Source of the DNA: Bacteroidaceae bacterium
Lineage (GTDB): Bacteria; Bacteroidota; Bacteroidia; Bacteroidales; Bacteroidaceae
NCBI GenBank assembly: GCA_017556045.1
Contig: JAFZFF010000064.1
Location: forward strand, 1 to 36,576
Length of the DNA stretch: 36,576 nucleotides
Direction: 5' to 3'
Shown: one piece after another, positions 1-36,576 of the stretch
How the letters are laid out: the number at the start of each line of letters is the position of its first letter
Position numbering within the stretch: the first letter of the stretch is position 1
Notes under the pieces: model-generated
What the model was told of the DNA's origin: nothing
What the model saw: only the letters and a program-made list of their open reading frames with translations
The model's database searches: none
Program-made: the position numbers and the translations under genes

Positions 1-1038
1 GGCATAGTTGTACCCTTCGGATGAGGGCTTGCCACTATCATCAAGGCAGTGCTCAGGTATCAGGAAGGGACGGAAGTAGCAGCCTCTGCCGATTTGCGTC
101 GCTATGTCAAATGTCATGGTGATGGTGTCTTCCGTAGATACGGGGAACATGTCCGTACAGCCCTTGTTGATGTGAAGGTTGGTCGATGCCTTGCTACCGA
201 TAGCGATGCCATACATCACACTGTTGCTGACTTGACTTACACCTTCTTCGTTGACGATGGTACGGAGCGGTGGAATGGAGGACCTCTTGGATATGCAAGC
301 TCTGACGGACACGGTAGAGTCGTTCGTCTGCGTCACTGAGCAAATCTCAATGTTTGCATTGCCCATAAAGCGAGTCATCTCACTCTCGTAAGAGGCGCGC
401 AATAGCTCCTTGGCGGTCTTGGCAGTGATGAGGTTGTCTTTCAGTATGGGCAGTGTTTCTCCTACCAGTTCGCCCAAGAGATAATCGGCAATGATGCCAA
501 GATTGAATAATACATCAGTTACCTTGAACACCTCATCGGCAAACGTCTCAAAGTCCATCATCTTGGAGATTACTGGCTCGCCATTGCCATCAATGAAGGG
601 AGAGCGTGTAGAGGCTGTCGCTTCTATGGGCAGATATGGCACGGTAAAGTGCCCGCAGATTTTGCCGTCTGCATCGAGTGCGGTAAACTCCACCTCCTTA
701 TCGTTAGATACTCCGCAAAATTGGTGTCCAGCAGCCATGACCTTCAATACATCGGCATTAGATGCGAGGTGAGCCACTACAGGGCTGACTGTCTTGCCAT
801 TTCCACCAGTGTTGAGGCATACGGTGACACTTCCGTCCACGGAGTCTCTGACCGACACGATGTAATTGTCACAAAATGCGCTACTACCACAGAAATAGCA
901 CACACCCTCGTCCCATCCAACCAAGGATGCCGCAGGTATCTGATAATATCCCTCCTTGGGGATGTCGTCATCATGCTCCACACAAGATACAAGATAGAGA
1001 GGGAGCAGAAAAAGTAGGATGATAAGATTATTTTTCAT
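1..1038 (-). CDS. lipoprotein of unknown function, partial at window edge
   Basis: An open frame starts at ATG 1038-1036 and runs without a stop to base 1, giving 346 residues of a gene whose 3' end lies outside the window. The N-terminus has a short charged start, a hydrophobic stretch (LIILLFLLPLYLVSC) and a lipobox ending at about Cys15, so it should be exported and lipidated. The next residues are acidic (EHDDD), as is common for surface-exposed Bacteroidota lipoproteins. The mature part contains scattered cysteines and beta-rich sequence with motifs such as YLPIEATASTRSPF; I do not recognise a domain. The frame reads through the whole segment with normal residue use. Function unknown; location in the outer membrane is inferred. 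Confidence 0.8.
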   Translation of the reverse strand, partial: MKNNLIILLFLLPLYLVSCVEHDDDIPKEGYYQIPAASLVGWDEGVCYFCGSSAFCDNYIVSVRDSVDGSVTVCLNTGGNGKTVSPVVAHLASNADVLKVMAAGHQFCGVSNDKEVEFTALDADGKICGHFTVPYLPIEATASTRSPFIDGNGEPVISKMMDFETFADEVFKVTDVLFNLGIIADYLLGELVGETLPILKDNLITAKTAKELLRASYESEMTRFMGNANIEICSVTQTNDSTVSVRACISKRSSIPPLRTIVNEEGVSQVSNSVMYGIAIGSKASTNLHINKGCTDMFPVSTEDTITMTFDIATQIGRGCYFRPFLIPEHCLDDSGKPSSEGYNYA

Positions 1039-1158
1039 GATAGCCCGTTTTTAAGGTGTGATATTTTGTTGTCTCTACTTATATATTACCAAAATCACGA
1101 AAATGTATAATCGTTTGGGTAATTATTTTTATAGTGTTTTTATTTTTTGATTCATTAT

Positions 1159-1376
1159 AAAAAAGAAGCGCGGCCTGCTATACCACACCGTTAGTGAAGG
1201 TCCTGAGAAAACCTAAAAAAGCAGGATGGAGATAACAGTCCACGCGAAACGCGTAGAACCATTACACTTTACTTGCTTTTTTTGTTGAAAATTTCTCAGG
1301 TTTTCACTAACAAGACAAGCATAACGCCTCTATTTTCAAATGTCTTGACAATGTGTCCGCTATTGCAGGCATTGTC
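1159..1376 (-). ncRNA. putative structured non-coding RNA, 6S-like architecture
   Basis: No believable gene covers this stretch. On the minus strand a perfect -7 box (TACTTTTG) lies just upstream, and a six-T run at 1164-1159 could mark the 3' end. Between them the RNA folds well. GCCTGC near the 5' end pairs with GCAGGC near the 3' end, and ACAC with GTGT just inside. A long arm pairs 1311-1292 with 1210-1190 (about 20 bp, with a one-base bulge and a few mismatches), continues through an AAAAAAAGCA/TGCTTTTTT helix, and is capped by CGCG-TTT-CGCG. A long rod with internal bubbles and a closing stem is what 6S RNA looks like, but I could not match conserved 6S bases. A MITE with terminal inverted repeats is the main alternative. 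Confidence 0.45.
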
Positions 1377-1380
1377 ACTG

Positions 1381-1388
1381 CAAAAGTA
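1381..1388 (-). promoter_or_regulatory. Bacteroides-type -7 promoter box
   Basis: The minus strand reads TACTTTTG, a full match to the TAnnTTTG -7 consensus of Bacteroidota sigma-ABfr. The region about 19 bases upstream is a T-run, a partial match to the TTTG -33 element. Transcription would start near 1376 and enter the structured region first and the lipoprotein gene at 1038 afterwards. Confidence 0.5.
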
Positions 1389-1645
1389 ATGATTAATTTG
1401 ATTAAAAAAAATATATTGGCAAGAAAACCTCATTTAAGGCGTACCGTTACACGTTACGTTACAATTAAATGTCTCTCTCGACACATGAAGGCCACCCTCA
1501 GGGGAAGCCTCCATGCTTCTTTATACATTATAGGTGTAAGAATATGGGTCTTGCTTATGTGGCCGTTTTTCTGCCTTTAACATAGGGGTCCTATTATATG
1601 CTCTAAACATTTATCATAATGATGCCATTGTCGAGGGCGTGAGGA
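1389..1645. other. gene-free intergenic stretch
   Basis: I see no convincing gene here. It holds an AT-rich block just upstream of the promoter box at 1381-1388 and, at about 1490-1520, a GC-rich imperfect hairpin (GAAGGCC...GGAAGCC and CCCTCAGGGG) that could lie in the 3' region of the SUI1-like gene. A possible 75-residue frame on the + strand has no family features. Confidence 0.5.
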
Positions 1646-1987
1646 TTACTTCGTGTTGGTATACCCCTCCTTGATGAGCAGTTCTATTACTTTGGGCTTG
1701 AAGTCTCCCTGGATAATGATTTCTCCCTCTTTGGCTGAGCCTCCTACACCACAGCGGGTTTTGAGGAGTTTAGCCAGGGCCTTGAGGTCCTCTTCGGTGC
1801 CGATGAAACCACGGATGATGGTGGCTGTCTTGCCTCCACGATGATTCTTCTCTATCTGTACGCGTAGCTTCTGCTGTTGTTTGGGTAGAGTCTCTTCTTC
1901 GGGTTCCTCGTCAGTCACATAGTTATAGTCTGGGTTGGTAGAGTATACTACCTGCAGACGGCTTTTCCAATCGTTATCTTTGGCCAT
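1646..1987 (-). CDS. yciH: SUI1/YciH-family translation initiation factor-like protein
   Basis: A protein of 113 residues whose C-terminal 75 residues fit the SUI1/eIF1 fold: a basic glycine segment (EKNHRGGKTATIIRGF), then EEDLKALAKLLKTRCGVGG, then GEIIIQGDFKPKVIELL. The run K-x-RCGVGGS is the family hallmark. The N-terminal 40 residues are acidic and probably disordered. In bacteria this small cytosolic protein is thought to act near the ribosomal P site on start codon choice, but its role is not well settled. It is transcribed away from the FAH gene at 2147, and the shared upstream region contains an inverted pair of micro-repeat arrays. The length is normal for the family. Confidence 0.9.
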   Translation of the reverse strand: MAKDNDWKSRLQVVYSTNPDYNYVTDEEPEEETLPKQQQKLRVQIEKNHRGGKTATIIRGFIGTEEDLKALAKLLKTRCGVGGSAKEGEIIIQGDFKPKVIELLIKEGYTNTK

Positions 1988-2146
1988 ATTCTTGAGTTTA
2001 TGAGTTGGTTAGTTTATATGTTGGGGGATTCTTCATCTGGTGCAAAATTAGTAAAGTTTTTTTAAGGGTTTCGCTATTTGTAAAAGAAAATGTACTATTT
2101 TTGTACTGAGAACTCACAAACTGATGAACTAAGAAACATATAACTC
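1988..2146. repeat. inverted pair of degenerate 7-9-mer arrays between divergent starts
   Basis: The region between two divergent start codons has AACTCA-type repeats on both sides. Read on the minus strand, the left array (about 2029-1988) has units AACATAT, AACTCAT, AAACTCA and runs into the ATG at 1987. Read on the plus strand, the right array (2109-2146) has units AACTCAC, AACTGATG, AACTAAG and runs into the ATG at 2147. Between them lies CATCTGG at 2034-2040, similar to the core found in other elements of this window. Unit length drifts between 7 and 9. Confidence 0.55.
2096..2103 (+). promoter_or_regulatory. candidate -7 promoter box of the FAH gene
   Basis: TATTTTTG fits TAnnTTTG and lies 43 bases before the ATG at 2147. 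A TTTG at 2077-2080 could be the -33 element, but the spacing of 15 is shorter than usual, so the call is tentative. Confidence 0.4.
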
Positions 2147-2764
2147 ATGAAGATTATCTGCGTGGGCATGAACTATGCCGAACATAATAAGGAACTCGAT
2201 GGCTCAGCTGCTAAGCCGGCTAACCCTGTCATTTTTATGAAGCCCGACTCGGCGATATTGAAAGGTGGCAAACCTTTCTTTATTCCCGACTTTGCGGAGC
2301 GATTTGACTATGAGGCAGAGCTGGTAGTGCGCATCAGTAAGTTGGGCAAGAATATTGCTCCACGCTTTGCACATCGCTATTATGATGCGGTAACTGTGGG
2401 TGTTGATATCACGGCACGAGATATGCAGGAGCGCTTCCGTAAGGAGGGATTGCCTTGGGAACTGTGTAAGGGATTCGATGGCTCTGCGGTATTGGGTGAT
2501 TTTGTTCCTATGGAGCGTTTTGCTAATGTGCAGAACATACGTTTCCGCCTTGATATTGATGGGGGTACCGTGCAACAAGGACACTCTGCAGAGATGCTCT
2601 ATAGCGTAGATGAGTTGGTGGCTTATGTGAGCCAATTCTTTATGTTGAAGACGGGTGACCTTATCTTTACAGGTACTCCTGTGGGAGTCGGCCCCTTGCA
2701 GATAGGTCAGCACGTAGAGGGTTTCTTAGAGGGTGAGCGTGTATTGGCGTTTAACGTAAGATAG
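2147..2764 (+). CDS. fumarylacetoacetate hydrolase (FAH) family protein
   Basis: A 205-residue single-domain FAH-family enzyme of the FAHD1/YcgM type. It begins MKIICVGMNYAEHNKEL, the usual start of the family, followed by PVIFMKPDSAIL, an acidic metal-binding EAELVVRI (the E-x-E pair), GVDITARDMQ and the C-terminal GDLIFTGTPVGVGPL. These proteins bind Mg or Mn and act as acylpyruvases, oxaloacetate decarboxylases or hydratase/isomerases of beta-diketo acids; the exact substrate cannot be read from sequence. The length is that of the compact family members, without an extra N-terminal domain. No pathway genes adjoin it. It converges with the patatin gene, 24 bases apart. Confidence 0.9.
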   Translation: MKIICVGMNYAEHNKELDGSAAKPANPVIFMKPDSAILKGGKPFFIPDFAERFDYEAELVVRISKLGKNIAPRFAHRYYDAVTVGVDITARDMQERFRKEGLPWELCKGFDGSAVLGDFVPMERFANVQNIRFRLDIDGGTVQQGHSAEMLYSVDELVAYVSQFFMLKTGDLIFTGTPVGVGPLQIGQHVEGFLEGERVLAFNVR

Positions 2765-2788
2765 TCCCTCTTCTCTACATGGGGCTGC

Positions 2789-5104
2789 TTAAAAGTCATA
2801 TCCAAGGCTGAAGTATGCGCCAAAGCGGTGGTAGCGGTCGTTCCAGTGTCCACTCAGCATGAGAGGGCCAAAGGTGGTGTTATAGATGACTCCCATCCCG
2901 AAACCCCAGATGCCACGCTCATTAAATGTCTCACTCAGACGATTCGCGCTATGGGCATAGTTGACTGTGCTTGATAGGTAGAGGTCTGACACAATCGTCT
3001 GCCTTACCTCTATACGAGCCATTGTCAGCATTCGATGCATAAATTCACTGCCATGTAGCCCTATGAATGGTGCTTGCTGTTCGACATATCGGCCTGGCAG
3101 GTAACCTCCAATACTATTGCCATAGACCATGGGGATATTATCTCCCAATAGCAAGCGCATGTATAGCGTTGGCTGCAGTACCAGGCCTTCATGGAGGGAG
3201 ATAGCTCTTGAGGCATCAGCTTGAAGCGTTAAGAAATGTCCTGCTCCACTACTACGAGGAATATGATACTCTGCCTCCACACCATAGGCGTACCCCGCAG
3301 TGGGCATGTAGGCTGCATCAAACAGATCATTGTGCATTGAGGCGTATAGTCCTACATACGTGGCGTAATGTTCGGTATCGGTATAGCTGTCTTTGGGGAG
3401 TTCCTCGGGGTGTATGCCTCTGATTTGGAAATGGTCGTAGCGTATGCCTAAGCGCCCATCATATTGTCGCGAAAACAGCTGAGAGAGGTATACGTCGGTG
3501 CCAAAAAAATGATAGTCAAACGCGTGACTGCTCTTATTATAGAATCTGTTGACATCAGAGAACCAGTACTTCATCGTACCATTTATTTGCGGCAGATTAT
3601 ACCATGCATATGCCATGTGCCCCTCAATCCAGGGATTTATACTGAGTCGTGTAGTGACGTCAAACTTTGGTCCCGAGAGTGCCAGGCGATTGATGCCGAT
3701 ACTAAATAGCGCAGCAGCTGCATCCTCAGAGTCGAGGCGCAGCCCGAGTTCCACTTGATTCTTCGGGTTTGGGGTCACCTCCATTTTTAGTGTATAAGGT
3801 CCTTGCCCCAGCAGGTGGTACTGAACGGAAGAGAATGTACCCATACCGTAGATGTGTTCGATAGCATCGTACAGGTCGTCTATACTCACCAATTCGCCGA
3901 CCTCGATACCTTGCTGCGTCAAGAGCGAAAGCATCATGGTACTGTCTATACCCTCAATGATGATATTACTGATTTCAAATCGGTCTGACAGCTCCGCAAG
4001 TGGTGATGTGACTTCTTGATTTTCTGCATTCATAGCATGAGATGCAAGGAGTATCTTTTCCTTCACATTCATTAGTTCCGCTCTGCTTTGGCATGCTGTC
4101 GTATAGCCAATATCTACCAGCTTTCTGAGTCGTAAGGTGTCAAACCCCATCACGGGAAAACTGCTTACCAGGGGACGAATCAGCACATCGGTATCTCGTA
4201 TGTTTCGCCTTCTTGCTTCGGCTCCCATAGTGCTGATTAGTCGCTCAAAGATGGAGGGGAAGGTGTGCAAAGTCATAGGAGAGGTAGTACCCGTACTGAG
4301 GTCTACACCTATCACAATGTCTGCTCCCATAGCTCGTGCTACATCTACAGGATAGTTATTAACCACGCCACCATCTACCAACACCATGCTATCTCTGTAT
4401 ATGGGGTAGAAGACTCCTGGGATGGACATACTTGCCCGCATAGACTCAGCCAGGAAACCCCGATTGAGCACTACAGCATCGCCCGTCACCAAGTCTGTAG
4501 CCACGCATGCAAACGATCGTGGCAGGGTAGCGTAGGTCACAGAGTCATGAAAGGCTATAGTCAGTGCCGTAAATTCATTCAACAGGTTTTGCCCATCGAT
4601 GAGTCCTGGTCTTGCGAGCACCTTGGGAAAGGTGCGCTCGCTGTTTCTGCGTACTCTGATGCCCGCGTCTCGATAGCGTGCATTCCCCTCGGTCCGCATG
4701 TCCTCTTCGTATGGGATGTTTATCTGGTAATATCGTTCAGCCATACGCATGTTATAAGGTTGTATCTGACGAGGTACACCATTGCTCAGCAACATCTTCC
4801 AATCGCGTGTCATGAGCAGCGAGTCCATCTCGTCTGCCGTATACCCTATAGCATACAATCCCCCCACGATAGCTCCCATACTTGTACCTGTGACGATATC
4901 TATTGGTATCTGCAGCTCCTCGATAAGGCGTATTACACCGATATGTGCTGCTCCACGTGCACCGCCACCACTCAAAACAAGCGCTATCTTGGGCTCTTGG
5001 CTCACCTGCGTTGTGTCCACACTCAGCTGTGCACGGCATACTATCGTCAAGCATAAGCACAAGCCCATCATTATATATCTAATATGTCTCATCCCTGCAT
5101 ACAT
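2789..5104 (-). CDS. patatin-like phospholipase with C-terminal outer-membrane barrel
   Basis: A 771-residue protein with a signal peptide (about residues 8-25, ending CRAQ), an N-terminal patatin domain and a C-terminal Omp85-like barrel. The patatin domain has the oxyanion loop GGGARG (46-51), the nucleophile motif GTSMG (Ser75) and the catalytic DGG (244-246), so the Ser-Asp dyad is intact. A linker region at about 360-450 (IIIEGIDSTMMLSLLTQQGIEVGE) looks like one POTRA domain, and the rest to the terminal SLGYDF is a barrel ending in an aromatic residue. This matches the PlpD/RssA-type proteins (type Vd secretion family). It would hydrolyse acyl lipids at the outer membrane. It lies 78 bases downstream of porT on the same strand. 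Confidence 0.88.
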   Translation of the reverse strand: MYAGMRHIRYIMMGLCLCLTIVCRAQLSVDTTQVSQEPKIALVLSGGGARGAAHIGVIRLIEELQIPIDIVTGTSMGAIVGGLYAIGYTADEMDSLLMTRDWKMLLSNGVPRQIQPYNMRMAERYYQINIPYEEDMRTEGNARYRDAGIRVRRNSERTFPKVLARPGLIDGQNLLNEFTALTIAFHDSVTYATLPRSFACVATDLVTGDAVVLNRGFLAESMRASMSIPGVFYPIYRDSMVLVDGGVVNNYPVDVARAMGADIVIGVDLSTGTTSPMTLHTFPSIFERLISTMGAEARRRNIRDTDVLIRPLVSSFPVMGFDTLRLRKLVDIGYTTACQSRAELMNVKEKILLASHAMNAENQEVTSPLAELSDRFEISNIIIEGIDSTMMLSLLTQQGIEVGELVSIDDLYDAIEHIYGMGTFSSVQYHLLGQGPYTLKMEVTPNPKNQVELGLRLDSEDAAAALFSIGINRLALSGPKFDVTTRLSINPWIEGHMAYAWYNLPQINGTMKYWFSDVNRFYNKSSHAFDYHFFGTDVYLSQLFSRQYDGRLGIRYDHFQIRGIHPEELPKDSYTDTEHYATYVGLYASMHNDLFDAAYMPTAGYAYGVEAEYHIPRSSGAGHFLTLQADASRAISLHEGLVLQPTLYMRLLLGDNIPMVYGNSIGGYLPGRYVEQQAPFIGLHGSEFMHRMLTMARIEVRQTIVSDLYLSSTVNYAHSANRLSETFNERGIWGFGMGVIYNTTFGPLMLSGHWNDRYHRFGAYFSLGYDF

Positions 5105-5182
5105 TGTCCAGCGTTAACAATGCATGCTTGTGAAATGTTGTATACAAGATGTTAGAAAAAAGAGAGGTAAAAGTGCGAAGCC

Positions 5183-5929
5183 TTACTCGAAGTAGAATGT
5201 CATCACTATCATGCGGCTCGAAGCTCCATTAAGCGACTGTGTGAACTTGAGCAGATTTTTATCAATGAGGTCGCTACGGTCTTTTACTAATAGATCTGTG
5301 AGGCCAAAGCAGAACTTCAGCTCGGGGATAAGCTTAAAGAATGGCAGATAGAGGTCACAGCCCATGCCCACCTCAAGAGCTGCGTCAAAACGTCGTGTGA
5401 GCAGTGCCTTTTGCTTCTTAACCGTGAGGTCTACCATCGGAGCCAAACCCGCTACTACATAAGGTCTGTAGTTATTGAATCGCTGAGCTGAGTATTTTAT
5501 ATTGATGGGTGTCGATAGGTAAGTTGACTTTATCGTCTGCTCCTCCTCCTTGCCGCTATACTGTTCGTAAAAGAGTACGCGCTTATCACCAAAGTGCATC
5601 GTCGGGATGATGCGTAGTGAGAGATGCTGTGTCAGATATAGTTCGCCCAGGATACCCACAGAGAAGCCTGGACTATAGGCTGGGATATCGGTAAACCACG
5701 ATTCCTCTCCACTCGTCTCGAGAGTGTGTTGATACCCATTGTTCACAAACTCAAGGTCTTGCATGTGTATGCCGAAGAGGAAACCATAGTGCCAACGACG
5801 CATGTCTATATAGGGACGATTTTGCACCTTGCGCTCTTGCGCAAAGTGTCGCTGTGGGAATGCTACCATCAGTATGGCTGCTATCAGCCCCACCATCCAT
5901 ATGCGTTTTGTCAGTCTCATCTTGTTCAT
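5183..5929 (-). CDS. porT: PorT-family outer-membrane protein of type IX secretion
   Basis: A 248-residue protein with a signal peptide (residues about 8-30, ending HFAQ). It carries the family stretch KVQNRPYIDMRRWHYGF followed by FGIHMQDLEFVNNGY, which I recognise from PorT of Porphyromonas and relatives. The rest alternates as short beta strands typical of an eight-stranded outer-membrane barrel, ending in MTFYFE. PorT is needed for assembly of the type IX secretion system, which exports proteins with a C-terminal CTD and supports gliding in some Bacteroidota. No other por genes lie in the window; these genes are usually scattered. It precedes the patatin gene on the same strand and is divergent from the ferredoxin gene. 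Confidence 0.8.
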   Translation of the reverse strand: MNKMRLTKRIWMVGLIAAILMVAFPQRHFAQERKVQNRPYIDMRRWHYGFLFGIHMQDLEFVNNGYQHTLETSGEESWFTDIPAYSPGFSVGILGELYLTQHLSLRIIPTMHFGDKRVLFYEQYSGKEEEQTIKSTYLSTPINIKYSAQRFNNYRPYVVAGLAPMVDLTVKKQKALLTRRFDAALEVGMGCDLYLPFFKLIPELKFCFGLTDLLVKDRSDLIDKNLLKFTQSLNGASSRMIVMTFYFE

Positions 5930-6055
5930 ACCATTATATAACGGCCATAGCGAGATATTATTATTCGCCGTTGAATTTTGTTGTTTGTAAATTAGACTAA
6001 GTATAAATATGGTAGAAAAAGATGCCTTACGAGAACATCAAGCGAAGAAAAGCCT

Positions 6056-6063
6056 TATCTTTG
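6056..6063 (+). promoter_or_regulatory. -7 promoter box of the ferredoxin gene
   Basis: TATCTTTG matches TAnnTTTG fully and sits 35 bases before the ATG at 6099. A clear -33 TTTG is not visible at the expected place. Confidence 0.6.
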
Positions 6064-6098
6064 CATGGTTAGTACGAATATTTTAAACAAACAGTATT

Positions 6099-6269
6099 AT
6101 GGCTTACGTAATTAATGACGATTGTATCAAGTGCGGTACTTGTGTTGATGAGTGTCCCTCTGAGGCTATCTCTGAAGGCGATACCAAGTATGTAATCAAC
6201 CCCGACCTCTGTGTTGACTGCGGTACTTGCGCTGACGCTTGCCCCTCTGAGGCTATCCAGCCCGCATAA
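6099..6269 (+). CDS. 2x[4Fe-4S] ferredoxin
   Basis: A 56-residue protein with two complete CX2CX2CX3CP motifs (Cys 9, 12, 15, 19 and Cys 38, 41, 44, 48), each followed by SEAI. This is the clostridial-type dicluster ferredoxin, a small cytosolic electron carrier, for example for pyruvate:ferredoxin oxidoreductase in anaerobes. The two halves are near copies, as expected from the ancient duplication in this family. Its own promoter box lies upstream and a strong terminator follows 30 bases after the stop, so it is a single-gene unit. No insertion after the second cluster, so it is the short form. Confidence 0.95.
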   Translation: MAYVINDDCIKCGTCVDECPSEAISEGDTKYVINPDLCVDCGTCADACPSEAIQPA

Positions 6270-6298
6270 GAATTGGTCAAGCACACCAAAACAGTTAA

Positions 6299-6324
6299 GG
6301 ATGCCTTTCGGCATCCTTTTTTTT
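6299..6324 (+). terminator. Rho-independent terminator of the ferredoxin gene
   Basis: A perfect 7-bp stem GGATGCC / GGCATCC with a TTTC loop is followed by eight T. Confidence 0.9.
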
Positions 6325-6351
6325 ATGTGTATCGTATGATACGAAGTCTGT

Positions 6352-7068
6352 TTACAATATCTCTTTGAGTTCTAAGAGTGAGTGTATAGTATGCGTAGGG
6401 TAGGGGAGTGAGGAGTCTGGTACTGTTATCTGCTTGGCGTTATAGAATACCTGCTCCATACCTACTTGGTGGGCGCCTTGGATGTCTGCTTCGAGGTTGT
6501 CACCTATCATGAGGGCTTGGTGAGCTGCTACACCAGCGACGCGCAGTGCATGCTCGAAGATGGCAGGGTGCGGCTTGTTGACCCCGATGTCTTCGGAGAG
6601 TATCACTCCATCAAAGTAGTAGGCAATACCAGCAGAGCTCATCTTGCGCGCTTGCAGCTCGGTAAATCCGTTTGATAGTATGTAGAGCCTATATCTTGGG
6701 CTCAGATATTCGAGTATCTCGCGTGCATGTGGCATCAGTCGAGTACCAAGAGGGAGACGCTTCATCGATTCGTCCCAGAAGCGGGTGCTTATGGCCTCTG
6801 CCTCAGTGACCCCCATTACTCTCAGGGGATGTGCATAGCGCTCTGCATTGAGATAATTTCGGGTAATCTCACCGGCGGAGTAGCGTGTCCAGAGCTGCTG
6901 ATTATACTCCCAATAGATCTCGTAGTAGTGTTCGAAACTCTCAAACCACTGGTCATATTGGAGTAGTTCGTACACGGCGCGGTATGCTTCTCGGGAGTTG
7001 GTCGAGAAGTCATACAGCGTATCGTCGAGGTCGATGAAGAGTACTTCGTATTGTCTCACAGCAGTCAT
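6352..7068 (-). CDS. HAD-superfamily hydrolase, YjjG-like nucleotidase
   Basis: A 238-residue HAD phosphatase with all four motifs: FIDLDDTLYDF (nucleophile Asp13 and Asp15), ILSNGF, VNKPHPAIF (the lysine) and MIGDNLEADIQGA (the acidic motif). The alpha-helical cap inserted after motif I is of the C1 type, and the overall pattern is that of YjjG-family noncanonical pyrimidine nucleotidases, which remove phosphate from dUMP-like and oxidised nucleotides. Cytosolic. The start ATG overlaps the last base of the upstream lipoprotein stop (TAATG), so the two genes are probably co-translated. Confidence 0.88.
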   Translation of the reverse strand: MTAVRQYEVLFIDLDDTLYDFSTNSREAYRAVYELLQYDQWFESFEHYYEIYWEYNQQLWTRYSAGEITRNYLNAERYAHPLRVMGVTEAEAISTRFWDESMKRLPLGTRLMPHAREILEYLSPRYRLYILSNGFTELQARKMSSAGIAYYFDGVILSEDIGVNKPHPAIFEHALRVAGVAAHQALMIGDNLEADIQGAHQVGMEQVFYNAKQITVPDSSLPYPTHTIHSLLELKEIL

Positions 7069-7916
7069 TAGCGCACTTGGATAACCATATATCGTGACAC
7101 GCTCCAGAATGCCTTCGCATCGAGGATGATGAGTGTCAGCAAATTTTCGTCATCTTTAGCAAATTCATAAGAACTCTCAGGGTGAACGGTGAGGAGCTTT
7201 GCACGCTTCGTGTAGAGGGGGAATATCTTATCCTCGCGAATGTCTATCTGTGTGAAATAGTTCATGTTGTATTCGGTAGACAAGAACAGCTTACCTCCAT
7301 TCAGGATATTCTGATCTTTGAGCTCCTTGGCTGTGCCATATACATACCATGCGGCATTGAGCTGCTCCACTTGCTGGTTGATGATGCTTTGCTGCTCATC
7401 GGTGATCTTTTGTAGTGCATTTACATCGCCAGTGAGCATGACTACAGCGCTGTCAAGCTCGGCAATGCGGATATTCTTCTGCGCCAGCTCGTTTTGCAGT
7501 GCAGTGATGCTTGCCACTTTATCGCTCAACTCCTTTTGCAGGTTGTCCAGCACCTTGCGCAGGCTTGCTGTCTCTGTTCCGCTTGCCTTGAGCTTCTTCT
7601 CCAACTCTGCTATCTGCTTGCGGTTGGCTTCCATCTTCTGTTGGATGAAGAGGATGTCCTCGCGCAGACGCTGAGCGTCGGAGATGCCTTCTCCGTCTTG
7701 AGACTGTAGCATCACGCGCCCTTCGGCTTCGTTGATAGCTCGGAAGCCCTCTTGGATATCAGCAATAGCCATCATCGCCTGGTCCAGTGCCTTGCTCTTT
7801 TCGTTCAGAGCCACCGCCAGCGAGTCATTTTGTGCTGCAAGTTCTTTTTCACGCTTTACATTGGTGCAGCCCACGAGAGTTGCTACACAGATTGCTAAAC
7901 ATAGGATTTTTTTCAT
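7068..7916 (-). CDS. coiled-coil lipoprotein of unknown function
   Basis: A 282-residue protein with a lipobox (LVGCTN, Cys17) followed by a long heptad-rich coiled coil from about residue 20 to 185 (EKELAAQNDSLAVALNEK, KQIAELEKKLKAS, NIRIAELDSAV). The C-terminal 95 residues form a compact domain containing AWYVYGTAKELKDQNIL and LTLIILDAKAFWSVSRYMVIQVR. Proteins of this shape are widespread in Bacteroidota; some have been named collagen-binding, but that function cannot be inferred here. It should be anchored in the envelope, with the coil spanning the periplasm or pointing out. It forms a two-gene unit with the downstream YjjG-like gene. Confidence 0.8.
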   Translation of the reverse strand: MKKILCLAICVATLVGCTNVKREKELAAQNDSLAVALNEKSKALDQAMMAIADIQEGFRAINEAEGRVMLQSQDGEGISDAQRLREDILFIQQKMEANRKQIAELEKKLKASGTETASLRKVLDNLQKELSDKVASITALQNELAQKNIRIAELDSAVVMLTGDVNALQKITDEQQSIINQQVEQLNAAWYVYGTAKELKDQNILNGGKLFLSTEYNMNYFTQIDIREDKIFPLYTKRAKLLTVHPESSYEFAKDDENLLTLIILDAKAFWSVSRYMVIQVR

Positions 7917-8046
7917 ACGTCGTTTTCTTAATTATGCTTTTACAATATTGTTTAGATTACGGCTCATACCACCATAATCTGCAGCAAAATTATAGAATCT
8001 ATTTTTATCCGCCAAACAAATACTATTAAATATAAAAGATAATACG

Positions 8047-8054
8047 TACCTTTG
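8047..8054 (+). promoter_or_regulatory. -7 promoter box of the fimbrillin-like gene
   Basis: TACCTTTG is a perfect TAnnTTTG box, 29 bases before the ATG at 8084; the short leader contains GAGGAGG. Confidence 0.55.
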
Positions 8055-8083
8055 CGAGGAGGTAATATTCGTATGAGTAGATT

Positions 8084-9394
8084 ATGAAGAGGTGGTGTTA
8101 TCTGTTTATGCTCTGTGTACTCACAAGCTGCTTGTCTCCCATCACGATGGATGACGAGGAGGGTGGTGTGGGAGTGCTGCGTAGTGTGAATGTGCTTACT
8201 CGCTCTGTCTCTCCCATTCAATACCCCCTCACACTCTACATCTTTAGTGCTGATAGGGGTACGCTGGTGGCTTCTTTGACTCAGCATTCCGAGGCCGATG
8301 AACTTGCTTTGCAGCTATCTCCGGGAGACTATCGTATGGTGGCATTGGCAGGTGCCGGCGAGTGTGATTTGCCCTCTTCCCCGAGACTCTCTGATATCAT
8401 CACTGCTCCCTCAGATGGGCACTTTGCTTCATCATTGCAGATGGGGAGTGTCTCGGTGAGCGTCACTCAAAATACGACTATGAGCATAGCTCTCCACAAT
8501 CAGTTGGCGGCGATAAGTATCTCGTTCTGCGATATTCCTGCTGAGGCGACATCAGTCGCAGTGCACCTCTCTCTCATAGCCTCGGGGTTGTCGTTTAGAG
8601 GTGAATATGCTTCCCCTACTACAGTCAGAGTACCGCTTGAGAGAGAGGGAGACCGGTGGAGCGCTCCTCTGTTCTACACTCTGCCGAGCAATGGCCCGCT
8701 ACATTTGACGGTGTCGACTACTACGCCTACCAAGGGCTATTCGTATGGCTACACGCTGCCTCACTCCTTGCGACCCAATACTCCCTATGTGATCAGTGGT
8801 GGTCTTCGCCAAGGGGTGATGGCCAATGGCTCTATGCCGCATGATGGGTGGAACGAGGTGGAACAGATATCTTTCAACTTTGGTGATGATATCGATACAG
8901 TTATCGTCGACGATGACATCTTTGAAGTCGATGCACTCCCTGAGGTGGGCACCTTGTGGAATGGATACTTTGTCGTAGCCCACGCTGATAGTGACGATGA
9001 GACAGACCGTATGCTGCTCTTGAGCACTACGGAGTGGCGAGGTATCACGAGTGCCACCCATGAGGCGACGCCTGGTATGGCTACTGATATAGCCTCTACC
9101 TATGCGGAGGGTGCTCTCTGTGGCTGGCGTATCCCTACGCGTAGTGAGGTGCGTAGGATGTGTGCTGCATCGGGAGGTGCTACCTTGGATGCTACAAACG
9201 AGTACCTTGCTACCCATGGTATCGCTCCTCTCAGCACGGGCGACGATGCTGATACGGGCGATGCTGTGCGATACTTGTGTGACGATGCATCATATTCGTT
9301 TCGCTGGGATAGTGATGGTAAGTCCAGTCCGGTAGGGCATAAGCGAACGTATCATTTGCGACTGGTGCGTACAGTCGGATTTTCGGTCAAGTAA
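8084..9394 (+). CDS. fimbrillin-like (FimB/Mfa2-type) lipoprotein
   Basis: A 436-residue lipoprotein (lipobox LTSC, Cys16). The first 270 residues resemble the anchor subunits of Bacteroidales fimbriae: an early strand with YPLTLYIFSADRGTL, the sentence LQLSPGDYRMVALAGAG, and a second beta domain with ALHNQLAAISISF and TLPSNGPLHLTVS. After an acidic linker (about 275-290) comes a C-terminal region with GTLWNGYFVVAH, LCGWRIPTRSEVRRMC and HLRLVRTVGF, which looks like the FISUMP/DUF1566 type seen at the ends of many Bacteroidales surface proteins. Likely outer-membrane, surface exposed. No fimA-like major subunit is next to it, so it is an orphan or tip/anchor component. Confidence 0.65.
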   Translation: MKRWCYLFMLCVLTSCLSPITMDDEEGGVGVLRSVNVLTRSVSPIQYPLTLYIFSADRGTLVASLTQHSEADELALQLSPGDYRMVALAGAGECDLPSSPRLSDIITAPSDGHFASSLQMGSVSVSVTQNTTMSIALHNQLAAISISFCDIPAEATSVAVHLSLIASGLSFRGEYASPTTVRVPLEREGDRWSAPLFYTLPSNGPLHLTVSTTTPTKGYSYGYTLPHSLRPNTPYVISGGLRQGVMANGSMPHDGWNEVEQISFNFGDDIDTVIVDDDIFEVDALPEVGTLWNGYFVVAHADSDDETDRMLLLSTTEWRGITSATHEATPGMATDIASTYAEGALCGWRIPTRSEVRRMCAASGGATLDATNEYLATHGIAPLSTGDDADTGDAVRYLCDDASYSFRWDSDGKSSPVGHKRTYHLRLVRTVGFSVK

Positions 9395-9416
9395 AGATTC
9401 TTACAAAGTCTATATG

Positions 9417-10442
9417 CTACGATCGGTTAGGATGACATCCTTTGCAGCAGAGTGTTCCGAGCAGTTGCTCCACGTCGCGTTTGATGAGGTTATAGGTGGG
9501 AGCATCTTCGTAGTCCGTATTCTTGCGCAGTATAGCCTCTATCGTCTGTAGGCTGCGGTGGTATGCGGTGAGCTCATTGTGATACTGCTGATCGTGGCAG
9601 GCGAGATGCTTTATCTCCGCTTCGCGTTCGCGGCGTAGACGCACACAGATGGGCGAGAGCAGCTTCATCACTACATTTTCTTTGAGGTGATGCCCCTGAA
9701 TGAAGAGGTAGGTATTGTCGGGTGTCACGCCCAATGCCTCCAATTCGGGCTTCATCGCTGCCAATGCTCCCTGTGCTTCGGGGTAGCGCCGAGCCAGCCA
9801 GTTTAGCTTCTTTTCCACTCGCTGGCGTAGCTGTTCGAGCGCATCCTCGGGGTGAGGCACGCTCACGGGGTCGAGCCTTACGACTCGGCAGAAATCTTGC
9901 ATGGAGAATACCGAAAGCTCATGCTTGCGATAAAACCATACGTTCCACAAGAAGAGCGGATATATAATCTGTGAGTATAGTCGGAAGAATGCCGGGAAAT
10001 CCACCAAGGGCCTATCGTTCAGTGTGCTCTGTACGCATACACCATGTAGGCTCTCGGCGTAGCATTGGTAGTTCTCGATGGCATAGGCATAGGTATGCAG
10101 TACGTAGGGGCTGCGTATGATGCGGCGCGATGTGCCCGTGGCGCCCTGTAGCAGATAATCATAGTCGCTGTCTACGCAGGCTATCATGTGGCATCCTAGT
10201 CCTTGTCCGAGGTCATTCATCATCGCCACCTTCTTGCCCTTGGCAAGCGAGGTGTTTGAGGGTAACATCACCTGGAAGTAAAACTTATCGGTATTGTACT
10301 GGCTCAGCAGATGGCTCCAGAATGACACATCATCGTAGCTCTCTACATAGGCCACGATGCGCTTGCGCGACGTCTTGGGACGCAGGCTATTGGCTGCGCC
10401 TATGTAGAGTGAGTTTACGTTTTCGATGAGTCTCTTGGCCAC
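9417..10442 (-). CDS. DUF4435 TOPRIM-like protein, PARIS AriB-like
   Basis: A 341-residue protein with a GTG start at 10442. It has the DUF4435 layout: an acidic residue in VAYVESYDDVSFW (Glu34), KGKKVAMMNDL, and CVDSDYDYLL (Asp91, Asp93), the E...DxD pattern of a TOPRIM nuclease/primase fold, followed by YAIENYQCYAESL. The rest is helical with a conserved FIQGHHLKENVV. DUF4435 is the domain of AriB, the effector of the PARIS anti-phage system, which is encoded after the ATPase AriA, the same order as here. Similar pairs also occur as apparently stable Bacteroidales genes, so the defence role is an inference. The upstream junction with the ATPase gene is a micro-repeat element. Confidence 0.7.
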   Translation of the reverse strand: MAKRLIENVNSLYIGAANSLRPKTSRKRIVAYVESYDDVSFWSHLLSQYNTDKFYFQVMLPSNTSLAKGKKVAMMNDLGQGLGCHMIACVDSDYDYLLQGATGTSRRIIRSPYVLHTYAYAIENYQCYAESLHGVCVQSTLNDRPLVDFPAFFRLYSQIIYPLFLWNVWFYRKHELSVFSMQDFCRVVRLDPVSVPHPEDALEQLRQRVEKKLNWLARRYPEAQGALAAMKPELEALGVTPDNTYLFIQGHHLKENVVMKLLSPICVRLRREREAEIKHLACHDQQYHNELTAYHRSLQTIEAILRKNTDYEDAPTYNLIKRDVEQLLGTLCCKGCHPNRS

Positions 10443-10449
10443 AACTTTT

Positions 10450-10530
10450 GGAATTAAAAATTGAACATTAGTTTGCCATCCGGGAGTAATTATCCATTGT
10501 CAATTATCCCTTGTCAATTGTCAATTAACA
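10450..10530. repeat. inverted heptamer arrays between the AAA and DUF4435 genes
   Basis: On the plus strand, 10489-10530 is six heptamers: ATTATCC, ATTGTCA, ATTATCC, CTTGTCA, ATTGTCA, ATTAACA. On the minus strand, about 10470-10450 gives ATGTTCA, ATTTTTA, ATTCCAA and then reaches the GTG start of the DUF4435 gene. The centre holds CCATCCGGGAG (10476-10486). The TGA stop of the ATPase gene (10523-10521) is the first three bases of one heptamer read on the minus strand. Confidence 0.75.
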
Positions 10531-11375
10531 ACAGTAATGTCCGTCACCTCCGTCACCGCATCCATCCATCCGCCCATGATCATGGCGGGCGAGTGTGTGG
10601 TGAGTATGATCTGAGCGTAGGGGTTCATCTCTCGTATAATCTCGATGACGCGCTGCTGCCACTCGATGTGTAGCGATATCTCGGGCTCATCCATCAGGAG
10701 TATGCAGGGCTGTTTGTCTTGCACGAGCACGGTGAGCAGGATGACCAGCATCTGCTTCTCTCCGCTCGACAATTTATAGGGCAACAGCTCCTCACCATCT
10801 TGCTCAAACACAATCTCATTCTTGCTGCGTATGATCTTCTTGCCCGTTTCGGCAAAGAGCTCATCTGCGAGGTCTTGGAATCTGCGCTTGGGGTACGATA
10901 CCTCTGCCGCCTTGCGCTGTCCCTCTGGGTCGGCCGATGATAGCAGCTCGATGATGCGGTTGCCGATGTTCACCTGATAGTCCAGGTAGCGGCGCTGCAG
11001 CTGGTATAGCTGCCAGTCGAGCTCGGTCTTCACATTCTTGTCTGCCATCTTCTCTGCCAGGTTGCTATGGAAGAGCGGTCGGTCAAAGCTGCGTATGATA
11101 TCAAAGTGTATCGTCGTTGCATTCTCGGGGTAGAAGGTCATCTTTACCCCCTCCACATCATTTACGTCGAGGTCTACGCCTCCAGCGATATGGTCCAGCG
11201 TGGTAGCCGCTCGGTTGAGTATAGTCGACTTGCCTATGCCGTTCACGCCACTGAGGATATTCACATCGCGTCTCAAGTCCCACACGATGTGCTTGCGTCC
11301 CCATAGTGCCTCTATCTCTATACGCTGTATATACTCCGCACGCACAGGTTTCTGTTGTCTGTTCAATGTCTCCAT
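10521..11375 (-). CDS. AAA/ABC-type ATPase, PARIS AriA-like
   Basis: A 284-residue SMC/ABC-like ATPase with Walker A GVNGIGKST (43-51), ABC signature LSSGEKQ (202-208), Walker B LLMDEPE (226-232) and the switch histidine in TTHSP (261). It has no transmembrane segment and an insert of only about 130 residues between Walker A and the signature. This is the AAA_21/AAA_15 type found in OLD-like and PARIS systems, where the ATPase senses a phage protein and releases a toxic TOPRIM partner. At 284 residues it is shorter than AriA proteins of Enterobacteria as I know them, so it is a distant or reduced relative. The DUF4435 gene follows, 78 bases on. Confidence 0.75.
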   Translation of the reverse strand: METLNRQQKPVRAEYIQRIEIEALWGRKHIVWDLRRDVNILSGVNGIGKSTILNRAATTLDHIAGGVDLDVNDVEGVKMTFYPENATTIHFDIIRSFDRPLFHSNLAEKMADKNVKTELDWQLYQLQRRYLDYQVNIGNRIIELLSSADPEGQRKAAEVSYPKRRFQDLADELFAETGKKIIRSKNEIVFEQDGEELLPYKLSSGEKQMLVILLTVLVQDKQPCILLMDEPEISLHIEWQQRVIEIIREMNPYAQIILTTHSPAMIMGGWMDAVTEVTDITVVN

Positions 11376-11485
11376 GATGTTATATTTTGGCCATAAAGGT
11401 ACAGAGAAATATCCAAAGCACCAAGCAAAACCATGGTCTGATTTATTTTTTAGTCAATGATTGCTGTTATCTCGAAGTTTATGCT

Positions 11486-11493
11486 TACATTTG
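11486..11493 (+). promoter_or_regulatory. -7 promoter box of the GH35 gene
   Basis: TACATTTG fits TAnnTTTG, 44 bases before the ATG at 11538. A TTG at 11461-11463 lies 22 bases upstream and could serve as the -33 element. Confidence 0.6.
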
Positions 11494-11537
11494 CCAATAC
11501 GAACGAATATCAATAACTATTAATAAGACACGACTGT

Positions 11538-13898
11538 ATGAAGAAAACACTTCTGACACTTTTGGCTGGTATCATGTTGGCATCGACCTCGGTGCTCTAC
11601 ACCAGTTGTCAGCCCAAGTCTGGTACCTTCGAGATAGGCGACCAAAAGTTTCTCCTCAATGGCGACTCCTTCACCGTGAAGGCGGCCGAAGTACACTACC
11701 CACGTATACCTCGCGAGTACTGGGAGCACCGCATCGAGATGTGTAAGGCGCTGGGCATGAACTCTATCTGCATATACATCTTCTGGAATATCCATGAGCA
11801 GCAAGAGGGCGTGTATGATTTTACTGGCAACAACGACATCCGAGCTTTCTGTAAGCTGGCGCAGAAGCATGGCATGTATGTCATCGTGCGTCCCGGCCCC
11901 TATGTATGTGCCGAGTGGGAGATGGGTGGACTGCCTTGGTGGCTCTTGAAGAAGAAGGACATCCGTCTGCGCGAGCAGGATCCCTACTTCATGGAGCGCG
12001 TACGCCTCTTCGAGCTCGAGGTGGGTAAGCAGCTTGCCGACCTGCAGATCACCCGTGGTGGCAACATCATCATGGTGCAGGTGGAGAATGAGTATGGCTC
12101 GTATGGAGAAGACAAGGCCTATGTGTCGGCAGTGCGCGATATGGTGCGCGAGGCAGGATTCACCGATGTGCCTCTTTTCCAATGTGACTGGTCGTCAAAC
12201 TTTGAGCTCAATGCCCTCGACGACCTCGTATGGACCATGAACTTCGGTACGGGTGCCAACATCGATAATCAGTTCCGCAGACTCAAGGAACTGCGCCCCA
12301 ACACACCGCTCATGTGCTCGGAGTTCTGGAGCGGATGGTTCGACAACTGGGGCCGTCAGCACGAGACCCGCGACGCCAAGGACATGGTGGCTGGCCTGCA
12401 AGAGATGCTCGACAAGAATATCTCATTCTCACTCTATATGACTCACGGAGGTACCTCATTCGGCCACTGGAGCGGTGCCAACAGCCCCGGCTTCTCGCCC
12501 GACTGCTCATCATATGACTACGATGCCCCCATCAACGAAGCGGGTCAAGCTACGCCGAAGTATCACGAGCTGCGCAATATGCTGGCTCAGTACAACGGTG
12601 GCAAGCCTCTGCCCGAGGTGCCCGTAGCGATGCCCGTACAGACCGTGGCTGAGTTTCAGATGACCGAGGTGGCTCCCATCTTTGACAATCTGCCCGAGCC
12701 TATCCACTCCGAGGGTATCAAGACCATGGAGGAGTATGACCAGGGCTGGGGATCGATGCTCTACCGCACTACCCTCAAGGGTACCGATAGCCAGAGCCGC
12801 CTCACCATCACCGACGCTCACGACTATGCACAGGTATTCGTCGATGGCAAGTACATCGGTAAGATGGACCGCCGCCTCGGCGAGAAGGTGCTCACCCTCC
12901 CCTCAGTGCGCGAAGGTGCCGTCCTCGACATCCTCGTAGAGGCTATGGGTCGCATCAACTTCGGTCGCGCCATCAAGGACTTCAAGGGTATCACTGAGAA
13001 GGTAGAGATGACCACTATCGCTGCCAATGGCGAAGCTGTCACCACAGAACTCAAGGGCTGGGATGTATACCTCTTCCCCAATACCTATGAGTTTACTGCC
13101 AACAAGAACTATCAGGCTATTGCCGACACCAAGGCTCCTGGTTACTATAAGGGTACCTTCACCGTAGACAAGCAGGCCGACACCTTCCTCGACCTCACCA
13201 CATGGGGCAAGGGTCTCGTGTATGTCAATGGTCACTGCCTCGGCCGCTTCTGGGAGATCGGTCCTCAGCAGACACTCTACGTGCCCGGCTGCTGGCTCCG
13301 CAAGGGAGAGAACGAAATCCTCATCCTCGATATCAAGGGTCCCCAGGACAATAAGCTCTGTGGACACGATAAGCCCATCCTCGACGCACTGCGCAACCCT
13401 GTGCCCGCATCGCATCGCGAGCCTGGCACCGTACTCTCGCTCAAGGGTGAGAAGCCCGTGCTCACCGCTCGTTTCCGCGCAGGCAATGGTTGGCAGGAGC
13501 AGAAGTTTGGCAAGACTATCGAAGGTCAGTACGTATGTATCGAGGTGGTAAGCAACCAGAAGGCGGGTGATGCCTACACCGCTATTGCCGAGTGGTACAT
13601 GCTCGATGCTGAGGGCAACCGCCTGAGCCGCGAGCCCTGGACCATCCAGTATGCCGATAGCGAGGACAAGAGCCGCAGCAACCGCACTGGCGACCGCATC
13701 TATGACCTCCAGGAGAGCACCTACTGGGCTACCGCACAGGGTGCCGAGCTGCCTCACCACCTTATCATCAACCTCGGCAGCAAGCAGCAGCTCACCGCTC
13801 TGCAGTACCTGTCCCGTATGGAGGAGGGCGCTCCCGGTGCTATCAAGGAGTACCGCATCTATGTCAAGGACGAACCCTTCACCATCGTCAAGGAGTAA
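11538..13898 (+). CDS. GH35 beta-galactosidase lipoprotein
   Basis: A 786-residue GH35 enzyme. The N-terminus has a lipobox (LYTSC, Cys24), so it is exported and lipid-anchored. The TIM-barrel part starts FEIGDQKFLLNGDSF and contains YIFWNIHEQQEG, VRPGPYVCAEWEMGGLPWWLL, the acid/base motif QVENEYGSYG (Glu185) and the nucleophile motif LMCSEFWSGWFD (Glu262), all intact. Residues about 395-620 hold galactose-binding jelly-roll domains (GRINFGRAIKDFKGI, VYVNGHCLGRFWEIGPQQTLYVPGCWL). The last 150 residues resemble an F5/8-type C domain. It removes terminal beta-linked galactose from glycans. Codon use is GC-rich, with many gac, ctc and cgc codons, as in highly expressed host genes. It has its own promoter and terminator and no SusCD pair nearby. 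Confidence 0.93.
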   Translation: MKKTLLTLLAGIMLASTSVLYTSCQPKSGTFEIGDQKFLLNGDSFTVKAAEVHYPRIPREYWEHRIEMCKALGMNSICIYIFWNIHEQQEGVYDFTGNNDIRAFCKLAQKHGMYVIVRPGPYVCAEWEMGGLPWWLLKKKDIRLREQDPYFMERVRLFELEVGKQLADLQITRGGNIIMVQVENEYGSYGEDKAYVSAVRDMVREAGFTDVPLFQCDWSSNFELNALDDLVWTMNFGTGANIDNQFRRLKELRPNTPLMCSEFWSGWFDNWGRQHETRDAKDMVAGLQEMLDKNISFSLYMTHGGTSFGHWSGANSPGFSPDCSSYDYDAPINEAGQATPKYHELRNMLAQYNGGKPLPEVPVAMPVQTVAEFQMTEVAPIFDNLPEPIHSEGIKTMEEYDQGWGSMLYRTTLKGTDSQSRLTITDAHDYAQVFVDGKYIGKMDRRLGEKVLTLPSVREGAVLDILVEAMGRINFGRAIKDFKGITEKVEMTTIAANGEAVTTELKGWDVYLFPNTYEFTANKNYQAIADTKAPGYYKGTFTVDKQADTFLDLTTWGKGLVYVNGHCLGRFWEIGPQQTLYVPGCWLRKGENEILILDIKGPQDNKLCGHDKPILDALRNPVPASHREPGTVLSLKGEKPVLTARFRAGNGWQEQKFGKTIEGQYVCIEVVSNQKAGDAYTAIAEWYMLDAEGNRLSREPWTIQYADSEDKSRSNRTGDRIYDLQESTYWATAQGAELPHHLIINLGSKQQLTALQYLSRMEEGAPGAIKEYRIYVKDEPFTIVKE

Positions 13899-13923
13899 CT
13901 TCCTCGGATATGAAGATACATCA

Positions 13924-13957
13924 AAGGGCAGCCCATCGGGTTGCCCTTATTTCTTTT
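13924..13957 (+). terminator. Rho-independent terminator of the GH35 gene
   Basis: AAGGGCAGCCC pairs with GGGTTGCCCTT across an ATC loop (one G-T pair), followed by ATTTCTTTT. Confidence 0.8.
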
Positions 13958-13977
13958 ACAAATGTCACAATGGCTGA

Positions 13978-14598
13978 TTACTCTGCCGAAGCGTACACGA
14001 AGGTGTGATCTACGAAACGCTGCTCTACGAGTCCGAAGCGGACAAACTGGGCGAGCATCTCTACGGCACGGTGGCGGGGCAGACGGCCGAGACGGGCAAA
14101 ACGATTGAGCGTCAGCGTATCCTCATCGGTGAAGAGGTGTAGCAGCTCTTGCTCGCGAGGAGTGAAGGGGAGTAGGGTACCACAGTCTGTAGCGGCTTCG
14201 CGCCATAGCGCCATCTGTACGGGAGGAGCCACGATATTCTCATCGGCTATGCGCATGAAGGCGCATAACTTGCCATCGTCGAGCTTGGCACGCACGGGTC
14301 GCTCGGCGCAGGGCTTCACCTCGGCTATCACGACGGTATGTCCCTCGGCACGATGTGCTGTCATGCTGCACTCTACGGGAGGCACGCAGTAGAGCGAGGC
14401 AGCTGCCTCTACCATATACATCTCCTCTTCGCTGCGTACGCCAGCAATCTTTCCATTGTCTTTCACCCCGATAAGCAGACGGCCTCCATCGGTATTGGCA
14501 AACGCCGAGAGGGTGCGCGCAATCTTGCGCACATCGGAGATCTCATATTTGAAGTCCTGCTGCTGGTGTTCGCCCTGGGCGATGAGGTGGTAGAGCAA
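13978..14598 (-). CDS. AlbA_2 (Schlafen-type) domain ATP-binding protein
   Basis: A 206-residue protein. Residues 1-125 match the AlbA_2 domain: GEHQQQDFKYEISDVRKIARTLSAFANTDGGRLLIGVKDNGKIAG, with the usual E/D-F-K, FAN-DGG and G-DNG motifs. The C-terminal 80 residues look like a winged helix (FTPREQELLHLF, RLPRHRAVEMLAQFVRFGLV). Such proteins are mostly uncharacterised; some act as regulators or nucleases. The start is TTG (14598-14596): an in-frame TAA lies four codons upstream in the repeat array, and the family N-terminus requires this start or one very close. The array ends ACAAAA directly before the TTG. Confidence 0.82.
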   Translation of the reverse strand: MLYHLIAQGEHQQQDFKYEISDVRKIARTLSAFANTDGGRLLIGVKDNGKIAGVRSEEEMYMVEAAASLYCVPPVECSMTAHRAEGHTVVIAEVKPCAERPVRAKLDDGKLCAFMRIADENIVAPPVQMALWREAATDCGTLLPFTPREQELLHLFTDEDTLTLNRFARLGRLPRHRAVEMLAQFVRFGLVEQRFVDHTFVYASAE

Positions 14599-14602
14599 TT
14601 TT

Positions 14603-14687
14603 GTTTAGTGTTTAGTGTTTAGTGTTTAGTGTTGAGTGTTTAGTGTTAAAAGAAGCATCCGGAGGTTCCCTCAACACTCAACCCTCA
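14603..14687. repeat. inverted heptamer arrays between the cca and AlbA_2 genes
   Basis: 14603-14644 is six near-perfect heptamers (GTTTAGT x4, GTTGAGT, GTTTAGT; on the minus strand ACACTAA/ACACTCA). 14667-14687 is three heptamers on the other strand: TCCCTCA, ACACTCA, ACCCTCA. GTTGAGTGTT (14631-14640) pairs perfectly with AACACTCAAC (14673-14682). The centre holds GCATCCGGAGG (14655-14665). The TGA stop of the cca gene (14680-14678) is the start of one heptamer, and the last residues of that protein come from the array. Confidence 0.8.
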
Positions 14688-16114
14688 ACTGGACTTAATC
14701 CCATCTCCTTTGCCTTCTTCATCATATACTCATAGGCGGCATCGTGCTCATTGGGGATGATACCATCGAGGATTGCGTCTTTGATGCTGCTCTTGAGAGC
14801 TCCCACCTCGGCACAAGGCGTGAGACCAAAGGTACGCATGATCTCATCGCCATCGACAGGGGGTTGGAAGTTACGTATGCGGTCGCGCTCCTCAAGGTCT
14901 TTGAGTTTCACACGCACGAGGCGGAAGTTGTCGAGGAAGCGCTGCTTGCGCATCTCATTCTTAGAGGTGATATCGGCCTCACACAGCAACATCAAGTCGT
15001 CGATGTCGTCACCTGCCTCGAAGAGTAGGCGGCGTACGGCGCTGTCGGTGACCTCCTCATCGGCGATGACGATGGGGCGCATGTGGAGCCCTACGAGCTT
15101 TTGCACGTACTTCATCTTCTCGTTCATGGGGAGCTTCATGTTGCGGAATATGGTGGGTATCATCTTTTCACCTATGAAGTTGTGGTTATGGAATGTCCAG
15201 CCTAGGCGAGGATCCCAACGCTTGGTGCGAGGCTTGCCTATATCATGGAGCAGGGCTGCCCAGCGAAGCCATAGGTTGTCGGTATGTCGAGCTACGTTGT
15301 CCAGCACCTCGAGTGTGTGGTAGAAGTTGTCCTTATGGGCACGTCCGTTCATCTTCTCTACTCCTTGCAGTGCTGCCAGCTCGGGGAAGATGAGGGGGAG
15401 CAGTCCGCAGCGGTCGAGCTCGACGAATCCCTTTGAGGGGATGGGCGATGCGAGTATCTTATTGAGTTCGTCTATGATGCGTTCCTTAGAGATAATCTTG
15501 ATGCGCTCGGCATTGCGCGTGAGTGACTCGAAGGTCTCCTCCTCGATGAAGAAGTTGAGCTGTGTAGCAAAGCGTACACAACGCATCATGCGCAGGGGGT
15601 CATCGCTGAAGGTCACATCTGGATCCAACGGTGTACAGATGAGGCGCTCCTCCATATCGAGCAATCCGTCAAAGGGGTCGGTGAGTTCGCCGAAGCGCTC
15701 GGCATTGAGGCATACGGCCAGGGCGTTGATGGTAAAGTCGCGGCGATTCTGATCATCCTCCAAGGTGCCATCCTCGACGATAGGCTTGCGTGAGTCATGG
15801 GTATACGACTCCTTGCGAGCACCTACGAACTCCACCTCCATATCGCGCCACTTGAGCTGTGCGGTGCCAAAGTTACGGAAGATGCTCACGTGAGCGCCAC
15901 GCCCAAGTTTCTTGCGCAGGGCCTCAGCCATCTTGATGCCACTACCTACGACCACCACATCGATGTCCTTGGATGGACGCTCCAGGTATAGGTCGCGTAC
16001 ATAGCCTCCTACGACGTAGCACTCGAGTCCCAACTCATCTGCTGTAGTGCCAATGAGGCGAAACAGTTTGTTCTCGAACATTGCCTTCAGCTCCTCAGGT
16101 GATATATGTCTCAT
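14678..16114 (-). CDS. cca: CCA-adding tRNA nucleotidyltransferase with HD domain
   Basis: A 478-residue class II nucleotidyltransferase. It has the family signature YVVGGYVRDLYLERPSKDIDVVVVG (GG 36-37, DxD at 50-52), then RRDFTINALAV, the head and neck region DPLRMMRCVRFA, and an HD phosphohydrolase domain with ALLHDIGKP and a later LVGLHMRPIV. In Bacteroidota this architecture is the usual tRNA CCA-end enzyme, adding or repairing the 3' CCA in the cytosol; poly(A) polymerase is the related alternative and cannot be fully excluded. The length is normal. The final residues (PVEG) and the stop codon lie in a heptamer array, which suggests that the natural 3' end was replaced by that element. 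Confidence 0.88.
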   Translation of the reverse strand: MRHISPEELKAMFENKLFRLIGTTADELGLECYVVGGYVRDLYLERPSKDIDVVVVGSGIKMAEALRKKLGRGAHVSIFRNFGTAQLKWRDMEVEFVGARKESYTHDSRKPIVEDGTLEDDQNRRDFTINALAVCLNAERFGELTDPFDGLLDMEERLICTPLDPDVTFSDDPLRMMRCVRFATQLNFFIEEETFESLTRNAERIKIISKERIIDELNKILASPIPSKGFVELDRCGLLPLIFPELAALQGVEKMNGRAHKDNFYHTLEVLDNVARHTDNLWLRWAALLHDIGKPRTKRWDPRLGWTFHNHNFIGEKMIPTIFRNMKLPMNEKMKYVQKLVGLHMRPIVIADEEVTDSAVRRLLFEAGDDIDDLMLLCEADITSKNEMRKQRFLDNFRLVRVKLKDLEERDRIRNFQPPVDGDEIMRTFGLTPCAEVGALKSSIKDAILDGIIPNEHDAAYEYMMKKAKEMGLSPVEG

Positions 16115-16275
16115 AAAACTGGTTCAGAATAAAATATCCGCGAAATTACTCAAAAAAAATCGTATTTTCTCGCTTCTTGACATAGCTTTTCGCTTTTTTT
16201 GTCCTTATTGCTATAAAATATCGAATAATAGCACTACTTTTACACCTGATTTTAACATTATATACTTCTGAGGAC

Positions 16276-17133
16276 ATGACACACCGCAAATCAATATGCT
16301 CGCTCTTCGCAGCACTCACCGCAACCCTATTCGTGGGATGTGCCGAAAATGTAGAACAATTGGCTAAGCCCTACCTCGACCGCGCTGAGCACTCATTCGC
16401 TCTCGAGCAATATAGCCTTGCCAAGCTACAGCTCGATAGCATCAAGGAGCTATACCCCACGGCTTTCGAGGCACGTGCCAAGGCACAGACCATGTTGCTC
16501 CATATCGACCTCACTGAGAGCCAGCGTGCACAGCACTATCTCGATAGTCTCTACACCCTCTCACACGACATGGCGCAGCCCCTCATCCCGCAGTTCTATC
16601 TCGACAAAGACCCTCAGTACCAAGAGATAGGTCACTACTATGATTCACGCTACCGCACCGAGAGAAATGTGGGTCGCACCTACCTTCGTCCCCAGACAGA
16701 TGAGAAGGGAGCCTTTGTGCTCGTTGTCTTCTACCGTGGCAAGGATTTGCAAGCTCATACATTGCGCTTCACAGCCCCCGATGGCACCTATACCGAGGTC
16801 ACTGCGCCACACTCACATACCTGGAGCGATGCTTCGGGTCGTGCCGAGCGTCTCGACTTTGCTCCCGACGCAGAGTCTTCGGTAGCCTCATTCGTAGAGA
16901 TGCATGCCGACAAGACTATCAAGGTGGAGCTCATCGGTGATAAGGGTAAGGCGGCCATCTCCTTTGCCAAGGCCGACAAGCAGAGCCTCGCTGCGGTGGC
17001 CAACCTCGCCATGCACCTGCGCAATATCACTGACCTTGAGGGCAAACTGCAAGATACTCAGCGCCGTATCGACTTCGTACAGTCACGCCTGCAAGCTGAC
17101 TCTATCAAGCGTTCTGCGAGCGCTGTGCAGTAA
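16276..17133 (+). CDS. lipoprotein of unknown function with helical repeats
   Basis: A 285-residue protein with lipobox FVGCAEN (Cys22). Residues 28-100 look like two TPR-like helical hairpins (AEHSFALEQYSLAKLQLDSIKELYPTAFEARAKAQTML). Residues 130-250 form a beta-rich domain (FVLVVFYRGKDLQAHTLRF, RAERLDFAPDAESSVASFVEMHADKTIKVELIG), and the C-terminus is a helical coil (LRNITDLEGKLQDTQRRIDFVQSRLQ). I know similar lipoproteins in Bacteroidales but no function. The stop lies 12 bases before the start of the TPR regulator gene, so the two form an operon and may act together in envelope sensing. Codon use is the GC-rich host type. Confidence 0.7.
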   Translation: MTHRKSICSLFAALTATLFVGCAENVEQLAKPYLDRAEHSFALEQYSLAKLQLDSIKELYPTAFEARAKAQTMLLHIDLTESQRAQHYLDSLYTLSHDMAQPLIPQFYLDKDPQYQEIGHYYDSRYRTERNVGRTYLRPQTDEKGAFVLVVFYRGKDLQAHTLRFTAPDGTYTEVTAPHSHTWSDASGRAERLDFAPDAESSVASFVEMHADKTIKVELIGDKGKAAISFAKADKQSLAAVANLAMHLRNITDLEGKLQDTQRRIDFVQSRLQADSIKRSASAVQ

Positions 17134-17145
17134 TCGTAGGATAAG

Positions 17146-18846
17146 ATGAAGCTCCGCACCATTTTATATACTCTTCTCGTCGCTGCCCTCTGCGTGGGGT
17201 GTAGCGGTCGTGTCTCTATGCGTCAGCTGCAGGAGCTGGAGGCTCGTGTGAATGATGCTCCTGACTCCGTGCTCGCGGTGCTCACCGCAGCTGATATGCC
17301 GCGCTGGGGCGAGGCGCGTGCGTTCTATGCGCTGCTCACCGTAGAGGCGCAAGATAAGAGCTATATTGATGTTGCTGACGACTCACTCATCCGCGTGGCT
17401 ACACGCTACTATGACCGCCGCGGTCCCGCGCTACATCGCCTGCAGGCCTTCTACTACCACGGTCGTGTATATGCCAATGCGGGCCTACGCCACGAAGCGA
17501 TGACCGCCTACACGCGAGCTAAGGAATTTGTGGATGAGGTGGATGCTCCCTATCCTGTGGGATTGTTGTATGCACAAATGGGAACGCTCTATGGTAATGA
17601 CTACGATTATCCCCACGCATTGGAGTATATGAGAAATGCACTTGCCTATTATGAGTTGGCAGGGAAGGAGCGTTTGCAGTACATTGCTAAGCGTAATATA
17701 GGTTTGATTTATCTTAATATGGAGAATGTAGCGCAAGCTGATTCTTTGTTTAATGAAGTTTTAACATGGGGCGAAGCATGCAATGACACCTATATAACAT
17801 ATAGCAGCATTATTCAGCTCCTACGCTTGTATGATACCACTGGGAATACTGATGCTTTGGAATCTCTTTTTTTACGCTATCCGATTGGTGTGCTTCCCCA
17901 GAATGCAGCTACTTATGGAATCATTTCCCATTATCATGCATTAAAAAACGATAGGGTTGCTGCAGAGAATGCTTTGGCTCATGCATGGGACGTAAGTGCT
18001 TCTGCAGAGGATACAGCTAAGCTATTACAGAAAAGATACCAGATATATAAGGTCTTAGACGCACCTTACGATGCCTTACATAGCCACGAACAGTTGCTCG
18101 CTCATCAGGATTCCGTAGTACGCATCACCCTGCAACAACCCTTGATAGCTTCCCAACGTGATCATTATGAGACACGCTTGAAGGTGGAGGAACTACGTAA
18201 TGAGCAGCAACGTTATCTTATGCGAGGTGCAGCAGCGATAGTGTTGATGGTGGCTGTGGCGTTGGGCATCTATGTGCGTCGATTCCTGCGTAACAAGAAT
18301 CGTCAGCTAATGGAGCAGATAGAACTGGCCGATGAACTACGCCTTACTATATATAACAAGGAGCAGGATCTCGACAAGATGTCCGGTGAGTTAGAGGCTC
18401 AGCGCTTGACGTATGACACCAAGCTGCATGCCCAAGATCAACAAATATCACAGCTGTTCAGAGCACGATACAAACTGCTTGACGAGTTGAGCAAGACCTA
18501 TTATGAGGGTACTGCCAATAAGAGCGAGAAAGATAAGGTATATAAGAAGGTGCTACGTGAGATAGAGCGCCTTTCTGTAGATGAGGAGTTTGCTCAGCTT
18601 GAAGAGATCATCAATGAATATTGCGACAACGTGATGGCTTGCATTCGTGCCGAGTTGCCTAAGGTGTTTTCAAAGATGGACTATCATCTTCTTTGCTGTT
18701 TCTATATTGGTTTCTCGGGCAAGACCATTAGTGTGTTCACAGGTATAGAGGCCAATCAGATCCCTGTCTACAAACAGCGCCTTCGCAGCAAAATCAGTAA
18801 GTCCGATGCTCCAAATAAGCAGTTGATGCTCGATAAAATGAAGTAA
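17146..18846 (+). CDS. TPR-containing membrane regulator with C-terminal HTH-like domain
   Basis: A 566-residue protein with a lipobox-like CVGCSG (Cys19), a periplasmic TPR region (about 25-350; for example YYHGRVYANAGLRHEAMTAYTRAKEF and LYGNDYDYPHALEYMRNALAYYELAG), one transmembrane helix (about 363-382, AAAIVLMVAVALGIYVRRFL), a coiled coil (385-450) and a cytosolic C-terminus with CCFYIGFSGKTISVFTGIEANQIPVYKQRLRSKI. The last part resembles the LuxR-like helix-turn-helix of Bacteroidales TPR regulators. It probably senses an envelope signal and controls transcription; being just upstream, the RiPP island is an obvious candidate target. Composition changes sharply near 17520, from GC-rich host style to AT-rich. 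Confidence 0.75.
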   Translation: MKLRTILYTLLVAALCVGCSGRVSMRQLQELEARVNDAPDSVLAVLTAADMPRWGEARAFYALLTVEAQDKSYIDVADDSLIRVATRYYDRRGPALHRLQAFYYHGRVYANAGLRHEAMTAYTRAKEFVDEVDAPYPVGLLYAQMGTLYGNDYDYPHALEYMRNALAYYELAGKERLQYIAKRNIGLIYLNMENVAQADSLFNEVLTWGEACNDTYITYSSIIQLLRLYDTTGNTDALESLFLRYPIGVLPQNAATYGIISHYHALKNDRVAAENALAHAWDVSASAEDTAKLLQKRYQIYKVLDAPYDALHSHEQLLAHQDSVVRITLQQPLIASQRDHYETRLKVEELRNEQQRYLMRGAAAIVLMVAVALGIYVRRFLRNKNRQLMEQIELADELRLTIYNKEQDLDKMSGELEAQRLTYDTKLHAQDQQISQLFRARYKLLDELSKTYYEGTANKSEKDKVYKKVLREIERLSVDEEFAQLEEIINEYCDNVMACIRAELPKVFSKMDYHLLCCFYIGFSGKTISVFTGIEANQIPVYKQRLRSKISKSDAPNKQLMLDKMK

Positions 18847-18909
18847 ATTGTTGATTATCTGCGTAAAACTTCTTCTAATAACAAATCGTTATCCTCTTGT
18901 TTTATAAAT

Positions 18910-18917
18910 GGGGGGGG
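18910..18917 (+). repeat. G8 homopolymer tract
   Basis: Eight G in a row between the regulator gene and the RiPP island, in otherwise AT-rich sequence. Such tracts slip in replication; no gene frame crosses it, so an effect would be on transcription. Confidence 0.6.
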
Positions 18918-18959
18918 TAAATGATTGATATTCAACGACATAGCAACACATTGGCTGCG

Positions 18960-18986
18960 CTTGTTATATTTTAGGAATATAACAAG
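18960..18986. other. perfect 11-bp inverted repeat
   Basis: CTTGTTATATT pairs with AATATAACAAG across TTAGG. There is no T-run after it, so a protein-binding site or mRNA hairpin is more likely than a terminator. It precedes the RiPP island promoter by about 90 bases. Confidence 0.6.
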
Positions 18987-19006
18987 TGTGTAATCGTTTC
19001 ATTTTC

Positions 19007-19040
19007 AGCGCATAACAACGCAAAGTTGTTATGCGCTTTT
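19007..19040 (+). terminator. hairpin with T-run ahead of the RiPP island
   Basis: AGCGCATAACAAC pairs perfectly (13 bp) with GTTGTTATGCGCT over the loop GCAAA, and the stem is followed directly by TTT. It would end transcription from the regulator gene, 160 bases upstream, and insulate the island promoter at 19076. Confidence 0.8.
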
Positions 19041-19075
19041 CGTGCAATTCCCTTTCTCACCTAATAAATACCCCC

Positions 19076-19083
19076 TAACTTTG
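19076..19083 (+). promoter_or_regulatory. -7 promoter box of the RiPP island
   Basis: TAACTTTG fits TAnnTTTG, 33 bases before the ATG at 19117. Its place just after the terminator supports a fresh transcription start for the island. Confidence 0.65.
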
Positions 19084-19116
19084 CCATCGAAATCATTAAC
19101 AAAAAACTACACGATT

Positions 19117-19512
19117 ATGAAGACTTTTTTTAATTGGCTCTTGGTAGCCGTTTGCCTTTTTACAGTAGGCAATGTACAAGTGATGGCATCAAATGAGGAG
19201 AAGGAGGTAAAGGTTTCTGTACCCATAAGCACAGGCGATGTCCTTACAGGGGATGATCAAAGGGGTGTCTTGTCAGTACCTTTCACCGTCTACTATCAAA
19301 ATGGTACTATATATATAAGTACCTTTGCAGAGTTTTCAATGATTACAATTAATGTAGAGAATGAAACTACTGGTCAGGTATGGAACTCCGCATCGGATAT
19401 TCTCGATGGAATGGGCGATATTAGCATCATTAATGGCGGTGCGGGCAGCTATTCAGTAGAGATTGTGACAGAGTATGAAGAAATATTCTATGGAACATTC
19501 ACGCTTGATTAA
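19117..19512 (+). CDS. DUF3244-like secreted protein, first gene of the RiPP island
   Basis: A 131-residue protein that starts at ATG 19117, since the promoter box at 19076 lies inside any longer frame and MKTFFNWLLVAVCLFTVGN is a clear signal peptide (cut near VMA-S, about residue 25). The mature part is a small all-beta domain: VSVPISTGD, VLSVPFTVYYQNGTIYISTFAEFSMITINVENETTGQVWNSASDIL, IINGGAGSYSVEIVTEYEEIFYGTFTLD. This is the DUF3244 pattern found in Bacteroidales, a small Ig-like periplasmic or surface protein of unknown role. It is the first gene of the island, 17 bases before the next; AT-rich. Confidence 0.7.
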   Translation: MKTFFNWLLVAVCLFTVGNVQVMASNEEKEVKVSVPISTGDVLTGDDQRGVLSVPFTVYYQNGTIYISTFAEFSMITINVENETTGQVWNSASDILDGMGDISIINGGAGSYSVEIVTEYEEIFYGTFTLD

Positions 19513-19529
19513 TTTACATTAGGAATACT

Positions 19530-20306
19530 ATGAACAAGGTTGCGGTACTTTTTGTATCACACATCATCAATGACGATATAGTGGCTCGGTATGAGAAGCT
19601 GTACCACGAGTTACCATCCAATCATGAGCTATTTTGGGCATTCGATGCCGAAGGTGGAAACAAGGAACAAGCATTAACCTATAGTGGTAATATTCGCTTT
19701 TTCTTTTTCGACTCTTCCATGCTCAATGTTTTGGACTATACCGCTATTACAACAACATTGACTGGTAGTTTGAATTTTGTGATGCAACGCTTCGGTTTAG
19801 ATCATCCTGAATATGATTACTATTGGATAGTTGAGTACGATGTAGTGTTTACTGGCAGTTGGTACACTCTATTTGCGGACATTGATAATCTCGATTCAGA
19901 TTTAGTCAGTACGCATATTGAACGATACCATGTCCACAACTGGAATTGGCATTGGTGGCATCCTGCAGTATGGGTTGGTCATTGCATTCCTAAGGAGAGT
20001 TGCATCAAATCCTTCAACCCCATCTATCGTCTATCAGCACGTGCCCTGCAGTTTATGGATGCTTTCATGAAAGCAGGCAACTCGGGACACTATGAGATGC
20101 TGATGCCCACAGCCCTTTTTAATCATGGTTATACCCTTACCGACATTGGTGGACATGGAGAGTTTGCTCTACCGGAGTTTCGTAATCGATATTACATTTC
20201 TGATACAGGAATTAACAATGGCACTATGCGTTATCGTCCCGTTTACGAAGAAACCTATATCAGAAATATAAGTGCTATAGAAAAGTTGTTTCATCCCCTT
20301 AAATAA
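19530..20306 (+). CDS. GT-A-fold glycosyltransferase-like protein (DUF3405-like)
   Basis: A 258-residue cytosolic protein. It begins VAVLFVSHIINDDIVARYEKL and carries ELFWAFDAEG, then WIVEYDVVFTGSWYTLFADI, where the E-Y-D stretch is a likely metal/nucleotide-sugar site of the DxD kind. Later comes a tryptophan/histidine-rich segment (HNWNWHWWHPAVWVGH), YRLSARALQFMDAF and a final NRYYISDTGI. This is the shape of DUF3405-type glycosyltransferase-like proteins. In this position it probably glycosylates the precursor peptide or a product of it, although it could act on a cell-surface glycan. The identification rests on pattern only. The radical SAM gene follows after 15 bases. Confidence 0.5.
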   Translation: MNKVAVLFVSHIINDDIVARYEKLYHELPSNHELFWAFDAEGGNKEQALTYSGNIRFFFFDSSMLNVLDYTAITTTLTGSLNFVMQRFGLDHPEYDYYWIVEYDVVFTGSWYTLFADIDNLDSDLVSTHIERYHVHNWNWHWWHPAVWVGHCIPKESCIKSFNPIYRLSARALQFMDAFMKAGNSGHYEMLMPTALFNHGYTLTDIGGHGEFALPEFRNRYYISDTGINNGTMRYRPVYEETYIRNISAIEKLFHPLK

Positions 20307-20321
20307 TTTCGATTAGATGTT

Positions 20322-21566
20322 ATGACAGAATATATCTCTTCTGAACAAATCTATGATGCCTTGGCCAACCTCCCTCAACTGGTCTTTGAGGTTACCGATG
20401 CCTGTAATCTCAAGTGCAAGTATTGTATCTATGGCGAGTTTTACGAAGATCACGATGTACGTGAAAACAGTATGCTCCCCATAGACAAGGCCATACGTTT
20501 GATTGATTACCTTAATCAGTACTGGAATTCTCCTCGATGTACTTCGGCAAATTCTTACATGTATATCTCTTTCTATGGAGGTGAAGCACTGATGAATATG
20601 GATTTTGTTAAAGCAGTAGTAGCTTATATAGAACAGTTGGATTGTCCACGTCGCGAGTTCCGCTTCTCCATGACCACTAATGCAATACTTCTCCATCGTC
20701 ACATGGATTATTTGGTGGAGAAGAAATTCAATCTACTTATCAGTCTTGACGGCAATGAGTACAATCACAGCTATCGGGTAGACCACAGCGGACGTAACTC
20801 TTTCTCGCGTGTCATAATCAATGTAGATTTACTGCAAGATCGTTATCCTGAGTATTTCCGCAGATATGTCAACTTCAACTCCGTATTGCACAATCGCAAC
20901 AGCGTGGCAGATATATACACCTTTATAAAGCAACGTTACGATAAGATTCCCTCAATAGGTGAACTCAACAATTCAGGCATCCGCGATGACAAGAAGAAAG
21001 AGTTCAATGATACATATCGCAATACAATGGAGAGCCTTCATCAAGCAGAGCACTATGAGGAGATTGAGAATGACATGTTTGTTTCTGCCGAAAGTTATCA
21101 AGGATTAATGCTGTATCTACATCAATATAGTGGATACCATTTTGGAGACTATACAAGTTTACTGTTTGACAAAGAAAAACTTAGATATAGACCTACTGGC
21201 ACCTGTTCGCCATTCACAAAAAAAATGTTTGTTACCGTAAATGGAAAAATTTTACCATGCGAACGCATAGGTCAGCAGCATTATATGGGATTAATTACAG
21301 ACGATGAAGTTGTTTTTGATGCCCATGCTATAGCAGACCTATTCAATTCATATCTTAATCGAATAGAAAAGCAATGTTCGTCATGCCAGAATAAGGCAGC
21401 ATGTACTCAATGCTTATTTAATATAGAGGGATTGAATAATCAACCCCAATGCCATGGATATATGAACAAACAGGCATTGTTGCGTGCAAGTAGTGCCAAA
21501 ATGGCCTTTTTACGTGACCACCCTGAAGCTTATCGAAAAATAATGACAGAAGTAATCATTACATAA
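20322..21566 (+). CDS. radical SAM/SPASM peptide maturase
   Basis: A 414-residue radical SAM enzyme. FEVTDACNLKCKYCIYGEF holds CX3CX2C (Cys 28, 32, 35) for the catalytic [4Fe-4S] cluster; YISFYGGEALMN is the SAM-binding GGE motif; FSMTTNAILLH and LLISLDGNEYNHSYRV follow as in peptide maturases. The C-terminal SPASM region has GTCSPFTKKMFVTVNGKILPCERIG and CSSCQNKAACTQC plus a last QCHGY, enough cysteines for two auxiliary clusters. The family matches the GG-Bacteroidales peptide maturases. It should modify the Cys- and Tyr-rich core encoded 76 bases downstream, forming thioether or C-C links; the bond type cannot be read from sequence. Confidence 0.88.
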   Translation: MTEYISSEQIYDALANLPQLVFEVTDACNLKCKYCIYGEFYEDHDVRENSMLPIDKAIRLIDYLNQYWNSPRCTSANSYMYISFYGGEALMNMDFVKAVVAYIEQLDCPRREFRFSMTTNAILLHRHMDYLVEKKFNLLISLDGNEYNHSYRVDHSGRNSFSRVIINVDLLQDRYPEYFRRYVNFNSVLHNRNSVADIYTFIKQRYDKIPSIGELNNSGIRDDKKKEFNDTYRNTMESLHQAEHYEEIENDMFVSAESYQGLMLYLHQYSGYHFGDYTSLLFDKEKLRYRPTGTCSPFTKKMFVTVNGKILPCERIGQQHYMGLITDDEVVFDAHAIADLFNSYLNRIEKQCSSCQNKAACTQCLFNIEGLNNQPQCHGYMNKQALLRASSAKMAFLRDHPEAYRKIMTEVIIT

Positions 21567-21590
21567 ACCGTACTTAATCAAATAAACAGA

Positions 21591-21604
21591 TACATTGCAA
21601 TGTA
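21591..21604. promoter_or_regulatory. 14-bp perfect palindrome before the precursor gene
   Basis: TACATTGCAATGTA is its own reverse complement and lies in the AT-rich gap upstream of the precursor gene. It may be an operator for separate control of the precursor. Confidence 0.45.
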
Positions 21605-21642
21605 ATATAATTTTATTATTAATTTTTTAACAAGTCAAAAAA

Positions 21643-21894
21643 ATGCGAATTCAAAGAATTAAATTGAACGCTTTGTCAGAAACGCAGTTGCACGACAAAG
21701 AGATGAATGCTATTCTTGGAGGTGTTTCTCCTTGCGAATGTTCATGCTATTACAAGGATCAAGGCGGTTCTCCCTCAAGTTATAATGCAGCAGCCAATGG
21801 GAAATATGGATACATATCGTATGACGGGTGTAATGAAACTGTTTTCGACCCTGAAACTGGAAATCTCGGAGCATCAGGAAGAGTGACTGCATAA
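21643..21894 (+). CDS. RiPP precursor peptide, GG-Bacteroidales type
   Basis: An 83-residue peptide. The leader (residues 1-27) has the family form MRIQRIKLNALSETQLHDKEMNAILGG; the double glycine at 26-27 is the expected cut site of the C39 peptidase of the exporter at 29850. The core starts VSPCECSCYYKDQGGSPSS, followed by YNAAANGKYGYISYDGCNE, and has four Cys (31, 33, 35, 63), seven Tyr and several Ser. The CxCxCYY-x-GGS pattern is that of natural product precursors known from the GG-Bacteroidales group. It sits directly after the radical SAM maturase, which should modify the core; Ser, Thr, Cys or Tyr are also possible glycosylation sites. Confidence 0.88.
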   Translation: MRIQRIKLNALSETQLHDKEMNAILGGVSPCECSCYYKDQGGSPSSYNAAANGKYGYISYDGCNETVFDPETGNLGASGRVTA

Positions 21895-21905
21895 TCCTTT
21901 TAATT

Positions 21906-21956
21906 AGGAAGCTAAGGCCTTAAGCAATTCATCATCGAATGAGGTCTTAGCCTCCT
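21906..21956 (+). other. 15-bp stem-loop after the precursor gene
   Basis: AGGAAGCTAAGGCCT pairs with AGGTCTTAGCCTCCT (one mismatch, one G-T pair) over a 21-base loop. There is no T-run. It may stabilise the precursor mRNA 3' end or partly stop transcription, so the precursor is made in excess over the next genes. Confidence 0.6.
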
Positions 21957-21983
21957 ATGTAAACAAACAACATTAGTAGACCA

Positions 21984-22874
21984 ATGAAGAATAATTATAT
22001 AATATTTTTAGCACTGGTGTTTGTTTATCAAACCCTATTTGCGCAGCAAAAGCAAGCATATTCCCCTCATCCTTCTCATATGGTTAGAAATCGTGGTCTT
22101 ATTTCCACTATTGATTCAACCCGTTTACGCGTCTGGTACGCATTAAATGCTGACAGCATAGCTGATATGAACACCTACATAGATTATCAACGTTTGGATG
22201 TAGGCGATAGCGTCTCCAAGTATTACAGTTGGTTTGTTTATAACAGTGATTCGCTATTACGAGATTGGCACAAGAAACATCCAAGGGCCAGAAGTATTCC
22301 CAAATGGTTAGGACCAGGAGGAAAAAAGAAGGACACATGGATTCAATACGAATTCTCCGAATTGTACATGCAGAACGGCATGCTTACCGAATATGCATGT
22401 ATGCCCATGTGGCTCGAAGAACACAATTCGCAGTACTCCGAGCCTATTCCTCGCCAATCATGGATTATCTCTTTTGAAATGCAAGAATTATTGGGCTATA
22501 CCTGCCAGAAAGCCACATGCCATTTCCGCGGCCGAGACTATATCGCTTGGTTCGCTCCCGACATTCCTGTATGCCAAGGGCCATGGAAGCTTGGCGGTTT
22601 ACCCGGCCTCATCCTCAAAGCGCACGATGCCGATAGCCTATATATCTTCAATGCCGTAAAAATAGAGACGAGCAGACATCCCATCATCCGCTACGAATAT
22701 AAAAACTACAAAGTAGAAACTCGTGAGAAAGTGCAGAAAATGCAATGTGGATTTACGGAAAACTGGTGGAAAGCCGCAAACTATCATAAAGCAGAGATAT
22801 TGCCTAATGGAGAAATTGAAATGAAAGAACTCGTCTCCATATTTACACCCTACGAACCCCTTGAACTGGAATAA
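21984..22874 (+). CDS. GLPGLI family protein
   Basis: A 296-residue secreted protein with signal peptide (residues about 4-20, ending LFAQ). It contains the family hallmark GPWKLGGLPGLILKAHD at about 206-222, preceded by the typical IAWFAPDIPVCQ and the earlier YTCQKATCHF, in which two cysteines may form a disulfide. GLPGLI proteins are periplasmic proteins of unknown function that are regularly encoded next to TonB-receptor-like barrels and GG-Bacteroidales peptides. The next gene is such a barrel, its likely ATG 22 bases after this stop. It probably works in outer-membrane passage or handling of the modified peptide (inference). Confidence 0.88.
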   Translation: MKNNYIIFLALVFVYQTLFAQQKQAYSPHPSHMVRNRGLISTIDSTRLRVWYALNADSIADMNTYIDYQRLDVGDSVSKYYSWFVYNSDSLLRDWHKKHPRARSIPKWLGPGGKKKDTWIQYEFSELYMQNGMLTEYACMPMWLEEHNSQYSEPIPRQSWIISFEMQELLGYTCQKATCHFRGRDYIAWFAPDIPVCQGPWKLGGLPGLILKAHDADSLYIFNAVKIETSRHPIIRYEYKNYKVETREKVQKMQCGFTENWWKAANYHKAEILPNGEIEMKELVSIFTPYEPLELE

Positions 22875-22896
22875 TCAACCCATAAAACGATATATA

Positions 22897-25551
22897 ATGA
22901 GCACGAGACTTAACCATATATTACTTGTCGCTTTCTTTACGGTGATAACGCTGGATATCGTTGCCCAAAACAATACAGTTATCGATGGCTATGTTAAAGG
23001 TGTTGACGGCAAAGCGGCCAATGCCTACGTTACCGTATCGTCCAAAGGCAAGGCGGTTATCCTCGGCTTTGCCGATGTGGATGTAGAGAGCGGCTATTAT
23101 AAGGTGGAGTTTGCTTTTAAGATAGACTCGGTGGCGGTGACAGCAGCAGGTATGGCTATCGGGCAAAATATAAAGGTGGTGCCTAACCGCTCACAAAGGC
23201 TCGACTTCCTCACCGTGGAACAATCAATAACAATCAAGGAGGTGAGCATCGTGGCCGACAAGATACGGCGGAGCGGCGACACCATCAACTATAACGTGGC
23301 AGCCTATTCGCAACAGGACGACCGCGTGATTGCCGACGTCATCAAACGTATGCCGGGCATGGAGGTAAACGAGAGCGGTGGCATCAAGTACAACGGGCAG
23401 GACATCTCAAAGTTCTACATCGAAGATATGGATATGCTGCACTCGCGCTACGGACTGGCCACGAAGAACGTCAGCGCACAGGATGTGGCCACGGTACAGG
23501 TGATGGAGAACCACCAAGCCATCAAGTCGCTGCAGGGGAAGGAGATTACCGACAAGGTGGCCGTCAACCTCAAGTTGCGCCCCGAGGCCAAGGGTACCTT
23601 TGCCGTTAACACCATGCTGGGCGGCGGTGTTCAGCTGCAGGGTAACGTAGGCAGTAATCCGCTCATGGCGGGCGAGGTCACGGCAATGTACTTCGGCAAG
23701 CGCCGTCAGCACATGACCGTTTACAAAGGCGACAACGCCGGCAATGACGTGTCTGCCGAACAGGTCGAGCAATTTACTATGGGCGGCGTGGGGCTATACC
23801 CCTTCTGCCCTATGGGTACGCTGATGCCCCCCAGTGCCGGATTGCCCAAGCGACGCTACCTCGACAACCACACTCATGCGATAGGTGTCAACCACTTGGA
23901 GAAGCTCAACAAGGACACCGAACTGACCATCAACACCACCTACCACAACGATGATATACGTCGCGAGGGATACACGATGAACGACCGCTTCGTGACTGCC
24001 GATACCCGCCTCGTGACGGAAGAGACGCTCACATCCGAGACCCATGTGCACAACCTCAATGCCCAGGCGCACTACCAGTGGAATGCCAACGAGGGCTTCT
24101 TTAACAACCGTCTGCAGGTGAAGGGCTCGTGGAACCGCGATGCCGTGACGGGCACGCTCACCTCGAATGCCCTGAGTGGTACGCAGCGTGTGACGCAGCG
24201 ATTTGACCGTCCTGAGTTCTCCATCAAGAACACGGCCAATACCATCCGCAGCATTGGCGACAACAACATCCGCCTCAACTTCTCCGTAGGCGCAGCCCAC
24301 AGGCCGAGCACCCTCGGCGTGAGCATCGACAGCACCGCCCGCTACACACAGGACATCACCTCGCAGCACTATGCCGCCACGTTCCAGACGGGCTATGGCA
24401 TCGGGCTCGGCAACTTCCGTCTCAACTACGGCATCAACTTCACGGGCGGCATACACCACGTGGAGAGCGACCTCGACGGATACACCCTGCTCACGGGCAG
24501 CGACCTGCAGAACGATGTATGGTATCGCCTCTATGAACTTGTATTAAGACAAGAATACACCTACAAGTATGAGAACTTTAAGACCACTTTGACTCTGCCG
24601 CTTAACCTCAATACGCAGAACCTCGATGACCGCATCCACTCAGGCAACTACCATCACACGCAACTGCTCTTGGCACCGTCATTGGCTCTCAGTTACACAG
24701 GCGATGAACTGTCGGGCGGATCCAGCGTGCGCTACCACCGCAACGTGGGTAATCCCAATGCCATCTATCAAGGTGTTATCATGACCAATTACCGCACCTT
24801 CCAGCGCGACTACGTGGACCGCCTCTTCTGTCGCGGTACACTCGCTGCCAATGCCAATGTGCGCTATGCCAACAGCCTTTCAGGCACCTTCGCCAATGCG
24901 GAGTTCAACTATACTCGCCTCGACGAGAATGTCGTGTACGGCTACCGCTACGACGGAGTCACCTCCATCGTCGAGGGTATAGAACAGGATACCCATTCCG
25001 ACACCTACCGTGCTGGTGCCAGCCTCAGCCAAGGCCTTGACTGGTGGCAAGCCACGCTGAGCCTCTTTGCCAACGCCTTGCTCACACAGGACGAACAGTA
25101 CATAGGTGGCATCATCTACCCCATGGAGTACCGCAACCTGTCGTTCGGCGGCGCGGGCACCATTACTCCCATACGCCAGATTAACCTCGTATTCAGCTCG
25201 GGCTGCGGTATGAGTCAGAGCTACGTACAGGGTAGTGCAGCCTCGGCACGCACCATCACCACCGCCACGCATCGCCTGACGATGAACCTGCACCTGACGA
25301 AGAAGCTCACCCTCTCCGCCTCGGCCGAGGACAGCTACAACAACCTCACCGACGAGAACCGCCACCACTGGTTTGCCGATGCCAAGATGAAGTACAAGAT
25401 GAAGCGCATAGACCTTGAGGTAGAAGCCAGCAACCTCTTCAACCAGCAGACCTATACGCAGGTCAACTACAGCAACCTCAACATCTACCGCAACGTATGC
25501 CAGCTGCGCCCAATGAATGTAGTGGCCAAGGTGCGGTTCAAACTATTATGA
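22897..25551 (+). CDS. TonB-receptor-like outer-membrane barrel with CarboxypepD_reg-like domain
   Basis: I start at ATG 22897, which gives a normal signal peptide (MSTRLNHILLVAFFTVITLDIVAQ); a TTG in frame at 22861 is less likely. The 884 residues contain an N-terminal regulatory beta-sandwich (NTVIDGYVKGVDGKAANAYVTV), a plug-like domain (VIADVIKRMPGMEVNESGGIKYNGQDISKFYIEDMDML, about 145-185) and a long beta barrel that ends KVRFKLL. No TonB box is evident. This family pairs with GLPGLI proteins. It may let the peptide, or a ligand used by the system, cross the outer membrane. From about 23250 the sequence is strongly GC-rich (gcc, ctc, aac codons), unlike the AT-rich genes before it. Confidence 0.82.
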   Translation: MSTRLNHILLVAFFTVITLDIVAQNNTVIDGYVKGVDGKAANAYVTVSSKGKAVILGFADVDVESGYYKVEFAFKIDSVAVTAAGMAIGQNIKVVPNRSQRLDFLTVEQSITIKEVSIVADKIRRSGDTINYNVAAYSQQDDRVIADVIKRMPGMEVNESGGIKYNGQDISKFYIEDMDMLHSRYGLATKNVSAQDVATVQVMENHQAIKSLQGKEITDKVAVNLKLRPEAKGTFAVNTMLGGGVQLQGNVGSNPLMAGEVTAMYFGKRRQHMTVYKGDNAGNDVSAEQVEQFTMGGVGLYPFCPMGTLMPPSAGLPKRRYLDNHTHAIGVNHLEKLNKDTELTINTTYHNDDIRREGYTMNDRFVTADTRLVTEETLTSETHVHNLNAQAHYQWNANEGFFNNRLQVKGSWNRDAVTGTLTSNALSGTQRVTQRFDRPEFSIKNTANTIRSIGDNNIRLNFSVGAAHRPSTLGVSIDSTARYTQDITSQHYAATFQTGYGIGLGNFRLNYGINFTGGIHHVESDLDGYTLLTGSDLQNDVWYRLYELVLRQEYTYKYENFKTTLTLPLNLNTQNLDDRIHSGNYHHTQLLLAPSLALSYTGDELSGGSSVRYHRNVGNPNAIYQGVIMTNYRTFQRDYVDRLFCRGTLAANANVRYANSLSGTFANAEFNYTRLDENVVYGYRYDGVTSIVEGIEQDTHSDTYRAGASLSQGLDWWQATLSLFANALLTQDEQYIGGIIYPMEYRNLSFGGAGTITPIRQINLVFSSGCGMSQSYVQGSAASARTITTATHRLTMNLHLTKKLTLSASAEDSYNNLTDENRHHWFADAKMKYKMKRIDLEVEASNLFNQQTYTQVNYSNLNIYRNVCQLRPMNVVAKVRFKLL

Positions 25552-25577
25552 GAAACAATTAACACATACATACTACT

Positions 25578-26813
25578 ATGGATAAGAAATATTGGTTACT
25601 GATGAAGTCGAATGTATATGCCGATTTCAAAGAGAAACAGGCGCTGTTATACGATACAGACAGCGGTAAGTGTATAACGCTGTTCCAAGGAGAACAGATG
25701 GCTTTGGTGAAGGCTTTGTACGAAGATCTGAACCTCGGTTCTATAGAGGTCAGCAGTTGCGACCTGACTGATGATGAGAAGGGTGCGTGCATACACCTGC
25801 TGAACGACTATGGAATGGCACGCCTTATACCAATGGATGAATGTCCCACGAAACCTGTAGCATTGGTACCTATCTTGTCGCTCAACAAGGATGTAGACAA
25901 ACTGAAGGATAAAGAGGAGGGAAAGCTGCTCCTATCCAAGGACATCACCAAATACCTGTTGGATGTAAATATACAATTGACTGATTATTGCCCACAGTCG
26001 TGCTCACATTGCAGTGGTTATTGCAAGCAGTTTCCTTGCTGTACGAAAGGCCGTGAATCTATGGGACAATTGCCAGCAGAGAGTCTGGAGAAGCTATTAC
26101 GGCAAGTGGGCCATTATCCTGTGCGTACCATCAATATTACGGGAGGCGATATCTATACCTACAAGCATCTTGACCTGTTCTCCTCCCTGTTTGCTGCAGG
26201 GACGAAGATGCTGAACTTCTACGTCAGTTACCTCAACTATCGTCCCCACGAGATAGTAGACTGTCATCGGATACATATTTTAGTTAATGCTCCGCTCCAT
26301 ACCGATAGACTCAAGGAGGTAATCGCACAAACAAAGAAGAAGGATGTGTGCTTCCATATTATAGTGGCGGACGGACAGCAATATGAGGCTATTGCATCCG
26401 TGTTGGAAGAAGAACAGATTGAAGACTTCCAGATACATCCTTTCTATAATGGGACGAATATGGATTTCTTTAAGGAGAATGTATACCTCAGCAAAGAAGA
26501 TATAGAATCGGGCAAACTGTCAATACGTGAGATTTTCCGCAACCAGAAGATGAATGCCAATTTCTTCGGCAGCCTGTATTTCTACCCTGACGGCACAGTG
26601 AAGGCCAACCCCAACTGTGCGGTCATAGGCAATATCATGAACGATGAGATTATCGATATCATATTCAAGGAGATGATAGACAATACGGCATGGCGTAAAG
26701 TGCGGGATGCTGCCCCCTGCAGCCGATGTGTATACCAGTTTATATGTCCTCCTCTCTCCAATTATGAGCTGGCTATTGGCAAGTGTGATTTATGTACCAT
26801 CAACCAACAATAA
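25578..26813 (+). CDS. second radical SAM protein of the GG-Bacteroidales system (pseudo-rSAM family)
   Basis: A 411-residue protein. The N-terminus (KKYWLLMKSNVYADFKEKQALLYDTDSGK) and the stretch SGYCKQFPCC are those of the proteins named pseudo-rSAM in GG-Bacteroidales systems. This copy, however, has CPQSCSHC, a complete CX3CX2C (Cys 138, 142, 145), and INITGGDIYTYKHLD as a GGE-like motif with Asp in place of Glu. The C-terminus has a SPASM-like set (NCAVIGN, CSRCVYQFICPPLS, KCDLC). It may thus be an active enzyme or a partner that binds the precursor. The N-terminal 100 residues may act as a peptide-binding (RRE-like) part. The LanC-like gene starts 5 bases after its stop. Confidence 0.8.
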   Translation: MDKKYWLLMKSNVYADFKEKQALLYDTDSGKCITLFQGEQMALVKALYEDLNLGSIEVSSCDLTDDEKGACIHLLNDYGMARLIPMDECPTKPVALVPILSLNKDVDKLKDKEEGKLLLSKDITKYLLDVNIQLTDYCPQSCSHCSGYCKQFPCCTKGRESMGQLPAESLEKLLRQVGHYPVRTINITGGDIYTYKHLDLFSSLFAAGTKMLNFYVSYLNYRPHEIVDCHRIHILVNAPLHTDRLKEVIAQTKKKDVCFHIIVADGQQYEAIASVLEEEQIEDFQIHPFYNGTNMDFFKENVYLSKEDIESGKLSIREIFRNQKMNANFFGSLYFYPDGTVKANPNCAVIGNIMNDEIIDIIFKEMIDNTAWRKVRDAAPCSRCVYQFICPPLSNYELAIGKCDLCTINQQ

Positions 26814-26817
26814 CACT

Positions 26818-27438
26818 ATGGATACTCTCGACCGCTTAATCAGCTATCTGGTACTGCGCAGTGCCACGACGCATGCGCTGAGCCTGTACCATGGGAAGAT
26901 GGGAATTGTCTTGACACTGATGATATATGCCCAACATTACAGCAGACCTCACCTGTACAATTATGCCGAGCGTTTATTACTCAACGTTTGTGACAATATT
27001 CCAGAGAATATGGCACCTGGACTTGAAGAAGGACTTGCTGGTATAGGATTCGGCATTACGATACTGCACAAGAATGGGTTAGTTGATGGTAGCCTTGACG
27101 ATATATTGGCCGACATCGATACCCAATTGATGAGATATGATCCGAGACGATACAGCGATTTTTCTTTCCGTACTGGATTATGCGGCATAAAGTACTATAT
27201 CGATACGCGTCGTAAGTACTATGGGAAATCGGGGACTATCGACCCTGTCTATGAGAGGGAACTCACTTTAGCATTGGAAAGGAACAAGGAAAAATGTGAG
27301 CAATATACACACATGATGGACGACATCATTGCGCCAATGTGGCCAATCGAAGAATATAAAGAAAAGGAACTTGGGATAGATAATGGATGTGCATATTACA
27401 TAATAAAGGAGATATATGATGAAGTACTATCTGATTAA
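26818..27438 (+). CDS. half-size LanC-like protein
   Basis: A 206-residue protein, starting at ATG 26818 just after the previous stop. Three to four repeats of the LanC toroid signature are visible: YHGKMGIVLTLMIYA, GLEEGLAGIGFGITIL, FRTGLCGIKYYID and, near the end, LGIDNGCAYYIIKEIY. Full LanC cyclases have about 400 residues and a Cys-Cys-His zinc site; here the protein is half that length and I see no zinc-binding WC...CHG motifs. It is probably a non-catalytic or partner-dependent LanC-like fold. The end overlaps the next gene by 23 bases, which points to coupled translation and perhaps a complex with that protein. Confidence 0.65.
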   Translation: MDTLDRLISYLVLRSATTHALSLYHGKMGIVLTLMIYAQHYSRPHLYNYAERLLLNVCDNIPENMAPGLEEGLAGIGFGITILHKNGLVDGSLDDILADIDTQLMRYDPRRYSDFSFRTGLCGIKYYIDTRRKYYGKSGTIDPVYERELTLALERNKEKCEQYTHMMDDIIAPMWPIEEYKEKELGIDNGCAYYIIKEIYDEVLSD

Positions 27439-29068
27439 CCATGCCAGTCGTGCTGCAGCATACGGTATAGGTACCTATATAAAAAATCTGTTGCAATGTC
27501 TGAAAGGTATTCCTGAGATAAAGCCAGTACTGATTGATCTCTCTGCCGATGTGGATGAGTTTTCGGTGACGGAAAGAGATGGTCTCGAGCATATAATGAT
27601 ACCGATAAACAACAAACCTTACGGAGGCGAATTGTATGCTCATGCCATAGTGAACCTGCTGACTGATTATCTGCCAACGGAGGAGCATTGTGTGTTTCAT
27701 TTCAATTATTTCCAACATTATGACTTGGCGCGCCTATTGAAGTCGCGCTATTCCCATTGTCACTTGATTTTCGCTATCCATTATTTTGGTTGGTGCTTCG
27801 CACTGAATGGAAATGTCACTCGTTTCAGAAACATTATTCAAAAAAATGAGATCCTCGAGAAAAAGGATTGGGATGTTTTGAGTGATTATAGAAACGATAC
27901 ACGTTTTTTTGCCCTATGCGATAAAGTAATTGCCCTTTCTTCCTTTACTGCCAATCTGTTAGATGAAGACTATGGTGTGGCTCCAGAAAAGATTTTCTTA
28001 ATATATAATGGTATGGACACCAAGGAACTGATAACAGACTTTCATTATCATGCAGAGAAGAAGAAAAATATTCTTTTTGTGGGTCGGCTGGACAACATAA
28101 AAGGAATAGACTATATCATCAAGGCTTTCCGCCTACTGTTGGAAAGAGGTATAGATACTCACCTTACATTAGTTGGTGATGGTAATTTTAACCAATATTT
28201 GTCATTATGCGACGGCATCTGGGATAAAGTGACCTTTACTGGAAAAATTACAAAAATGCAGCTCGCAGATCTTTATCAAGGAATAACAATTGCAGTGCAA
28301 CCCTCTTTTCATGAGCAATGTAGCTACTCCGCTATAGAGATGATGGGATATGGAATACCTTTGATTGCTACAGATACAACAGGATTAAAAGAAATGATGG
28401 AATATACACCTGAATGTATAGTTCATATTAATGAGACCAATTTCAATGAACAAATATTCATTGAAGAACTGAGTGAGAGAATGAAACATCTGCTCGAGAA
28501 TATTGATTTGTGTTATAGCGTGTCAGAGCGACAGAGATATCTGTTTAACAAACGATATTCGCTTGATTGTATGAAAAAATCTATGTCTAAAATATGCATT
28601 AACGCTACTGTTGAATCCCCATTATCCAGATCCTTTTATTTTCATTTGGATTCAAAGATGATAGGGTTAATAAATTGCTATGCAGACATTGACGTAGGTA
28701 TTAATGGATTAGCAGGTATCGGATGTTATATGTGGTACCGTATATGTGAATTTGCAAATAAAAGGAATCAAGCTGAGTTATCATTAAAACTACAAGAGCA
28801 CCTAATATACTATGTGGATTGGATTTATGATACGCTGAAAAAGATGCAAGATTACAACAATGCTCTTAAAGATGGTTCTCTACTATATATATTGTATAAA
28901 CTCCTTGACAAAGGCTTTTACAAAACAAAAGTACAGCTCATTATTGACATGCTACCCATTGAGGAATATATACCGAATAAGGATAAATTTGCAATTCTTG
29001 TAGGAAAGAACAGACAGCTCATTATAAACAACGCGTTGGGTATCTATAATACTTACTATAATTTATGA
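27416..29068 (+). CDS. GT4 glycosyltransferase with C-terminal LanC-like segment
   Basis: A 550-residue protein. Residues 1-395 are a GT-B glycosyltransferase of family 4: N-terminal RAAAYGIGTYIKNLLQCL, then NILFVGRLDNIKGIDYIIKAFRLLLERG, LTLVGDGNFNQYL, VTFTGKI and the donor site QPSFHEQCSYSAIEMMGYGIPLIATDTTGLKEMM. It looks like the glycosyltransferases recorded with radical SAM peptide systems in Bacteroidota (TIGR04157 type, from memory). Residues about 410-550 are extra; they include DVGINGLAGIGCYMWYRICEF, a LanC-type toroid repeat like those in the upstream gene. AAAGGAG lies 8 bases before the ATG, unusual here. Strongly AT-rich. It probably glycosylates the peptide. Confidence 0.75.
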   Translation: MMKYYLINHASRAAAYGIGTYIKNLLQCLKGIPEIKPVLIDLSADVDEFSVTERDGLEHIMIPINNKPYGGELYAHAIVNLLTDYLPTEEHCVFHFNYFQHYDLARLLKSRYSHCHLIFAIHYFGWCFALNGNVTRFRNIIQKNEILEKKDWDVLSDYRNDTRFFALCDKVIALSSFTANLLDEDYGVAPEKIFLIYNGMDTKELITDFHYHAEKKKNILFVGRLDNIKGIDYIIKAFRLLLERGIDTHLTLVGDGNFNQYLSLCDGIWDKVTFTGKITKMQLADLYQGITIAVQPSFHEQCSYSAIEMMGYGIPLIATDTTGLKEMMEYTPECIVHINETNFNEQIFIEELSERMKHLLENIDLCYSVSERQRYLFNKRYSLDCMKKSMSKICINATVESPLSRSFYFHLDSKMIGLINCYADIDVGINGLAGIGCYMWYRICEFANKRNQAELSLKLQEHLIYYVDWIYDTLKKMQDYNNALKDGSLLYILYKLLDKGFYKTKVQLIIDMLPIEEYIPNKDKFAILVGKNRQLIINNALGIYNTYYNL

Positions 29069-29853
29069 ATACATTACTGGAGAAAAAATGCACATTTGTT
29101 ATTCCCATTCGCATAGACTGTGAGGAACGAGTAAGGAATCTACGTACGGTAGTTGATTGGTTGATTCCTCTATGTGCACCAATCCTTATTTTAGAGGCAG
29201 ATAAGGAACAACATATTTCTTTTGATACATTTGGGAATAATTCGAATAATTTGTTATCTGTACATTTTGTTAAAGATGAGGAAAGAGTGTTTCATCGAAC
29301 TCACTATATTAATGAATTGATTAAATTGGCAAAAACACCTTTTGTGGCAGTATGGGATGCTGATATAATTATTGATAGGGAGCAGATACTACGTGCCGTA
29401 TGTTATTATCTCATAGAAGAAAGATATACGTTAATATGTCCTTATAACAAAGAATGTGCTTATTTGAATGAACATATGAGTCATATTTTTTCCGCCAATC
29501 ATAATATTGATTTTTTACACCACAAGAAACTGAAGAGTTATATAGGAAGACCGGTTTGTGGAGGTGCATATATCGTCAATAAAAGACTATATAATAGCAT
29601 TGGGGGAGAAAATGAAAATTTTATAGGATGGGGGCCCGAAGATGCCGAACGAATACGACGTACGCAAATCATGGGACATAAGATGGGGTGGATAGAAGAT
29701 GGAAATTGTGCATATCATCTATATCATCCTCAAAATGAGAACTCACGTTTCTTTAGTGAAGAAACGGCATTGTCAACACGTCAAGAGTTTATTAAGGTAT
29801 GCAGTATGAACAGGGAGGAATTGAGTGAATATATAAAAACAATGCCGCGATGA
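29065..29853 (+). CDS. GT-A glycosyltransferase with galactosyltransferase-like C-terminus
   Basis: A 262-residue protein. FVIPIRIDCEERVRNL opens a GT2-like nucleotide-sugar fold; FVAVWDADIII holds the DxD metal motif (about 100), and GGAYIVNKRLYNSIGGENENFIGWGPEDAERIRR is the Glyco_transf_7C motif with the W-G-x-E-D catalytic region. This fits enzymes that transfer Gal or GalNAc type sugars. Its start overlaps the upstream GT4 stop (ATGA) and its stop overlaps the exporter start, so the three genes are translationally coupled. With the GT4 enzyme and the DUF3405-like protein it makes three glycosyltransferase-like genes in one RiPP island. AT-rich. Confidence 0.78.
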   Translation: MNTLLEKKCTFVIPIRIDCEERVRNLRTVVDWLIPLCAPILILEADKEQHISFDTFGNNSNNLLSVHFVKDEERVFHRTHYINELIKLAKTPFVAVWDADIIIDREQILRAVCYYLIEERYTLICPYNKECAYLNEHMSHIFSANHNIDFLHHKKLKSYIGRPVCGGAYIVNKRLYNSIGGENENFIGWGPEDAERIRRTQIMGHKMGWIEDGNCAYHLYHPQNENSRFFSEETALSTRQEFIKVCSMNREELSEYIKTMPR

Positions 29854-32057
29854 TGTCTTTCCCTCACTATCAACAGCAGGAAGTCGTAGACTGCGGCCCC
29901 ACCTGTCTGCGCATGATAGCCAAGCATTACGGTAAGGTGTACTCGGCCGAGATGCTGCGCAAGCACAGCTACATATCACGTGAAGGGGTATCGATGCTGG
30001 GCATCAGCGATGCTGCTGAGTATATCGGTTTTCATACGCTGGGGGTGAAGATCTCGTTTGAGCAGCTGGTGCACGACGGCACGTTCCCCTGCATACTGCA
30101 TTGGAACCAGAACCATTTTGTGGTGTGTTACAAAATCAAGAAACGGCGTAGTGGGGATTACGACATCTATATCTCCGACCCAGCCACACAGAGGCTCTGC
30201 TTCAGTAAGAAGGAGTTTCTCAAATGCTGGATAAGTACCAAGGAGAAGGGACGCGACTGCGGTACAGCCCTGATGCTGGAACCTGGCGTGGAGTTCGGTG
30301 AACGTGAAGATGATATTGAGACTGGCAAGCATAGCCTGGGCTACTTCCTCCGTTACCTGAAACCTTACAAAAGTCAGTTTGTGCAGCTGGTGATGGGACT
30401 GCTGGTGGGCAGTGTGCTGCAATTGATATTCCCGTTCCTCACACAGGCTATGGTGGATTGGGGTATCGAGGGAGGCGACATGAATGTCATTACGCTCATA
30501 CTCATCGCCCAATTGGTACTGTTTGTGGTACAGCTCTCGGTGGGGTATATACGCAGCTGGATCATGCTACATGTGAGTTCGCGCATCAACATAGCTCTTA
30601 TCTCGGACTTCCTGATGAAGCTGATGAGCATGCCTCTCCACTTCTTCGACACGAAGCGTACGGGCGACATCATGCAGCGCATAGGTGACCACGGGCGCAT
30701 CAAGTCGCTGCTCATGGGCAACTCGCTCAATATGGTGTTCGCCATCGTTAACTTCTTTGTCTTCACCGCTGTGCTGGCCTACTATAACTTGACCATATTG
30801 GGGATATTCGCCGTAGGCAATACGCTCTACGTGCTATGGGTGCTCTACTTCATGCGTTACCGCAGGGAGCTCGACATCAAACGCTTCTATCAAGCTTCCA
30901 CCGAGCAGAGCAAGATGATACAGATGATACAGGGTATGCAGGACATTAAGCTCAACAACTGCGAGAAGCAGCAACGGTGGGAATGGGAGCGCATACAGGT
31001 GAAACTGTTCAAGATCAGTGTGCGCGGACTCACCATCGGACAGGTGCAACAGACGGGCTCGGCATTCTTCACCCAGTCAACCAACATACTGACAACCTAT
31101 ATTGCGGCACGGGCTGTAGTCAATGGCGAGATGACTTTGGGTATGATGATGTCGCTTACCTATATCTTGGGACAGGTATCGGCACCCATACGTGACTTCA
31201 TAGGATTCGCTCAGAAGTGGCAGGATGCAAAGATAAGCCTTGAGCGTCTCAATGAGATACATGCACAGGAGGACGAGGAGTACGACATTGACATGAAGAT
31301 GAGCAGGTTGCCCAAGAATCGTAGTATAGAAATCAAGAATTTGACATTCAGCTACAGTGGTGCCGAGCGCGACTATGCCGTAGAGAACATTAACCTCAGT
31401 ATACCCGAGCAAAAGGTGACGGCATTGGTAGGCGAGAGCGGTTGCGGAAAGTCAACACTGATAAAGCTGTTGCAAGGATTCTACACCCCCAACAGCGGAA
31501 GCATACGCGTGGGCGGTATGCTGCTCAATGCCATCAACCCGCATCTGTGGCGCAGCCGCACGGGGTCGGTAATGCAAGAGAGTTTCATCTTCTCTGACAC
31601 AATAGCCCGAAACATCGCACTCGACACCGATGAGATAGATGTGGAGCGCATGTACGATGCTGCCATACTGGCCAATGCCGATGAGTTCATCTCGGCTATG
31701 CCTATGGGATACAACACCAAGATTGGTATGGAGGGCAACGGGGTAAGCCAAGGTCAGCGGCAACGTATACTGATAGCGCGTGCCATATACAAGAATCCTG
31801 AATATCTGTTCTTTGATGAAGCTACCAATGCTCTCGATGCCACGAACGAGCGCCTTATCATGACCAATCTGTATGACTTCTACAAAGGTAAGACAGTGGT
31901 AGTGGCGGCGCACCGCCTGAGTACGGTGATGAATGCCGACCAGATAGTGGTGATGAAGAAAGGCCGTATCGTGGAAGTGGGCACGCACCGCGAATTGGTA
32001 GAGAGGCGCGGCGAGTACTATGCACTGGTGAAAAACCAACTGGAATTGGGAAATTGA
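29850..32057 (+). CDS. C39 peptidase-containing ABC exporter
   Basis: A 735-residue PCAT transporter. The N-terminal C39 peptidase (1-135) has QEVVDCGPTCLRMIAKHYG with catalytic Cys15, HWNQNHFVV with His89, and SDPA with Asp110. A six-helix membrane domain follows at about 160-450, then an ABC ATPase: Walker A GESGCGKSTLI, Q-loop VMQESFIF, signature GVSQGQRQR, Walker B YLFFDEAT and switch AHRLS, all intact. It should cut the leader after the GG at residues 26-27 of the precursor and export the core across the inner membrane. The gene is GC-rich, in sharp contrast to the glycosyltransferase gene it overlaps by 4 bases. Confidence 0.92.
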   Translation: MMSFPHYQQQEVVDCGPTCLRMIAKHYGKVYSAEMLRKHSYISREGVSMLGISDAAEYIGFHTLGVKISFEQLVHDGTFPCILHWNQNHFVVCYKIKKRRSGDYDIYISDPATQRLCFSKKEFLKCWISTKEKGRDCGTALMLEPGVEFGEREDDIETGKHSLGYFLRYLKPYKSQFVQLVMGLLVGSVLQLIFPFLTQAMVDWGIEGGDMNVITLILIAQLVLFVVQLSVGYIRSWIMLHVSSRINIALISDFLMKLMSMPLHFFDTKRTGDIMQRIGDHGRIKSLLMGNSLNMVFAIVNFFVFTAVLAYYNLTILGIFAVGNTLYVLWVLYFMRYRRELDIKRFYQASTEQSKMIQMIQGMQDIKLNNCEKQQRWEWERIQVKLFKISVRGLTIGQVQQTGSAFFTQSTNILTTYIAARAVVNGEMTLGMMMSLTYILGQVSAPIRDFIGFAQKWQDAKISLERLNEIHAQEDEEYDIDMKMSRLPKNRSIEIKNLTFSYSGAERDYAVENINLSIPEQKVTALVGESGCGKSTLIKLLQGFYTPNSGSIRVGGMLLNAINPHLWRSRTGSVMQESFIFSDTIARNIALDTDEIDVERMYDAAILANADEFISAMPMGYNTKIGMEGNGVSQGQRQRILIARAIYKNPEYLFFDEATNALDATNERLIMTNLYDFYKGKTVVVAAHRLSTVMNADQIVVMKKGRIVEVGTHRELVERRGEYYALVKNQLELGN

Positions 32058-32088
32058 ATTATTGTTGAACCATAATAACAGAACTACA

Positions 32089-32583
32089 ATGAAGAAAAGA
32101 GAATTACCAGAGCTGCACGCCTACAGCGAGGATGTGCAGGAACTGATGAGCCGTATACCTTCGAAGACCGTACGTTGGGGACTGGGTATCATCTGTGGAC
32201 TGCTGGTAGCATTCCTGGTGGCCAGCTGTTTCATCCGCTGTCCCAAGTACCTATGGCTAAAGTCGCGGATGGAGTATGTGTATAACGACTCGATTGGTAT
32301 GAGTATTCTCACAGGGGTGGCCTATGTCACTGACAGCGACCTGAGAAAGTTGGAGGTAGGGATGCCTATCTTCTACCGTTTTGTCGAATGTGAATTCAAG
32401 GGGTGTATCGCGGGCCTTACCCCCAAATACGATCCTATAATGCAAATGAAGAGCGTGAAACTATACTTCGACCCCGATGAGAAGGTGCATCCTATCTATA
32501 TCAATGGCTATGGTGTGCCAGGCAAGGTGAGATTGTCAAACCCGACGCTGTTTGAATGTATCTTCTTACGTAAGAAGAGATAG
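32089..32583 (+). CDS. short membrane-fusion-protein-like partner of the exporter
   Basis: A 164-residue protein, starting at ATG 32089 (MKKRELPELHAYSEDVQELMSRIPSKTVRW). The leader EDVQELMSRIPS and one transmembrane helix (about 32-52, GLGIICGLLVAFLVASCFI) match the N-terminus of HlyD-like proteins of Bacteroidota bacteriocin exporters. After the helix there is a small beta domain with DSIGMSILTGVAYVTDSDLRKLEVGMPIFYRF, similar to the barrel part, but the long coiled-coil hairpin and lipoyl domain of a normal 400-residue HlyD are absent. It may hold the exporter in place without reaching an outer-membrane channel; a separate TolC-like gene is not in the window. Last gene of the island. Confidence 0.6.
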   Translation: MKKRELPELHAYSEDVQELMSRIPSKTVRWGLGIICGLLVAFLVASCFIRCPKYLWLKSRMEYVYNDSIGMSILTGVAYVTDSDLRKLEVGMPIFYRFVECEFKGCIAGLTPKYDPIMQMKSVKLYFDPDEKVHPIYINGYGVPGKVRLSNPTLFECIFLRKKR

Positions 32584-32591
32584 TACTAACC

Positions 32592-32631
32592 TCCACCACA
32601 TCAGCAAGGTGTGGGGGATTTGTTAATTTTT
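32592..32631 (+). terminator. terminator at the end of the RiPP island
   Basis: TCCACCACA pairs with TGTGGGGGA (one mismatch) over nine bases, followed by TTTGTTAATTTTTAT. It lies just after the stop of the last island gene. Confidence 0.55.
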
Positions 32632-32669
32632 ATAACGTATGACAAGCAAACAACTTATGACACGCCTCA

Positions 32670-33044
32670 CTATGCTAGAGTGTGAGGTGGCGCTATTGCG
32701 CTGCTGAAAGCTGCGACGATAACGATAACGCTGACTCTCTCACTCCAATAGCGCGTCGAGAAATCGCTGCTCAAACTCGCGTGACTCCTGTACTGTGTGT
32801 GATGACTCCTTTGTGAACCTAAAGGTTCAGCCGTCGCAACCGACGCTATCATACCGCGTCGGCATGCAGCGCAGGAGTCTGCGGTATACCGTGATGGAGT
32901 GTTGTTTCCTTTAAGCAGCTCGTAGTAGGTTACGCGACTGATGTGGGCCTCGCGGCAGAAGTCCACGACACGAATGCCCAGCGCCTTGCGCTCGGCAACG
33001 ATTACCTCACCGATGGGTGATAACGTTTGTTCTCTTTTTGGCAT
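32670..33044 (-). CDS. helix-turn-helix protein, possibly frameshifted in its C-terminal half
   Basis: A 124-residue frame. Residues 1-50 are a good XRE-like helix-turn-helix: MPKREQTLSPIGEVIVAERKALGIRVVDFCREAHISRVTYYELLKGNNTPS. After YTADS the protein turns into low-quality sequence (CAACRRGMIASVATAEPL) with no family look. A shift of one base near 32875 would instead give LRCMPTRYDSVGCDG and a stop at 32829-32827, a more natural short ending. The residues SVIVIVAAF near the present end come from the RACGNT repeat at 32715-32735, which also suggests that this part is not native. The N-terminal domain would bind DNA; target unknown. Confidence 0.55.
   Translation of the reverse strand: MPKREQTLSPIGEVIVAERKALGIRVVDFCREAHISRVTYYELLKGNNTPSRYTADSCAACRRGMIASVATAEPLGSQRSHHTQYRSHASLSSDFSTRYWSERVSVIVIVAAFSSAIAPPHTLA
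32690..32754. repeat. RACGNT hexamer array within a 9-bp inverted repeat
   Basis: GACGAT AACGAT AACGCT GAC (32715-32735) is enclosed by GCGCTATTG (32690-32698) and CAATAGCGC (32746-32754), a perfect inverted repeat. It is the simplest member of the hexamer family described for 34408-35940. Confidence 0.6.
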
Positions 33045-33066
33045 AATGTGTAGTTGTTATGTAAAT

Positions 33067-33099
33067 AAAAAAATCGCCCGAGATGCGTATCGGGCGATT
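33067..33099 (-). terminator. terminator of the DUF4160/DUF2442 pair
   Basis: AATCGCCCGA pairs perfectly (10 bp) with TCGGGCGATT over eight bases; on the minus strand it is followed by seven T. It lies 26 bases after the DUF2442 stop. Confidence 0.88.
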
Positions 33100-33125
33100 G
33101 GTGTGTCATTGAGGTTGGGGGTGTG

Positions 33126-33365
33126 TCAGCACTTCAATATATCCTTGACGGAGTATATCTTACTGAGGGCTTCGAAGGAGAAATACTGATTATCCATAAT
33201 CATATAGTCTTCTCGTTCGGCTCGTGACAGACGTTTGATGTCGGGGAACATGGATATGGGTACAATCACTTCACGTCCATCTGTTAGGTATACCGCCATT
33301 GCTCCGCGTTTCACACCGAAATCCAGTTTCTTGATTCCTAAATCCGTGTCTTTGAATTTACACAT
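33126..33365 (-). CDS. DUF2442 protein of a DUF4160/DUF2442 pair
   Basis: I choose the ATG at 33365 because AGGAGGA lies 8 bases upstream; this gives 79 residues. An in-frame ATG at 33383 overlaps the stop of the upstream gene (ATGA) and is possible. The sequence GVKRGAMAVYLTDGREVIVPISMFPDIKRLSRAERE is the DUF2442 hallmark (DGR-VxVP-S-FPxL). DUF2442 proteins are regularly encoded after DUF4160 proteins, and the pair is predicted to be a toxin-antitoxin-like unit, with little experimental proof. Small and cytosolic. The C-terminal 25 residues (YFSFEALSKIYSVKDILKC) are an added helical tail. Confidence 0.75.
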   Translation of the reverse strand: MCKFKDTDLGIKKLDFGVKRGAMAVYLTDGREVIVPISMFPDIKRLSRAEREDYMIMDNQYFSFEALSKIYSVKDILKC

Positions 33366-33379
33366 ATCTGTTCCTCCTA

Positions 33380-33682
33380 TCATTTAATTTTCTTTATTTT
33401 AATCTTCTTACCAGCAAAGATGTCATCAATACGACGATTAAACTCTTCCCAATGTGCATCAATGGCTGCAAGGATTTCTGCCTCTTCCGGTGCGGTAAGT
33501 TCAGACCAAGCAATCTCAATCTTCTTCTGTCCATTCTCCTCAATCCAAATCTTGGCGACGGTATCACCACGATGCGAGTTCTTGCTGCCTCGGCGCACGA
33601 TATGAATGTGTCGGCGATTCTCAAAAGCATCCGCAGGGAATACAGAGAAGATGAAACATAGGAATAACGCCAGTTTGCCCAT
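33380..33682 (-). CDS. DUF4160 protein of a DUF4160/DUF2442 pair
   Basis: I start at ATG 33682, giving 100 residues (MGKLALFLCFIFSVFPADAFENRRHIHIVRRG). This hydrophobic opening looks like a signal peptide but aligns with the normal DUF4160 start, in which a short strand pair leads to EPxHxHV; here RRHIHIVRRG. The next part, GDTVAKIWIEENGQKKIEIAW, and ELTAPEEAEILAAIDAHWEEFNRRIDDIF are the family middle and C-terminal helix. An ATG 18 codons upstream would add a lysine-rich extension and is less likely. The stop overlaps a possible DUF2442 start by 4 bases. Predicted partner in a toxin-antitoxin-like pair; activity unknown. Confidence 0.7.
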   Translation of the reverse strand: MGKLALFLCFIFSVFPADAFENRRHIHIVRRGSKNSHRGDTVAKIWIEENGQKKIEIAWSELTAPEEAEILAAIDAHWEEFNRRIDDIFAGKKIKIKKIK

Positions 33683-33803
33683 AAGGTTTATGTTTATTTT
33701 AAGAGCAAAGTTATTCTTTTTTTTCATCTCTTCCAAAATGTTCCGATAAATTCACTTGCGACAACCTCTTTTTCTTCCTAAAAAATGTTAGTATGTCGCT
33801 CGA

Positions 33804-33838
33804 AATGCCTACTCAAGGGTAGGCATTCATTTATTTTT
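33804..33838 (+). other. hairpin with T-rich tail upstream of the primase remnant
   Basis: AATGCCTAC pairs with GTAGGCATT over TCAAGG, followed by CATTTATTTTT. It looks like a terminator on the plus strand, but no gene ends there; it may be a leader hairpin of the lost primase gene. Confidence 0.5.
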
Positions 33839-33878
33839 AAAGGGCTTACTTTGCAGCAGAAAAAGAGACCCACCCTAA

Positions 33879-34253
33879 GTGTATGCACAGGCCTATGCAC
33901 TATGGCAGCAGGGCTTCCGCTACTGGTTTGACGATGAGGAGAATGCCGAGCTGGAGCGGCACAACCGCCAGTTTGAGGAACCCAACATCGAGGAGGAGCT
34001 CATCCTTACCTACCTGCGCCAGCCCTACGGCGACGAGGCGGGCGAGTTCCTCACGGCCACGCGCATCATCGAGCTTGTGGGTATGTATGTGAAGTGCCAG
34101 CTATCGCCCAAGCGTGTGGCGTATGCGATGCGTCGCCTCGGGTTTGAGCAGCGTCGCACGAAGAGTGCACGAGGGTGGAACGCGGTGATACTCACGGGCG
34201 ATGACATCAAGAACAACCAACGCCAGAATGCACGCATGAGCGATGCAGGATAA
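33879..34253 (+). pseudogene. 3' remnant of a VirE-type primase gene (DUF3874-like)
   Basis: A frame of 124 residues from GTG 33879; a TAA lies directly before it, so nothing more is coded upstream. The text YAQAYALWQQGFRYWFDDEENAELERHNRQFEEPNIEEELILTYLRQP followed by ATRIIELVGMYVKCQLSPKRVAYAMRRLGFEQRRTKSARGWNAVIL is the C-terminal domain of Bacteroidales VirE/virulence-associated E primase-helicases (DUF3874). The large N-terminal part, with primase and ATPase domains, is missing. VirE, DUF4248 and HU-like genes are commonly neighbours in Bacteroidales, and the other two are present here, so this is the decayed member of that set. Confidence 0.72.
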
Positions 34254-34259
34254 TCTCAT

Positions 34260-34389
34260 GGGTGACAGATGACACATGGAATCCTATATACCCTATATAT
34301 AGAAAAATAAATAATTATATTTTAAAAATAATTTAATTAATTATTTAAATGTATATCCCATATAGGAAAGCAAGTGTCATCCGTCACCC
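34260..34389. repeat. nested inverted repeat with AT-rich centre
   Basis: GGGTGACAGATGACAC (34260-34275) is repeated inverted at 34374-34389 with one mismatch, and TCCTATA (34282-34288) pairs with TATAGGA (34361-34367). The 50 bases between are almost only A and T. The layout resembles a cruciform or an easily melted replication/primase site, next to a primase remnant. Confidence 0.7.
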
Positions 34390-34407
34390 TTTCACTCGTA
34401 CTAAATC

Positions 34408-34434
34408 AACGTTAACGATAACGATAACGTTAAC
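34408..34434 (+). repeat. RACGNT hexamer array
   Basis: AACGTT AACGAT AACGAT AACGTT AAC: four units of a degenerate hexamer and the usual RAC end. A heptamer array follows directly. Confidence 0.75.
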
Positions 34435-34467
34435 CCTCAACATTCAACCCTCAACCCTCAACAAACA
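34433..34467 (+). repeat. heptamer array ending at the DUF4248 start codon
   Basis: ACCCTCA, ACATTCA, ACCCTCA, ACCCTCA, ACAAACA, the last running into the A of the ATG. The same end (ACAAA plus one base, then the start codon) is seen before the AlbA_2 gene at 14598. Confidence 0.75.
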
Positions 34468-34685
34468 TGGAACACGACAACCTCCGCGCCTACGGCAAAG
34501 CCGAGCTGGCGCAACTATACAGCCCAGGAGCCTCGCGTGCCTCAGCCCTACGCTTGCTCAACAAGTACCTGCACGCCGCCGACGGCCTGCTCGATGCATT
34601 GCAGCGCACAGGCTACACGCGTGGCTCACGCCACTTCACCCGCTATCAGGTGAGACTGATATTTGAATATCTTGGCGAGCCGTAG
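34467..34685 (+). CDS. DUF4248 protein
   Basis: A 72-residue protein of the DUF4248 family: LRAYGKAELAQLYSPGASRASALRLLNKYLHAADGLLDALQRTGYTRGSRHFTRYQVRLIFEYLGEP, with the usual Y-G-x-x-ELA-LY start and the Q-V-x-x-I-x-x-YLGEP end. It looks like a small helix-turn-helix protein. Family members are common beside VirE primases and HU-like proteins in Bacteroidales, with no known role. The last codons lie in the left arm of a hairpin (34671-34696) that opens the following repeat element, and the upstream region is a heptamer array. Confidence 0.85.
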   Translation: MEHDNLRAYGKAELAQLYSPGASRASALRLLNKYLHAADGLLDALQRTGYTRGSRHFTRYQVRLIFEYLGEP

Positions 34686-34894
34686 GCTTCGCCAAGAACG
34701 ATAACGATGACGTTAACGATAACCAGCTCCGCGATGAATGCTATTCAACGATAACCAGGCTCCGCGATGAATGCACTGTCCCTCTTTAAGGGGGACGAGC
34801 GAAGCGGAGGGGGTAATAGTCATCGTCATCGTTATCGTTATCGTTAAAAAAGTACATGCATGTACCGCGCGTGGTGCATGCATGTACTTTTTTT
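34671..34894. repeat. composite hexamer element A, left of the MntA/HepT pair
   Basis: In order: hairpin CTTGGCGAGCC / GGCTTCGCCAAG (34671-34696); forward hexamers AACGAT AACGAT GACGTT AACGAT AAC (34697-34723); a unit AACGATAACCAG(G)CTCCGCGATGAATGC in two copies (34715-34741 and 34747-34774); inner hairpin GTCCCTCTT / AAGGGGGAC (34778-34796); reverse hexamers (34819-34845, (ATC/GTT) units); hairpin GTACATGCATGTAC / GTGCATGCATGTAC flanked by A6 and T7 (34846-34894), a likely two-way terminator. Confidence 0.8.
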
Positions 34895-34926
34895 ATTACA
34901 AGTTTGTAATATGATGCATTGATGTA

Positions 34927-35277
34927 CTATTCTGATAATTCTGCGTAATATGCTTCGATATAGGGCTTTAGGGTGGGGATGTCATGCTCTACGGTATTCC
35001 ACAGTTGCTTGGGACGTATTTGGTAATAACCGTGTACCAACACATGACGCATGCCCTCAATGACATCCCAGTCTACTTCGGGATGATCAGCGCGAAACTC
35101 TTTTGTAAGCATATATACTGCTTCGCCGATAATCTCGACATGTTTGACAAAACCATAGAAAAGGATTGGGTCAGCTTCTACCTCCTCGAAAGTGTAGCGA
35201 ACCTTGTGCTCCATCAGAGTATTGATGGCATCTAAGATATGCTTCAGACGCCCTACGTCCTTAATTTTTTCTCTCAT
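34927..35277 (-). CDS. hepT: HepT-like HEPN toxin (DUF86)
   Basis: A 116-residue all-helical HEPN protein. GMRHVLVHGYY has the RX4HXY motif (Arg77, His82, Tyr84), which is the RNase site and also carries the tyrosine that the partner MntA AMPylates. The N-terminus (KDVGRLKHILDAINTLMEHKV) and VKHVEIIGEAVYMLTKEF are as in the family. HepT cuts tRNA or mRNA when free and is silenced by its antitoxin. The gene overlaps mntA by 17 bases and follows it, as is usual for this system. The pair lies between two composite hexamer elements, which suggests it entered as a cassette. Confidence 0.88.
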   Translation of the reverse strand: MREKIKDVGRLKHILDAINTLMEHKVRYTFEEVEADPILFYGFVKHVEIIGEAVYMLTKEFRADHPEVDWDVIEGMRHVLVHGYYQIRPKQLWNTVEHDIPTLKPYIEAYYAELSE

Positions 35278-35569
35278 AAATCAAGATTTTATCCTGTTCG
35301 GCACTCTTTGAAGCAAAGGGGAGCAGACGACTGCGCTCTACCAAGTCGACTGTTCTTCCCGTCATCTTGCGTAGTGCAGTGGCGATACGAGAGATGGTAA
35401 ACAACGATATGGAATCGCTGTCAGTATACTCTACCAATAGATCGATGTCGCTATCTGCGGTCTCCTCACCGCGCGAATACGAACCGAACAGCCATGCCTT
35501 GCTGATAGGTTGTTCTGATAGATACCCCTGTATCTGAGGTATCATCTGTTGCATTCTATGACTCAACAT
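35261..35569 (-). CDS. mntA: MntA-like nucleotidyltransferase antitoxin
   Basis: A 102-residue minimal nucleotidyltransferase: AWLFGSYSRGEETADSDIDLLVEY has GS (29-30) and the metal pair Asp41/Asp43; a later TGRTVDLVERSRLL carries the third acidic residue. In the MntA-HepT system this enzyme transfers AMP to the tyrosine of the HepT RX4HXY motif and so blocks the toxin. The full motif set is present, so it should be active. It is the first gene of the two-gene unit on the minus strand. A clear promoter box is not seen upstream of 35569; that region leads into hexamer element B. Confidence 0.88.
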   Translation of the reverse strand: MLSHRMQQMIPQIQGYLSEQPISKAWLFGSYSRGEETADSDIDLLVEYTDSDSISLFTISRIATALRKMTGRTVDLVERSRLLPFASKSAEQDKILIYERKN

Positions 35570-35630
35570 ACTTTACTTCTCTTTTGGTTTCGTACTGCGA
35601 AGATACAAACTCTTTTGAATTAAAACAATA

Positions 35631-35802
35631 TTACCCCGACTTTTTCTTGAAGTCGGGTAACGTTGACGATAACGCTAACGTTAACTGCCTCCAGTAATTG
35701 AACAATGCAACGATAACTTTAGCTCCGCGACGTGTACCCATCCGGTAGGTGGTTATCGTCATCGTTATCGTTAGAAAAAGATAAGTTGACTTATCTTTTT
35801 CT
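35631..35802. repeat. composite hexamer element B, right of the MntA/HepT pair
   Basis: In order: hairpin TTACCCCGACTT / AAGTCGGGTAA (35631-35660); forward hexamers AACGTT GACGAT AACGCT AACGTT AAC (35659-35685); AACGATAAC plus AGCTCCGCGA (35709-35730), shared with element A; core CCATCCGGTAGG (35738-35749); reverse hexamers (35752-35772); hairpin AGAAAAAGATAAG / CTTATCTTTTTCT with TTGA loop (35773-35802). Confidence 0.8.
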
Positions 35803-35840
35803 CTCCGTAGCATATCAAATTCAGAATGGGAGGGGTGCGT

Positions 35841-35960
35841 GATTTCGTACCTTTGCACTACGAAATCAACGATGACGATAACGAAAACGATAACTACCGT
35901 CCGGAAGGATAGTCAACGTCAGCGTCAACGTTAACGTTAGATTTCAACAACGTTGAAATG
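35841..35960. repeat. composite hexamer element C
   Basis: In order: hairpin GATTTCGTA / TACGAAATC (35841-35867); hexamers AACGAT GACGAT AACGAA AACGAT AAC (35868-35894); core CCGTCCGGAAGG (35897-35908); reverse hexamers (35913-35939); hairpin ATTTCAAC / GTTGAAAT (35941-35959). A TACCTTTG at 35848-35855 inside the first hairpin fits a -7 promoter box and could drive the HU-like gene with a 300-base leader. Confidence 0.75.
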
Positions 35961-36060
35961 TGAATTGAATTGTCAACCCTCCCGAGGTGACCGGTAGCGG
36001 GATGTGGTTGTATGTTGAACCTCTGTCGGGCATGTACACCCATGCAAGACATACAAGACA

Positions 36061-36155
36061 AATTGAAAATTGAAAGTTGAAAATTATAGCCATCTGGCAG
36101 GGTAAACATCGCAAAGCCTAATTTTCCATTCTCAATTCTCAATTTTCCATTTAAG
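36061..36155. repeat. inverted heptamer arrays before the HU-like gene
   Basis: Left array AATTGAA, AATTGAA, AGTTGAA, AATTATA (36061-36088); core CCATCTGGCAGGG (36090-36102); right array ATTTTCC, ATTCTCA, ATTCTCA, ATTTTCC, ATTTAAG (36121-36155), 7 bases before the ATG. The two arrays are inverted relative to each other and share the AYNNTMM form of the element at 10450-10530. Confidence 0.78.
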
Positions 36156-36162
36156 AAGGACT

Positions 36163-36576
36163 ATGGCAGTAAACTATGCAGTAATGAAGACCAAGAACCC
36201 CGGCAAGAACGCCGTGGCTGGTACGACTTATTTCCACGGCCGTGCGGTGAAGACCAGCGACTACGACTTTGAGGACTTGGCGGGCGACGTACAGATGTCG
36301 ACCACCATGACCGAGGCCGACGTGCTGGGCGTGCTCCGCGCCATGAAGGGCTACATCGTGAAGGCCCTCCTGGCAGGTCGCGTAGTGGTGCTCAACGACA
36401 TTGGTCGTTTCCAGATTAGCCTCAAGGGTAAGTGCTACTCGCAAGATGCGATGGCAGCGTCGGACTTCTCTCCGTCGGCCATGATCACGGGTCACCGTAT
36501 CGTGTTCCGCCCCGAAGCTAAGCTCAAGAACGCTATCGCTGGAGCACTCACGCTGAAGCGTGTGACAAGCGAGGCA
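36163..36576 (+). CDS. HU/IHF-like DNA-binding protein, open at the window end
   Basis: The frame starts at ATG 36163 and is open for 138 residues to the last base. MAVNYAVMKTKNPGKNAVAGTTYFHGRAVKTSDYDFEDLA opens the HU-related family of Bacteroidales, followed by STMTEADVLGVLRAMKGYIVKALLAGRVVVLNDIGRFQISLKG, where the HU core G-x-V-x-L-x-x-G-F/R-F is seen, and TGHRIVFRPEAKLKNAI. These two-domain HU-related proteins differ from the housekeeping HU in a longer N-terminus and C-terminal tail, and occur beside DUF4248 and VirE genes. Codon use is GC-rich. The 3' end is not in the window. Confidence 0.88.
   Translation, partial: MAVNYAVMKTKNPGKNAVAGTTYFHGRAVKTSDYDFEDLAGDVQMSTTMTEADVLGVLRAMKGYIVKALLAGRVVVLNDIGRFQISLKGKCYSQDAMAASDFSPSAMITGHRIVFRPEAKLKNAIAGALTLKRVTSEA

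Follow-up and report, generated by a model that had tools for sequence, protein, structure and literature searches.

Paired arrays around a recurrent core

The DNA analysed here (the window, 36,576 nucleotides of contig JAFZFF010000064.1 from a Bacteroidaceae bacterium) carries arrays of short, degenerate units that lie inverted around short centres at gene junctions, and the question it raises is whether these are signals of the neighbouring genes, products of local instability, or copies of something that spreads. A sequence-only reading had listed six such sites with a shared core, and this holds in substance: the core, which forms the central part of a quasi-palindrome, CC(A/G)TCCGG-N-A-GG, that often has NNNNCATCGCGGAGC after it, was recognised at five of the six. 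The exception is 1988-2146, a doubtful member (1993..2140, no strand assigned) with inverted, weakly periodic arms at a divergent gene pair; its centre, CATCTGG, lacks a following NAGG, so the core does not place it in the family. The inverted arms of this site were equalled by 0.35% of 2000 same-size controls, those of 10450-10530 by 5%, and those of the remaining four by 0.05-0.25%, percentages that are all optimistic because the arm borders were placed by eye.

The five core-bearing modules, all given on the + strand, differ in their arms. At 10448..10526, a weak, barely periodic left arm is followed by the core CCATCCGGGAGT (10476-10487) and a CAATTRTC-like right array (10488-10526); its arms are only weakly complementary, and 10450-10530 folds no better than its shuffles. 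The module at 14602..14689 combines a left (TGTTTAG)n array (14602-14647), the core GCATCCGGAGG (14655-14665) and a right CTCAACA/CTCAACC array (14670-14689) that contains the stop codon of a CCA-transferase-like gene. That at 35658..35773 has a left AACG array from 35658, the centre GCTCCGCGACGTGTACCCATCCGGTAGG (35722-35749, with the core at 35738-35749) and a right array at 35752-35773, and that at 35868..35939, with the promoter-like motif TACCTTTG at 35848-35855, has a left AACG array (35868-35894), the core CCGTCCGGAAGG (35897-35908) and a right array (35912-35939). In the last, at 36060..36152, an AATTGAA array (36060-36085), the core CCATCTGGCAGG (36090-36101) followed by CATCGC, and a right array (36120-36152) precede the start of an HU-HIG gene at 36163, a slot that is filled by other modules in relatives. 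Two further + strand elements were absent from the earlier list. One, at 34408..34462, is coreless: an array of AACGNW hexamers (34408-34434) adjoins one of CTCAACC heptamers (34437-34462). The other, at 34697..34846, is nested, with AACGAT arrays from 34697, two GCTCCGCGATGAATGC centres (34726-34741 and 34759-34774), an interior CCCTCTTTAAGGG..GGAGGGGG palindrome and a right GTCATCGTTATCGTT array (34819-34846); the DNA fold of 34700-34846 has a z of -5.2.

Whole-genome counts of the core are stronger evidence than those in the window, where eight one-mismatch matches against 3.3 expected, a number reached by 2 of 100 shuffles, amount to a mild enrichment. The genome-wide scan that had been proposed found CATCCGGNAGG exactly in 10 copies against three for the reversed pattern, and by eye every one of the 10 is flanked by inverted arms, most of which are degenerate arrays with units of 6-9 bp. 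The looser pattern C[AG]TC[CT]GG.?AGG gave 17 matches in a first sample of the same genome, 14 of them beside at least one periodic array and 12 between two, compared with 16% and 1.1% of 20,000 random positions under the same fixed periodicity test. When TCCGG was the sole seed, under a stricter array test passed by 0.24% of random positions, 18 of 183 occurrences had arrays on both sides; with both strands read, these are 13 sites, 10 of which hold CCNTCCGGNNGG, one a form one base shorter, and two a misfit. Across 101 genomes GCTCCGCGATGTNTG has 18 occurrences, and in 16 the flanking arms are, by eye, palindromes or arrays (four AACG arrays, six other arrays and six CCCTCC palindromes). Chance was rejected as an explanation on counts of this kind.

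In many modules, the centre that recurs across loci is composed of two linked blocks, CC(A/G)TCCGGNAGG and ACATCGCGGAGC. The arms are arrays of 6-, 7- or 9-bp units or CCCTCC-type palindromes, module length is mostly about 60-150 bp (201-252 nt for certain modules of a VapE-like gene), and true pairs of arms are more complementary than mismatched ones (mean 13.0 vs 9.2, with 0 of 5000 permutations as high). A conserved hairpin stem is nevertheless rejected as a full explanation, because in 16 of 42 modules the arms score 9 or less, which is about the level of mismatched arms.

Different modules at the same sites

Orthologous junctions, whose comparison had also been suggested, were compared across the genus at four fixed sites, namely, the CCA-transferase 3' end, the HU-HIG leader, and two linkers (A and B) of the VapE-like gene. 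Pairs were counted if their flanks were at least 80% identical, and modules were scored as no more alike than shuffled sequence if their identity was within 3 sd of it. This level was found in 40 of 55 pairs at the CCA-transferase site, 8 of 10 at the HU-HIG leader, 10 of 13 at VapE site A, and 17 of 21 at site B. The claim that the design rather than the sequence is conserved is therefore strongly supported, as corresponding sites in relatives keep the layout but hold arms that are mostly unrelated. At a single site with flanks 87-95% identical, arms differ in unit length or kind (AACG hexamers, heptamers, and CCCTCC palindromes). Conversely, L132 and L149 share an identical 90-nt module within flanks just 73% identical, L127 and L128 share a 91% identical module within 70% flanks, and the same centre and arm families recur at unrelated loci. 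Modules are also inherited, since 15 of the 55 CCA-transferase pairs lie over 3 sd above shuffled identity, including four with strong similarity (0.80-0.90).

The reading we favour, with a probability of roughly 0.6, is that these are dispersed palindromic insertion modules of a single sub-clade within a Bacteroidaceae genus, similar to Rickettsia palindromic elements (RPE) or MITEs, in which the centre recurs and the arms are exchangeable. They occupy positions that tolerate insertions, whether intergenic, in leaders, at the ends of genes or, in frame, within protein linkers, and the family looks like little-known selfish or shuffling DNA. Exchange of arms could proceed by template switching, in which the palindrome would fold during replication and a 3' end at the hairpin tip would move onto a second hairpin sharing that centre and copy a different arm; slippage may alter the number of units. 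A more tentative extension, which we consider possible but doubtful, is a structure-first selfish element, in which copying recognises the hairpin and the centre rather than the arms, so that any palindrome could be captured as arms and the fixed slots would be sockets for swapped palindromes. If so, the sockets, some of which lie in reading frames, would supply ready-made variable linkers and leaders.

The alternative that survives best, although we judge it unlikely, is evolution in place without mobility. Each site would hold an old hairpin whose units are homogenised by slippage and whose arms are copied one to the other by templated quasi-palindrome correction, so that the sequence drifts while the design stays. 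Several observations fit this: as many as 26 of 42 modules have related arms (score of at least 10), the orthologous arrays of L064 and L104 differ by whole units (14 nt), many genomes have heptamers by eye at the CCA-transferase site, where some pairs retain a weak similarity, and 6 of 11 modules at VapE site A, comprising four distinct sequences with three kinds of arm, are exactly 90 nt long. Evolution in place is opposed by the unrelated arms of 16 of 42 modules, by different unit lengths and kinds at one site within closely similar flanks, by identical modules within diverged flanks, and by identical centres and arm families at unrelated loci.

Position relative to genes

The sequence-only reading had offered paired mRNA leader or trailer signals as another role. 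On this account, a leader or intercistronic hairpin is selected for RNA stability or translation, the core serves as a loop or as the site of a protein, and unstructured leaders are provided by right arms poor in G. The modules do prefer positions downstream of the promoter-like motif TANNTTTG, which lies within 100 nt upstream in the sense direction in 13 of 49 and in the antisense direction in 3 of 49 (background, 3.9% per 100 nt of the window), or in nine against one once MITE copies are removed, some of the nine appearing mutually related. Open reading frames start after the right arm in 22 cases and beyond the left arm in 14, and right arms are C-rich in 37 of the 40 modules showing skew. 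Even so, a leader or trailer function is quite improbable as the main role because modules lie in frame within coding sequence and because the centre is inverted at an orthologous HU-HIG leader (G014). In the VapE-like gene, modules are in frame at both sites and the frames are open in most copies, with one TAG in a single copy (G015:C18), and in another genus (L236) a CCCTCC-type palindrome lies in frame within a second gene. The core is antisense to both flanking genes at window positions 10476 and 14656, and the window has no Rfam match at gathering thresholds. An intrinsic terminator (GC stem and T run) found no support, as none of the five hits in the scanned 34200-36200 overlaps an array module, although one hit starts 2 bases past a module.

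Less probable still is a chromosomal binding site, in which a dimeric protein of the nucleoid, of segregation, or of recombination would bind the 12-bp quasi-palindrome and instability around it would give rise to the arms. The core is nearly dyad-symmetric while the arms differ, which makes a common binding site possible, and it exceeds its reversed control in the genus (93 vs 21, summed over 19 genomes). However, a large share of these exact matches is, by eye, plain coding sequence, the genome of the window holds just 10 exact copies, and many array loci are coreless: among 26 array loci, which come from contigs picked for holding the core, 8 have it at up to one mismatch and 18 do not (random windows with the core, 3.9%). 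Arrays are thus common without the core, an outcome that the sequence-only reading had named as counting against it.

Machinery, carriers, and the MITE-like repeat

A dispersed structural or mobile element, the other role proposed at the outset, is strongly supported, as one subset of modules forms the interior of a dispersed MITE-like repeat with terminal inverted repeats. Its GGTGACAAAAGTTTATTTTTGGGGTGGCATG ends occur 57 times in the genome of the window (control, 0), and both were present in 16 of 20 fetched regions; terminal inverted repeats are established for this subset alone rather than for modules in general. In a check for target site duplications, the outer edge of the repeat was blurred, with several alternative outer flanks. 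One copy is absent from all 14 relatives with readable upstream sequence, in most of which the neighbouring genes differ, and no clean empty site was obtained among them. Nor is a clean empty site provided by the pair of short alleles at VapE site A, which are diverged copies.

A Y1 transposase (PF01797), the sole transposase type searched, had no match in the genome of the window (about 78% complete). Matches were found in 7 of 19 genomes of the genus, one strong (G012, 75.8 bits) and six weak (best, 22.7-39.4 bits), and a weak link between Y1 and modules within the genus may exist, since all six weak-match genomes carry modules. Identity with REP/RAYT systems was rejected on these grounds, the genus matches being only weakly tilted to module-bearing genomes. 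Loss of the SbcD hairpin nuclease was rejected as a cause: the nuclease scored over the cut-off in 2 of 19 genomes of the genus and does not discriminate because it is missing in module-poor genomes too. Spread on phages or plasmids was likewise rejected, as the long-centre pattern had no exact match in viral contigs and 34380-36160 had none in plasmid or phage collections. A single genome scan returned seven stretches, four from Bacteroidaceae/Bacteroidales MAGs and three from Burkholderiales/Pseudomonadota; those three and L122 are coding sequence by eye.

Relation to known repeats

In-frame palindromes are known mainly from Rickettsia and tandem-repeat MITEs mainly from Porphyromonas. REP/BIME sequences, which are associated with RAYT (Y1) transposases, are small dispersed palindromes with a conserved part, as the modules are, but the modules have arrays as arms and a conserved centre, and their own genome has no Y1 match. 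We know of no shared centre with exchangeable array arms among the selfish palindromes of Volvox. A literature search, mainly of journals outside subscription, recognised no published account of a palindromic family with swappable arms. Such a family could account for much of the intergenic short-repeat DNA of these gut Bacteroidota and would reveal a route by which protein linkers acquire new sequence. Since many alleles of a given slot occur in similar flanks, direct comparison can reveal replaced arms, inversions, and changes of units.

RPE are described as short palindromes of several sequence families, both intergenic and in frame in genes (PMC10969869). The modules are likewise palindromic, dispersed, and mostly within the roughly 150 bp of RPE, and they are in frame in unrelated protein genes (the VapE-like gene and L236). 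Unlike RPE as described there, their arms are short-unit arrays or CCCTCC palindromes, which at fixed sites vary around a centre that recurs, and, with RPE hosts in another phylum, the comparison concerns layout and position rather than sequence. BrickBuilt and MITEPgRS of Porphyromonas gingivalis, also of the Bacteroidales, are described as non-coding MITEs whose inverted ends enclose tandem repeats, a layout resembling that of the modules; BrickBuilt has one 23-bp unit and IS5-like ends and is reported to be always intergenic (PMC4596501), whereas the modules draw on many families of 6-9-bp units, placed in inverted orientation on either side of a shared centre, and occur in frame in genes as well. 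The palindromic repeats of Volvox, interpreted as selfish like the modules, are in organelle DNA (PMC2670323). TAACTGA heptamer repeats of Beggiatoaceae, cyanobacteria, and a few Bacteroidetes also form intergenic arrays near start codons, but they are described as direct arrays of one unit sequence, almost never inverted, and the accessible parts of that report mention no shared centre (PMC4679880).

A recurrent core between unlike arms

We read these elements, with a probability of roughly 0.6, as palindromic insertion modules of the RPE (Rickettsia palindromic element) and MITE kind, in which a recurrent centre is combined with exchangeable arms. The centre recurs with unrelated arms, differing modules occupy fixed sites, and identical modules lie in diverged flanks. 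Modules were also observed in frame, with the centre inverted, with lengths differing by whole units (locus L064 versus L104), and in association with an inverted-repeat element that is itself dispersed.

The source genome, a 2.54-Mb assembly of 104 contigs that is about 78% complete and holds the window as contig C49, contains ten copies of CATCCGGNAGG versus three of the reversed pattern, and inverted arms flank all ten (by eye, which here denotes visual judgement without a script score). By a fixed criterion for 6-9-bp periodicity, looser core matches in a first sample of this genome had arrays on both sides in 12/17 cases and on at least one side in 14/17, versus 1.1% and 16% of 20,000 random positions, so that the core-array association proposed in the sequence-only reading holds beyond chance. 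For exact core matches from loci of the genus (79 distinct, one from the source genome), both sides passed in 38 and at least one in 55; most of the 24 without a periodic side, and a few passing on one side (e.g., L038, L054, and L115), appear coding-like by eye. Seeding with TCCGG only, under a stricter array threshold (passed by 0.24% of random positions), gave paired arrays at 18 of 183 occurrences, equal to 13 sites as both strands were read. Ten of these are CCNTCCGGNNGG, one is a base shorter, and two do not fit; therefore, the core forms the central part of a quasi-palindrome and does not stem from the pattern used for searching.

The converse association, from array to core, is weaker. 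Arrays common without the core, which the sequence-only reading had held to count against its proposal, do form the larger part (18/26 loci of the first sample, whose contigs were picked for holding the core), but the 8/26 with a core at one mismatch or fewer compare with 3.9% of random windows. A second sample of 281 kb, chosen independently of the core, contained 28 arrays and six core matches, five of which adjoin an array by eye.

Across 42 modules, including a few orthologous pairs, paired arms are more complementary than mismatched ones (mean local score, 13.0 versus 9.2; 0/5,000 permutations). Scores are mixed, at 10 or more in 26 modules and 9 or less in 16, the latter joining unrelated arm families such as left AACG hexamers and right CAATTGTC heptamers. 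Left arms are mostly G-rich (28 versus 10), right arms are C-rich (37 versus 3), and NNNNCATCGCGGAGC often follows the core. The second block of the long centre, searched as GCTCCGCGATGTNTG, occurs at 18 places in 101 genomes, 16 of them between palindromic or array arms and two coding (by eye). The arms at these 16 places are AACG arrays (4), other short-unit arrays (6), and CCCTCC-type palindromes (6), and one centre is therefore common to unrelated arms. Among these 101 genomes, the long centre is restricted to the genus, bar one coding match in genome G061.

Similar flanks, dissimilar modules

At the 3' end of a CCA-transferase-like gene (window 14602-14689), a site set chosen without regard to the core, the neighbouring gene is kept in 11 of 19 genus genomes, the other eight having different neighbours. 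All 11 carry short-unit arms by eye (composite in G006). In each of the 55 pairs, flank identity is 83-93%, and in 40 the modules are at shuffled level, defined as an identity no more than 3 standard deviations from that of shuffled modules. Four pairs are clearly related (G013/G014, 0.90; G015/G002, 0.87; G004/G014, 0.84; G013/G004, 0.80), and 11 further pairs show weak similarity above it, as same-period arrays may. By eye, one strand of the middle has CATCCG(G/A) in five genomes (G000, G002, G007, G010, and G015), and G011 has TATCCGG there. In the HU-HIG leader, compared in five genomes (the window and its four best full-length matches), flanks are 86-92% identical and 8/10 module pairs are at shuffled level. 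Here, L158 has the arm family of the window's module with the centre inverted, L159 a GAGTTAT-type module without core, and L156 and L157 two different CCCTCC-type palindromes. In-place slippage with arm-to-arm correction would account for arms that match and for units that keep their length, but it is unlikely given hexamers, heptamers, and CCCTCC palindromes at one site in similar flanks.

Modules are also found in frame at two linkers (sites A and B) of a VapE-like gene, which combines a BT4734-like N terminus with a VapE-like domain and was aligned in 16 sequences, orthologues and paralogues mixed. Site A is filled in 11/13 readable sequences and spans only 30 nt in L133 and L147, both diverged. 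With flanks at least 80% identical, modules are at shuffled level in 10/13 pairs at site A (most clearly L144/L149: flanks, 0.95; module, 0.49; shuffled, 0.52) and 17/21 at site B. Conversely, site A of L132 and L149 is occupied by an identical 90-nt module despite flank identity of only 73%, and the site-B modules of L127 and L128 are 91% identical in flanks of 70%, a pattern that movement of modules between alleles would produce. At site A, the stretch between one pair of alignment columns measures exactly 90 nt in six modules, which comprise four distinct sequences with arms of three kinds. Most close copies lack an internal stop; one in G015 (contig C18) has a single TAG. In L236, from another genus of the family (G061), a CCCTCC-type palindrome (1658-1763) lies inside the open frame of what is presumably a cobyrinate synthase gene, and in-frame palindromes therefore extend beyond the window's genus.

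Under the insertion-module reading, copying could proceed by a switch at the hairpin tip onto another hairpin with the same centre. SbcD (TIGR00619) exceeds the cut-off in only 2/19 genus genomes versus 8/14 control genomes, and long palindromes may persist where this hairpin nuclease has been lost.

A leader function, less probable still than in-place slippage, draws modest support from TANNTTTG upstream of 13/49 modules in sense and 3/49 in antisense (3.9% expected; 9 versus 1 with MITE copies removed), and this bias is what stands of the mRNA leader/trailer signal suggested earlier, which leaves in-frame and antisense copies unexplained. Right arms often reach the start codon (by eye), so secondary leader use of insertion modules is plausible.

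MITE-like subset, distribution, and published systems

Five of ten core loci (L001, L004, L006, L007, and L010) lie inside a longer element with GGTGACAAAAGTTTATTTTTGGGGTGGCATGGCAG ends (by eye). The 20-base end pattern, at two mismatches or fewer, occurs at 57 places in the source genome, 15 in G015, and 0-4 in other genomes (reversed control, 0). Both ends were present, at distances of 108-687 bp, in 16/20 fetched regions. By eye, the interior is array-centre-array in at least seven of these 16, the core being clear or degenerate, and consists of different palindromes in others. The 43 inspected ends are near-identical from GGTG inward, bar two positions, and their outer flanks are of several kinds; no target duplication was callable at these varied flanks. 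The alternative flanks and interiors suggest nested exchangeable layers.

An exact CCATCCGGNAGG is present in 39/61 genomes, all compared genomes being draft assemblies. Matches outside the genus are numerous (e.g., in G026, G043, G050, and G058), and the 11 loci read there, one per genome (L028-L037 and L056), are all coding-like by eye. Within the genus, 60 regions picked from the 61-genome match list and the loci that it returned indicate match-rich genomes (e.g., G000, G002, G008, G011, and G013-G015) and others with few, coding-like matches. Several core loci lie close to contig ends, as would be expected of repeats. Relatives in one collection scan were MAGs labelled Bacteroidaceae bacterium, from the rectum of sheep and buffalo, and a single Bacteroidales bacterium.

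Published parallels include BrickBuilt, a Porphyromonas gingivalis MITE with 23-bp tandem repeats (PMC4596501), RPEs, which are fused in frame (PMC10969869), and TAACTGA heptamer repeats close to start codons (PMC4679880). The feature found here, inverted short-unit arms changing around a shared centre, goes unmentioned for all three in the available portions of these sources. A literature search returned no recognised description of this shared-centre family, which does not prove that none exists.

Elements of the window and neighbouring genes

Five of the six paired array sites listed in the sequence-only reading hold the core, at 10476-10487 (inside 10450-10530, with weak arms), 14655-14665, 35738-35749, 35897-35908, and 36090-36101; 1988-2146 has inverted arms but lacks NAGG after CATCTGG. 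Two unlisted elements in this style are 34408-34462, with two facing arrays and no core, and 34697-34846, in which AACG arrays surround two GCTCCGCGATGAATGC centres together with a nested CCCTC...GAGGGGG palindrome. When folded as single-stranded DNA, 7/8 stretches surpass their shuffles (z, -2.15 to -5.38), and 10450-10530 does not (z, +0.6).

Directly after the 34697-34846 module lies a terminator-like hairpin (34848-34891) with a 20-bp stem of GTACATGCATGTAC repeats and a T run; similar hairpins follow related modules in L229 and L240. Between this module and that at 35658-35773 is a HepT-like and nucleotidyltransferase gene pair (34927-35569; PF01934 and PF01909), likely a HEPN/MNT toxin-antitoxin pair. 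Judging from open reading frames alone, 19042-32583 resembles a peptide natural-product cluster, with two radical-SAM/SPASM-like proteins, glycosyltransferase-like proteins, a peptidase-type ABC exporter, a TonB-dependent-receptor-like protein, and an 83-aa precursor-like peptide with a GG motif (21643-21894).
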